NCBI GenBank assembly: GCA_027603945.1
Contig: JADIIU010000002.1
Span: 62,001 to 126,000 of the forward strand
Source: Terramyces sp. JEL0728
Lineage: Eukaryota > Chytridiomycota > Chytridiomycetes > Rhizophydiales > Terramycetaceae
Reading direction: 5' to 3'
Length of the DNA stretch: 64,000 bases
The notes under the pieces were generated by a model. It saw nothing but the letters and a program-made list of their open reading frames with translations. It made no database searches and was not told the DNA's origin. A program made the translations under genes and the position numbers. Positions 1 through 64,000 of this stretch are shown here, one piece after another (the stretch's first letter is position 1; each line of letters begins with the position of its first letter).

Positions 1-804
1 AGAGAGCCCCCAAAGGAGGACGCTGTGTTGCTAAAGGAAGCGGTCAGAGATGTGGAAATTTCGTGGATCAAAAAAACCAAATCAGACGAAGGAAAGAGAG
101 AGTTGATTAAAAAATTGGAAGCATCTTATCCTAGCCACCTGCCTTTATACATTGAAAAGTTGGAGGTGTTGGCTGAGCTTGCGCAAAAGGAAGTAGAAGC
201 TGGAATTAAATCCCTTGAGCTCTCTTCTGAACGAATTGATGTTGCAAGCAAGATTTCCACCCTGTTCAATGAAGGCGACGTAGCAATGTACTTTGGTGTT
301 CAGCAAGATCTTAGTCAAGGGAATGACAAAGACAAGGATATCAAAAAAGATATGGATCTCAAAAAACAGCTTCTTGGGTTAGCATATCGCTCCAAAGCTT
401 CCGCTTATATCACAGCTATCAAGTTCAAGGAATCTGGCGTTTCTGCACCAGAGAAAGTAACCACGGCACTTGATTCTGTTACTGTTGCTGATTTGACGGA
501 TCAATTCAATGCCGCATTGGCTAAGGTTGGTAACTGGTCGAGTGAAGCACCATTAGACAACGGGCACTATCTTTTGTTATGGACTTGGAAGCAGAGAAGA
601 TTGGGCTACCTCGGAACTGCTTTGAAAGCGCTGCAAAAGTATGTTTCTTCATCAAAGAACGCTTACAAAGATGCAACTGGCGCATACAAGGAATGTGTTA
701 AAATCAAGGTTGAGATTTTGAAGGAACTAAAGTGGGATATTTGGAATGAGCTTGATGAAAAATGGAAAATCTTGAATTTCCCAAAGATTCAGGCCCGTTT
801 CTAA
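1..804 (+). CDS. TPP2: Tripeptidyl-peptidase II, C-terminal part (5' end outside window)
   Basis: The frame is open from the first base to the TAA at 802-804, so the window enters this gene in mid-coding sequence. TPP II is a giant cytosolic subtilisin-type exopeptidase that removes tripeptides downstream of the proteasome. The visible 267 codons match the helical C-terminal region of animal TPP2 as I know it. The segment around SHLPLYIEKL corresponds to DHLPLY in the human protein. The stretch KDIKKDMDLKKQLL corresponds to the NDMDKQK region, and the ending GYLGTALKALQK...ELKWDIWNELDEKW corresponds to the mammalian end with its LLGW motif. The subtilisin catalytic domain lies upstream and is not visible. 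No intron is needed in this part. The next gene is convergent and its stop codon lies about 50 bp away. Confidence 0.85.
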   Translation, partial: REPPKEDAVLLKEAVRDVEISWIKKTKSDEGKRELIKKLEASYPSHLPLYIEKLEVLAELAQKEVEAGIKSLELSSERIDVASKISTLFNEGDVAMYFGVQQDLSQGNDKDKDIKKDMDLKKQLLGLAYRSKASAYITAIKFKESGVSAPEKVTTALDSVTVADLTDQFNAALAKVGNWSSEAPLDNGHYLLLWTWKQRRLGYLGTALKALQKYVSSSKNAYKDATGAYKECVKIKVEILKELKWDIWNELDEKWKILNFPKIQARF

Positions 805-857
805 TAAAAGATTATAATAATCAATTTATATTACGTATGCTATTGTGAGAATGGAGA

Positions 858-2630
858 CTAATTCCCTTTTTGCTCGCTAATTGCTGGTGTTCTTTGTGGA
901 TTCACTTTGGGACTTTGATTTAACCTCGCAGGTTTTCCATACAGTGCATTCTTTAACGATCTAACAGCAAATACAGTTAATCCCCTGGTGTTAGTGCGAA
1001 ACTTACAGACTGTGCCAGTCTTCCTCTTGCAAATCACGCAAATCTCCAACCGTCATGACATCTTGCGCATTTAACTTGGTCAGCCATTCCTTTGCCTTTT
1101 CCATTCCTCTTTTTGTTGCGATTGCAGTGTCACGAACCAACTCTTCTATGTTGTAATCATCAGGGTATTCTTTAATTGGGAAATCCTCCATATTATCGAA
1201 CGGAGTTATTTCAGCCATAGAACCCTTCCTCGATAACGATAAATGGCCTTCAGATCCGGAATCGCGACCAGCGCTTTCTAACCGCTGCAAACTGTTCCAC
1301 TGTCTATTTTCTTCCTTGTTCTTTTCGTCGCTTGCTGGTTTGCTCAATTCACGAATAATTCTGTTAATTTCTCCGGTAATTAAGTGTTGGTATTTTGCTG
1401 GAAGGACCTCTTCCGATATCATTTCATTCACGACTTCCTCAGCAGTATCAGTATCAACTAGGATTAGCAAGAAATTGCCATTAAAATCAAATTTAACAGA
1501 TAAACGATCCATTCCTTTAAATACAACCTGCATTGTCAAATGTGTTTTGTCAGGGTTGTTAATGATGACCACCTCTGGTTCAACTGCTAAAAACGGATGC
1601 TCAACGATTTGCTGCGCACTTAATCTGCCGTTAGTTGCTATTAACCTTTCTGATTCATGTCCGATGCAATTACAGATCAAATCGTAAACTTCAGGGTCGG
1701 TGACTTGCTGCAGACAATCTGGCTTGATCCCCTAAAGTTAAATAAACAGACCTGAATGACCTTTCTATAAATCTGAGGCGCATTTTTGCATTCGCTATAA
1801 GGGTATTGTCCAGTAACCATTTCCAACAACGCCATTCCGAAGGCGTAAATGTCAACCTTTTCACTGTAGCCCTTTTCTTCATACATTTCCTGGGATTAAT
1901 ACATAGAATACAGGCGCCATAAACTCTGGGGTGCCAATCACTGTATATTTTTTGCCCAGCTTCATCTTTGCGGTGCCCATATCGCCAATCTTTACTTCGC
2001 CATGAGCGCCATTGATAAAAATGTTATCACACTGATATTAAATAACTTTTAACCTTAATATCACGATGGATAATCGGTGGGTCATTGGAGTGAAGATATG
2101 ACAATCCTTTTAAAATTTGCCTCGCCCAACGCTTTACTATTTTAAGGTTCGGTATATGCAGTTTTCTAATGTATCTAATATGAAAAGGAAACTACTCTCG
2201 TAACGTCCCAGATGTCATTAGCTCTGTAATGAATACAAACTCGGAATTCTGAAACCAGCAATCATGAAATTGAATAATATTTGGGTGTCTAACTCTCTTG
2301 AGGATTTCAATTTCCTGACTCAGCTCCTGGAATTCTGCTTTTGTAGTCTTTTTAGAAATATATTACTTGGCAAGTATTCCATGCAACCTCGTACCCCTCC
2401 TCTCTATCGATAGCTTTGTAGACAATTTTATACGCTCCTTTACCTAAAACTTGGTTTAGCTGATTTTAGGAACAAAAAACCTTTGCGTATCTCCTGTTGG
2501 GAGATTCTTCTACTACTCTGTCTGTATCTGATCTGTCCACCGTGTCCGGCAAGAGAAGATTATTTGGTATCGAATCTCCTTGATAATCCTTGTCACCTGC
2601 CTTTGAAACCGCACTTGGTCTTTGATTCAT
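858..2630 (-). CDS. WNK-type protein kinase with OSR1-like and SAM-like C-terminal regions
   Basis: A serine/threonine kinase of the WNK (with-no-lysine) family, known elsewhere as regulators of osmotic and ion balance through SPAK/OSR1. It reads only after removing at least six micro-introns (985-1006, 1732-1751, 1890-1911, 2032-2053, 2348-2366, 2460-2480; 19-22 nt). The spliced kinase has the glycine loop [11 protein letters not shown], whose lysine is the WNK catalytic lysine. The usual subdomain II lysine is absent (EVAWN). The catalytic loop HRDIKCDN and the WNK-typical EMYEEKG and YPYSEC motifs are present. The DFG triplet reads DMG. An OSR1_C-like domain follows ([13 protein letters not shown]), then a C-terminal SAM-like helix set that is completed only by the last splice. 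I chose the ATG at 2630 because the longer reading begins at a GTG. The family assignment is secure; the SAM call is tentative. Confidence 0.85.
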
Positions 2631-3080
2631 GTAAATTGTGATTTGGTTTTTTGTGAAAGTGTTTTGTGGAAAGTGATTAGGGTTGCTCTTTCCCAAAAAA
2701 GGCGGCAGGCTCACGTAACACTTCGCCTATCAACAGATTCAAGTTGATTTACCAGTTTACGGTTCTCATCATCTTGCGTTGGACTGTCTCTCAGGAATGT
2801 TCCTTGGGCGGTTTGTCTGCCTTATTTTTCTTATTTTTGCTTGTGATGAAAATAACGACTAAAAATAAAACCAATTTGCACTGATGGTAAGGGGCAATAG
2901 ACTTGATCCATAATGCCTTCCATAATCAATCGAACGCCGATAGAGTAGTCACATGTCGACTGCAGAACAGTTGGTGTAAGAATTCTCGAAAGTGGTAGAT
3001 TAAATCACATTAAGATGGAAACTTATAGTAGCTCTAATCAGTTTGGCAGGTATAAAAAATTTGATTTTTTTTGTTTTTCA
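2631..3080. other. 450-bp divergent intergenic region (WNK / AAMP)
   Basis: This is one of the longest gene-free gaps in the window and should hold the promoters of both divergent genes. No tRNA-like fold or recognisable gene was found. On the minus strand a reading frame of about 50 codons (roughly 2846-3003) contains two cysteines and could be extended by a GT-AG pair into a short hydrophobic segment followed by lysines. It has no ATG at its beginning and resembles nothing I know, so I do not call it a gene. Confidence 0.4.
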
Positions 3081-4304
3081 ATGAGTGGAGAGGAAGACTT
3101 TGGAGAGGAATATATTCAAGAAGATGAGGTTGCTGAAGCATACGATATTGCGGATTACAATGAAGAGGAACTAAAAGAAATGGAAAATGAAATGGACGAA
3201 GACATGGAAGAAGACGGTGAACCACAACAGTTTGATTTGGAAGATGATTCGATTCAAGGTTTCTTTGAACATAAAGGTAAAGGAAATTTGATCTCCAGAC
3301 CCTGTATATTCAGTTGCACTACATCCAAACAACCCGTTAATCGCAGCAACTGGCGGTGGTGACGACAAATCAGTACTGTGGAAATTGGATACTGGAGAAA
3401 AAATTGCAAATTTAGCAAACCACAAAGATTCTTGCTCTTCAGTCGCCTTCAATTTTGATGGAAAGTATGTAGCCAGCGGTGGGATGGACGGAAAAGTTTA
3501 TGTTTTTGAAACAGAAGCATTTACTCAAGTAGCAAGCGTTGAAGGTCCATCCGAGGTTACTTGGCTTAAATGGCATCCAAGAGGAAATATACTATTAGCT
3601 GGAAGTGAAGATGGCACTGTTTGGATGTGGTCTATACCAAATGGTAATTGCATGAATGTATTCACTGGCCATGCAGATTCAATTTCTTGCGGCCAATTCA
3701 CACCAGATGGAAAATTGGTTGTAACTGGCTCAATTGATGGACTGGTTCATGTATGGGATCCAAAGACTGGTGCAGCTGTTAAGAGATGGTCGCCAGAAGA
3801 TGGAAGATTCCATCAAGGTCCAGTAACATCCTTAACTGTGAACAAAGAAAGCACGCTTATATTATCTGGTTCACAAGATGGCACCACTAGATTACTACAA
3901 ATCTCTACCGAAAAGATTATTGGAAATTTAGATGACCATTCTGATTCTGTGGAGGCTGTTTCATTTTCACCAGCACTTACGTTTGTTGCAGCAGGTTCAG
4001 TAGATGGAAAACTCCAGGTTTGGGATTATCAAGCCATGAAACAGAGATTCACTGGCTCTCACAAAGTAATTTGATTTTAAATTAGGATGCAGTCACAAAG
4101 GTGATGTTTACCGCAGATGGTACCAAATTGGTGTCGGCATCATTCGATTGCACGCTTAAACTATGGGATGTCCGCACTGGCGAATTACTCCGTACGTTCA
4201 AAGGGCATCAAAATGCAATCCTGGACTTTGATATCCGCAAAGATGGGGATATCGTAGTAACTGCTTCAGATGATGGCACTTCGATGGTGTTTCCGCTCAT
4301 TTAA
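3081..4304 (+). CDS. AAMP: WD40 protein AAMP/Sqt1 (ribosomal protein uL16 chaperone type)
   Basis: An acidic N-terminus (about 60 residues rich in D and E) is followed by seven or eight WD repeats. Segments such as LLAGSEDGTVWMW and ATGGGDDKSVLW match AAMP/Sqt1. In yeast this protein escorts a large-subunit ribosomal protein into 60S assembly. Two micro-introns are needed. The one at 3277-3298 (22 nt) joins EHK to DPVYSVALHP. The one at 4066-4085 (20 nt) joins SHK to DAVTKVMF, and without it the frame hits TGA. I chose the ATG at 3081 (MSGEEDFG); an ATG at 3015 would add 22 low-complexity residues. It is transcribed divergently from the WNK gene and converges on the carrier gene 67 bp downstream. 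Confidence 0.85.
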
Positions 4305-4371
4305 TTACAATAAATTAAGTCATGAATATTGACATTTATTCTATTGGATATAAATAATGCTGTGTTGATGA

Positions 4372-5456
4372 TTATTCCGATTCTCCATATGCTTGATGCA
4401 ACATATTCCTTACAGTAACTACAACGTAAAAAGTAGCGGCATTGGTAGGGAATGCCCTAATAGCAGTAGCACCTAACCCAGAGAACAGGACGCGAACTCC
4501 TTCTTCTCTGGCAATAACACGCAAACCGTTGATCAGATTCTTGTATTTGGGATTTCTTTCTTCTTGAACTACAGTTAGTCGTGTTCTACCTGACTGTAAT
4601 CTAGTTTTCACTACATCTATAGGATACGTTGATAGCCACCCAATGATTCCCGCAAACCCACCGGCTAAAAGTAGCCCGGGAGATGGTTCATTTGGATCTA
4701 CGTCTGGTATCATTCTGCACATTAGTTCATAAGAAGCAAAATAAGCACCATAACTAGGCGTTTCTCTAATAATTGTCGTAGGCAATCCTTTAAACAGTCC
4801 TGGAATGCCTTTAGCACGATATGTTTGCCTAACACAATCGATTGGCCCTTTATAATTGGATATGCCAGCCTGATTTGGATTATTTGACTGGTTTTGCAAT
4901 CGAATTTTGACTTGTTAGCTTATAAATACCCAACTCCATCGGAGAACTGAAAAACCCATTGATAAATCCTGATATGCATCCTAACGTTAGTTGATGTTTG
5001 CCTGCCGTAAAAATATTCGTCACAGTAGGGTTTTCAACATCTGCTGACACCAGCCTAAGTGCAGCGCCGTATACACCAAACAGTAAACTGAACTAAACAA
5101 CTAATTACCTATTAATTACAGCTACTCCCACTTTTGGTTAAATTTGCGTACCTATTGGAGATGCCATTCCCTTATACAATCCAGTAATCTGCATTAATTG
5201 ATCAATCTTACTCCTTCTTTCCTTACAATTTGGTTAAAACATCCAACCACTCCAAACCTTTGTCCCGGTGCCTGCAGACGCACTTTTATTGTGTCCTGGA
5301 GTGAAAAATAGGTTACCAGTGGATGACCTGCCAATACACCAGCGGAACTATATTATATAAGAACTACCCTCCAAATATGCCTGCCGTCAAGTCAATTCCA
5401 AATGCGATATGGCCGTGTACATCAGTTGAAAATACAGATTCTGTAACTTCACCCAT
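4372..5456 (-). CDS. Mitochondrial carrier (SLC25 family, carnitine/ornithine-like)
   Basis: An inner-membrane carrier of about 300 residues with three repeats, each carrying the P-x-[DE]-x-x-[KR] signature. These signatures show only after splicing. Intron 5296-5316 (21 nt) joins HPL to DTIKVRLQ. Intron 4911-4929 (19 nt) joins SPMEL to VKIRLQ. The third repeat, YPIDVVKTRLQ, is uninterrupted. At least one more intron near the start (about 5353-5372, 20 nt) and one or two around 5090-5230 are needed. The overall type resembles carnitine/acylcarnitine or ornithine carriers, but the substrate cannot be settled by eye. The start ATG at 5456 gives MGEVTESV. The tandem neighbour RTF1 ends 56 bp upstream. 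Confidence 0.8.
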
Positions 5457-5512
5457 TAATTAGAAAAAGTCACCTGAGTAAGTTGCGAAAAAGTAAAAAC
5501 AAAGAATGGAAA

Positions 5513-7104
5513 TTAAAAGTTCATTTCTAAATCCTTTTCCAATATCGAAATATCCAAATTATCAAACGGATCTTCGTCATCAGAGTCTTCCACTTTTTCC
5601 ACAGCTTTGATTTTTTTTGCTTTCTTACTAGGAGAGCTGTTTGGTGTAGGCTTAACAGGATCCACAGACTCACTTTGTACTATATGCAGCGGCTGGGTCT
5701 TGCGTCTGGCAAATGGGTCATCCTCGTTGTTTCCTGATATTAGCAACGATACACCTTTTTGTCGCTTTAGCTGCAAGGCGGCAATTTCAGCTTCTCTGCC
5801 TTCTCTGATATCTGCAGATTGATATTTAGCATTGATTTTAGCTAGATTCTCCATCTGCGTTGAAGTGGTCTTGTTCATTTCAACTATACTTTGCAGCTCT
5901 TCAATTCTTTGCGAAAGTTCTAAAACCAGCCTTGTATCATCTGCGCATTGAGCAGCCTCCAATTCCAACTTCAAACGTAAGCGTTCCTGAGAAGCATTGC
6001 CGACAACTTGCTTCATGGCTTTCTTTTTCTCAATCATTGCCGTGATCTCCGCCTGTAGTTAAATATTTGATACATCTGAAAACACATGTTCCCGAATAGC
6101 TTTAAGATCTGCAAGTTTGCGTGTGATATGGTTTTTCGTCAAAGAAACTTTATCAATCTTTGCCTGAACTTCATAGCGGTTCCATTCCTTTGCAGTAATT
6201 GGTTGGTTGGAAATCATATCCATCAATGTCTCCTTTTTGGATTTGCCATGGCTAACGTCCAGCGCAACTTTTGTGAAAGTCAAATTAAGTTTATATTTAC
6301 GTTTGTACTCTTTAATATCTGAATTAGCAATACCAACCTTCAATCAGTACTACCCTATATATCAGCTCCTTTCCAATTCCGGAATTGCCCAACGATAGCC
6401 TCAGGAAGCAGCCTTTGGCAGATTTTTCAAACATTGGCTTATGCAACCACTGTTCCAATTCATCTCTCTTGATCTGGATTGAAAGCGCATCTTCATAGGT
6501 AATTGGAGGGTGTTTGTTCTTTTTAGGCAAGTCGTCATAGTCATCTTCCGATTCGTCGCTTTCATCTGAATCCATTCTTATCCTTTTCTCTGATTTTTCA
6601 GAAAATCGGCTGCTGCGTTCTTTCTCCCTCTTTTCTCTGCTTTTTCGGAGGTTTTCTAGAGTCTGTCCTTTCCGTTGTCGATCGGTAAGCTTTGCACTCT
6701 CCATTACTTTTTGCTGGGACTTTACTCGATTCTTTAGTATCGTCCTTTCATTCAATTGGTCGAGCTGATATTAGCCAAGAGTACCTTTTCCCTTCTTTCG
6801 GCCAATTCCTTTTCTCTTTCAAATTCAGACATTGCCATCAATCTGAGTTAACTACCAAGCACCGTTTTCGATCTTTGGAATCTCCCATCAAGTCTTTATC
6901 CCATGATTTAACTTCTCGCCATTCGTCATCGGAATAGTCATCATCTTCCGACCTGTATTCTCCTTCGCTTTCGTCTGTACTTGCGCCTGATCTGAATTAA
7001 CCAAATAGACTATTTAAGTTCTACTGATTACCTTACGCAACTCGTTTTCTTTTGGTGTTGCTTGGCTGTAGTGATTCCAAAATATCATCCTCCCAATCGC
7101 TCAT
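5513..7104 (-). CDS. RTF1: Paf1-complex subunit Rtf1 (Plus-3 domain)
   Basis: Rtf1 travels with RNA polymerase II and promotes H2B ubiquitination. The protein has an acidic N-terminus from MSDWEDD, a basic coiled stretch, and the Plus-3 domain (IKRDELEQWLHKP, then GNSGIGKELIYRVVLIE). A C-terminal coiled coil and acidic tail end in EDPFDNLDISILEKDLEMNF. Five introns could be placed. Four are 19-21 nt, including those that fuse VVLIE to DIKEYKRKY and FSD to AEITAMIEKKK. The first is an outlier of 45 nt (6992-7036), and no shorter GT-AG choice gives an open frame there. The ATG at 7104 is the first in frame. The gene sits head-to-tail with ALG11. Confidence 0.85.
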
Positions 7105-7163
7105 ATCCTGATTATTATTTTGTGAAAAGATTTTGTGGCAAAAAATTCTGTAAACAAAAAATA

Positions 7164-8613
7164 TTACATTAAAGATTTAATCGCATCAATAAAATCATCT
7201 TTGAAAGAGGATTCAGAAAACTTTGATTGTACATGCTTTCTAGCAGATGATTGGATATTCACGCGTTCGTCGGCAGACAATTCCAAAATTTCTTTCAAGC
7301 AACCAACGTAACTTTCCAAGTCACTAGCAAGGTAGCCATTACCTGGTGTTACTATATCCATCAATGGGCCGCCAGAATTATGACCCAAAGTTATTAAACC
7401 GGCTGCCTACAATTAACCAGAAATACCATGTATTCTATCAAACTAATTCCAAAATGTTCATTATACATTGTATGTATGCCTATCAATGAGACTGAGAGGT
7501 AGTTTAACAACAATTCATATGGAGCATTTGTAATTATTTCAACATTTTCCTACATCAGCATCAAAATACAGCAAGATACAGCACAGCAATCATCTTTTTC
7601 AATTTATCAACCCGCTCTTGGTCACCTTCGTTGCGCACTCCGCCAATTAACACCAATTTAACGGCTTTGTTTCCTTTTGCGTATTTGGGATATCGCTTCA
7701 GCAATTCGTGGAAACTCTTGATTTGCAACTCGTGATCTTTTTCTGGTCTGAATTGGGCTACGGATAGGATAATTCGCTGCCTGCTTTCAGGATTAAGTTC
7801 GAATTTTAGCAAAGAGAGTGTATCGCACGGAGGATATACTGTAATAGCTTGCACTTTCGGTTTCCAGATTTTGTTAATATGATTTTTGGTCCAAGTTGAA
7901 TTCACCATTATTACATCACAAAAAGACCCAACCAACCCATATACTTTTGAAAACAATCGGTAGTACCACAGCTTTAAAATGCTTAATGTTGAACTCTTGC
8001 TGATGGAGGAAGAATTATTGAATGCTTCGTCTCTATTCTTTACTTTCTCTATCATATCCGAACTAAATTAGTGGTAATAACCTGATTGTCGGATAATGGA
8101 CATAGGAAACCAATTTACAGCCGAATATTTTGGCGATTGGATAAATAAAAGCAAATCCGACAGATTCAATTAGCACTTTTGGTCGGAGAATTGTGAATGC
8201 TTCCCATCCAGTAACAATTGAGCCTAAACTGGATGTGATGAGAGTTAATCGCTTGTATCTCTTTGACTCGAGGAATGGCCATGTGTGCAACTTTAAAAAC
8301 AATATTCTATCGGCATCCAATACAAATCCAAATTGCTTTTCTACCTTATCCAGAAGTAGGTCTACTTCAGCATTTGCCCATGTATATATTACAACTTCTT
8401 TTTGAGGATATCTTTGCTGGATTCCATCTATTGCAGTCCAGAGTACCCGCTCACCTCCACCTCCGCTATCGCAGAAAGGATGAAAAAAAGATATTGGGTT
8501 GTAATTTGCTGGTTTCCCAATTTTTTTACATTGCTTTGCATATGATTCTGGCCATATCAAGTAAATGAAGAGGAAAGTTGCGATTCCAAAATACAGCAAA
8601 AACATGAAAAATA

Positions 8614-8626
<13 letters not shown>
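7164..8626 (-). CDS. ALG11: GDP-mannose:Man3GlcNAc2-PP-dolichol alpha-1,2-mannosyltransferase Alg11
   Basis: Alg11 adds the fourth and fifth mannoses to the dolichol-linked oligosaccharide on the cytosolic face of the ER. An N-terminal membrane anchor (residues 1-24) precedes the GT4-type fold. Family motifs visible are FFHPFCDSGGGGERVLW, SYVHYPTIS, VNSTWT, VYPPCDT and the donor-binding NEHFGI. Micro-introns at 8063-8081 (19 nt) and two of 20 nt further down rebuild HYPTISSDM, LAENVEII and EYMAAGL. The ATG at 8626 lies inside the end of TAH18, giving a 13-nt coding overlap. The next in-frame ATG at 8605 would avoid the overlap and still leave the membrane anchor, so the true start is open. 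Confidence 0.88.
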
Positions 8627-10478
<1,852 letters not shown>

Positions 10479-10534
10479 TTGGTGATTTCAAAAAGGAAAA
10501 ATTTGTTTATACTTTTATTAGATAAACCAATAAA

Positions 10535-12032
10535 TCAAGCTGCCGGAGCATTTGACAGGTCCTTTCCGGACTCTTTCGGTACTACCCCCTTAACCCAGTC
10601 TAGATTTAAGATATAAATTACCTGGCTTGGTCGGGTGAACCGCATTGGTATCCAATCCATGTCCATAGTCATCGGCGATTCTGGTAAGGTTTGCGTACAT
10701 GTCGTACATGGCTCTCCAATAACTAGTGACATTGTAGTGCAAGTTCAAGCCCGGATTTTCGTCACAAATTCTTTTAACGATTGCATGGACCCGGGGGCTA
10801 CGTTAACGATTAGATTACTCTGCCTGATTTTTGTGAGGCATTAATGGCCAAAGATGATGTATGACTTGATAGTTCAAGTAGCCCATCAACCAATTGACAA
10901 GAGAGTCTACAATTGGACCTAGAAAAGAACCCAAGTATTCAGAGTGGCCGTGGATATCGATTGTCCTTCTCAGACTGCGCTCCACCCAGTGCTCTCTATC
11001 GTGATGTTCAAGGTAAGGCATTGTGGTGTGTGAAAGTGCAAAGTTGGTAAACAACAAACTAGCTTCAACAGCAGAGGCAGCAGCATGGAGCGCTAGTGCA
11101 CTTAGCAGCCCAATGCGAGGGACAAAGAAGCCAAGGAAGACGTTCCAATGCACTGAAGTCCAGAACAGATCCATGTAAGCTTTCTTTTTTAGCATAAACT
11201 TTGGGTGAATGTAAAGCTGCCAAAAGTGAACTAGTCCCCAAACAGCAACTTGATACAAGTAGTTTTGGTATTTTAAAAATCCCTTTAGCCCTTTCTTTGC
11301 AGTGATGGAATCCACTGCCATTGGCAATGTGTTCATGTCAATATCAGCGCCGTGTCTTTGAGGATCAGCGTGGTGTCTGTTATGCTCGCGTTTCCACCAG
11401 CTTGCAGAACCAGCCTCTCCAAACCCAAACCAAAATGAGCCAAGCATATCGTTGAGTTTTTGATTGGCGGAAGCGGAACTGTGATTACATTCATGTTGGA
11501 ACCAACCTGCCCTCTGCATAAACACGCCAAGCAAGAGTGCACCGACCCACCAGCCTGCAGTGCCATAATTGACTACAGAGTAGCCTCCAAGGAACATAAT
11601 TCCAAACAACTCCACATTTCTCCATAGTAGATGGCCGAAAGAGTAATCAAACATCCCAATATCGCAGAGTTCCTGGGTTGCTTTTGCAAATGATTTGTTT
11701 AATCCATCGTCAAATGGTCTAGATTTTGACCTAAGCAATCTTTCTTTTTCAGTTAGCTTTCTGGACTTTAAAGTCTTTAAAACTTTCTGTGGTTTCTTGC
11801 TATGGCCATGCAATGATTCGAAAGCGAGAGTAGCATCCGCAGGAAACCCAGCATCTGGTGGATTTAGCTGTTCGTAGATAATTCTGCCTCCAGCTAAAGT
11901 TAGAAAAGAATTACGGTGTCGATGGACGAATTCAGTAACGTCATAAACAGTATCGCGGATAAGAAGAAACTTTTCACCTTCAGGCTGAGGATCTATTGTT
12001 AAAGATCAGTTACAGGATTGAGTCTGGCCCAT
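10535..12032 (-). CDS. Front-end fatty-acid desaturase with N-terminal cytochrome b5 domain
   Basis: An ER membrane enzyme of the delta-5/6/8 type that makes polyunsaturated fatty acids with a fused cytochrome b5 as electron donor. Histidine boxes visible are HECNH, HNRHH and the front-end variant QVIHH. The b5 heme motif HPGG does not exist in the genomic reading. It is created by removing intron 11894-11914 (21 nt), which splits the proline codon. Other introns are 11993-12013, 10798-10818 and 10600-10621. The last two rebuild a C-terminus that reads through MYDMYANLTRIADDYGHGLD. Membrane helices flank the boxes. Regiospecificity cannot be read from sequence. It is divergent from Ku70, with 63 bp between start codons. 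Confidence 0.88.
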
Positions 12033-12095
12033 CTAGTTCTGCCTAAATTGAATGAAAATTTTCAACTGACTTTCAGCATTTCCCGAAAATCTGAA

Positions 12096-14088
12096 ATGAA
12101 TACCTGGGAGGAACTAAACGATTCAGATGACGAGCAGGAGTTTGTCGTAAGTCCACCTTTATTATAGAAAATGGGAAACTCTCACATTGTTTTTGTACTT
12201 GATTGTTCATATGCTACGAATATTGTGCCGGTTGGAAATAACAAGTCCATAATTCATGCAGCAATTGACTGTATTACGAATTTTATGCAGAAAAAGATGA
12301 GGTCTGCAGTTTCTGATAAGATTGGTATTGTATTTTACGGGACAGTTTGTTGGGACTAACCTAGAAACAACAAAAAGGTCCCAGCATGATTCCCAATATA
12401 TACACCTACAGGGAATTGGATTCGCCAGATGCACATGCTATCTTAGACCTTGAAAAGTACCTGGCAGATTTCAAGCGCTTTGAACAGGATGTTGGATCTT
12501 CAGATAGCTTTTCTTTAATCCAAGCTCTTTCTGAGGCACAAGCAGTTTTCACTCGAAAGTACTTTCTCTCTGATTTAGCGCCAAAAAGAATGTAAAAAAG
12601 TTTATCTATTTGATTACTGCCAACGATGAACCATTTGAAGATGCTCGCGAAAAGACCCAGATCAATGTTAAGACTGAGGTATTTCAAGTTAACCAAAGGA
12701 TATTGCGAATGCAAAGATCTCATTTGAAGTGATTGCAATCGACAAGAACTTGAACGATCCATTCGATTTTGACAAAATTTTTGAGCAATGTACTTACTTT
12801 ACGTATCCAGACGAGAACGAGCTTGAAATGAAGTCTATATCTGTCAAAGACGATTTCCAAGAACTCCGAAATATTTTCACCTTAAAGGAAACGAAAACTC
12901 GAACCGCATTTACAATCCCCTTTGTTATTGGTGAAAATATCACAATTGGTGTCAAAGGGTTACGCTGTGCTAATTTAGATACAATGTGTACCTTGAGAAA
13001 CGGAAGCCTGCTCATACTTGGCTGAATCCGGTTGATAATCAAGAAGTCGAAATGAAATCAACCTTGTTCTGTGCTGTAGTTAGACCTTTTAACCTAGACT
13101 ACCGCCAAAGAACTTTCACTGGAAGACCTCAGCTACTATTATGAATTTGGCGGAGAAACAGTATTCGATTGTTAATCTAGCCATCTTTTACAAGGGAGGA
13201 AATCAACCAAATCAAATCAATTGGCCCATCCGGGTTGAAATTGTTAGGGTTCCGACCAATAGACGCAATTAAGGACAAGTTTAATATCAAGTCATCTATT
13301 TTTATGGTTCCTGATGAATCCAGATACCTTGGAAGCTCGAAATTTTTTGTGCAATTGGTAGATCGAATGCACGCCAAAAGAGTGGCAGCTTTTGGTACTT
13401 TAATTGCGAGAAAGAATGCAAGGATAAAGTTGGTAGCATTATTACCACAAGTAAGTAATGTATTAACTTTGATTGGAAAAAAAAAGTCAGACGAGAGTCC
13501 AGTTGACATTCCTTGCGGCTTCAATATTATTATACTGCCTTTTGCTGATGATTTGCGTCATGTTGAAGCACCAATTATTGACTATCCTAACGAGACTCAT
13601 TTAGCACTAGCATGCGATATTGTCAAAAAATTAACCAAGCCGGATTTTGATATTACCAGCATTCACAATCCCGTCATTGAAAAGTTTTATGCACAGGTAA
13701 AAGCAATCTCTCTTAATCGGCAAGAGCAAGAAGAAACAATCGATGAAACTTTGCCTGATTTGAATGAAATTCTTCAAAAAGGCGGCTCCTTAATTGAAGA
13801 ATTCAACAATGTAAGTTGTTTCTCAACCAGGCTACTTTGGCTGATATGCCGCCTGAAGATCCAAAACCAGCAAAACGTGCCTCTGCGAAAGATTCTTCCG
13901 CTAATAAGAAAGCAAAGCTTGATAATGAGGATTTAACTGATGAAACCATCAAGAAAGCTATTGCAGACGGATCAATCGGCAAATACACAATACCAATCCT
14001 TACAGAAATTCTAAAGAAAAAGAGTGTCAAAATTTCAAAGAAAAAGAAGCAAGATCTGATTGATCAGGTCGCCAAAGTGTTTCAATAA
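12096..14088 (+). CDS. KU70: Ku70 DNA-end-binding protein
   Basis: One half of the Ku heterodimer that binds double-strand ends in non-homologous end joining. The order is a vWA-like N-terminal domain (HIVFVLDCS), the Ku core (GLKLLGFRP, FNIIILPFADD), and a C-terminal SAP helix-extended-loop-helix from about 13925 on. Eight introns could be placed: 12147-12167, 12345-12364, 12559-12578, 12679-12698, 12959-12978, 13076-13097, 13161-13180 and 13811-13830 (20-22 nt). The third resolves what looks like a frameshift before KKFIYLITANDEPF. A ninth possible intron at 13451 is ambiguous because the frame stays open without splicing. The start MNTWEELNDSDDE is acidic, as in other Ku70 proteins. Confidence 0.9.
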
Positions 14089-14185
14089 TATAATTTCAAT
14101 TTGTGTCAACTCATTCGTGTTCATGTAGACAACTGGCACAGACATTTATCCACAGCCAATTCTCGCAGTTTATTTTTCTAGAGAA

Positions 14186-15169
14186 ATGGAATACAAAGTC
14201 ATTCCTACATTTCCAAATGAGATGAAATCGAGATATCCCAAGGATAGGAAATATGCAGATGAAGATGATTCCTATATTGTTCCTCCTGCCGATTTGGAGT
14301 TTGTTGCAGAGGATAACACAAAGATTAGGAAACCAGTAATAAAGATACCAAGCACTCGGAACTCTACAAGCGACCGTCGACCCGAAAACAGCCCGTCTAA
14401 TATTATCGGATCTTCACCGCCAGTCTATTACACTTCTTCACCACCAGCGAGTTATGGGTCTCCTCCAATCAGCTCCACTAATAATATATATGGCTCAGCT
14501 CCAAAAGAATATCAACCGATATATGGGTTAAGTCCAAACGAGCAAATCCAGTACCACGAAAATCGAAACGGACACCACATCTCAAACCAGGGATATCATG
14601 AACAACGAAACTATGATCCTGTCGGGATGGTGCTTGAGCCAGAATACAAATTTGTCAAACGCAATCCAAATGAATACCGCAATCCCGGACGATCAACCGA
14701 GGAAATGTCTTCAAGATCCAATACCATCAACTCGATTCACAGCCAAGAACACAGCCGCTTGCAACCTCAGATTACTGGAAAGCCTATTTTTGTCTCTTTA
14801 GTGGAAAATACTCGCCCAACTGAACTTTTATTTGTAAATCGACCTTAAACTAGGCATGCATACTTGGATTTTCAATTGGGTATTCTTTCAAAACCATAGG
14901 GAAAACTCTGGTTTTGATGCTGGGATTCATGTGCCTCATTCTTCAGGTAGTCGTGTCTAATTTAGGTTTTGACGTACTTTGAATTCATTACTATCAACTG
15001 GGAGAAAATCGAATATTTGGCCCAAAAGCACTTGGATATTGATGGTGATGGCAAATTGACGCTGTATGACGCTTTCTTTATGGTCGGCAAATGCTTTTGT
15101 CATTTCGCACTCAATGTGCCTACAAGCGTAGGGTTCTGTAGTTCTGTTTGGTTTGGATATAATTGGTAA
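14186..15169 (+). CDS. FUN14-domain membrane protein with long proline/serine-rich N-terminus
   Basis: The C-terminal third is a FUN14 domain, as in the mitochondrial outer-membrane mitophagy receptor FUNDC1. After removing introns 14834-14853 (20 nt) and 14947-14965 (19 nt) it reads GFSIGYSFKTIGK, a hydrophobic stretch with FMCLILQ, INWEKIE, and an Asp-rich DIDGDGKLTLYDAF segment before a last helix. The first 215 residues are a hydrophilic region with SSPPVYYTSSPPASYGSPP-like low complexity, well beyond the usual length of the family. That extension could be a cytosolic receptor arm, but no LC3-type motif is certain. The gene is a compact tandem neighbour of Ku70 and converges on the NUDIX gene 32 bp away. 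Confidence 0.75.
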
Positions 15170-15201
15170 ATATCAGTAAATAACTTATAATTGCGAGTTT
15201 A

Positions 15202-16067
15202 TTAAAGCTTTGATCTCTGCCATCTGATTTGTTCAACTTTTCCATCCTTTCGGTGCATCACGAGTCTATTTAGACTGTTTCCAGGCTGAGAATATTCCTT
15301 ATCGCCCGGCAGCGCAAATAAACCACCTCCGTCTTCAGAAGGACGAAGGTACTCTGGCATACAAGCCGGCACATCTCTGCATGAAGCAGTGTCCTGGATT
15401 TCCTTTTCAATGTCTTGAATTGGCGTTTCGCAAAGCTGCCTTAATGTGCAATACTGTGGAGGCAGCAGCTGCAATTCTGGCATTAAGGATATCTACCTTT
15501 TCTCGCATAGGCTTCTAGCGCTTCTTGTGGGGTCATCCATAGTGCTTTAAGCGTTTCTCTGCCGTCTGCTTCCAACGAAACATCCTCTCTTTGTTCTTGG
15601 CTAATCACAGTCAAAAAGAAATGAGTGTCAAATCTATGTTTGTCCATGTGTACTGGTGAAATCCAATTTGCCCAATAAATCAACTTGTGCAGAATAGGAA
15701 TCCTCAGCAACGTTCTGGATATTGAAATGAATTGGGTGGGATCGTTGAGCACTTTTTGTCGCAATTCTATATTTTGATCTTTGGATAACTTTACCCATGG
15801 TTCCATTAAAAGTAGTCCGGCTTCTTCAAATGTCTCTCTTAAGGCTGCAATTGCGTAGTTGGAATGAGTTTTGAACCAAGGGTGTTGTTGTTTTGGGAGC
15901 AGGCATGTGAAATCTGGATTGGCATCGGAAGGATGGACTGCACCGCCAGGGAACACTGCTAGTCCTCCAAAGTATCCATGCGAGCTTCTTTGTAGCAGCA
16001 ATACTTTGAATTGGTTCCCAGTTTCTTTTGCAAGCACAATTAACGAAGCTGCTTTTCTGATTGACAT
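15202..16067 (-). CDS. Peroxisomal NUDIX hydrolase, NUDT19/NUDT7-like (C-terminal SKL)
   Basis: A NUDIX diphosphatase of about 280 residues. The Nudix box is split by an insertion, with GGAVHPSD followed by AALRETFEEAGLLL. This is the arrangement in NUDT19-like CoA diphosphatases. One intron, 15477-15496 (20 nt), joins ARK to ELQLLPP. The protein ends in RSKL, a textbook type-1 peroxisome targeting signal. The likely role is hydrolysis of CoA or acyl-CoA inside peroxisomes, which fits the ABCD transporter gene at 50.4 kb. The substrate is an inference; the fold and the targeting tail are seen directly. The ATG at 16067 gives MSIRKAASLIVL. Confidence 0.82.
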
Positions 16068-16129
16068 TCAGTAAATTTGAAATTCGCAAACATCCAGGTA
16101 AATACAATTTTATTTGAATCTATTACATT

Positions 16130-17359
16130 TCACAGTGTTGGAGATAGTGTCACTCGTCCTTCCAGTAAGAGCGCAAATGAAAGTCTTGTTTTGGAACCAT
16201 CTGTTCTTTGTACAGTCAAATCCCGATCGCTAATATTTATCAGCTTGACCGTAAATTTGGCTCCGTTATCAAACAGATATGCCTTGTCATTCTTGCAATA
16301 GGGTATGCCTCTGATATACAACTTTTCACCCCTAATAACGATTAGCGGTTTCTGCGTCTGAGTATCTATAACTGGATAATTACATGTTTTGAGAACATTT
16401 TCGTTGTTCACAGGCTCAAAGAGGCAATCAGTTTGCTATTTTAAAAATTAATTACCCCGCTCAGCATTTTCAAATCCTGCAGCGCTTCTTCTTCAGTCAA
16501 CCCGTTAATAGAGCTGGATGGGAACCCCACTTTTAATATGGGATTCCACTCATTTAATTCTTGGCGATGTCTTCTATGCTGGAATATAGCGTTGCGTTGA
16601 ACTGCATTAATACAAAAGTACCTAGAGAGTTATAATGTGATTCTAGAGCAGGAGCATAGCAGGCTCTATGTTTTCTAATTTCAGCCTGGTGTCTTTTCTT
16701 TTTCTTGTAAACTTGTTCTAGGATTTCCTTCCGCTTGTATATTTTCCCAACCTGTAATGAGAAATAAACGTACCTCTAGGGCTGTCTTTAACTGTTGGAC
16801 TGTAGCTTCGAACTGGTTAATAGCTAATCGCTCTTGAAAGCTTTTTTCTTGAAGCAGAAATTGAAGTCTGTCCTTTTGCTGTTCCTCCATCTTTTTTAGC
16901 TGAGATACAAATTCAAGATTAGTTCCTACAGTTAAATCATTGAAACCATTCCTAACCGACTCTTCTTCGGCTTCAACTTCAGCCATTCCTTCATCGAATA
17001 TTCTAGAGGTTAATTTGTCTATTCTTGAGATTTCAGATGAAATGCTGTTGGATATCTCTAGATATCTGCACCAAATTTGAAATTGCGCTGATCCTTACCT
17101 TTGCTTCATGCTGTTAAATGCATTTTCTATTCTTGAAAATACTTGCAGTGCTTCTTGGTGAGTGAGTTTGTAAGCTATGGTTAAATCCCAATTTACTCTT
17201 CTCCTCCTTTACATTTGAACTGTCTTTATCAGACTGGAGATCAAAGTCATTGCTCCATACTGAAGATAAAGGGGAGGAAGTGATTGAAGTTTTCTGTTTT
17301 GCTGCTGCCATCGACGGTGGTGAGAGAGATACTGGAGTTAACTGCTTCTCCTTCAGCAT
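16130..17359 (-). CDS. SDS3: Sds3-like subunit of the Sin3 histone deacetylase complex
   Basis: After removing five introns the protein has a coiled coil containing LEFVSQLKKMEEQQKDRL and a helical stretch rich in K and E. An LTEEEALQDL segment follows, then a C-terminal beta module (GEKLYIRGIPY, RTDGSKTRLSFALLLEGRV). The order and the C-terminal module match Sds3/SUDS3/BRMS1, which hold Sin3 and Rpd3-type deacetylases together. Introns are 20-22 nt except one of 33 nt between MKQR and YLEISN. No other GT-AG choice restores that join. The assignment rests on family pattern recognition of the coiled coil plus the C-terminal GKLYY-like block. It is divergent from NOP12, with 205 bp between starts. 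Confidence 0.65.
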
Positions 17360-17564
17360 TTATTGCAAGTTAAGTTTTTCAATTCAACAGACTTTTTTCA
17401 GAGGGTCTGCCAAGCCACATATCATCTTGCCCAAAAAACGGGAAAAGTAAATGGCGAGGAGCATGAATGAATTGAACAGGATGCTATTTTAATTCAGACA
17501 TGGTGCAGCTGGCGAGACCCGCTGGATGAATTTTATATTTTTTCTTTTTTTTTCTTTTCTGAAA

Positions 17565-18773
17565 ATGAGTATAGTCTCCTCGCTCTTTGGCGCAATTACC
17601 CCCGATGAAACAGTTAAAGCTCTATTTGCAGTCGATACTGCTCCAGAAAAGCAGGATGTATCTGGAGATAAACCAAAAAAAATTAAAGAAAAGTTGAAAA
17701 CACCAGAAAAACCGGAAATTTCAAAAAAACCAGAAGGAAAAGTAGGAAAAAGAAAGTCAGAAAAGAAGGAAAAGGGCAAAAAGGAATTGGAGAAATTGGA
17801 GGAGTTGAAGAACGCTCCCAAGGAACCTATAGCAGAAGAAGAGCAAGTAGAAATTATTAAAGATGCCAATTCTGATATATCTGATGAAGACGAGGTTCCA
17901 AAAACAAAAGGTGACTACGAAACGAGAAGAGAAAAGCTCCAAAAAGTAATTGAAAAGAACGAGCGTACTATCTTTGTTGGAAACCTGCCCATAACCGTCA
18001 TTGAAAAAGTTGCATCAAACTAATCCTAGGAACCAACAAAGGATTTGCAAAAGCTATTTAGTCAATTTGGAAAATTGGAAAGTATTAGATTCCGTTCAAT
18101 TGTAATTGGTATTAACTTAGGCTTTTTCAGAGAAAATGCCAAGAAAGCAAGCGTTTATCGCAAAAAAACTCCACGACAAGAGAGAATCATTGAATGCATA
18201 CATTGTCTTTAAAGAAAACAAAGGTGCAAAGAATGCGCTCTCACTAAATGGTACTATTTTCATGGACCACCACATTAGAGTTGACATTGCGGAAAAGAAA
18301 CAGGAAAAGCAGCGCGATTCCAAGAGAAGCGTTTTCGTTGGCAATCTACCATTTGATATTGCTGATGAGCAAGTATGGAAATTCTTTGAAGATATTGGAG
18401 AAATTGGTAGCTTACAATTTACATAGAAAACGTCCGGATTATTAGAGATCGTAAAACCAACGTTGGTAAGGGATTTGGCTATGTGCAGTTCAAAGAAAAA
18501 GCATCAGTAGTCTTGGCATTAAAGCTAAATGACAACGAACTGGAAGGACGCAAAATGCGCGTTACCAGATCTGTAGAAGCCTTGGCAGACAAATCCGCCA
18601 AAGTTACCAAAGTAGTTGAAGGAACAAGAGCAAAGCGAGATCACGGCATTAAACTAAAAGCCAAACCTAAAGTAGGAAAGAAAAAGTCGGTTCCTGGTCA
18701 AATCAAGAAAACCAGAGCTCAAGTTCTTGCGAAAAAGATTGGAAAAGCTGTTCGAACTGGAAAGAAATTGTAA
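17565..18773 (+). CDS. NOP12: Nucleolar RNA-binding protein Nop12/RBM34 (two RRMs)
   Basis: A lysine/glutamate-rich N-terminus of about 125 residues precedes two RRMs. RNP motifs are TIFVGNLP in the first RRM and SVFVGNLPF plus GKGFGYVQF in the second. The tail is very basic ([12 protein letters not shown]...). Nop12/RBM34 acts in 60S subunit biogenesis. Introns are 18009-18029 (21 nt), 18102-18120 (19 nt) and 18407-18426 (20 nt). The first two fall inside RRM1 and the third inside RRM2, and each breaks the frame if retained. I chose the ATG at 17565; an in-frame alternative start at 17526 would add a phenylalanine-rich leader that looks like untranslated T-rich sequence. Confidence 0.82.
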
Positions 18774-18897
18774 TTCTTATAAAACCACTTTCTAATTCAT
18801 AACTCTGAGCAGTCAATTGTTTACCTGCTGGTTGTTTATTTTGGTAATCTTATGTAATTTTTTTCTTTATTAATTACACTTTTTTTCATCCAGCTGC

Positions 18898-18971
18898 GGT
18901 CGCTTGGAGAAGTGGTTTAACTCGCTTCCTTCACACGGAAGAGACCGCCGGTTCGAACCCGGCAGTGACCA
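18898..18971 (+). tRNA. tRNA-Val (anticodon CAC)
   Basis: A full cloverleaf folds by eye. The 7-bp acceptor stem GGTCGCT pairs with AGTGACC (one G-T pair). The D arm is GAG/CTC with GG in the loop. The anticodon stem is CTTCC/GGAAG with loop TTCACAC (anticodon CAC), the T stem is GCCGG/CCGGC with loop TTCGAAC, and the discriminator is A. There is no encoded CCA and no intron. The internal B box GGTTCGAACCC is perfect, and a run of six T follows directly as a Pol III terminator. It is the only tRNA found in the window. Confidence 0.95.
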
Positions 18972-19032
18972 TTTTTTCGAAATGTTGCAGAAACCCGCTT
19001 ACCAGCTAAACGAATGCTCAAAAATAGTTTAT

Positions 19033-19633
19033 TCATATTAGCTTTCCGTAATATTCCACCTTTGGATACTTTTCTTTTAGTTGAGGCCACTGAACAATAA
19101 ATCTGGTTAGTTGGCCATTACCTATTCGCGATAAAGTACAAAATCTTGCCGCTCAAGGATAGCGAGCGCACTCGAGCAAAGGATTCGATGAAAATAATCC
19201 TGGTTGAGCATAGTAGGAACATTCTAAATATAAACGCCAGTACGCTAATCGGAACGCATGTTCCTGGTCCATTGCAAACTAACAACGCTGGATCATATCT
19301 AAACAGTATATATACAGAATAATATGCAGAGTACAGTGTTGTGAATGGCGTAGATAGCCATGACTGCCCCACTGCTCTGCTTCTCGGTATGCGTAAAAGT
19401 GTGTAACTCGGATCAAACTTTTTTAAATGTGCTTCACTTGTAGTATCTGAATCAGCGATTAAATATAAAAACTTGTATTGCTGGAAATTAATATTTTTCA
19501 ACAGCTTGAACATTTCCGTCGTATGACCTCCTGATCCTAATACCACTAATATCGTATCCGACTTTTCTCTTAGCGACGCAAACATTATGAATGTGATCAT
19601 TAGGACCAGTATCAGCGCAACCCAAAATTGCAT
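19033..19633 (-). CDS. ALG14: UDP-GlcNAc transferase anchor subunit Alg14
   Basis: Alg14 is the ER membrane anchor that recruits Alg13 for the second step of lipid-linked oligosaccharide synthesis. A single N-terminal membrane helix (residues 1-20) precedes ILVVLGSGGHTTEM, the conserved GSGGHT motif. LLRIPRSRAVGQSW and LVCNGPGTCVPI follow. One 19-nt intron (19103-19121) joins FIANR to FIVQWPQL, and the protein ends with the family tail QWPQLKEKYPKVEYYGKLI. I chose the ATG at 19633. An upstream in-frame start at 19720 would run into the divergent gene that begins at 19657. With ALG11 at 8 kb this makes two separate N-glycosylation genes in the window. Confidence 0.9.
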
Positions 19634-19656
19634 TTTGAGATTTTGTTTTTTTGAAA

Positions 19657-20535
19657 ATGTTTGAAGAGCTGAAAACACTTCAGGAATATTTGGAAAAGGA
19701 AATACAGACAGTGACTGCAACGTCGACTGAAGGGACTGAATTGAATTCAGCGGAAGTTAGCAATATATCAAAAATGATTCATCATGATATCACTACCTAT
19801 GCACTTGCAAGAAAAGAAACCTCATCGGAAAATGCATTGAACCAAGCGACTGATTCAATCCTATTACACTGTAATTTGTTAGTCTCTCATGCATCTGCAG
19901 CACCATTGTCAATTGGTAGAGCTTTAAAGCTACACTTGTTGGAAGCAACATTGAATTTAATGACAGCTATCCTTGTGTTTGAAACAGAAGGCGATTTTGA
20001 TATCATGACCGGTGGAGTGTGGGAAAAGTGTCTAGCATTACAGAATATTCCGACAACTAATAGTTTACATGTGTTCAAGTTGCTGTCGCAAGTAATCGAG
20101 TTGCTGGACGATGCAGCTGCGGAAGCTGATGATATCGCTGACGGAGAACTACCGGATTTGGATGGATTGTCTCTTGAAGATTCGAAACCTACTGACAAAG
20201 ACAAGGAATTTATAAAAAACAGTCAATTGTTGGTGAAAACCAGTATTCTTGTGGTAAAGAAAGCCAAGACTATTTTGAAAGCAAACCCTGCTGCATATAT
20301 TATACAGGCAGATAGTATTCTAGACTTGGCCGCCAAGTTTAGCGAAAAAGCGGATGATTTAATCAGCAGTCTGTACTTGCCAATCGAATACGACGATGAA
20401 TTGATTTTTGATTCAATTGACGGTCTTGAGCAATCTTGTTTGGAATTATTAGATATACTGGGCCAAGAGCACTCTGAATGGACACTGATGTGCAAAAGCC
20501 AATTAGAAAAGCTGAAAACCAAACTTGAAAAATAA
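19657..20535 (+). CDS. GCIP/CCNDBP1-family protein
   Basis: A single-exon gene of 293 codons. The sequence has the helical GCIP pattern, with TGGVWEKCLALQNIP followed by an N and a run of helices, an acidic linker (DDIADGELPDLDG), and a C-terminal bundle with LVKTSILVVKKAK and SEKADDLISSLY. In animals the family binds cyclin D and Grap2; in fungi its role is poorly known. The lack of any micro-intron is unusual next to most neighbours. The start codon is only 23 bp from that of divergent ALG14. The stop codon is followed after 9 bp by the next gene's ATG. Confidence 0.65.
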   Translation: MFEELKTLQEYLEKEIQTVTATSTEGTELNSAEVSNISKMIHHDITTYALARKETSSENALNQATDSILLHCNLLVSHASAAPLSIGRALKLHLLEATLNLMTAILVFETEGDFDIMTGGVWEKCLALQNIPTTNSLHVFKLLSQVIELLDDAAAEADDIADGELPDLDGLSLEDSKPTDKDKEFIKNSQLLVKTSILVVKKAKTILKANPAAYIIQADSILDLAAKFSEKADDLISSLYLPIEYDDELIFDSIDGLEQSCLELLDILGQEHSEWTLMCKSQLEKLKTKLEK

Positions 20536-20544
20536 ACGCGTTTC

Positions 20545-21745
20545 ATGATGTTTACATTGCTCATTGCATTATCACAATCATCGATAGTCAGGGATATATA
20601 CAGCCTCGATAAATCATCTCGTAAAATCAGATACGGAGTATATAATCCAAGCAAGTACAGGAAAAGAGCAACCACTTTTACCTTTCAAACAAATAGCTTC
20701 ATTGTCGATTTGGAATGTACATCTCCTCCGGGAGATACAAATACAACATGCATAAAAGTAATGAACACGCTGGAGCAAGGATTGAGAATGGTAGAAAAAT
20801 ACATCTACTTGCCAGAACCTGTGAATGTGTTGTCTCAATTCTATTCATTTTGCCAAACGCCAAACTCTTGCCCAGTAGATAATGTGCTTGGAACGGCTAT
20901 GCCATCGACAATGATTCGGCTGGAACCCGATGAAGCAGTAGAATTGGGTCTTGATGCTAATTACCTGTACCCTCCATCACTAATCAAACAATACTACCCA
21001 AAAGATGAAAATTTGACACAGATTCAGTACGATATCGTTTCAGAATTCAATAGCGACTATAATTGGTATTTTATTGGGGATGAAGAGCTTTGGGGAGGTA
21101 GCCATGTAAACTATGGCGGGTTTTATGGACAAACTAGTGAGAAATCATTTGAATTTCTTTCAGGTAAGAATATGCTAACAAGTAACTATGCATGAAATGA
21201 TGCACGGGCTAGGATTTCTATCTTCTTGGGAATACTGGGAAGAGCCAGAACTAGCAGGGTTTATGCCGTCGTATCTGATTACCTCCAACGATTCAATCAT
21301 TGGTATCCTGGAGCCATTTATATTCAACAAATTACTCGGTGATAATCTGAATAACGTTTGGCTAAGCGTTTACTCTGATATAATAGTAGAAAGCTTAACC
21401 GTTTCAATTGAGCAGAATACGTTCTTTAATCAATCGGCGGGATACAACATTAGCGAATCGTTAGCTCAATTATTTCAAACGCCGTTATCTACCAGCATAT
21501 GGTTTCCGACTTGTTTGCGCATTACCAACGCAATTATTTACACACCGAGTACATGGTCATCTGGGAGTTCGCTTTCACATGTTGATACGTATTATACTGG
21601 GGCCGACTACCTGATGAGACCGAGTGCTATTGGGGGGATATCATTCGACAAAAAAATACCCAGCTATTACACTGCAATGTTTAGCGATACGTTACTAGGA
21701 ATCTTGCGGGGGATCGGGTATATTACTGTATGTATCACCCATTAA
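20545..21745 (+). CDS. Secreted HExxH zinc metallopeptidase (3' end uncertain)
   Basis: The protein starts with a hydrophobic leader (MMFTLLIALSQSS), so it is probably secreted or membrane-bound. One 19-nt intron (21164-21182) creates the catalytic helix TMHEMMHGLGFLSSW, an HExxHxxGF zinc site. A later SSLSHVD is a plausible third ligand, and a DTLLGILRGIGY segment follows. This layout occurs in secreted fungal and protist proteases that I cannot name precisely. Four cysteines are spaced in the N-terminal part. The frame stops at 21743-21745. However, the last codons overlap a GTATGT with a downstream TTAAAC, and the following DNA looks partly coding, so extra 3' exons are possible (see the entry for 21746-22405). 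Confidence 0.65.
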
Positions 21746-22405
21746 ACCTTGCATTCAAGTATATTAATTGTTTGTTTTCAAAGTTGCTCTCTCGGTATTG
21801 TATTTGACCAAAGTCACTGTGAAGCACATTGTCATTTTCATCCCAGACAGCCAAACAAATTACAGCATGGAATAATAGAATTTATGATTCAAGACTTTTG
21901 TGTTTCATGATTATCTATGGATGATTACTGTTATCAACCCATCAAAAACATTTTCATGCAAACGCCATTCGGCTCATCAGGTGCTGCGAAACGCCAATAA
22001 TCTTTCCAAATGAAAAGAATACAATTCCAATCCAATCCAACCATATTTGAGACTTATAGCAATACAGACTACGACAGGACCAGTTGTGAAGAAACCAAGT
22101 TAACTTATCAGATTGCCTATGAAATCAGTATTTCTTGTCTAATCTAGTGAAACTAAGGATTGAGTGGAATTACAAGCGCAAAGACTCGGCGATTGACTTT
22201 ATATGAATAAACCTAATATGTATCTTTATTCTAGAATCATTTCAGATTCGAAAAAGTAATTTTCCAGAATAGAATTTGGGAATCTCAATGAATCTTCTTT
22301 TTTCACAAACCAAGCAAATAGTTCATGTCATAGGAAAGCCAGAGTACAAGCAACCAAACTATTATGCACCAGTGATAGTCGCAGTATTATTTTTATTAAA
22401 TAAAT
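21746..22405. other. 660-bp region with coding-like pieces but no resolved gene
   Basis: In a genome with gaps usually under 100 bp this is anomalous. On the plus strand a short open stretch around 21800-21905 reads with spaced cysteines and histidines (HCEAHCHFHPR). Another stretch around 22025-22125 is open, and a hydrophobic segment YYAPVIVAVLFLLN sits near 22355-22400. These could be the C-terminal exons and membrane anchor of the preceding peptidase, but in-frame TGA and TAA codons near 21909 and 22000 could not be removed by any GT-AG micro-intron. The minus strand also has a short hydrophobic frame. I leave it unresolved; a decaying gene end is possible. Confidence 0.35.
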
Positions 22406-22675
22406 TCATTTTTTTCTATTATTTTTATGTTTCCTCTTGTACTCTACAGTCAACTCTTGCTTATTCTCGTTCCATTTTTCAATATAATTCTCACTCTTTG
22501 CAAATTGCTTTAAATCTGCTGGCAAAACAAAGAATTTCCTTGTAGTTTTCAGGTCTGTGAAAAAATCTTGTTTCTCTGGTTCCTGGCCAAAGGCGAATAC
22601 TGTTTCTTGCTTCTGCTCCAGAGTCTCTGTAAACAGGGCTTTTAAATTTGTGTTTAGTTGCACACTGGTATTCAT
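22406..22675 (-). CDS. Small basic protein, 89 residues, unknown
   Basis: An intron-free ORF with an ATG 33 bp from the ATG of the divergent RRM gene. The sequence is hydrophilic, with a phenylalanine-rich middle (QDFFTDLKTTRKFF) and a strongly basic C-terminus (ELTVEYKRKHKNNRKK) of the kind that ends many nucleolar proteins. The head-to-head pairing with a NOL8-like gene and the composition suggest a nucleolar role, but this is inference. It could be a detached C-terminal piece of the same ancestral protein. Coding status is supported by length, by clean codon use and by the basic tail. Confidence 0.5.
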   Translation of the reverse strand: MNTSVQLNTNLKALFTETLEQKQETVFAFGQEPEKQDFFTDLKTTRKFFVLPADLKQFAKSENYIEKWNENKQELTVEYKRKHKNNRKK

Positions 22676-22708
22676 TTTCTTTTTTTTTTCTCAAACTACA
22701 AATCGAAT

Positions 22709-23735
22709 GCAGGAAGCTGGAGGAAAAATAAATGGCAGGCAAACTACCTCGAAAACAACAGAGCAGCGTGCAACAGCTGGCCAAATAGCAGTGCAGCAAG
22801 AGAAAAGAGTAAACAAGAAACCAACAGACGCAGATAAGCGAAACAAGATATCAGAGATAAAGAAACTCAAGAAACTGGAAAAACTAAAGGAAAAGGAAAA
22901 AGAATTACAAGATCCAAATAAAGAAATAACAAAAAGATTATACATTGGAGGTCTGGCCGACATTTCATCTGCAGAATTAATACAAAAATTAAGTTTATTT
23001 GGAATAATTGAAACCCCAGAGTACAAGAATGGATTCGCCTTTTGTACTATAAAAACAAACGCATTAAACTACAAAAAATTATTAAAGTTGAATCTGACAA
23101 AATGGAAGAAATCTACCTTGAAAATACAAGAAGCAAAACAAGATTATCTGATTAAGCTTAAACGAGAAAGAGAAGAGCCAGAGGTAGAAAAAAAGAAAAA
23201 CACAAAGAAAAATAAAATTCAGTTTCAAGAGTTGAATTTGAAGAAGGGTTGGATTAGAATAAATGGACGACTAGTTGCAAAACTAAAACAAAGATTGCCA
23301 AACGGAAGACAAGCACAGCCAGGAATGAAAAGCAAGTATGTAAAATTCAATTTGGAGCCTTCAATTTCTGAAATCAACTTTGAAACTACAGATTTATCCA
23401 AAGAAACAATCGAAAGACTAGAAAAACAGCGACTACTAGCTGGTAATTATACCGAACAGGAATTACAACAAAGCAGACAGTGTTTTCTCGATTACAAAAC
23501 AAATACTGAAAATGTGGAAAAAGAACGCCTAGGGTTGGATTTATCTAGAAACAAGTATGAATTACTGGTAAAAGAACGGCAAGCGAGAGAAAAAGAAAAG
23601 AATGTCTTGGATTCAGTTGTCAAGAGGATTATTAACAATGAGAGTATGAATGTGGTTGAATTTGAACCTGATGAGGATGAAAAAGTGGATGATGAATTGA
23701 AATCTAAACTTGATTTGTTTTCTGATTCGGAATAA
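22709..23735 (+). CDS. NOL8-like nucleolar RRM protein
   Basis: A lysine-rich N-terminus leads into one RRM (RLYIGGLADISSAELIQKL). After it comes LNLTKWKKSTLKIQEAKQDYL, closely the pattern that follows the RRM in NOL8. There KTKWKGGTLQIQLAKE-type sequence leads into an arginine/glutamate stretch and a WVVSKFGRVLPV-like block, seen here as WIRINGRLVAKLKQRLP. The rest is acidic and coiled, ending DLFSDSE. NOL8 works in 60S ribosome assembly with Rrp4/Mtr4-linked factors. There is no intron. At about 340 residues it is much shorter than animal NOL8. The ATG at 22709 is chosen because the longer reading upstream is phenylalanine-rich and overlaps the divergent gene. Confidence 0.6.
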
Positions 23736-23756
23736 ATTTCTATTTATTTAAATACA

Positions 23757-24905
23757 TTACTCCAAGACTGTAGTATTGGGTTTCCTGTTTTTGAGCACAG
23801 TACCAAGTTCCGCCAATAGAAAACTACCGCCTTGTGCTGTTCTCTCCACTTTTGCTTTCTTTGGTTTCTGAAATAACGTTTCCAAAAGATTCTTCATTTC
23901 ATTAAACTCGATTTTATCCATAATCTCATACTCTTTTTCATCCTCTTCATGTACAATTTCAGTCTTACTCTCTCCCGCACGTTCAAGTACTGTTTCTGTA
24001 CTTTTCAAATCATTTCTAGCTGTTGGTTCTTTTACGACATGTAAATGATTAAACAGTTGATAATTCTTTAGTTTCAACCCATCGACATCATTTTCTAATA
24101 CTCTTTCTACCATTTGGAATACTATGCTTGCTGTTAATTCATTCTTTATCATTAGTTTATAATTTGATTTTAATGATAAGTGTAGTTTGAATCTGTAAAC
24201 AAGTTCTTTTTTCAGTGATAGGATTATTCTTTTAGAAAAGAATACGTAGATTGACGAAATGTGCTGGTTGTTGATCAAGTGATATAAGCGGTTGATTTTA
24301 GCTGTTCTTGCTTGATTATGCACTGTATTTATCGATTCCTCTTTGTGTGCATCTTCTGGTGTACCATGTGCAATGTTATCCAAATTGCCCTGATTATTCA
24401 AATTGCCCTGATTATTCAAATTGCCCTGATTATTCAAATTGCCCTGATTATTCAAATTGCCCTGATTATCCAAATTGCTCTGATTGTGCGGATCAGAATC
24501 ACATTTACTGAATTGAGACGCATCCTCCACACGGAATCCACTCCAAAAGATAGTACGCCGGTAAATGAAATAGTAAAGGAGGTTGAAAATAAACCAGCAA
24601 ACAAGACGGATTATCCCAGATCCCCAGACTCTTTTCAGCTCAATCAAAAACTCCATCAAATCTTGCTTCACATAGTAATGATTCGTTTCTTTGACAAATT
24701 TCCCAATATAATATAGTTCCTTTCTATTTTCATAATACCCATTCATTTCATTTCTTGTCTTGTTGATTTCATCCTGTAAAAGCCGTATTTCAGGCTTGAT
24801 GTCTATTTCCTCTTCGTCCAATTCCACATGAGGCTCAATGTCTTTATAATCTTCAATGTCCAAGTACTCTTTGTAGTAATCATTCAGTGGACCGTCGTAA
24901 AACAT
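23757..24905 (-). CDS. Orphan protein with membrane segment and hexapeptide repeat tract
   Basis: A single open frame of 382 codons that I do not recognise. The N-terminal 95 residues are acidic and helical. A hydrophobic aromatic segment follows (roughly residues 100-120, LVCWFIFNLLYYFIY), then a tandem tract of NNQGNL hexapeptides. The C-terminal half is basic and then acidic (HEEDEKEYEIMDKIEFNEMKNLLE). The repeat is encoded by an 18-nt tandem array. Because the frame is open throughout, 3n-long micro-introns could still hide in it, and the membrane segment in particular should be checked against RNA. Its ATG is only 9 bp from the ATG of the divergent BRCT gene. Confidence 0.6.
   Translation of the reverse strand: MFYDGPLNDYYKEYLDIEDYKDIEPHVELDEEEIDIKPEIRLLQDEINKTRNEMNGYYENRKELYYIGKFVKETNHYYVKQDLMEFLIELKRVWGSGIIRLVCWFIFNLLYYFIYRRTIFWSGFRVEDASQFSKCDSDPHNQSNLDNQGNLNNQGNLNNQGNLNNQGNLNNQGNLDNIAHGTPEDAHKEESINTVHNQARTAKINRLYHLINNQHISSIYVFFSKRIILSLKKELVYRFKLHLSLKSNYKLMIKNELTASIVFQMVERVLENDVDGLKLKNYQLFNHLHVVKEPTARNDLKSTETVLERAGESKTEIVHEEDEKEYEIMDKIEFNEMKNLLETLFQKPKKAKVERTAQGGSFLLAELGTVLKNRKPNTTVLE
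24381..24488. repeat. 18-bp tandem repeat, about six copies
   Basis: The unit caaattgccctgattatt is repeated head to tail five times almost perfectly (24381-24470), followed by a degenerate sixth copy with three changes. Because 18 is a multiple of three, the array keeps the frame of the overlapping minus-strand gene and encodes repeated NNQGNL. The near identity of the copies suggests recent expansion by slippage or unequal exchange, so copy number may differ between strains. Confidence 0.92.
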
Positions 24906-24914
24906 TCAAAAAAA

Positions 24915-26603
24915 ATGAAGATCTACTTGAACCCATTCCAAAAGTACGATTTACAAATACTAGAAAAATACAAAGTATATAATGGATACGAAATCAATCA
25001 AGAAATCAATGAAGATATCCTACTTACGGATTCACTGCTCGTCCCATCTAAATACAAGCACCTGAAAAAAGTCTCTACGAAATGGATACAGCATGCTACA
25101 AAATACAACAAAATGTACGATACGAAATATTACCAACCCGAGAAATTGTTTTGCGGATTCATTGTCTACTGCCATGATCTGTCGCTGAGTGATACAGCTG
25201 CAATCTATGCTGGAGTTGAAGTATTTTATGATTAACTCAGACTTTTGGCGGCCAATACAGATTAAAGGAAACAGACGATGTCACTCATTTCATTACGAAT
25301 GAGCCAACAAAACATTCAAAAGGAATCATCCCCGAGTACTTTGATGATTGTTTCAAACTAAATAGACGATGTACGGAATCTTTTTACACAAATATTAAAG
25401 AAAGTACAACAAAAGAGTTTGATTTGAAAGGGCATGCGATTTACTTTGATTGCGAAATACAGGATTCAACGAGGAAAGAATTAACAAAAGTAAAAGCAAG
25501 AATTAGTAAAATACTAGGCGATAGCACTATGGTAGTCACTAATACACGGAGCGACGTTTATCTGGAAGCTAGAAGATTACAACTTGTGGTTGGCAACTAC
25601 AGATGGTTAACGGACATGATTCAAGAAAACGAATTCCTGGATCCTGAAAAAGTGCTGTACTATGTACTTTTTGTCTAACATAGCCATCTGAAGCGATACC
25701 TGAAATGAAGAATTTAAAGATATCAGTAAGCAACTACACTGGCCTAGCGAGGACTGATATTATAGAACTAATTAATTCTGTTGGGTGTACATTTACTCCA
25801 ACTCTATCCACCGAAAATACTCATTTGATTACAAATTCTCAAAATGGTGAAAAATATCAGAAATCGCTGCTGTGGAATATTCAGACAGTTAATCACTTGT
25901 GGCTGGAGGATTGCTCACGCCAATCTAAATATTTACCAGAGTCAAGGGAAAAGTACTTGACTTTTATTGACTGTCTGCAAGAAATGACAAATTGTACATC
26001 TGTGGAATTGGATTTGGAGTATGAAAGCAGTTTGCTGAGTGATTCACAAAAAATAATTGAAAAAGAAAATCAGCCTAACCCGCGCAAGATGTTATTTGCA
26101 ATAACAGGAATACGGCTGCTGCCAGATCAACTTAAAGTACCCTTTATTAACCAAAGTATTTACAATCGCAAAACCAGTATCAAACAGACAGTGTGCAAAA
26201 AAGCACTTTTTTAATTGCACAAAAGATTTGCAAGACTGAAAAGTTTCTATTGGCAATCAACTACAAGAAACCTATTTATTCGCTCAATAGCAATAAGCTT
26301 GAACCGCTTTTATTGCCAAATACTAGACCGGCATTATTGGAAGGGTATACGGTTTTTTACACGAAAAATGTTGTGCCAGAGAGCAAGATCTTGAAAAAGC
26401 TGGTTAGCAGTGCTGGCGGGAAAAGTTTGTTGGTAAAACAGATGGATCAGATCAAGGATGGGATAGTCATTGGTAGTTTGAATGACGAATGGTTGCTTCA
26501 AGGTTGTAAACGATTGGGCAGAAAGGTATATTGCAGCGACCTGGTGCTTGTTGGTATCTTGAAGCAAGAGTTGGAGTTTGATAATCCAGAATTTTATTTT
26601 TAA
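24915..26603 (+). CDS. Multi-BRCT DNA-damage-response protein, Rtt107/Brc1-like
   Basis: At least four and probably six BRCT domains in tandem: GTFGGQYRLKETDDVTHFI, VVGNYRWLTDMI, KNLKISVSNYTGLARTDI, ITGIRLLPDQ, and a C-terminal pair with LLEGYTVFYTKNVVPES. Rtt107, Brc1 and PTIP act as phosphopeptide-binding scaffolds at stalled replication forks. Three 20-nt introns (25221-25240, 25664-25683, 26137-26156) restore the conserved glycine and tryptophan contexts. For example, the first makes AGVE-TFGGQYRL and the last makes DQLK-YLQSQNQYQ. The product has about 540 residues, shorter than Rtt107. The start MKIYLNPF at 24915 lies 9 bp from the divergent gene's ATG. Confidence 0.75.
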
Positions 26604-26636
26604 CACATAACAGTATAATTGGAATTTAAATTGAAT

Positions 26637-28351
26637 TTATTGCAAATCGCCGAGTGTAAAGTTATCCTTTCTTTCTCTCAATTGGTTTAATACTTTTTCA
26701 AAAGACTGCATAAACACATCGCCTTCGCTCTGAGTAATTATTGCTTGATCAAAAGTTACAAGCACACTCATAACGTTTCCAATAGATACTACAGCTACTG
26801 AAAAGAATGCTCTGCAGCCTTTGAATGAATTGTTTTGGCCTCCGTAGAAATCGTCCATCTTGACTCTTTCTTCTGTTTCTGGAGCATCCAGCGGGGCACA
26901 AGGGTACTCCCATGCACCAAGGTTTGCCATTTCAACCGCATACGTGCGTGTAATGGCTTCCAAATCCACTTTTTTTTGCAAGCTATTCCACAACTTTGGT
27001 TTGCGGTAAACGTAGTTCATGAGTTTCATTCTTCTCATTGAAGGAAAGAATGAACTATTTAAATGTTTCTTGACTTTTTTGCAACGTTCCCATATATCGC
27101 TCTTTTCTGTAAATTTGAATTTTTCATCTGAAATGGACCCTCCGTACCCTCCAAACTCTTTTGTGCCAGGGTCGGTTTCCTTGTCAGAGCCCTGAAGCAG
27201 GCTAGAGTTCGGCAGCAGGTGACGCATCGAAGAAGTAACTACCCATGATTGATATTTAGGAAGTGGTTTCCCCTTCTTTTCTGCTCTTGGCGCAAATACC
27301 GTCCTGACTGCAGCTAGAGCCGCAACAATCAGCGCAGCTGCGACAGTCGTGCCGTTATCTCTGCAATTCTTTCTTAAATCTTCTGAATATTGTTCATCGA
27401 AAACTAGTCTACGTAAATCGGAAATATGCTCTTGATCCGGGATTGGATCTGCAAATTGTTTTAGCTGATGTTTCTTTTCCCGCTGTTTCTTTGCTTGCGA
27501 TGACAGCATATCGATAGCGGCTAGCTATTAATACTATATTACCTGGGATGATTTCTACAAAATTTGCCTTTATCAAATTGTCCAATAGCGGAGGCGGCGA
27601 AGGTGTAACTGCAAGAGAATCCAAATGTAAATCAGGCAAATTTAAATTGCTGACATGAAAGTTTCTAAACACTTCTTTAGCGTACGAAAAGGCAGATAAT
27701 CCGTCACCCAGGCAATGGTGGAATGAAAAGTAAACGTAAAAGTTTGGTAAAGTTTCTGGAGAATCTCCAGCCAAAGTAATTCCCTCTACCATTTCTGGAG
27801 GCCCAACAATGTCTATTCTCCATAACGGTGCAGTTGAATCTCTAATATTGTAGCGATAATTAATTGCGTATTTGATTGCTTCTGCAGTTGTTGACAAATC
27901 TACAAATGGCTTGAAAGAATATTCGATACGCAAGTCCGCAGCTGTTGCACCCATCGGAACCATTACCTGAGTGTCGTAATCTACTGTCGACGCTGTTCTA
28001 TAGAATTCCGCTTGAGTGAGTTTGCAAATATCAACAATTCTCTTTAGTGACAAGTGTCTCGCCTTCTTTGGCATCATCACCCTTGACCCGACCATCATTA
28101 TTACCTTTGTTAGCAATATTTACTTGAGATTCATCCTCCATGTGAGTCTTGTGAAAATAACGCTCGGTAATCGACAAACTGTTTGGTGGGAATAAAGGCT
28201 TTGGCGGTTTGCTTTTAATACCTGCGGTTGACTTAATCCATTTTATCATGCGCTTGTTCGCTTTCCTTGGCTTCGCAACAATGATATTTGAATGTGTATT
28301 GGCTTCAACTGCATGAGGTACTTGCACTTCAGTTGGTTGAGATGAGGTCAT
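26637..28351 (-). CDS. Alcohol-acetyltransferase-like (AATase/condensation-superfamily) acyltransferase
   Basis: A protein of about 560 residues whose middle has FHHCLGDGLSAF, the HHxxxDG active-site motif of CoA-dependent acyltransferases. A C-terminal VEMANLGAW segment plus FKGCRAFFSVAVVS resembles the structural motif of fungal AATase proteins. Two introns are needed. The one at 28105-28123 (19 nt) joins EDESQ to VIMMVGSR. A 22-nt intron near 27530 joins EIIP to AAIDMLSS. The N-terminal 70 residues are basic and low complexity. A hydrophobic alanine-rich stretch sits near the middle. Substrate and product are unknown; ester synthesis or lipid acyl transfer are both possible. It converges with the BRCT gene 33 bp away. 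Confidence 0.65.
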
Positions 28352-28451
28352 TGGTTTTGGTAAAAGTGGGTCTCTTTCTGAAATTGTTTGGCAAAGTTGT
28401 TTGCAGGTATCGGGCCAGCCGTGCTCACGTTTTCATTTTCATTAAACAAGC

Positions 28452-30530
28452 CTAATTTTTTATTCTAAAGGTATCAACTTCGATATCCAGTTTCTCTTGC
28501 CCAACCATAAATTCAAGCACAGATTGGAGCTCCGTTTCTGTCAAATTATACTGAAAGATCTCGGAATTAAACATTTCTAAAGTTTGGTGGATTGCTGCAG
28601 TTGTACTTGGACCCAAATTCGTAAGCATTCCCTGTACCATTGGCCAAATTAAGTCGCTCTGTTCTGTGTATTGAGGAAGCACGGAATGGTCTGGCGCAAA
28701 TTCGCCATTTACATTTAACAATGCATTTAATCTCGCTTTTGGAATGGATTGAAGAGATACAATGATATTTCCGATCAAGTCGAGGATATTATGTGTTTTC
28801 CAAAACTGCACTGCTTCCACAATTAGCTTCACTGGAAAGTTTGTTTGTATTTCCACTTCAGACAGCTCAATTTCATCTACTTGCTGAAATATCAACAAAA
28901 CGGTTGCTTGAAGGGGAGTCGCTTTAAGATTGACTGGGCCAGTTTCGCCTTGAACTTCTAAATCAACGACGCCAGCTGTTGGTATCCAGTTGAGCTTTCT
29001 AGACGCTTTGGTTTCCTCAAAGGCTTTTTCATATGTCGCTATCTGTTCTGCGATAGCTGCGGGCATCTTGGAATCGACTCGAGTGAACTTTGGCCAGAAA
29101 AATCTCGATATCACCAAAGTGCTAAAGTTGTTCAAAGTTTAACTAGAACTACCTCTGCCTGGGCTTTTGTAGAATAGTGGTTAAAAATTCTACGGGAATC
29201 GGCAACGTCTTTCATCATTACCGAAACTTGCGACATTTCAACATCTCCAAATCTACTCTTTAGCATTTCCACTTGTCGAATCTACATTAACGCAGAATAC
29301 TTGTTCATCGACATCGTAACCAGACAAATGCGTCAACTGCTCGCATAGTATTGATTGATATTCTTTTGCAAATACCGATTTGGTTGGGAAAATATCAATT
29401 AATGTTTCAACATCATCTATCGTTAAACGAAAAGGACTTTCAGCAATTGGTTCATCATTTTCTGGATCAGAGTTCTCGAGAATCCGTAATATAATCTTGC
29501 GGGAGGAGTCGTCTCTAGTTCTACTATAAATTGAAATCTACTGAAGATACTCTTTAATCGGGTATAAAATCTCCAGCTTTACCGGCTCTTGCAGTTTGAG
29601 AACTTCCAGTGAGTGTCTTGTTGCCAAATATATATCAAGGATATCCTGCGTCCTTGCATCAATAATCAGTAATCTGTCTCGGATGGCACAGTTTATACTG
29701 GACTTCAAGTCGTGATATTCTCCTGATCTTTCAAGGCACTGACGGAGATTATCCAGAGATGGCAACGAATCTGGATAGTCACGAACAATTTCAAAAATAA
29801 ATCCGCTTAAATTCATCCCAACCAGCCGATACACAAACGACTCTAATCGATATTTCCAGCTGATCGCTTCCTTAGAAACCATACCGTGGATGGCGGTTAT
29901 AATTGGCATAATTTTGCTGCAAAGAAATTCCAATATTGACGATAGACTTTCTGTTGTAAACTCACTATTCTCTGTAACAAGATTTTCTATCGCCATTTCA
30001 ATCTGAGTTATAAATGGCCGTTCCAAAACTTCAACAATGTCTAATCCGGATAGTTTTGCACAAATATCGGATATTCCATTGAGGTGAAATTGATAGTCTT
30101 CATCTCCATTGAACATGAACTCTGCGAATCCGTCTAAATACTGCAGCATTTGCGGTTTGAAATCACAACTTAGATATTGATATACACGATCCTTGATATA
30201 TCGATCCTGCTTTAATTGAAACTCCTTTGGAAAAAGAGTGATTGGCAATCTTACAAAGCCAATTAAAGACACGATCATGTTGGTTAAATCCAGTATTTGG
30301 CCCAGATGTATTCTCTTTTGCTCAACCGAACTGGAATTGTTCTGCTGCAGTTGCTTCACCATCCATTCTGTTGAGGTCTCGATATACCACTGCGCAAATG
30401 GTGAAATTGGAAACGAAGGTGATTTTAATATTGCGGATACTTTATCTACAGATTCTGATATATTCAGACTGCCCTGGTGTAGATATTCAGTTGCCCAATT
30501 TGTCATAAAAACCACATTTTGCAGATCCAT
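28452..30530 (-). CDS. APC2: Anaphase-promoting complex subunit 2 (cullin homologue)
   Basis: Apc2 is the cullin-like scaffold of the APC/C ubiquitin ligase. The cullin repeat region is helical. The cullin-homology part has KDVADSRRI, LVISRFFWPKF and LNWIPTAGVVDLEV, and the C-terminal winged helix has WPMVQGMLTNLGPS, all matching Apc2. A 21-nt intron joins KEYLQ to TRDDSSRK and a 19-nt intron joins DVDEQ to IRQVEML. The third junction, AQAE to NNFSTLVISR, needs removal of 29133-29152, which starts with GT but ends in TG (see findings). The start at 30530 gives MDLQNVVF. WDR gene sequence ends 35 bp upstream on the same strand. Confidence 0.85.
29133..29152 (-). other. Candidate GT-TG micro-intron in APC2
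   Basis: Twenty bases starting GTAGTTC and ending AAACTTTG on the coding strand. Removing them joins codons for AQAE and NNFSTLVISRFFW in one frame, which is the expected Apc2 order. The nearest AG acceptors, 10 and 31 nt from the donor, both put the conserved block out of frame. The size and the TTAAAC branch-like element match the other introns of the window, so only the acceptor is abnormal. Confidence 0.5.
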
Positions 30531-30565
30531 GTCCAGACAAAATTCTAAAAATTACAAAGTATTTA

Positions 30566-33500
30566 TTATTGTTTTACAGGAGCTTTGCTGATTTTACCAA
30601 GAGGGTGAGTAGGTAGCGATCCCAAATCATCCATTTGGTGTATTGGCAGCAGGTGATAAACAGATTCGTATTTTACATTAATCGAAGGCTTTTCCTTTCT
30701 CTCCCTAGTTTGATAATCGAACGAAAAGAATTTCTACGTTAGCTGTTACCTTACTTTGCTTCTTTTTACTGAGATTTGCTCTGGATGAAGCTGCCAGTCC
30801 TCGGAGCCTTTTTGTCTGTTCCACCTTGCTTTGAACAGCCTACAAACGTGCGCCTTGATATCAGAGTCATCTTACTTTTATAGCTTTTGCCCGTAGCTTC
30901 TTCATTTGTTGGTCATTGTTGATTACTTCAATTATCGGAGCTTCTTCTTCACCAGGCAGAGCGGCTGAGATGAACGTGAGTTTACCTTTCCATCTGCTTA
31001 TAATTTTCTTTTTTATAACCGCTTCATGCTGGGTAGCGGTTTCCTTTTCCTTTTCTTCTTCGTCGTAATCCAACTGTAAATCCTTTGGCAATTTGGCTAA
31101 ATGGTGGTCAAAGAAGTGCCAAGGTTGATCTCCAAACGATCCTAAATGCAAACCCTGCTTGGTCCAAAGTCGGACCACTGAATCTTTTGCGCATGTAAGC
31201 ATTAAATCATGAGTTTCAACAAATCCAACAGCAACAATTGACTGGACGTGGGCTCTCCAATGTTTGATTACGTTTAGCAGCTCGTAATTGTTTTCATTTA
31301 GGCATTCTAGTAAGAATTTGAGATCAATAAGCCTGACATGGCCATATGATCCCCCCACCGCAAGGACAGTGGCATCAGAGCTGTATGCGATACATGTAAG
31401 GCCTTCATCATCAATTAATTGGCAGTTGTATTCCATTATCAATTTGTTGTCGTGGATATTCCAAATTCGTAAACAGCCATCAGCGTAACAGGTGAACAAG
31501 GGAGTGTGGTCTCCTAATTGTCTGCCTGGATGTTCAATAAAGCTCATCTGGAATTATATGAGATTACCTTTTCGACTGCCCGTTCTTCTCTGCTTCTCAG
31601 CTCCCACAGAGGATCCCGCAATACACTTTTCATAGATCCGGATTCTAAATTCCATATTACAATGACACCATCAATGCTACTAGAAGCCAAGATATTTGGC
31701 GCACAAAACGTAATGCAAGAAATGTCGTCTTCGTGGCCAATCATTCCTCTCATTCCTGCTCCATTTAAAACTTTGTTTGGATAGCTTTCGAAATTGTCAT
31801 TATCTTCCAAAAACATAGTAATCTTTCTGTCCCAGCCAGCACAAATAATGTAGTCATTAGACCCCTTGTTAATTTCCACTTACCATTTCTATATAACAAA
31901 TATCCGTGGTTTCGTGCGCAGTTTCCTTGTACATTTTCCTCAAAATCTGTCCATTGTTAAAATTCCACATCTTGGTCATTTTTCTGGTACCTTTAAAACT
32001 TTGTCTCTACTCCCTGTGATTAGTCTTCTCCCAGAGATATCAAAGCACATTGCTGTAAGCTCCAAACTTCCGTGGGCTCGGTGAAACTCAAAGATCCTTT
32101 CTCCACAAGTTGGGTCCCAAAGTATAATGTCGCCGTTTTGGCTTCCACTAACAACCTGCGTTAGAAACAATAACCTGGTTGAAATTGGAGTTGAACAGCG
32201 CTGCTACTATTGGGGAATCGTGGCTTCTTGACGAATTGTGCTTTACATTAGGGAACAGTGGCCAAATTTCTAGTTTACCGCTTCCAGTCATTAGTTGTCT
32301 ATTATATGTGTCATAATACATTGCGGAAATGGTATTTTCTGGCCTGTGCGGAACTTTATCAATCGCCGTCTGAATGCAATTTAGATTTCTTGCATTCCAA
32401 AGCTTAATCGCTTTATCCTCTGACAAACTGAATATTATTCCGTCCTCGTGGTTTACACATATTTGCACTATGCTTGAATTGTGACCGTGCAGACTTCCAG
32501 CAGGCTTAGAGAGGACGTATGGGTTCCATAATCGACTAACATAAAAGGGGGCTTACATTACTTTATCTCTCCCTCCTGTAATCAAGAAACTGGGCCTTCT
32601 GCAAAACTCAAAAGTTTCAATTCCTTTCGAAACAGTGATGTGCCTCAGCGTTTTTCTCTCCAAATCTCCAATAACAAGCGACTTTTCGTCTTCCAACGAA
32701 CACGAAACAAATGCATTCATTTCTTTGTAATATTGCACTTTTAAAACCCATTCCGAGTGGATCTTCCTCTGTCGTTAGTCCAAACATACCCTGTACAAGA
32801 ACATATTGTACCGTTCCAAACTATCTTTCTTTGACAGTTTTGTTGGGGTCAAATGCTCACTTGGGCCATCATCACTTGTATTTTCAACTAAACTTCTTCT
32901 ATTGATAGTGAGCACATTAACGTATCCGCCATCATCTCCGTAAATCAAAAGATCTGTATTTACATCATAGTCGCTCGTCAGTGCTAAACACAGCGGGTTG
33001 TTTTCCAAGTACGAAATCACAGCAATTAATCGCGGCTTGATTGAAAACAAGTCAAAGAAGCACATTTGTCTATTATCTGTAACAATTACTAGTCTGCTGC
33101 ATTCCGGCATATACTTTGCGTCCAGCACCCAAGCTTGTCTGGGATTGAAATCTCTGGTGCTGATGGTTTTATGCAACTTTGCAGACAATGTCCAAACGCA
33201 AATGATTCCTTCTCGGCTTTATAAGTTCCAGCTTACCTAATTGTCAAGTACTTTCTTTCTTTCGCTACGTATTCGATTCGAATAATCATGTCCTTATGCG
33301 GCCCTGACACAAGCTTCCGTCTTCTTTCGTCAATGACAGTCTGCTGCTCTTCTTCCTCGGAATTTGCAGTCAATGTTAATAGGAAACTACCATCATGTAC
33401 GTGGAGAACTCGTCCCAGCTCAATGACCCGTCTGAATTCGCATCGATTTTCATAAATAGCATCGTCATTTGATCGTGCGTTAGATTTCCTCCCAATATTT

Positions 33501-33687
33501 TCCCGAAAACTTCTCGAAACTATATTACTCCATGATTACTTTGTCAATGTCAAATCCATCTTCCCCATTTTCTTCTGAATGTTGCTTGAACGTGTACATC
33601 AACTGTTCAAAGTGGTTCATATTCATTAGATGCTGAACATTGACAAATCTTGAATTAGTATTGTTGTTACGTTGATTTTGACTCCAT
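30566..33687 (-). CDS. EF-hand WD-repeat protein, WDR49/WDR64-like (axonemal)
   Basis: A protein of roughly 960 residues. It has an N-terminal EF-hand (KIDANSDGSLSWDEF) followed by many WD repeats, for example CYADGCLRIWNI, SGSQNGDIILWDP and TCAKDSVVRLWTKQG. EF-hand plus a double propeller ending with the IRLWT...G...FG pattern is typical of WDR49/WDR64/EFCAB8, which are found in ciliated organisms. The first exon is only 17 nt (33671-33687, MESKS) and is followed by a 22-nt intron (33649-33670). Splices of 20-22 nt occur throughout. The last two (GTAAG starts near 30882 and 30753) extend the C-terminus to KISKAPVKQ. It is likely to act in the flagellar axoneme or its assembly. Confidence 0.72.
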
Positions 33688-33800
33688 ACTTGTCAACGCG
33701 TTTTGCAAAGAAAATAGACTCAATTATCAAGACGATGTTAGCAATTAGAATGTATGCTATAAATATCTCTATTTGGTTGAGAATCCCTATATAATACGCA

Positions 33801-35846
33801 CTATATATCTATTTTCAATTTGTCTAGCAAAAATGCAATTTCAATCGCATAATCTCTAAAAATAGTTCTTTGGCCGGCAAAATGGCCATATCGATGTACG
33901 TTGAGCAAACAATCATTTTCCAACTCTCTTGCCTTCGCTACATACTTTAGACATTGGGATATATGTACTCTTTGGTCAGTAATGCCTGCAGATAGCAAAA
34001 TGGCAGTGTCAAATTTGATTAAATTTTCATATGGCGAGTAGCTTTCAATGTGCTTAAAGTCGTCCACTGAAGAGATTGGATCTCCCCATTCTCCCCTCTC
34101 TGACACGGTAAGCGGGTTTAATTCATCCAGCATGGAAGACAAAGGATCCAAGAATGGCGACCTTAAAATTAGCGCCTTGAATAGATCTATGTTAATCTTA
34201 ATTACCAGGGTAAATATTCGCAGCAGCTGCAAATGCTAGCCCGCCTGCGCTATTTCCTTCGCCTGCCAATAGACTCGGACTGGTATACTTTTGTGCTATT
34301 AAATATTTAGCTGTGGAATAAATATCTTTAAATGTATTCATCTTGTCCTTTCCGTTTCCACTTGCATGCCAAGTAACTCCCACACCTGACCCTCCTCGAA
34401 CATGCGTTATAGCAATTACAAACCCCATTTTTAGTAACTGCAAGTGGTGTGGTCGAAAATGGTAGTTGCTGCTTTCTCCATAAGCACCGTAGGTATAAAT
34501 AAGGCACGGATTACTGTGTTAACTGAAAATACTTTGAGTTTCTTTCGAGATGTTTCAAATGCATTATCGTTACAGGTATTTCCACGTCAGAAGATTGGAC
34601 AAGCCTGTTCTCAATAATGAACTCTGAAGGGTTGGTGTTGAAGGGACTCGAAATGTCTTTAATCAAAGTATCTTTTGATTTGAAATTGTATTCACAGTGG
34701 GCTTCAATTGTCAAGGGAGAGGAGTATTTGAATTTGAAAACGGTTGCTTCCTTATCCTAAGTTCAGCACAAATCTACAGTATTTGGTACACTTGTAAGAT
34801 AGCATATCCGTTCGGGCAGAGGAATCGGTTCTCCTTTTTCTGTTACTAGTTCTGGCAATCCGTTTCTAATCAATGTGAGAATTTTCAGGGTTTTGAACAG
34901 CTCCAAGTCCATAATAACAGATTTATCATCAGCGGTAAAGATTGTTGCTGCTCCGTCTTTGATGGGTAACTCGGACAAAGGAAATTCCTGTATTCTGTGT
35001 CGATTGTCTTTAATAAGCAGGAATACACTATCCTACTTTGAAAACTGATTACATTACAAACATCGGCAAAATACACTGCTCCATCTTGGCGTTTTTTGAT
35101 TAATCTCAAGTTCAAGTTGCTATCCACCAGATAACACTCTGATTTGCTCTTTGAATTCAAGCTGATGATATTACTCTTCTAACGTCAACAGGAAGTACCT
35201 TGTCCTTGGATATTGTTACATCAGCAAACATATCTGGTTCTTTCTCAGAATATAAAAGCTTCTTTTCCCTGCTCCCAACATCCACAGCCCATACATTTGA
35301 TGAATGCAACTTGCTATCCAATTGCGTAAAAAGTATATGCTTGTCGTCTGGTGACCAGTAGAAATTAAATACAGACGGAATCTTGAATTCAGATTTAAAG
35401 AACCCAGAGATGTTTCGAACGTACAAGTCGCCCTGTTCCTGGTCCTCTCCTGCGACTAGGTATGCCACTTTGTATTCGTCATTTGACACCAGAATCTTTG
35501 TTACGTTCTTTAGCGGGTCGTGGAGTGACCTGGTATCTAGTATTGTCTCGGTACTATCTCCTGACTTTCTACAAAATACCTTTCCTGTTGATTTCATAAT
35601 TTCAAAATACTCGAAATTCCCATTTTGGACCCTGGCTTGTAATGGATATTTGGGCATAACCTTTAGCATCTCCTTTTCTATTCTCTTTGCTATTATTGAG
35701 TATTTTTTTGTTTTCCTCCTGAAATGCTCTTGTTCGATTTCAGCATATTTCGCAAATTTAGTTTTCAAGTAGGAGTAACTATCTATCCGTCTGATTCCGT
35801 GGTGGATAGATATTTCCGGGATCTTTATTATTCGTTGTATTGTCAT
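33801..35846 (-). CDS. Prolyl-oligopeptidase-family serine peptidase (S9A, oligopeptidase B/PREPL-like)
   Basis: An N-terminal propeller (blades with YWSPDDKHILFTQ) precedes the alpha/beta-hydrolase domain. The nucleophile motif is GEGNSAGGL. The Asp region is LLSAGITDQRV and the His region is HRYGHFAGQ, so the triad appears intact. The loop THVRGGSGVGVTWH matches the HVRGGGE-type segment of PREPL and oligopeptidase B. A 19-nt intron joins NIYP to DLFKALILRSPF. Other junctions around 34450-34520, 34715-34765 and 35030 were not all resolved. The ATG at 35846 is used because the longer reading begins at TTG. It is divergent from PHAF1 with 41 bp between starts. Confidence 0.75.
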
Positions 35847-35887
35847 TTTGTGAGCCCCTTTTGGCTTGGACAAAGTTTGAACTTTGA

Positions 35888-37042
35888 ATGCAATCGTACA
35901 AATTACTTCCAGGTGTCGGAATATTAGACTGTTTCATCCTCGGTAGGTGATATATTCATATAGGGACTCCGATTGGGAGGTTGCTGTCATTTTTGGATTC
36001 GAAAGAGCTGGAATTTCAATTGCAGTATTGTCAAGATGTATGTTATTTTTAACGCAGCAACCTCTGCAGAGCGATATTTATATTCATTTGAGCAAAAGCG
36101 GGATAAATCTAACTGTCGATTCAGAGACGCAGCGATTAAAGGCGGTTGATATTTACAATTTGCGAGACAAAACAATAGCGTATGAGAATCAAGTGTTCAA
36201 GTAATACATGTTTAATTAAGCTCAAACAAAGTGTCTCCGACTTTCAATTTGATTTACAAAGTATTTGGACCTATTTATCCTGGGAAAATGGACGATGGCA
36301 TGAAAGTGTACTCGCTAAATTATCCGGGAATCACATTTCTGTTCGATATTCCAGAGAGCTGCAAAGCAATTGAGCCTACAGATCTCCCTTTTTCATTATC
36401 GGATGGAACCACACCAGTCGCGAATCGGATTTATATCTTTCATGGACCATCCTTTGATCAACCTTTGATAAAAACATTGGGAAGCACAGATACTTATTTT
36501 GAAGAAATATATGTTCCGCTGAACAACTCAGCTGTGGAAAAGATCAGCTTCTCTGATCAAAATGTAAGCGTGCTTTTTGGGCAATCAACCCAAGATATTC
36601 TGTGTGAAATTGGCCCACCTCAAGACCAGATGACAAAACAGTCTGATAAAATGGGGATTCATAGACTGGAAAGGAACAGCCAAAGTACAGAGGATTATTT
36701 CTGGAACTATTTCTCAATGGGAATGGATTTGGTCTTTGATGGACTGACTCACACTTTGAAAAAGATCATCTTTCACTCCAATTTTATGGGACATTATACG
36801 ATGAACAGATACGCCAAGTGTAATTTCAAGTTTGGTAATATCCTGCTGATCTAGAAAACGGAATTACCCACAAAAGTACTTGGGATCAGGTATTGGAAAC
36901 AATGGGCAAACCACTTGGACCGCCGGTCATCTACAATAGAGAAGACAATCCATTTGGCACGACTTCTTTCCGGGGGTACGACGGTATCCTTTTTGAAATA
37001 TTGCCAAATAACCATATAGCGAGTGTTACGTTATGGAAATGA
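35888..37042 (+). CDS. PHAF1: Phagosome assembly factor 1 / UPF0183 family
   Basis: A homologue of the C16orf70/PHAF1 family, a phosphoinositide-binding autophagy factor in animals. The spliced reading begins MQSYKLLPGVG, then gives FILGTPIGRLLSFL (family FxLGMPL), VFNSNKVSPT (family FNSQAIAPT), FDIPESCK and DYFWNYFSMGMDLVFD. The end is NPFGTTSFRGYDGILFEI and NHIASVTLW, the most conserved part. Four micro-introns (20-21 nt) are needed, the first at 35943-35963 inside the FILGTP motif. Without splicing no reading frame is longer than about 200 codons. The length of about 358 residues is a little under the animal protein. It converges on the VPS10 gene. Confidence 0.88.
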
Positions 37043-37105
37043 AAATTTTATGAAATAATAATAAAAATAATAGCTCTAAACACAAGGGTGGATTTATTTA
37101 ACGGA

Positions 37106-40100
37106 CTAATCTTCATCCCAGTCAAGTTGCAAGGAGTTACGGTGATCAACAGGCAAATCAGGGTCATAGTAATGCGAGTTGACTGGAGCATAGCCAGAAT
37201 TTCTTCTTACTCTTCCTTGGATAGAATCCCACGCCCAGACTGCAAAGCCTACAATTTTCTCACCAGCTTCCTCGATAAAGTACGAAATGTTATTCATAAC
37301 TTTGGTGAATGTTGAGCGAGATTGGCCGATTGGAATTCCACCGTCCAAAGGCAGCCCGATTCTTCCGTAACGGCCCATACCACCTCTTTGATAAAGATAC
37401 AACATATACAACGCACCAGAAGTCAACGGGACTGCAAATAGGAAGAACAAGAACCACGAAATCGAGGACCCAGCACTGCATACATCTGTTGCAGGTGACA
37501 TGTCTTTGCCGCCTTGGCAGAGAGAAATTTTCTTTTTAACATATCCATTGTACTTTTTGATGAATCCATTGACACAAGTAGGTTTTGGGGTGGACACTCC
37601 TGGAAGTAACACGCACTCGTTTCCTTCCTTTCTGTGATACTGATCGCATTCAAACTCTGCCATCGTGCATTCACATGGTTTGACAATTTCCTTCAACTGG
37701 GTGTAAGAATCACCGATATAACACTCGCGACTCTCTTTCCTTCTAAAGAATTCAACCTACACTCAAAAAACAAATACCTGTGCCCCAAAAGTGCACGAGC
37801 TTGGATCAGTGCTATTATTGTAGCTCCACAGTTCAAAATCACTTTCATAGGGATCTTCATCCATTTTGCATTTGCGAGACCAGATATTTCCGAAATCTAA
37901 ATGGATACCAACGGTGGTATCCTCCAATTCTGATGTATGAAGCCTTCCTAGTAAAACAAAATTTTGAGTAGTTCCACTCGGTTCTGTCAATATGTTTTGA
38001 ATCCTGAATTTGGCGCCAGAAAGCTTGTCGGCAAAGCTCAACTTTTTGAAGGTCTTTCCACTGTCTACAGAGTACTTTACAGAATTGATTGGCTCTTCGT
38101 CATTGGCAAGAACTATTATGCCGCCATGGTCGCTAATTTCAATCATGTGAGCTTCTTTAGCAACCTCCTTCCAGGTTTTACCAGCATCGTTGGTTAAAAA
38201 TACATCTCCTTCAACAAAATCAGCAAGCGAGCTGCCTACGTTGCCCACCCCAAGCATTAGTCCGACTGCACCAGAGCTTGAAAACATGTCTCTTTTGTCG
38301 TGCCTTTCAGTGAATGCGTGCAGGTGCAAGTGGCATGAATTGCCACAATCATAGGCTTTCCCTAGAGAATCAAGTTTTGGCGCTTGTAAATACGAAAACG
38401 ATTCAGCATCGTCATGGGACATTTTGGAGACCAATTTCTTTGATTCGCCTCTTGCAAGATCATCAATGTTTGCGATAATATTAGCAATCATAGTTCCATT
38501 TAACCCTTGAACCTTTTCAAAATCTACATAACCATTTCTATTCTGGTTAACGGCTTCCAGGGATTCATGGTAAAATGTTCCATTCCAGTTACTCTTGAAA
38601 ATACTTCCATACTCTGAGTCTGGTGATACCGATTGGATCATGTGCAATAGCACGTTACCAGTAGGCGACTCTAACACTGTGTATCCAAGGTGAGCCGCGA
38701 AACTCGTTGGGAAGCTGGCTTGTGCGAAATTGACCCCATCAATGGATACTTGGATTTTTATATCACGAGTTTCAGAGTGAGGCACGGCGACAATCAAATA
38801 TTCATGTTCAAAAGCAAAGCCGGTAGTTGAGTACAGCGATCTAAAATCAGAGTCTCCATTGTCAGATCTCTTGAGAATAAGCTTCGTCAAGGACCGTTGA
38901 TTGCCAGATTGGGGTTCAAATATCGAGCAAAATACAGTTTTGTCGGATGGTGCCTTGAAGTTACCTGTGCTGGCCCATTTGCACGTTTTTGCATACGCAC
39001 TAAGTAATGACCAAGATTTTCCAAAGTCATAAGTAACTTTTGCTTCAGTTCTGCACTTTGATTGGTCACTAGAACAATCAACACCACCAATCCAAATCAG
39101 CCAATCTTCATTCTTTGGATGAGGAATAATATATTCTGGTGCAAGATAAATATTTGGGGGGCTAGGCACTTCAATGGCTGCATAGTTTTCACCGCTATTT
39201 TTTGTATACCAAAGTAGTTCTGGTGTAACAATAAATGCTCTTGCCTTAAAGTTCTCGTCGGCAATTATTCCAATTACGGATCCTGCGTCAGCTAATACTT
39301 TTTTCCAAGTCAACCCTTCATCCTTTGAAAAATAAGCTTGCAGCTTTTTGTCTTTAGCAAGAATATGCTGAGTATTTGGGAAATAAAAAAAGTCGTCCAC
39401 TGAACTATCAAACTGGAAGGACGATATCTTCACCTGATGGGGCACTGCAGGGGATGCATCGCATTCTCTTTGAACTTTCTTTGACAAATCCACTCCGCCA
39501 TTACATTTGGATAACGCCAATTTCTTGTATCCAGATGATCCTTCATACTTCTTGCCTTTAACGCAAGCTTCAGGTTGTTGTGGATCTGTTCCATAAAGCA
39601 CACATTCATCTCCATCTTTGAAGAACCCGTCGTCACATTCAAAGTCTTCCTTTGTACATTCACACGCAGATTTTGGAGGAATGTCGGCAATGAATTTGGC
39701 GCCAATTCGACAGATCGAGTCGGATTTTCGACGCAAGAATAATTTTTCTTCGCCAAAGAAGCATTTCTGAGTGTTTTTGGTGTCTGCTGGAGACCACTGT
39801 TCAAAGTCTTTAGCAGTGTCTTTGCGATCACAGTCCCGGCTATAAATTTTACTAAAATCTAAATTAATTGCAACATTTTCCATAGAATTCAGATGGTGGC
39901 CAGTGACAAGAACTTGGTTAGACCCATCTCTCGAAGATATGCTTTCGACTCGAATTGCTTTGTTTGCGAATTTAAATTCAGCCCATGACAGTCCAAAGTC
40001 CCACGAATAAAAAACAGTGTCAGTAGAATGTTCATCATTAATTAGCACAATTAATCCGCCGTTATCAGCAATCGTCCATAAGTGCGCATCTTTGTGAACT

Positions 40101-43100
40101 TCCTTCCAAGTTCGGCCCGCATCTCTAGTGATATAAACGTCGCCTTGATCATAATCTAAAAGCTTGTCCCCTGTGTTTGCAATTGCTAGCATTAAGCCAG
40201 CGGCAGAATCTGCTTCAGATATTACGATTGGAGCATTGGGCTTATAACTGGTGTTAAGGTGGAAATGGAGGTTGCAAGGCTAATGTAAACCCAAAATATA
40301 CCTTTGAGGCACATTCAATAGGCTGCCCGGCAGAATCTTTTTCAGGTGCCAGAACTTTAGACCAGGTAGCGCCATTATCAAAGGTAACGAGGGATTCAAT
40401 TAGCTTTTCTGAAGAGCCAACGTTTTTAACTGTGTTTGCAAGAGCAATGCCAGGAATGCCAGGTATTTTTTGAAAATCGACTAAATTAGGAACGAAAACC
40501 TTTGGATTCAGAATTTCGGTTGGTGTTTTCCAATATTTTGGAAAAATAAGTCCCTTTATCGTTTGATTTGAACAGGTTTCCGTACTCCAGCCCTTTCTTG
40601 TTAGTTTGAGCAATGTCAATAAAGATACCACCAGTTACAGAATCCAAAAGAGCGAAGCCATTTTGTTTTGAATCCACTTCAGGCGGGAAATTGACCAAAG
40701 AAAACTTGATTCCGTTATATGAGGAATAGAGGATTGGGCTTGACGCCGTATTCTATATTAGTGTAATATTACCGTTGCAGCAATCATTACTTTGTCAACT
40801 ACATAATAATCCAAAACATTTGTTTCTATCAGAGCTTCTTTTTTCTTGGCATTGTCGCTGAACAGCAGCAGCTGGATTGGGTTTTGTTCAGAGCCAACCA
40901 ATCGGTCTTGCCCAATTTCCCCGTCTTTCTTCTTGAAAGAAGCGCAATAAATTCCATCTTCAGGCAAATCTTTATCTTTGAATTGAGAATCCTGCGACCA
41001 AATACATTTGTTAGTCCAGGTATCGACTAGAGTGAATGATTTACCATTATCTTTGGAGTAATGAGCTGATACAAAGCATGCTGTTTGCTGGCAGTTTCTT
41101 CCGCCAGACAGATATATGTACCAATCCGGCTGGGTAGGATGGAAATCCAAAATAGGAATGCCGAGCGTATTGTACGGTTCTGGGGTTTTCACGGCTGCAC
41201 ACTGATCTAAATTTTCAAACTTTTCATCACAAATGTAAATCTGTTCATCAGTGAAGATGAGCAGTCTAGTGTCTTTTGTTTCATGTGGGACAATTCGGAC
41301 TATTTTCTTGCTCTGCGAGTCAATCTTCTTCCATGATTTCTCATCGATCGAGCTCCACAATTCACCATCCTTGTTTAACAGGAAAACTCCCATATCAGGA
41401 GATCTACGAATGATTTCAAAGGATTTCCCATTGAAATTTGTGACGGCGACCTCTGGATCGTGCGGTGGTTTGGATTTACCTGGCTGGCAATCTTTTTCAA
41501 TGTTTTCACCCTTCTTGTCTTCGCCTCCTTTGCATATATCTCCAGGAATCAATCGGTAACCAGAAAGCCCAAGATATTTAGAACCTATTTTACATTCCAA
41601 AGGCTGATCGTTGATATTTCCTTCTGAAAGACATTGAAGTATTTCAGAATTTGGATCCGGCTTAAAGCCTGCATCACATTCATAGTCAGAGATGGTACAT
41701 TTGCAGGATTTTTCTACATTATCAAGAAGTGTGAATTTATCTTTGATGGCACAATCCGCATCCAACTTTCGGCGATAATAGCTAATTGAGTTTCCCAAAA
41801 CACATTGACTCGTTGGTGTTTTTGGCTGCCACAATTCCAAATCTTTTGATGGATCACAATCTCTGCTGAAAATATCTTTAAAATCGAGCTGGACAACAAA
41901 TTTTTTACCGGTAATACTCTGCTGTGATACAAACACAATCATTTTTTGTGAAGTTGACAGAGTGTCCAGATCGGTGAATATCGGAATCCACGGAGAACCT
42001 ACATGAGCTAACTGTTACCTTCCACTTTAAATGAATGGTTTTCCCAATTTTTTCCGCCATTCTTTGAGAAACTCACATAATCAGATGGATTTAATTCATC
42101 CGGTACCAAAACAATGGTTGAGCCATAGTTAATGATTTCGTATTTGTTGGGTCCTTTTTTCACTTCCCGCCAAGTAACGCCAGAATCTTCAGAGAGAAAT
42201 GTATCACATTCTTCATACGGCAATAATGAGGCACCTACATTGCCAACACCTAAAATTGTTCCTGGGGAAGATGAAACCGAGAATACCCTACCGACATTCT
42301 TGGATGTAGTGACGGAATGCAAATGTAGGAAACATTCATCTTTAGAGTTGCATTTGTAATCTTTGTCGTTGAGATCTTTCAATGGCGGTGCGATTCCACT
42401 CCAACGACGACCATTATCAAACGACATCAAAGTTGTCAACTTTTTGCTACTTGCAGATCTATCCAGCACTTCTTTCCAATTTTGAACGGTGTTTGACAGC
42501 AAAATACCTTCGTAGATAGCAGCTTGGATTCTTTCAAAATCAATCAACCCACGAGTTAGATCTCGGTTGGTATAGTCCAAAACTTTGGTAAAATAGCTGC
42601 CATCCGAACTGGACATGAATAAGGTGCCAAAAGGGGCTGGTAATTGGGAATTGGGGGAATTGGTAATAACATCTACCACAAGCGAAGTATTGGTTGATTC
42701 CAAAATTGAGAATGCTACAGGCTGTCTAGAAGTTCCAGATAGACCAAATGATGCTTTTTGGAAATTCTGGCCGTCTTTGCTAGTAAACATCTGGAATGGT
42801 GCAGAGCTAGGTTTCTAAATTAAGGAATAATCACCACGATTGCAATAAACCATCCAGAGGAAATTCCAATCACTGGAACCCCACCTTCCAATACTGGAGT
42901 AGATTTAGAAAAGTAGCTGTCACTTGAAACCAAAACCAAAGAGTTTTGATCTTTCCAGCTGATATCTCCTTGTTGTTCGGAAGTTGGCCATTGGGTACAA
43001 AAGATCATATTATCGAGCGAGGTTAACTTTTTGTTTATATTTTGGCCCCATTCACATTGAGAGGTCCAAGTTAACAACGGTTTCAGCGACTTGAGATTAT

Positions 43101-43609
43101 CTTTGGTATAATAAGCCTGGAGTCAGTAATGAGATACATCGTCATGACAATAGCCCTTGTTGCATTCCTTGATGCGCACAATAATTCGATTTGGATCATT
43201 TGGATGAAACGACAATGCACTTGAATAAGGAGCATCAATTGGCCTTGGAGGCGAGAACTTTCTCCAAGTAGATCCTCTGTCAACCGTCACATAATAATCG
43301 TTTTCCCCAAACGCAAACGCCTACATTAGGGATAAATACTGTTTTCTTTTCGTATGGGTGTGGAATCAATCCTGAAACTGACGGAACAGACTCGACTTGT
43401 TTAAATGTTTTCCCTTCGTCCTCTGATCTCCAAATTTTGTTTGATTCCTGCAAGAGAATAATCAGCGATTAGCAAATATCTACCTCCGATTCCTCAAAAT
43501 AGAACAATTCAGAAGCAGTCGAGTCGAACGGGGTTACTGCTTGGGAGGGACTCCCCGCAAATACTGTACCTAGCTGGTAAAACAACAATGGCAGAAATTT
43601 GCATTTCAT
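37106..43609 (-). CDS. VPS10: Vps10-family sorting receptor with three Vps10 modules
   Basis: A type I membrane receptor of over 2000 residues; Vps10 carries hydrolases from Golgi to endosome and vacuole. A signal peptide (MKCKFLPLLFYQLGTVFAG) begins at 43609. Asp-box propeller repeats (for example DGGRTWKEV-like ITRDAGRTWKEV, TNDAGKTWKEV) recur throughout. Three cysteine-rich 10CC modules follow their propellers. They are recognised by CKCTISDYECDAGF (near 41.7 kb), CECTKEDFECDDGF (39.6 kb) and CECTMAEFECD (37.6 kb). A transmembrane helix (SWFLFFLFAVPLTSGALYML) and a tail of about 95 residues ending in DWDED close the protein. Introns of 19-22 nt occur, for example 37757-37777. Yeast Vps10 has two modules; three is the notable point. 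Confidence 0.85.
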
Positions 43610-43678
43610 GATTGTCAAGAAATTACCAGCCAAAACACACTCATTTAGCTCCAACGCCACAAGTACAAAAGTTACAAT

Positions 43679-45247
43679 TTATTGAGAGGCAACGAGACCA
43701 GCCGGATATATCGAGGCTTTGCTTGTAACTTGGAGCGGTTTGAACCCCAATTCTTCTACCGGGATTCCGAATTCCGTTAATTTGGCTTCATAAACTCTGA
43801 TCATGTCGTTGTGCGCCTGGGTAAAACTCACGTTACCTTTGTGACTTTGGACAGATCGTATTGCAATTCCTTGATCTGCTCGTTCTTTGCATTCAAAACT
43901 TCCTCCAATCGTCTAGTGAGGTTGGCCAATGCAACCGGATCCAAATTAGTTGCTTTCAAGATCTCATTGACTTGCAATTCTCTTTTTTCGAGGTTCTCCT
44001 TCAAGTTTTCCACTTTCTTTTCCAATATCTGTCGTCAGTCTAGTATTACCAAATTTTTGAACCCAGTCTTTTGTTGGACACTAATGATTCTATCTACGAA
44101 TTGTTCATATAGCTCGTCTCTTTCCTTTTGCACCTGGGCAAATCTCTGCTCAAGAACTTCATGCTCCCAAGTGGATTGTTTGTATTTCTCTTCCAAAACC
44201 TTTAGTCTTGCTTTAGAGTTTTGAAGCGATAGCTTGTCCTTTTCGTAGTGTGCCAATTCTCTTTTTAGAGAATCCCCTTCCGCCAGAGCAACCTGAAGCG
44301 GCTCAGATAACCGCCTGGATTAGAGATTGTATACTTGTTTTCCGCTGTGATATCAGCCATCTGCTTTTCATTGCGCTCCTCCTTCTTTTTCATTTCCTCA
44401 ACTTGTTCCTAAGGTCAATGTGCATCATACCTTGAGGGAGTTGATCAGTGCCAAATTGTTCAAAGTAATATCGTTGTAATAATTCTTGATTTCCGTGAAA
44501 GCCTTGTCGTGGTTCTTCATCAAGGCATTGATTTGTCCATTCTTTCTTTCTTCGATTTCATGAATTTCATTTTTCCTCTTTAATTCTAATTCTTCACGAA
44601 TTACCCTCAGTTTCTTGTCGTATTTGCTGTGGAGTTCTTTTGCCTGCCTTTCAAAGTCACCCCTCATCAAAGTAATTTCCTGATCATTCCTTTGCTTTAA
44701 ATTTTTGATTATGTCTTCGTGGGACAGTTCGAATTCTTTTAGTTCCAATTTCAAACTCCGTTTGTCTTTCTTTAGTTGCGTTTCTTTTGCCAGACTCTGC
44801 TCTCTATCCAACTGTAGCGCTCTTTCAGAATCGGCTTGGAGATGAGCAACATTGTTTTGGTATTCGTACAGTAAATGCTTGACTTTTTGCTTGTACACCT
44901 TGATTTCTACCTGATGCTTTTCTTCCATTTCTTCGAGTTCTCTGTCTTTATTTAACAATTGGGCATTTGTGGTTTGCAACTCGTTTTTGGTAATCTCCCA
45001 GAAATTATTGATTCTATCCTTTTGTGAGTCTATATATTTACTCTTTCTAACTGAAAATAATTTCTTTCCTGTCTTTCTATAGCTAGCTCTTCTTGGAGCT
45101 TCTGAAAATCCTCTGGATTAATTCCAATCGCTCCGGGTTCTTCACCCAGATTTGCTGCGCTCTTCTTTGTTGCATCTTTTTTCCCCTTTCCAGCCGATGA
45201 TTTTTGCTTTGATGACGGTTTAGACTATTTTAGTGTACGCTTACCAT
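43679..45247 (-). CDS. GAS8: GAS8 / dynein regulatory complex subunit 4
   Basis: A coiled-coil protein of the nexin-dynein regulatory complex, which controls dynein along motile flagella. The match is strong and collinear: ERNYFQLER, VEIKVYKQKVKHLLYE, EVEERKNGQI-like EIEERKNGQINALM, IKNYYNDITLNNLALINSLK, TWEHEVLEQRF, QQKTGFKNLVI and FGIPVEELGFKPL. The first coding exon is the ATG alone; a 20-nt intron (45225-45244) follows it directly. Further introns are 20-23 nt, including one before AHNDMIRVYEAK. Near 44.3-44.4 kb and 44.03 kb not every junction was traced. Its presence is the best evidence that this organism makes or recently made a motile flagellum. Confidence 0.9.
45225..45244 (-). other. 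Micro-intron directly after the GAS8 start codon
   Basis: Twenty bases beginning GTAAGC and ending with CTAAAATAG. The upstream exon contributes only the ATG. Without removal the frame would read MVSVH and stop at once. With removal it continues SKPSSKQKSS and runs into the conserved GAS8 sequence. Confidence 0.85.
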
Positions 45248-45553
45248 TTGAAAGTAAGGAAATTACGTCGCTCAATTCACGCGTTCATACGCCAAACCAA
45301 GACTACTATGGCAGAATTAGTTGCTAGAATTCTGCAAACAACATTTGGGATTTAAAGCTGATATCCAAAGGGCCAGTGCAAGCGCATCTCGACTATAACC
45401 ACATCTCAGTCTTAAGCAGCAGTCCTGTAATATTTATATTTGATGTTCGCAGAGTTGTCTCAAGCCAACTTTCGAACCTGAGATTACTTTTATTGTGTCG
45501 ACGTGACTAGCAAAATTATCCAAATAAATGCAATAATCGAGTTATTTGTTATA
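45248..45553. other. 306-bp gap between GAS8 start and PRP40 stop
   Basis: Both flanking genes are on the minus strand, so the gap holds the GAS8 promoter and the PRP40 3' end. On the plus strand 45328-45510 is open for 61 codons (WDLKLISKGPVQ...), longer than expected by chance in AT-rich spacer, but without its own ATG. An ATG at 45308 could be joined to it only by a 38-nt GT-AG intron without a convincing branch site. No tRNA or repeat is seen. A small gene or non-coding RNA is possible. Confidence 0.3.
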
Positions 45554-47252
45554 TTAATCGTGAACTTCGCCTTCCTCATCACTTGAACTGTCGTTCTTTC
45601 TACGTTTCTCCTTCTTTCGTCCGCCTTCACTGTCGCTCAAACTTTCACTTCTTTGGCGTTTCTTTCTTTCATCTTGTTTCTCCTTTAACCTTTTCATAAA
45701 TTTATCGAATGCCAGTACTCGTGAATCTTCGTCGAGCGCATGGAATTCAGCATTGATGCAACGAGAGCGCACATCTTGCCAATTATCGGAAAGTTTGATA
45801 GCAGGTGAAAGCCGCTTGAGTGTTGATCTAAATGCATCCATCTTTTTACGCAACTTTCGGTCCTGATGTCTTTTTTCATCCCGGATTTTGCTTTCTGCTT
45901 TGTATATCAACTATGGTCAGAAATGATTACATCTTCGTATGCATACTTGATATGGCTTTTAGGATAGCTGGAAAGGTATTTTTCAAACTTGGAGGTGAAT
46001 TCTTCAAACTTTGTGTTCAATGTGAAATCAAATCCACTACTCTATTGTTAAGAACAATTACCTTTACATGATCTTCAATCTTTCTACGAGACTCCCGATG
46101 AAGATTTTCCATAACCATAATTTCATCCCAAAATAGGTCAAGCGGAGACGATCCAGAGTTGCCAAGAATATTAAGGAATCGCAAGTCACCTTCCATTACT
46201 CTAAACACATTGCTCCACTTGGCATCCAAATGTATAATTCCTTTTTCTTTTAGTTCTCTCAATAGTTCGTGGTAGGCTTCCCTTTCTTTGCGTTCCTGTC
46301 TTCTTATTGCTCGAATTTTGTAGTTTCTATTCTGTCTTGCTTGGGAATCAAGAGTAAGAACATAATCTTCAAACGCGATAATGATGTCCATTGGATCCAT
46401 TTCTTTCAATTCTTGGTCTTGTTCAAAAGCTTCTTTATACATTTCCTGACATTCTTTCCATGTTGTTACAGCGGTAATTGGCAAATTTTGCAGCAACTGT
46501 TTGAATTTGGCCAAATTATTTTTCCTTTGCTCTCTTGCGGTTTCTTTTTCTTCATTGCGCAGCTCTTCAATGAATTTCAAATAGCAAGGCTTGCGATTTG
46601 CAGGATCTGTTGATTGAAAATCCGGATCGTGCTCCGCCATAGCCAATACTGATTTATATGGTGCTGCACTCCCAAACCCAAGACTGATAAACAATTTTCG
46701 CAATACTGCTTCGTCGCTTTCCTGTTTCTTTTGCTTCATCTCCAATTCTTTTGCGCGTATCACAGTACAATACTTTTCAAATCCCTCTTTACGGTCTTGC
46801 ACTGTTCTTAGAGTAAAGTACATTTCATGTCTAAAGCATTTGCGAACAACCTGCTCCCAAGTCCAATTTGGTTCTGCTCCGTTTTCCCGCAACATTTCAA
46901 AAAACTCTTCTTCTGCATCATCTCTAGACCGAAAGTGGACAAATACTGGAGGATCTACTGGATTTGGAATTTCAATTGTTGCTTCCTACTGTAAGTAAAA
47001 ATGCACCTTTTCAGCTTTATCCAGCAGTTCTTGATACTCCTCCGGCATCTCCCAAGTCGTTATTTTGGTATTGCTATTGTAATAATACTTTTTTTTCGAC
47101 TCTTTGTCAATGTATTCTTTCCAAACCGATTCTTCCAATTGTTGCTGAGTTGTAGTTTTTTCAATCTTTGGCGGCTCCCACGTTGAAACTTTTGTCAAGG
47201 CGTTGTAGTAGTAGATTCTTCCTTCTTTTGTGCGATGTTCAGACCAACTCAT
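45554..47252 (-). CDS. PRP40: U1 snRNP splicing factor Prp40 (WW and FF domains)
   Basis: Two N-terminal WW domains (MSWSEHRTKEGRIYYYN...TWEPP and WKEYIDKESKKKYYYN...TTWEMP) are followed by several FF domains (EEEFFEMLRENGAEPNWTWEQ, FKQLLQNLPITAVTTWKE, YHELLRELKEKGII). A basic/acidic tail ends in DEEGEVHD. Prp40 bridges the 5' splice site complex and branch-point proteins across the intron. Introns placed are 20-21 nt, joining AEK to EATIEIPNP, HVK to SSGFDFTL and AYED to LIYKAES. The find is relevant because an intron of 20 nt leaves almost no room for the bridged complexes. Length is near 540 residues, similar to yeast. Confidence 0.9.
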
Positions 47253-47446
47253 TGGAGATCAAAAAATTTGAACTGGAAATTTGTAAAACTTTTCGCAATA
47301 AATTAGAGGGAAATATCTGCTGGACAATGAAGGAGTGGCCGACTAGATTAACGTCCACTACTTGCGAGAAAGAGTTGATTATATTATCACGTGCATTAAT
47401 GGTGTCCTAAAGAGAAAATGTCCAGAAATATTCTTGCTAATCTTTT

Positions 47447-47936
47447 ATGTTGGGACAAGAAATGACTCCATTATTAGTTAAAAAGTTATCTGAATTTGGC
47501 CAATTACCTACCAGAGGCTCACCAATGGCTGCTGGTTATGATCTGTATGCTGCCCACCACACTATCATTCCTGCAAAAGGCAAAGTAATTGTACCAACTG
47601 ATATATCAATTGCACTGCCAGAAGGCACTTATGGCAGGGTAGCCCCAAGATCTGGTTTGGCGGTTAAACACTTTTTAGATGTTGGAGCTGGTGTAATTGA
47701 TAGAGATTACAGAGGGCCAGTTGGTGTGGTAATGTTCAACTTTAGTGATGTAGATTTCACCGGTAATTGTTGCTAATATAGTTGAACGCGGTGATCGCAT
47801 TGCCCAGTTGGTAATCGAACGAATTGCCACCCCAGATGTGCTTGAAGTTGAAGATTTGGACCAAACCGTCCGTGGCGATGGCGGGTATGGATCTACTGGA
47901 GTAAAAAAGGCCAAAGTTGAAGGACAATATGAATAA
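47447..47936 (+). CDS. DUT1: dUTP diphosphatase (dUTPase)
   Basis: A trimeric dUTPase of about 156 residues that hydrolyses dUTP to dUMP and keeps uracil out of DNA. Motifs in order are AAGYDLYAA (motif 1), [10 protein letters not shown] (motif 2), [17 protein letters not shown] (motif 3), [13 protein letters not shown] (motif 4) and the glycine-rich GDGGYGSTG (motif 5). One 19-nt intron (47763-47781) joins DVDFT to VERGDRIAQ. Without it the frame ends at NCC and motifs 4 and 5 are lost. The start at 47447 gives [10 protein letters not shown]; a second ATG five codons on is possible. The upstream gap of 194 bp to divergent PRP40 holds nothing recognisable. Confidence 0.93.
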
Positions 47937-48021
47937 ATATCACTGAATTACTCTTGTCTGTAACAAGTCACTTGGATTCGGCAGAACTGGTAAATATAGT
48001 CGCATCAATAATTTATTACAT

Positions 48022-48408
48022 TCAATTCATCTCTACATCTTTCCCGTTCCCATCTACTTCTTTTTTGTAGACAGCTTTATATAGTACAATTTGGCCCTGA
48101 TCTGGCGGTATTTCAAACAATGGATTTTGGACTTTGAAATCTACAATATTTTTATAGAACGAATCCGGAGGAAGCTTATGATTGAACACTAACTCTTCAA
48201 TAGAATCTTCTTCTTCCTTGATCACTTTTAATTTCGACTGTCCAGGTTTAAGCTGCATTTTCTCAACCTGTTGTATTATTTTCTCGTGTAATGCAACCCG
48301 TTTTCTTGGTGATATCGCCAGTGAGGATGTCAGAGTTGCCAATTCGAAATCATGAAAATCTTCGTCGTCCTCCTGATCAATATCTATTTTGTGATGCGCT
48401 CGTTTCAT
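48022..48408 (-). CDS. Hypothetical protein, 128 residues
   Basis: A single-exon ORF that I do not recognise. The N-terminus mixes basic and acidic residues (MKRAHHKIDIDQEDDEDFHDFEL). A predicted helix follows (RVALHEKIIQQVEKMQLK), then a mixed C-terminal half with ELVFNHKLPPDSFYKNIVDFKV. There is no signal peptide or membrane helix. Its ATG lies 25 bp from that of the divergent Sel1-repeat gene. That arrangement, shared with other confirmed gene pairs here, supports it being real. Confidence 0.55.
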   Translation of the reverse strand: MKRAHHKIDIDQEDDEDFHDFELATLTSSLAISPRKRVALHEKIIQQVEKMQLKPGQSKLKVIKEEEDSIEELVFNHKLPPDSFYKNIVDFKVQNPLFEIPPDQGQIVLYKAVYKKEVDGNGKDVEMN

Positions 48409-48433
48409 TTGCTAAATTTTCTAGGAACGCTGG

Positions 48434-49396
48434 ATGAACAAAGTAAAGGAATTACTGCCGCCAGACAAGATTCTCACTGAGCTATATACCAGGAAATACA
48501 TATCGCTCAATGCAAAGCAGCAGAAGCAGTTGATTCTTAATTTAATTGAAAACAAACCGCTGGCCCTTACAAACGACCCTAGAGACTTTATTCAGCTTGG
48601 GAATGTGCTAAGCAAGAACCCAAACGGAAAGAATTATGCGCTGCAGCTGTATAAAAAAGGATACGAATTGGGTTCCAGTGACGCTGAATTCATGTATGCG
48701 AAATTACTATCGGAAGGGTTCAAAGGACAGAAGGGAAATAACAATGAAGCAATGAAGCATATTAAAAAGTTGGCAGCTGGAAACCATGGACTGGCGAATC
48801 ACGTCCTTGCATTAAAATCGCAAGCAAGCGGAGATATCAAATCCAGTCTGTCCTATCTAAACAAAGCAGCCGATAACGGAGCTCTTGAATCCATGCTGAT
48901 GCTCGGTGAATATTACAAGTCTGGCAAATATTTAACGAAGGATCTGCAGAAATCTCTTGAATGGTTGACCAAAGCACAGGAAATACCAAGGGCTGCACTG
49001 TTACTTGCAGAGTTTTACAAATCAGGAGACTTGGTAGAGCAGGATTCAGCCAAAGTTTTAGAATTGACGCTCGTCGCGGCTAATGCTGGAATTCCAGTCG
49101 CTCAGCACAATGCCGCCAGTCTGTATTTTGAACAAGGCAATGTTCTGTTTGCGATAGAGTACTTTAAAATGGCAGCCACGCAAAAGTACGTCCAATCAAT
49201 GTTTACCCTTGGGACCCTGTATGAAAATGGATACAGAGATGTCAAAAGGAATGGGAGGTTAGCCTGGCTTTACTATAATATGGTCGTTGAAGAGTACAAA
49301 GGTGCCTTTGAAGATCGCACAGCGTTTGATAAATCAAAGGAAGCACTAGAAAGGGTAAAGGTTGAACATGTAGAGCCTACTTGTATTATTCAATAA
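48434..49396 (+). CDS. Sel1/TPR-like repeat protein with C-terminal CaaX box
   Basis: A single-exon protein of 320 residues built of Sel1-like helical repeats, with units such as AEFMYAKLLSEGFKG, ESMLMLGEYYKSGKY, AALLLAEFYKSGDL and SMFTLGTLYENGY. Sel1 repeats serve as protein-binding scaffolds. The last four residues are CIIQ, a good farnesylation box (cysteine, two aliphatics, glutamine), so the protein may be anchored to membranes by a lipid. Fungal chitin-synthase regulators of the Chs4/Skt5 type combine Sel1 repeats with a prenyl tail, and that is one candidate identity. This is inference. Confidence 0.7.
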   Translation: MNKVKELLPPDKILTELYTRKYISLNAKQQKQLILNLIENKPLALTNDPRDFIQLGNVLSKNPNGKNYALQLYKKGYELGSSDAEFMYAKLLSEGFKGQKGNNNEAMKHIKKLAAGNHGLANHVLALKSQASGDIKSSLSYLNKAADNGALESMLMLGEYYKSGKYLTKDLQKSLEWLTKAQEIPRAALLLAEFYKSGDLVEQDSAKVLELTLVAANAGIPVAQHNAASLYFEQGNVLFAIEYFKMAATQKYVQSMFTLGTLYENGYRDVKRNGRLAWLYYNMVVEEYKGAFEDRTAFDKSKEALERVKVEHVEPTCIIQ

Positions 49397-49449
49397 ACAC
49401 TATTTGGAGGATTTTTTTGGACAATCTCTAAAACAAGTTTTTTTGATCT

Positions 49450-50268
49450 ATGGAAAATACAGTAATAACATTGGAACAGCTGGAGCATACACCGTCGTAC
49501 AAGCACGGCTACTCTCCTAAGCTCGAACGAGATATCAGGATTCTATGTTGCAGATTTATCGAAAGTGCTACTATTATACTACGACTGTATTTATAAATAA
49601 CACTAGTCCCCAAATTACCGCCGCAACTGCCCAGGTGTTATTGCATAGATTCTTTTTCGTTGAATCGATAGGATCTATACCATTACTAAATGTAATTGGC
49701 GGGTGCTTGTATCTTGCTTCAAAACTCGAAGAAAGCCCAAGGAGACTACGAGAAATACTGACAGTGTTGGACTATCTTTACAAAAGATCTGAGAATTTAC
49801 CAGATACGTTATTGAATATTTCACATCCAGTAATTTTCATTAATATTAGTCGTACTTTGAGAAACGTGATGGGCTACTGAACGCTGAAATTCAGATTCTG
49901 GCAAAGTTGTCATTCAATGTACACGTTGAACACCCGCATGGATTCATGATGAATTATCTATCTTCGCTTGGCTTGTCAGATCATGCGAGAATTCCCCAAC
50001 TTGCATTGAATTATCTCAATGATAGGTACATGCAACTAACAACAGTCTTTGTACTATCATCCATGTGTTGTATCAGCCGCAAATAATTGCCGTTGGAGTT
50101 GTCTTCCTGGCTGCTAGCGTCTGTAACTATCCGTTGCCAAGCCAGCCTGCATGGTATGAAGTGTTTGACGCTGAATTGGCGGATTTGGAGCTGATTTCCT
50201 GTCTCATACTGGAGATTTATGAAATTAAATCAAAGCTAAACCGAATCCCTAAAGAGTTGAAATTGTAA
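49450..50268 (+). CDS. Cyclin L (transcription/splicing cyclin)
   Basis: Two cyclin boxes. The spliced reading has ERDIRILCCRFIESATIILRLPQITAATAQVLLHRFF and then CLYLASKLEESPRRLREIL, matching cyclin L (ATGQVLFQRFF, LASKIEEAPRRIRDVI). SFNVHVEHPHGFMMNYL, LNDSLCTIIHVLYQPQIIA and a third conserved block follow. Cyclin L pairs with CDK11-type kinases in transcription and splicing. Three 20-nt introns (49587-49606, 49830-49849, 50026-50045) all fall in conserved motifs. There is no arginine/serine-rich tail, unlike animal cyclin L. A cyclin K/T identity is less likely given the HPH motif. Confidence 0.82.
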
Positions 50269-50417
50269 TAAAAATTGTAAATTTACCAGGAATTGGAACC
50301 GTTCTAATATCTAGAACCTGCATTGCATTTTCTTGGTTTTGGTATCTTCCCCCAGAATGTGAAATAGAATCATGTGTCAAGACTTTCCTCCGCATTTTTC
50401 AACATCCAAAAAATAGT

Positions 50418-52588
50418 ATGGGTAAAGTTAAATTACCTCCACACATAGAGGAGCTTGTACAAACATATATCCAGCATAAACCTAAAATCCAGCGCGGATT
50501 TCTGGCATTCGCTTTTGTGACTATTGCTCTACGTATTCGTTCGTCATTCAACAAACCCCAAAAAACGGATGAACCGTCAAAGTTATCGAAAGGAAAGAAG
50601 GGAAAGAAAGTGGTTGGCGAGGTAGATGCTGTGTTTTTAGCTCGATTTCACCGTATATTTAAAATTATTGTTCCTGGAGTTACTTCCAAGGAATTTTGGT
50701 TGTTGACTTTATTCTCTGGATTCTTGGTATTTGGTTTTAATGTAGATGGGAAGGACTGCTTTGTCTCTCTACGTTGCTAAATTGGATGGCCAGATTGTTT
50801 CCGCTCTTGTTCGTGGAAATGGAAGACAGTTCTTGTTGAGCATCTTGTTTTGGATGTTGGTGGCATTACCTGCGACCTATACAAATTCAATGCTGACTTA
50901 TTTACAAGGCAAATTGGCGATTGGCTTCCGCACCCGCTTAACCAACTATTTACATGGCAGATACTTGAACAATATGATGTTTTACAAAATTGCAAATTTG
51001 GACGATCGATTAAAGAATGCAGATCAACTGATTACTCAAGATATTACAAAATTCTGTGACAAAGTAGCAGAGCTGTATTCAAACTTGACTAAGCCGGTGC
51101 TTGACACTTTGTTGTACAACTGGCAATTGATTAATAATGTCGGTGGTGAAGGTGTGTTTTCTATGAATGTTCTGGTTCAAATAACAGCAGCAATTATCAG
51201 GGTGTTGACGCCGCCATTCGGGAAAATGGTTGCAGAAGAGCAGCGTTTGGAAGGTATTTATGGCTGATATTAGGCGACTTCCGCTTTATTCATTCTCGAT
51301 TGATCGAAAATGCTGAAGAAATTGCATTGTACGGGGGAGCCGAACTGGAAAAGAAGAACTTGGATAAATCGTACATTGCATTGTACAAGCATGTTCGAAA
51401 GATCTTTTCAGCCAGAATTTGGCACTCAATGTTGGAAGATTTTGTAATCAAATATTTCTGGGGTGCTGCGGGCTATATGCTTTGCGCAGTCCCAGTATTC
51501 TTTGATGTTGCTACACAATCTGTTGCGGGAGAAGTCGGGGAAAGAACCCAGCATTTCGTTACCAACCGTAGAATCCTTGTTTCCGCGTCTGATGCATTTG
51601 GGAGAATTATGTAAACGCAATTAACTGTAGGTATTCTTATAGAGAAATTTCTGAATTGGCGGGTTACACTTCTAGAGTAGCAACCCTGATGGCAATTTTT
51701 GATGATATTGAAAACGACAAGTATGTAAAGCAATTGGTTGCCAATGCCAGCCCAGCGATTTTGAGTCAGAGAGGTGAAATTCAAAAATCAGACATTATCG
51801 AGTTTGAAAAAGTGCCAATTGTTGCACCAAATGGAGATGTGCTAGTCAAAGAATTGACATTCCATGTTCGCCCTGGAATGCACTTGTTGATTGTTGGACC
51901 GAACGGCTCTGGTAAATCTTCGCTGTTTAGAATTCTTGGTGGATTATGGCCAGTGTGCGGTGGTGTTGTATCCAAGCCCGATATTAAATCTGTATTTTAT
52001 ATCCCCCAAAGACCGTATTTGACACTTGGAACATTACGAGACCAAATTATTTATCCAGACACTCACAAGCAAATGCAAGCTAAAGGCGTAACAGATCAGC
52101 AACTGATTGATATCTTGGCAATTGTGAATATCTCTGGAATTGTTGAAAGAGAAGGCGGATTTGATGTTGAAAAAGACTGGAAAGATGTTTTAGCTGGCGG
52201 CGACAAGCAGAGAATCGCAATGGCGAGATTGTTCTACCACAAACCTAAATACGCTATTCTCGATGAGTGTACGTCGTCTGTTGGTATGGATATTGAAAAG
52301 ATTATGTATGAACACTCTCAAGAGCTTGGTATCTCATTGATTACTGTGTCGCACAGACCTTCTCTCTGGAAATATCACAATTGGATCCTTCAGGTAAATT
52401 TTGATTAATGCGAGTACGATGGACAAGGGGGATATGTTTTTACCAGACTGAACGCAGCCAAGCGATTAGCTTTGCAAGAAGAAAAGAACGAAATTGAGCA
52501 AAAGTTGATCGAAGCACCAAAGCTGAAGCTAAGGCTTGCAGAGTTGCGTGAACTGTTAGCGGAACAAAAAAAGGTAAAGCGCTTGTAA
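50418..52588 (+). CDS. Peroxisomal ABC half-transporter, ABCD family
   Basis: Imports very-long-chain acyl-CoA into peroxisomes. The N-terminal transmembrane region contains the ABCD EAA-like segment [24 protein letters not shown]. The nucleotide-binding domain has Walker [10 protein letters not shown], the signature LAGGDKQR (family LSGGEKQR) and Walker [10 protein letters not shown], followed by the H-loop [14 protein letters not shown]. Introns are 50728-50746, 51254-51273, 51611-51630 and 52394-52414 (19-21 nt). The last one extends the C-terminus into a coiled tail ending QKKVKRL. About 690 residues is right for a half transporter. It forms a plausible functional pair with the SKL-tagged NUDIX enzyme at 15.2 kb. 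Confidence 0.9.
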
Positions 52589-52695
52589 AAACATATCAGA
52601 TTGATCTACAGGATGAACTTTGGGGTGCTTAATAAAGAATATGTTGTCTTCAGTTTTAGCTTTTGAAGCCACATTTCAAGTTTTTCAATTTCAAA

Positions 52696-53209
52696 ATGTC
52701 GTTTGTTAGGAATGACTTTCGAGAACAGACAGCCGATGAAAGATATGGAGTACCAGAGAACTTTTTGGAAATCGAAGTCCGAGATCCGCAACTGAAAGGG
52801 GATAAGACTAAATATATGGATTATGAAGTTGTTTTAAGAGTAGCAATTCGAATAACAGTAGACTAATTTACCATCATTCAAGTTGAAGGAATCCAGCGTT
52901 CGAAGACGTTATAGCGATTTTGAATGGCTAAAGGATGCTCTTGAACGAGAAAGTACAAGGTATTCGGTGACTGATGGGTAGAGTGAATATCCCTTCGCTT
53001 CCAGGAAAAGTATTCACAAACCGATTTTCGGAAGAAGTAATTGAGCACAGAAGACAAGGCTTGGAGCGATTCATGCAAATGTAAATATCAACTAAAATAG
53101 TGCTGCTGGACATCCGCTCCTTCAAACTGGATCAAAGATTTTGGGTCCATTCATACAAGGTATATGCAATTAACCGGTAGACCCTAATTGGTCAAAGCAT
53201 AACTACTAG
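52696..53209 (+). CDS. SNX3: Sorting nexin 3 (PX domain)
   Basis: A small PX-only protein of about 140 residues that binds PI3P on endosomes and works with retromer. The start [28 protein letters not shown] is typical of SNX3/Grd19. Four introns (52840-52861, 52960-52981, 53081-53100, 53160-53180; 20-22 nt) cut a coding sequence of only about 430 nt. They produce in turn [38 protein letters not shown] and [12 protein letters not shown]. The [10 protein letters not shown] phosphoinositide site is intact. No reading frame longer than 70 codons survives in the genomic sequence, so ordinary gene finders would miss it. Confidence 0.92.
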
Positions 53210-53250
53210 TGTTATTACGTAATTACAGCACGACGTGATTTTATCATTTT

Positions 53251-54582
53251 ATGAATAAAGTATTGCCACCTTTAAATACATTGCCAGCGAGTATTACAGA
53301 GTTTGATCCAAATGCAAATATTTCTGCCTCAGGATCCACCTTGCCGCCAGCAAGAGCTCAGGCTTTTATCGCGATATTCGAGGATGCATTGGAGCAATTA
53401 TCTGTACTGGGAGACATTACGCCAGAAGCAATGAAATCGGATAACAAGCAAGTACATTAAAAATAATATGTAGTTGGCAGAAAAAATTACAAAGATTCTG
53501 AACGAGCAAAGGACTTTGCAGGAAAAATATCAGGAATTGTTGATAGAAAGAGATCAGTCAAAGCTGATGGCTAATAAGATGAAATTTAAGGAGATACAAT
53601 CGACTTTGACAGATATAAATAATCAGATAATGCAATTAACACAAAGTAACTTGAAGTTAAAACCTAGCATTGGGTCGATTATTGAAAACACATCCTAGTG
53701 TTGCACAGAATCTACTAAAGATCCAACAAGAACGGAGCGCTCTGCAAGCATTGCTCGGTAGATCCATAAGAGAATTGAAAGAGAATCGGTTTGAATCCTT
53801 GATCCAAACTGTGGAAGAGGAATACAAGAAAAGAAACACTCTTCAAAATACAATCAACAAGTAGCATTAATTAACCATAGAGAGAACGATGCTTTGGAGA
53901 ACCTCAAAGAGCTCCAGCGGGAGCTTGCCAACGAAAAGAAACTGATCCATGATGAAACCAACGATAGAAACCAAGTTATACAGCAGCTGAAAGACACAAT
54001 CCAAGAAATTAATTCTTTGACAGTATCAGAACAAAAATACATCAAAAAGGAGGTGAAAGCGCATGAAAACAGTGTCAAATTGAACTGCTCGCAAAGAGAA
54101 GCTCAGCTGTTGGCAGAAAAGAACCAATTGCTAAATAAAATCAAACAAGAAGGTGCAGCTCACAACAAGATCATGGAATTCCTGGCAGTGCAAAGAAACA
54201 ATTTGGAAACAAGCATTCAAGAGTGGATGGTCCGGTATGAAGAAGATACAGAAGCAAAAACGCAAGAATTAGAGAGCCTTAAAGTTAGAAGAACTCAGGA
54301 TTTGGATAAATTTGAAGAATTAGTATCTTCATATGAGTCTCTAGAAAAGATTGTAGATGAAGATAGAAAGATCAGGGCTCAAGAAGCAGAAGAAGTGAGA
54401 ATCCATGGAAATAGACTTAAGGCCGCACTGCAAATTCAAAGATGGTATAGAAAGCAAAGGAGAATTAGGGCACAATTAGTAAATAGTAATAACCATAGTC
54501 TGCCGCGAAAGCTCCAGTCAAAGGCGCGAAAGGAAAAGGCAAAAAGAGTGCTGGCAAGAAAGGGAAAAAAGGCAAAAAATAA
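53251..54582 (+). CDS. IQCG: IQCG / dynein regulatory complex subunit 9-like
   Basis: A coiled-coil protein of about 415 residues. Family blocks are QEINSLTVSEQKYIKKEVKAHENSV, NLETSIQEWMVRYEEDTEAKTQEL, an IQ motif (ALQIQRWYRKQRRIRAQL) and a lysine/glycine tail. These agree with IQCG/DRC9, a nexin-link component of motile flagella that binds calmodulin. Four introns (53452-53473, 53646-53667, 53861-53880, 54479-54498; 20-22 nt) are needed. The last one extends the protein into the KGKGKK-type tail typical of IQCG. IQCD/DRC10 is a less likely alternative. It converges on NUP133 with 19 bp between stop codons. Confidence 0.78.
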
Positions 54583-54601
54583 AACCCTATGCTTGGTCTT
54601 T

Positions 54602-57600
54602 TTATTGATCGATTTCCATTTCGCTATTTGTTGACCTGCATAACACTATGCACTGTTGAAGGAAAGGATCTAATTGTGCATTCCTAACTAACCTTTCAAG
54701 TGCATATTGCTCTTCTTGATAAAGTAAACTTATTTGGGTAATCTGCTCTTGAGTCAGCTCTGGGAAGATGAGCGATAGGTCGATTGAGGTATCGAGTGAA
54801 ATCTCGCTTGGCGAAGGAATTTGTATGTGCTCTTCAGGAAGATCCTTGCCGTCTACAGTTAACAAAAGTTTACAAATTCCCAGGATAAGGTAGTACATAT
54901 TGGTTTGCTTAAGAGCAGCAATTAAATCCTCATCTGAAGTAGCGCGAGATCTTTCATGCAGTTCGTTCCAGCTATATTAATTTGTATTTACTCATCGCTC
55001 AGCCAGCATTTCCTCCAAATTCCAATCAATTGATATTCCAAAATTTCATTGCTAACAGAGTTGATTTCCGAATCCAATGCAGCTTGTAAGAGCTCCCAAG
55101 CAGAAAAGAAATTGTCGTTCGTGGCGGAATTCTGATAAGTGAGGATAGAAGTGATTTCCCCAAATTGCAACTTTTGCAGTCCAAGCAGTTTTTGAATGCC
55201 CCGTTTAATTACAGGAATCGTTGGCTTGGCACCATGGGCCGCTCCAGAGAAATCGTGTTCCATAATAAAGTTCAGGGTATTATCAACACTCTCTTCTGGA
55301 TCAATTCCGTTTTCAGACACGCGCAACAGGAAATCGTCCAGAATGGTCTTTTGTTGCATAATGAAGTCTTCAGCGGTGTTAAATATTATAACTATGTTTA
55401 GTTGAAATTTACGTTTATCTTCGGAAATCGATTGCTTTGTATTCAAATACGCCAATTTTGAGAGTGCAACGCAAACAGCTTGTTTGTTAAAATCGCTTTC
55501 TTCCTCTGCAACCGTCCACAACATTTTAGAAGCGTCTTCGAATTGGCCGTGATTAATGTATTGAATCCAAGATAGATACAGCAAGTTGTTTTTCTGCAGA
55601 TATTCTTGGAGATATTCTGGGTTTTCTTTGTCTTGTTCAAGCAAAGCGGTCAACTGATCTCTATCAAAATAAGCTTGGTAAAGGATCTGGGCAAATTCAT
55701 TCCCGAACCTGGCAATATAGTTGCGAGCTCTTGATTCAACATCATTTTGCTCCATAGTCAGCCCAACCAATGTATCCAAGTCGTAGAAGGTTTCTGCAAG
55801 GTAAAACGCACCTTCCCATTGATTGTAATGCCAAAGATAATCAATCGCTTTCTTTTGAAAGACCTGGTACGATATCATTAGCTCTTCTTGGACAGACTCG
55901 CTGACTCCAGTAGTTTTTAAATAATTCTTGCGATCATGGAATGACTGTAATAGATATTGAGAAATATTTAGTAGCTGTTTGAGCATCTTTTCCTTTAATC
56001 TTTTTGGGTCATCAAACACCTGTTCAAACGAGTCCAGGTTCAGATTTTGAACATCAATTTCACCAACATTTTTCTCTAGCAGATCAATCGCAGTTGTGAC
56101 CAATTCAAACTGGATTTGCAATGAATTAAGAATTTCGCTAGTACCAGTCCAAGGCTCGATGCTAAAATAATTCTTTTCGATATTGTATAGCGAGAGGTTT
56201 TCTGTTCGGTATGCAAATCCAGCACCTAGAACAAGGTTTATGATTTTGGTTGATTCATAAACAGACAGCAAATTAGGGTAATTAGCATTGCTGTTCAGAG
56301 CTTGCTGGACTCCAGACTGCATGTAGATGATGAATTTTGGCAAGTCGTAAGCTTCAGTCCTGAAAAACTCTCGTAGGGTTTTATCAGTAACATATGTGGT
56401 GATAGTACGGTCCAGCAACATCAAGTAGGACTCATCTTCCAGGCTGGCAGGGTGGACATTCATATGCTTTAATACTGCATTTTGGTAGAGCCACAATTCT
56501 CTCATTGCTGCAACCTTTTCAGCATTGAAGAGCAATCCAAACGCAGTTGCATCCAATAGCTAATTTAATCTATAGCTTACGTTATGGACCAGATTATTTC
56601 GCTTCAACGTCTGAATTATTTCATCAAGTCTGTATAAGCAATCATTCATGTATGTCGAATCATCCACGACGTTAACCAAATGCCTATTTTCACATTTCAT
56701 GATAGAATTAGATAGCTGTAAACACGGTTGATTGATATCCGAGGAAATGCTTCTCAAATTGAATGAAATTGGGTTTGCAGATTTTCCAAAGAAAATTGCT
56801 TGCTCCAGCTTGTCATAAGTATCTGCAAATTCATCTTGTTCAATTTCCTTTGGAACAATTCTCGTTAGACCATTCTTACTTGTACTTTTTCTTGTTGAAA
56901 GAAATATCCAGCTCCAGAATTGCTTGGTTTGTAAATGCAATTGCTAAACCCCTACTTTCTGATTCCATGGTAAACCTGGAGTTATCAATCCCAAATCCAG
57001 TGATTTCAAACTTTAAATTAACCGGGTGTTCGTAGTCATATTCCGCTTCAGAAAAGGTAGACGAAACAATACAGATCCTTGAGGAATATAGGAAGCATAT
57101 CGGGCCGCCATTGGCCAAGGAAAGCTTCAAATCCTGAAATCAGCAAGTTCTGTACCTCGTCGTTGCTTTCCAAGTCGAATTTGAAACTCTTTATCCAAGA
57201 AACTACAAATTGGCTACCTGCGTCTTGAAGCACTGCTAGATGGTATTTTAAGGTATTTTCGATCGACTTCAAGAGTAACACTACACTGCCATCCCTAGCA
57301 ATGTCCATGTCAACTACCTCCACATATTGAGGGAAATACGATGAAACTATCCTTTGAATACTGGTTTCAATGGAAAAGGTATCTTGCTGAGAAGAAATGG
57401 ACCATCTCTGCAAATGTTTGTTGGTTAAAATATAAAAACGTCTTTGTCAAGGCCAGAATACCTGCTATTTTCTCTCAGCGAGTGAAACTTTGCAGTGAGG
57501 ATCCTTTCATTTCCTTGGACAATGGATTTGCTATCTCCGCCAAACCCAAGCAAATAAATTACGCCGGTTCTTCTATTCAAGTACTGATAAGTTAATTCCT

Positions 57601-58229
57601 TATTCCTGAATGAATTTTTTTCGATATGAATTCTGATTGCAGATCCGTCTTCCAATCCAACAATGATGAACGACTTGATTAGCGAGAAATACCTCTGAAG
57701 GTGTAATAAATACAATTTTGCTGCTGAGAGCAATCTGAATTTCAGTGTACTGGTCTGCAAGCGAAAGGCTATCCCAGAATCGTGCGAGCCCTTCAAAGTT
57801 GATGGCAAAGAATCCAGTCCCTCCAATGAAACAGCTAAATGCATTATAATCTCCAGTAATTTCACGTACTGGAACGTATAAGGTTTGGACAGGAACCATA
57901 GACTACGTTATTGAGCACAAACCTTCCTGTAATTCCAAATATAAACCACGTTTACTAAGCTAACTGCACAATTATCTGTTGGAACATCAACTGTGATAGT
58001 CCCGCCTATATTATGCATATTTACCAGCCATTTTTTCCTTCATTCCACTGGCAATATCGATTTTTTGAATTGTAACTGCGTCAGATTGATACAGCTGGGA
58101 TTTTAGAGACTCTTTTTTCAAAATAGGAGTTCCAGTGCGGGACGGCTTTTTCGCACTGCTGTATTTGGCTATTGATCGTGGTGTAGAGACAGCTCTAGCA
58201 TTGGGTTTTCGGGGTGTCTGTCCAAACAT
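54602..58229 (-). CDS. NUP133: Nucleoporin Nup133
   Basis: A large scaffold nucleoporin of the Y complex. The start MFGQTPRKPNARAVSTPRSIAKY is the disordered N-terminus. A seven-bladed propeller follows (the 56.6-58 kb exons) and then an alpha-helical C-terminal domain (RELWLYQNAVL, ALSKLAYLNTKQS, IGIWRKCWLSDDW). About 1150 residues fits the family. One clear intron, 54972-54991 (20 nt), joins WLSD to DWNELHERSRA. Others around 55.4, 56.56, 56.88, 57.05, 57.42 and 57.6 kb are required by frame changes but not all were traced base by base. Human Nup155 was considered and rejected because the C-terminal WRR-like block fits Nup133. Confidence 0.8.
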
Positions 58230-58294
58230 TCAGATTTGTCCTGAAAAAAATATGGCCAATCCAAGCATTTGGCAGCCTGGATATAATTGCATAA

Positions 58295-58459
58295 ATGAGA
58301 ATCGCCGTATGGATTGTGCCAACTATCAGTGCCATTTACCCCACCATGAGAACTTTGACTTATAAGAATCGAAAGCCATTTGAGCTAGTAGAGTTTAGCT
58401 GGGATGGATATTCGCTACGTAAATCAATCAAGCGAACCGTCCGCTTTCCTATAAGTTGA
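58295..58459 (+). CDS. Candidate small ORF, 54 residues, unknown
   Basis: A short open frame between NUP133 and the LIM-RhoGAP gene, in the same direction as the latter. It reads MRIAVWIVPTISAIYP, a hydrophobic start, then a basic stretch (YKNRKPFELVEFSW, LRKSIKRTVRFPIS). Size and composition would suit a small mitochondrial membrane protein, but I do not recognise it. Chance cannot be excluded at this length. It could also be part of the 5' leader of the downstream gene. Confidence 0.25.
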   Translation: MRIAVWIVPTISAIYPTMRTLTYKNRKPFELVEFSWDGYSLRKSIKRTVRFPIS

Positions 58460-58514
58460 AGTAGGCTGTATGCTAATTATGAGGCACATTTTCTTGAACT
58501 TCAAAAAAGCATCT

Positions 58515-61142
58515 ATGGAAGAACAAAAACCCACCAGGCAGCGACAATGTGCAAAGTGTGGTCTACAGATTCAAGGACAGTTTGTTAGGGCGATTAAAGC
58601 TCATTATCATTTGGAATGTTTTCGATGTCAAGTAATATGTGCTAATAGCAGGACTGTGGTGAAATAGTAGCTGACAAGTTCTTTCCAGTTACGTCTGAAG
58701 GAACTACAAAAATATATTGCGAATTTGATTATTTTCGTAGACTGGAGCTGATTTGCGCAAGGTGTGGACAAGCTTTGCGCGGACCTTACATTCGTGTAAA
58801 TACGCAGAAATACCATATGGAGCATTTTTCTTGCTCTGTATGTACCACAGTCTTTCGCCAACATGATTCTTACTATGAAAAGGATGGAAATGTTTATTGC
58901 GGATTGCATTATTCTATTTTATACGCAAGGAAATGTGGTGGTTGTAACACAGCAGTTTTGAAGAATTTTGTTGAAACATCACAGGAGGATAAGGCGATCC
59001 AATGGCATCCATGCTGCTATATGATTTCAAAGGTTCAGCTTCATTAACATAGCTATGGAAAATCAAGTTGGCTGGTGATGGTCCAGTAGAAGATACGCCA
59101 GTGAAGGACCCAGATGGTTGATTATTTTTAATCGTAGTTGAAATTGAAAAGCAACTAGTAATGGTTGAAAAAGTAGAACGGATATTACAGATTTTGTCCA
59201 TGTTTGAAGAATCGGCAGCTGAATGTATTTCAGAAATGCTTGTACATTTCACGAATGAAGGGTTCCTACGTGGTGCGCTTCACGCACACCGCTTGATCGG
59301 ACATGTTGATTTACTTTTCTCTGCGTTGCAAGAAATTGACGACAAGCTATTAGCGGTTGGTGACCAGCGTAATTTGGCCAACTCAAAAGAACCTAGAAAT
59401 TTGGTTAAAAAGATTGTTTATTTCTTTGCAATTCTTTCAGCAAAACAGACCTCGAATGATAGACAAACCATGATTCAATTAGTGACAAGTTTGGCTCATG
59501 TTTTAAAGATTATTATTAGAAACGCGCTAACTGGAGCGCTTGCTTTGGTAGAACCGAATTAATTTCAGGAACAAGATCATGGCGATAAAAGCGCACTGCC
59601 TACATTTTTGGCACACTTGCAATTCATAAAAAACGAAGAGATAGAATCATTGATTTCAAGATTGAATGTATCTGCCTTGGATGTTGATTGCAAAAGCTGT
59701 GGCCTTACTATAGAGGAAGGGTGTGTAAAGTTAAATGACCAATTTAAATGGCATAATGACTGCTTCAAATGCTCGGTCTGTAATCTAAATCTCTCAAAGG
59801 AGGTGGAGAAGGCATTCATCAAACTATTAGATGGCGTGGTGTTCTGCAAGGATCACAAACCAATGGACTCGGCTGATGGCGCAACAAATTTCGGGCAGCT
59901 CAAACAGTATACCGTTCATTAATTTAGATATATTACATTATTATGCACTGCATTGAGATCTCTTTTCAATATTCTGAAAATTGATGAGAAGCGTATAATT
60001 TTTCTAACCTAGAATTATTGTCTATCAATTATGACATGAATTTAGCTGTCCCAGAAAACAATCTGGAAGGAAGGCCAAGATCGTCAAGAGAGGAGTTCTT
60101 TGATGATGAGCAACCAGAAGTTACCCCTGCGCAACCATATTTGCAACCATACCCACAACAGCAAGTTCATTGGCAAGTTGTCCCAGAAGGAGAAGATAGA
60201 TCAACACCAGTATATCTTAGCGATATTTCTGGATTAATTTCCCTACCGATTAGGCATTCTGCTGCGGCTGCTCTACACCCCTACATTGAAAAATGGATAC
60301 CTTTTGACAAGCTGGAAAAGATTGTGAATGATGTTCCAAAGAATACCCTTTGGACGAAAATGTTTGGAAGAGGAAAGCAAAATAATAAGAAAAAGGGGCC
60401 AGCAAAGACGTTTGGTGTTCATTTAGAAGATCTTATAGAGGACTGCAGTGTTGAGACTTCAATTGGATTTGGTCCAGCTCCTGTGCGAATTCCAATCATT
60501 ATGGATGAATGTATCCAAAACATGAAAAGACAAGGTATCTATGCTTGTTGACCATAGATTTGACAACCGAAGGTATTTTCAGAAAGAATGGGAATTTAAG
60601 GCGACTGAAGGAGTTGTGTGAACAAATCGACAAAGATCCTCAGCATATTGACCTGAGACAGGAAAATGTGATACAAATTGCAGCATTGATGAAGAAATTC
60701 CTACGCGATCTGCCAGATCCCTTACTTACATTCCGCTTATTTGATTTGTTTATAACAGTATTTAGTAAGTTAAATTTAACATCAGAAATTGAAAATCGTG
60801 TCGATAGAGAAAGTGCGCTGCAACTTTTGCTCTGCCTACTCCCAAAGCCAAATATTGATCTATTGTGTGTCCTAGTTAGATTCTTCAAAAACGTTAGCTC
60901 ATACGCAGCAGTCCCCAACGATCCAAATGGAGGCAACAAGATGAATTTGGACAACCTGGCTACTGTGATTGCGCCAAATATCCTAGTTGCCAAAACTTCC
61001 GTCGCAGAACAATCAGGCTTAGTTGTGGAAATTGTAAAAACGATATTTAAAGCACAAGATGTACTTTTCAAGGTAATTTAAATTCTAACTTTAGATTCCG
61101 AAAGCGTTAGCTGCGTCATTGGAGCATAAACCGGACCATTGA
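58515..61142 (+). CDS. LRG1: LIM-RhoGAP protein, Lrg1-like
   Basis: Two N-terminal LIM domains (CAKCGLQIQGQFV..., CARCGQALRGPYI...CGGC), a helical middle, and a third LIM-like domain (CKSCGLTIEEGCVKL...CSVCNLNL). A RhoGAP domain follows, whose arginine finger lies in TEGIFRKNGNLRRLKEL and which also has MKKFLRDLPDPLL and NLATVIAPNIL. This order is that of fungal Lrg1, which turns off Rho1 in cell-wall signalling. Seven introns (58632-58651, 59033-59052, 59117-59137, 59548-59568, 59907-59927, 59993-60012, 60535-60557) plus one at 61073-61094 are needed; several cut zinc ligands or the GAP core. The ATG at 58515 is chosen; one at 58470 is also in frame. Confidence 0.85.
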
Positions 61143-61171
61143 GCATTTGTTAACTAATAAAGAGTTTTCCC

Positions 61172-61600
61172 ATGATTCGTTATCGGTTTTCACTTAAAAA
61201 TTTGATTTCAAAAAAAATCATCTCAATGTTTAGAAAGGTGCAACTTATCAACAAATCTCTCACTCGATCATTATACAAAAAACCAAATTTAACTCCGTTG
61301 TTCTGGACCAAAGAAAATATTGACACTCAGGTATACCAGGTATTATTCGACTATGCAAATGTCTCTGAATCAAAGGTGTTTGTATTATAACCGCAGGTCA
61401 CACTTTACGCCAATCTGACATCCGATTTACTAGTAGATGATAGAGAAAAGTTTGGATTTTATTTGGATTTGTTGGAAACATTTGAATTGCTTATTCCATC
61501 AAATAGAAACCAAGTAAGGGACTGGAAATCAGGGAAGGAAGCTGCTGATTGGATAGCCGCTAATTTGGAAGAAGCTGGAAGATTAGCAGATGCGGAATAA
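61172..61600 (+). CDS. Acyl-carrier-protein-like protein lacking the phosphopantetheine serine
   Basis: A basic amphipathic N-terminus (MIRYRFSLKNLISKK...) resembles a mitochondrial presequence. After it a domain aligns with mitochondrial ACP/NDUFAB1: VLFDYANVSESKVTLYANLTSDLLVDD, then a helix with LLETFELLIP. This corresponds to LTKDLGLDSLD...EDEFGFEIP in normal ACPs. The DSL attachment motif reads DDR here, so the serine that carries phosphopantetheine is absent. One 21-nt intron (61376-61396) joins SESK to VTLYANL. It may be a structural ACP paralogue, for example for complex I or LYR proteins, or a decayed one. It converges on TRM1 with 5 bp between stop codons. Confidence 0.6.
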
Positions 61601-61605
61601 CAAAT

Positions 61606-63349
61606 TTATTGTTTCAATTTTTTAGTTTCATTGTCATCTTGGTCTTGCTTTCTTTTCGTTGATTCTTTGTTTGGTTTTGGCCGGCTCTAACTGTTATAAT
61701 GTATTACCTTTGGGCCCCAATTAGCAGTTGGGTTTTCTTGGAAGCGCACCAGGTTGAATTTGCTGGACGGTGCAACTGCGTCCATTCGTGTAGCAAATGA
61801 AACCTTGGTTGTGATTTCTTTGGACATGATGATTTTTGCAGGACTAGTATCGCTCATTTCTCCTTTTTGAGGGTTTTCTTTGCACCACTGGCGTATCACA
61901 TCCCACACTACGTGTGCTGGTGCGTCTGTTTTTATTGCCTGAACCATTGCATGAGATTGCGATACTTTATACCCAGTCGAAAGCACGCCAGATATAAAGG
62001 TGGTTAGTGAAGGACTGATACATTTCATTACTCCGCACATTCTCGGCAAAACGTAATAAAGTGGTACAGGCAACTCTTCCGAAATTACCATCACCATTCC
62101 TGCCATTCTTTCCCAAGTGCCATACTTTGATTGGTTTGTAGCAATATGCCCCAACATTCTAGAGACAAATTCCTTATCATGAATTGGGTGTGAATATAAA
62201 GGGCCGGCAATCTAGCATAAATAGCAAGTTACATGCATCTTATGACTACAGTGTTGGCAATTAGAATTCACATCTAAAGCGCTAGGGCCAAACTTTGGTC
62301 CTTTATCCGTTTCGTTGTATTTTCCAATGGTTTGGGTTTCAAAGCTCTTGCATTGCTGGCAGTGATAGATCATGGAAGTTTTGCTGCATTAGAACATCAA
62401 TACCTAGAAGACTGCTTCATTAGTTGCGCAGAATTATACACTCTGACAAACACCCGGACATAGTAGTCGATATGGCAACTAATCAATGGCACAATTGCTT
62501 TTTTGTATCTGGACGCAATTGATTGAATGCTGTGCAATAAAATTCGCAAAGCAAGCTCATGTGTGTACGGAGCTTGGGGAATGTTCATCCCTCCGTATTT
62601 TGCCCAACAGCTTTCCGGTTGACTTCCAGCTAAAACAGCCAAATCGGTACATGTAACGCACAAAAGTCCACCATCCGCAACGGCTTGGACAGCGCTGTCA
62701 AGGAATGGTGCCGCTGATCCATACGGGTCCAAGTCAATAACATTGTACTCTGGTCCAGTATACAAAACTTTGCATGCATCTCCGTGGTTTGCTTGAATTA
62801 TGTTTTCCGCTTTATTATGCTTGGCATTTCTTTCAATTGCTTTGACAGCGTCTTTTGATAAATCGTTGGTCAATATCTTTGATATTCGAGGAATTTCTTT
62901 TGCATATCTAACCGAGCGTAAGCCAGAAGCAGAAAGGGCTTCCATAACTGAAATACCAGACTCATCAAACGATTTATGCAGGACATTGACCGGCTGGAAT
63001 GTGGAGGTGTCTGCAGAATCTAACATGCATTTAACCTGCAAGTTTCTCTTTTTCAGTTGTTTTTCAGTCATTTCGGGTGTGTATTCCTCATTTGTCATAG
63101 TGTAAATATCTGGATCCAGCTCCTGCTTCTTGTTTTTCTTTTGAAGCTTCTCTTTGAAATATAATTGACTCCATACTTTGATTGTTGCTATAGACATGTC
63201 TCTGTTAAATTCCTGGATTGGGTTGTAAAAGACTTGATCATCGAATAGGATTTCAGCAGACCCTATTTTAATATCCAAGCACCTTCCTTTACAGACTTTG
63301 TCCCATCTGCATTTAGAATCAACCATTTCGGTACCTCTTCTTTTCCCAT
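61606..63349 (-). CDS. TRM1: tRNA (guanine26-N2)-dimethyltransferase Trm1
   Basis: Trm1 makes N2,N2-dimethylguanosine at position 26 of tRNAs in nucleus and mitochondria. Motifs are VFYNPIQEFNRDMSI, SASGLRSVRYAKEI, NVIDLDPYGSAAPFLDSA and a zinc finger (CQQC...CQHC) brought together by splicing. The true N-terminus is MGKEEVPKWLILNADGTKSVKEG, joined to SAEILFDD by removing 63263-63282 (20 nt). The longer unspliced frame upstream of SAEIL is an artefact. Other introns join QSSS-KTSMIYHC (20 nt), KMH-IAGPLYSH (21 nt), and WGPK to a basic tail SRPKPNKESTKRK (21 nt). The product has about 550 residues, as in yeast. Confidence 0.92.
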
Positions 63350-63385
63350 TTATTCGAAAAAAAATATAAATCAAAATACCCTTTA

Positions 63386-64000
63386 TTAGAAAATGTAAAC
63401 GGAGAGTATAACAAAGCTTGCAAGGGCAAAGAAAGAGAATTTATCCGCGCTGGAGTGCGTGTCAGTTGCTGCTGGAAGATTGGAAGGGATGGATGATGAT
63501 GAATTGTAAATGCGGATTTGCTTTGTCAGACTTGAAACAGCTGTTCTAACAATGTCAAAGTTGTCACTTAAATGACAGTATAATCCATTTACACCCGGAC
63601 ACGTTGCTTGGATTTGGATGAATGAATGCCCGGTCAAAATTGGAAGTGTTATGCCGTCCCGGGAGAACTGGTATGCAGACATATCTTGATGTCTATCAAA
63701 AACACCATTTCTTCCTAGCTGGCCGTCTACCTGCTGAATTACACTTATATACAGAACGTTGATTGTTGTGTCAAAGAAATAAGCTGCTCCAAACGTTTTA
63801 GCTTGTGCTGCAAAGTCTTGATAGTTGAAAGTTTGAGTAAATTTAGCCTGGCATACTGTCAACTGAGTCCATTGTCTGCACCAAGAAGCAGCATTATAGG
63901 TAATGCTAAATCGAGATCCTGGAGGGTAAGGGAAAGCGAGGATATGTGTAACATTCGATTCAAGCTGGATATTGCTGATGACCAAATTAGTTGGTGCCCC
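63386..64000 (-). CDS. Cell-surface protein, C-terminal part, probable GPI anchor (5' end outside window)
   Basis: The frame is open to the window edge, so the start lies beyond 64000. About 205 residues are visible. Four to five cysteines (ASWCRQW, LTVCQAK, QATCPG, GLYCHL) and an N-glycosylation site (ESNVTHI) suggest an extracellular protein. The last 30 residues are a serine-rich linker followed by FSFFALASFVILSVYIF with no cytoplasmic residues, which is the form of a GPI-attachment signal. FPYPPGSRFSITYN faintly recalls the CEMIP/TMEM2 type of extracellular module, but this is too weak to use. No intron is needed in the visible part. It is tandem with TRM1, 36 bp from its ATG. Confidence 0.55.
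   Translation of the reverse strand, partial: GAPTNLVISNIQLESNVTHILAFPYPPGSRFSITYNAASWCRQWTQLTVCQAKFTQTFNYQDFAAQAKTFGAAYFFDTTINVLYISVIQQVDGQLGRNGVFDRHQDMSAYQFSRDGITLPILTGHSFIQIQATCPGVNGLYCHLSDNFDIVRTAVSSLTKQIRIYNSSSSIPSNLPAATDTHSSADKFSFFALASFVILSVYIF

Follow-up and report, generated by a model that had tools for sequence, protein, structure and literature searches.

Near-minimal introns of 19-22 nt, read from sequence, appear throughout the genome of a Boothiomyces-like chytrid

The window, i.e., the whole stretch of 64,000 nt that was analysed, contains a mitochondrial carrier gene on the minus strand (4372-5456; Pfam Mito_carr, 225 bits; protein-to-DNA alignment) that is interrupted by eight putative introns. 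These were read with a protein-only spliced alignment, in which protein is aligned to DNA with no splice-site rule and no length rule, using a profile of 26 of 27 homologs (all but the JEL0866 carrier P0241). The alignment skipped 20 nt at intron 1 (5348-5367), 21 nt at intron 2 (5296-5316, no in-frame stop), 23 nt at intron 3 (5189-5211), 21 nt at introns 4 (5131-5151), 5 (5088-5108) and 6 (4981-5001), 19 nt at intron 7 (4911-4929) and 21 nt at intron 8 (4569-4589, no in-frame stop). The ends of intron 6, which were placed from the sequence, are GC-AG; all other introns read by homology have GT-AG ends.

A second minus-strand gene (8614-10478) encodes a Tah18-like NADPH-dependent diflavin oxidoreductase, as indicated by homolog names, Pfam domains and the alignment, and has seven introns. 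The profile was built from 21 of 23 homologs, leaving out the fusion proteins P0123 and P0129. Skips were 20 nt at intron 1 (10249-10268) and 19 nt at introns 2 (10132-10150), 3 (10014-10032), 5 (9410-9428) and 6 (9135-9153). The other two of the seven skips differed from the assigned lengths, being 26 nt instead of 20 at intron 4 (9602-9621) and 24 nt instead of 21 at intron 7 (8976-8996), an intron without in-frame stop that the gene finder missed. In the carrier and the reductase, protein-only alignment gave nearly the same intron lengths as the gene finder.

On the plus strand, a dUTPase gene (47447-47936) carries one 19-nt intron at 47763-47781, and its product aligns with 4oop_A over 137 residues, gapless across the intron joint. 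Spliced Prp8 from the same genome aligns with human Prp8 without gaps over 403 residues that cross three tiny introns, and together the Prp8 and dUTPase alignments cross six intron joints gaplessly. All 22 homology-defined introns, found in four genes, are 19-23 nt long. The gene finder also called introns of 22 nt (3277-3298) and 20 nt (4066-4085) in a plus-strand gene at 3081-4304, presumably encoding a WD-repeat protein as judged from its sequence, and eight introns of 19-22 nt in a minus-strand protein kinase gene at 858-2630 (Pfam Pkinase, 190.8 bits for the spliced protein).

With learned motifs, the finder made 156 intron calls in 35 gene models over positions 1-64,000 on both strands, some models fusing neighbouring genes. 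A total of 146 calls were 19-23 nt long (26 of 19 nt, 60 of 20 nt, 38 of 21 nt, 19 of 22 nt and 3 of 23 nt), and 28 of the 35 models had at least one tiny intron. The first-pass annotation had described about 100 GT-AG introns in about 30 genes, nearly all of 19-22 nt with a mode of 20 nt. The length counts bear out this distribution and its mode, and the number of introns turned out to be an undercount. The remaining ten calls, of 35-96 nt, are mostly untrustworthy. Among them is a candidate 45-nt intron on the minus strand at 6992-7036, called by the gene finder only, which has a branch motif and agrees with an outlier proposed earlier. The proposed 33-nt outlier was not recovered; the finder placed a 96-nt call there (17003-17098), which on reading by eye has swallowed coding sequence.

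To examine intron length without a motif, we ran a semi-Markov gene finder on both strands; its length prior was flat from 10 to 120 nt, and the terminal dinucleotides were the sole requirement. The sample comprised the window and 20 stretches of 10 kb from the same genome, together 264 kb or 1.8% of 15.0 Mb. The finder called 277 GT-AG introns, of which 130 were 18-23 nt long (none of 18 nt, 36 of 19 nt, 52 of 20 nt, 27 of 21 nt, 12 of 22 nt and 3 of 23 nt). Twelve decoy dinucleotide pairs gave 217-261 'introns' per pair, with only 13-24 of them at 18-23 nt. A sharp peak at 19-22 nt was seen for GT-AG only and in none of the 12 decoy pairs, and calls above 40 nt numbered 93 for GT-AG versus 127-162 per decoy pair. 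With a stricter prior, 93 of 187 GT-AG calls fell at 18-23 nt, versus 6-18 of 146-164 for decoys. In plain counts of GT/AG spacing, made without a coding model, the excess at 19-22 nt is weak. When length and motif were learned, the sample yielded 446 introns, 425 of them at 18-23 nt, counts that are partly circular; the other 21 calls (24-126 nt) were not taken as real where homology did not back them. Tiny introns occurred in all 20 stretches outside the window with the motif model (9-28 each) and in 19 of the 20 without it, in line with the earlier proposal that they are genome-wide.

The introns share a simple layout: a GTA start, a YTAAY branch motif and then mostly 4-7 nt to the 3' end, which is HAG, with TAG commonest. 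Among 109 motif-free calls, A occupied position +3 in 93 (28.5% in the control), and TAAY was present in 75, with its A at nt 14-17, and absent from 34; the control frequency of TAAY was 7.0%. The control consisted of 1504 GT..AG 19-22-mers within long open reading frames. G was found at +5 in just 69 of 425 5' sites.

Judged by protein identity, the genome is fungal and belongs to a Boothiomyces-like chytrid. Its Prp8 is 98% identical to the nearest one, from Boothiomyces sp. JEL0866 (Chytridiomycota), which agrees with the fungal-type nuclear genome suggested at first, and at 15,016,339 bases the genome is no tiny relic algal nucleus. A U2 snRNA (140 bits) with the usual branch-binding GTAGTA and a U5 snRNA (85.9 bits) were found, and Prp8 and U2AF65 are encoded. 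The U2AF65 score rose from 251.7 bits for the unspliced gene, below the cut-off of 310.3, to 334 once spliced. The genome search returned no U1, and five approaches returned no U6, empty results that are no proof of absence. Two Rfam matches to U6 (C199 and C111) were rejected, being near-identical to each other, scoring about 27 bits against a cut-off of 44 and lacking the AGC triad; six pattern matches proved not to be U6 when their sequences were read.

Restored protein, GT-AG ends, a placed branch motif and the encoded U2, U5, Prp8 and U2AF65 support the spliceosomal reading made in the first-pass annotation. Removal of the segments would also restore the frame if they were deleted from DNA in an expressed nucleus, like internal eliminated sequences (IES), or were bypassed in translation. 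The GT-AG ends and the placed YTAAY motif are, however, spliceosome signals, spliceosomal parts are encoded, and the listed segments are GT..AG-bounded, with no TA bounds seen. IES-type elimination is known from ciliates and is not known from fungi, and we consider removal from DNA or bypassing very improbable. Even less credible is that the calls reflect indel errors in the sequence, gene decay or an over-fitted gene finder. A finder that may drop DNA will always repair frames, and the decoys also yielded skips in the hundreds per pair, but the length peak is exclusive to GT-AG, nearly equal lengths came from an alignment that knew no splice rules, and the affected genes are conserved and otherwise open.

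A different question is whether the introns, though real, are not specific to this genus and are an old, widespread trait of the Rhizophydiales that annotation has hidden. Of the six intron sites, the first coincides with seven additional residues in the deposited JEL0866 Prp8, as expected of a retained 21-nt intron, and the other five show no extra residues; inserts or gaps that look odd also occur in several chytrid carrier proteins on deposit. On the other hand, the relatives are known here from proteins alone, JEL0866 could also lack the five introns, and unusual chytrid proteins may arise for other reasons. We regard an order-wide trait as a serious possibility, though short of probable. 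A longer intron in Batrachochytrium salamandrivorans at the site of carrier intron 1, suggested by an insert in the deposited protein, was dropped since the phases fit poorly. The deposited JEL0866 Prp8 and carrier look wrong at places where the genome studied here has tiny introns. Gene prediction that does not expect 20-nt introns likely damages proteins, and these two seem to be examples.

We are highly confident in reading the segments as U2-type spliceosomal introns that a Boothiomyces-like chytrid has shrunk across its genome to a near-minimal 19-22-nt cassette, and infer that they are spliced from RNA. The cassette consists of a 5' GTA, a short T-rich stretch, YTAAY with its A 14-16 nt from the 5' end, and then mostly 4-7 nt to a final HAG. 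An ordinary spliceosome would remove each intron as one small unit recognised by its fixed spacing. Because a pyrimidine tract does not fit between the branch A and the 3' end, U2AF65 would have to touch the T-rich stretch upstream or do without. The narrow size range could reflect deletion pressure halted at the lower length limit of the spliceosome. More tentatively, and less likely than not, this may be an intron-rich fungus whose ordinary spliceosome was re-tuned to such spacing (14-16 nt from the 5' end to the branch A and 4-7 nt onward, with the +5 G mostly lacking) and whose U6 escaped ordinary searches through sequence change or a tiny intron of its own. If so, the chytrid would provide the first demonstration of an opisthokont working at the intron size floor, with about 24,000 tiny introns as extrapolated from the 425 in 264 kb.

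The introns are close to the shortest known from any nucleus, which makes them a test case for the minimal spliceable size. Since a related strain bears a JEL collection number, experiments could probe the minimum spacing that a spliceosome will accept. The case also suggests that fungi can reach a tiny-intron end state with U2AF65 and many introns retained. Within the literature searched we found no fungal case of uniformly tiny introns; reports concern ciliates, a nucleomorph and mikrocytids.

Introns in Paramecium show a stop-linked bias against multiples of three. No such bias is seen in the chytrid, where 9 of the 22 homology-defined introns are multiples of three and 4 of those 9 have no stop. 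In the nucleomorph of Bigelowiella natans, introns range from 18 to 21 nt, nearly the same length class, but they reside in a relic algal nucleus and not in a 15 Mb chytrid genome. A length of 18 nt is cited for the B. natans nucleomorph (PMC12316389). Paramecium introns, at about 25 nt, are longer than those of the chytrid, and this ciliate shares with it introns that are ultra-short nearly throughout (PMC5014332). Mikrocytids, parasites with a reduced spliceosome, have introns of 16-17 nt that, like those of the chytrid, vary very little in length and are conserved in sequence, but number 224 in all, whereas the chytrid has about 1.6 called introns per kb sampled and has kept U2AF65 (PMC10245619). 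Yarrowia, Giardia and Trichomonas likewise keep the branch site close to the 3' end at a fixed spacing and have no 3' pyrimidine tract, but are described as intron-poor, whereas the chytrid has frequent introns that measure about 20 nt from end to end (PMC2483917). In the ciliate Stentor coeruleus, introns of 15-16 nt, about 5 nt shorter than in the chytrid, have the branch A at nt 10 of 15 (PMC9505925). That account describes no strong branch consensus, in contrast to the clear YTAAY of the chytrid, and reports all five snRNAs, whereas U1 and U6 were not found in our searches (PMC9505925). Both organisms combine uniform tiny introns genome-wide with a fixed branch A, a GTAATT-type 5' end among the commonest, and retained U2AF2 and Prp8 (PMC9505925).

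Judged from its sequence, the genome is fungal and its class of introns of about 20 nt is real and present in every sampled part, all 20 sampled stretches included, which bears out the proposal of the first-pass annotation that a fungal-type genome carries miniaturised introns. The assembly measures 15,016,339 bases in 231 contigs. We sampled 264 kb of it (1.8% of the genome, 19 contigs), consisting of the window (bases 62001-126000 of contig C2) and 20 stretches of 10 kb. Genes were called with a two-strand semi-Markov finder whose codon-phase Markov model had long ORFs as its training set. An intron could measure 10-120 nt, with a flat length prior, and had to match nothing but the terminal dinucleotides. 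With GT-AG, this motif-free finder called 277 introns, 130 of them at 18-23 nt (none of 18 nt, 36 of 19, 52 of 20, 27 of 21, 12 of 22 and 3 of 23 nt), whereas each of 12 decoy dinucleotide pairs gave 217-261 introns, with 13-24 in that range. Beyond 40 nt the GT-AG run made 93 calls and every decoy made more (127-162), which gives no hint of ordinary introns as a large class. Setting the prior to an intermediate value yielded 109 motif-free introns of 18-23 nt, spread over the window and 19 of the 20 stretches.

The lengths were also obtained from protein homology, using a mitochondrial carrier gene (window 4372-5456, minus strand) and a Tah18-like NADPH-dependent diflavin oxidoreductase (8614-10478, minus strand). 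Ortholog profiles from other species (26 sequences for the carrier, excluding that of Boothiomyces sp. JEL0866, and 21 for the reductase) were aligned to the DNA with skips of any 4-150 nt permitted and no splice-site rule. The carrier alignment contained eight skips, of 20, 21, 23, 21, 21, 21, 19 and 21 nt, and the reductase skips were 20, 19, 19, 26, 19, 19 and 24 nt. When GT-AG was imposed with length free, these became 20, 21, 23, 21, 21, 19 and 21 nt (score 393) and 20, 19, 19, 20, 19, 19 and 21 nt (score 708), respectively, compared with scores of 291-338 and 513-621 for three decoy pairs. The carrier skip that the GT-AG rule cannot place is a 21-nt GC-AG intron, GCAAACATCAACTAACGTTAG (4981-5001, minus strand); this intron and a stopless 21-mer (8976-8996) were the two of the 15 carrier and reductase introns missed by the gene finder.

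The Prp8 gene on contig C31 has six called introns (20, 19, 22, 21, 21 and 21 nt). The spliced product gives gapless alignments that span three of them against human Prp8 (3jcr_A, 403 residues) and two more against chain 8ro0_A (256 residues). For the dUTPase (window 47447-47936, plus strand), the alignment to 4oop_A covers 137 residues, crosses the only intron (19 nt, 47763-47781) and has no gap. All 22 introns of these four genes measure 19-23 nt (seven of 19, four of 20, nine of 21, one of 22 and one of 23 nt). Paramecium introns show a stop-linked length bias. In contrast, the 22 introns here, a small sample, give no sign of it, because nine have a length that is a multiple of three and four of those nine lack an in-frame stop.

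Boothiomyces sp. JEL0866 belongs to the same lineage (Chytridiomycota, Rhizophydiales, Terramycetaceae). With its JEL0866 counterpart the long Prp8 exon shares 98% identity, and with others at most 86%, among 120 listed of 2929 matches; the carrier is 87% identical to the JEL0866 ortholog. These values point to a Boothiomyces or a close relative of it, distinct from JEL0866. For the reductase, the best 120 of 882 matches include no Boothiomyces sequence and are headed by Globomyces pollinis-pini (59%). Spliced Prp8 agrees with the deposited JEL0866 protein (P0001) in 2285 of 2336 columns. At five of the six intron positions the latter shows nothing extra, and JEL0866, compared here at the protein level, could have spliced introns there or none. 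Exactly at the first site (1078-1097 of stretch L035) the deposited protein has a seven-residue insert, as expected if a 21-nt intron without a stop were left in. From the deposited JEL0866 carrier (P0241, 295 aa) the stretch bearing the SPMEL signature is missing, with FTAGSLWLIIVKIRLQ in its place; the missing conserved stretch adjoins the site of the GC-AG intron in the carrier described here. Both JEL0866 entries look like products of annotation damage.

The 109 motif-free introns share a compact anatomy. Position +3 is A in 93, TAAY occurs in 75 and TRAY in 85; among 1504 GT..AG 19-22-mers within long ORFs, serving as control, the frequencies were 28.5% for A at +3 and 7.0% for TAAY. The second A of TAAY lies at nt 14 (37 introns), 15 (29), 16 (8) or 17 (1), and 3 to 7 nt from the intron end, chiefly 5 (35) or 6 (28). 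A finder with learned length and motifs, which is partly circular and serves counting rather than proof, called 446 introns in the 264 kb, 425 of them at 18-23 nt (19 nt, 103; 20 nt, 173; 21 nt, 98; 22 nt, 40), with 9 to 28 tiny introns per sampled stretch. Scaled to 15.0 Mb, the 425 would correspond to about 24,000 tiny introns genome-wide. In this set GTAATT is the most frequent 5' hexamer (52/425), G at +5 is rare (69/425), and the main 3' ends are TAG (260) and CAG (104). T is common between the 5' site and the branch site, reaching 42-60% at nt 5-9.

The window received 156 intron calls in 35 gene models, a figure that is not a gene count as some models fuse adjacent genes; 146 calls fall at 19-23 nt, a density of 2.56 per kb coding sequence, and introns of this class occur in 28 of the models. 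The tally made by eye, roughly 100 GT-AG introns of 19-22 nt in some 30 genes, has the right shape but is too low. A 96-nt call (17003-17098, minus strand) swallows coding sequence on reading, and the 33-nt intron at 17066-17098 from the first-pass annotation may be the right one instead. The window also contains an ORF in which NQGNLN-type repeats follow one another (23757-24905, minus strand) and a 2101-residue model with nine called introns (37106-43609, minus strand), which we take to be a VPS10-like receptor.

The genome encodes Prp8, U2 snRNA (140 bits, with the branch-binding GTAGTA kept) and U5 (85.9 bits). The U2AF large subunit scores 251.7 bits when read through, under the cut-off of 310.3; once four called introns (20, 20, 19 and 19 nt) are taken out, the score rises to 334 bits. 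Genome-wide, covariance models found neither U1 nor U6, and U6 also escaped a BLAST search with the human sequence and patterns allowing 3, 1 and 0 mismatches. In contrast to the clear U2 and U5, the genes for U1 and U6 may have been left out of the assembly, have diverged or carry an intron. Two sub-threshold U6 matches of 27 bits, at 1501-1606 of L023 (contig C199) and 1501-1605 of L024 (contig C111), were rejected; these nearly identical stretches probably belong to a repeat. Contig C84 has two 82-base tRNA genes with equal scores (1901-1982 and 2330-2411 of L043) a short way downstream of U5.

Most likely, the ordinary spliceosome removes the tiny introns. It would read both splice sites and the branch site as a single unit of fixed spacing, and the 4-7 nt between the branch A and the intron end leave too little space for a pyrimidine tract downstream. 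The best reading of the narrow length range is that deletion pressure stops at a functional floor, an argument that the available text of PMC10245619 makes for mikrocytids.

Among the matches listed, the open-licence literature yielded no other fungal genome with uniformly tiny introns, and the accessible portions of PMC11649378, PMC5364385, PMC13391722 and PMC12862383 contain no fungal case. In the available part of a survey of 644 fungal genomes, the Cryptococcus mean of 63 bp is termed relatively short (PMC8476143). The interest of the present genome is high because those matches contain no fungal counterpart; uniformly tiny introns are already known elsewhere. According to the accessible sections of the respective papers, introns are 15-16 nt in Stentor, with the branch A at nt 10 of 15 (PMC9505925), 16-17 nt in mikrocytids (PMC10245619), 18 nt in Bigelowiella (as cited in PMC12316389), 23-25 nt for the short introns of Trichomonas (PMC12316389) and around 25 nt in Paramecium (PMC5014332).
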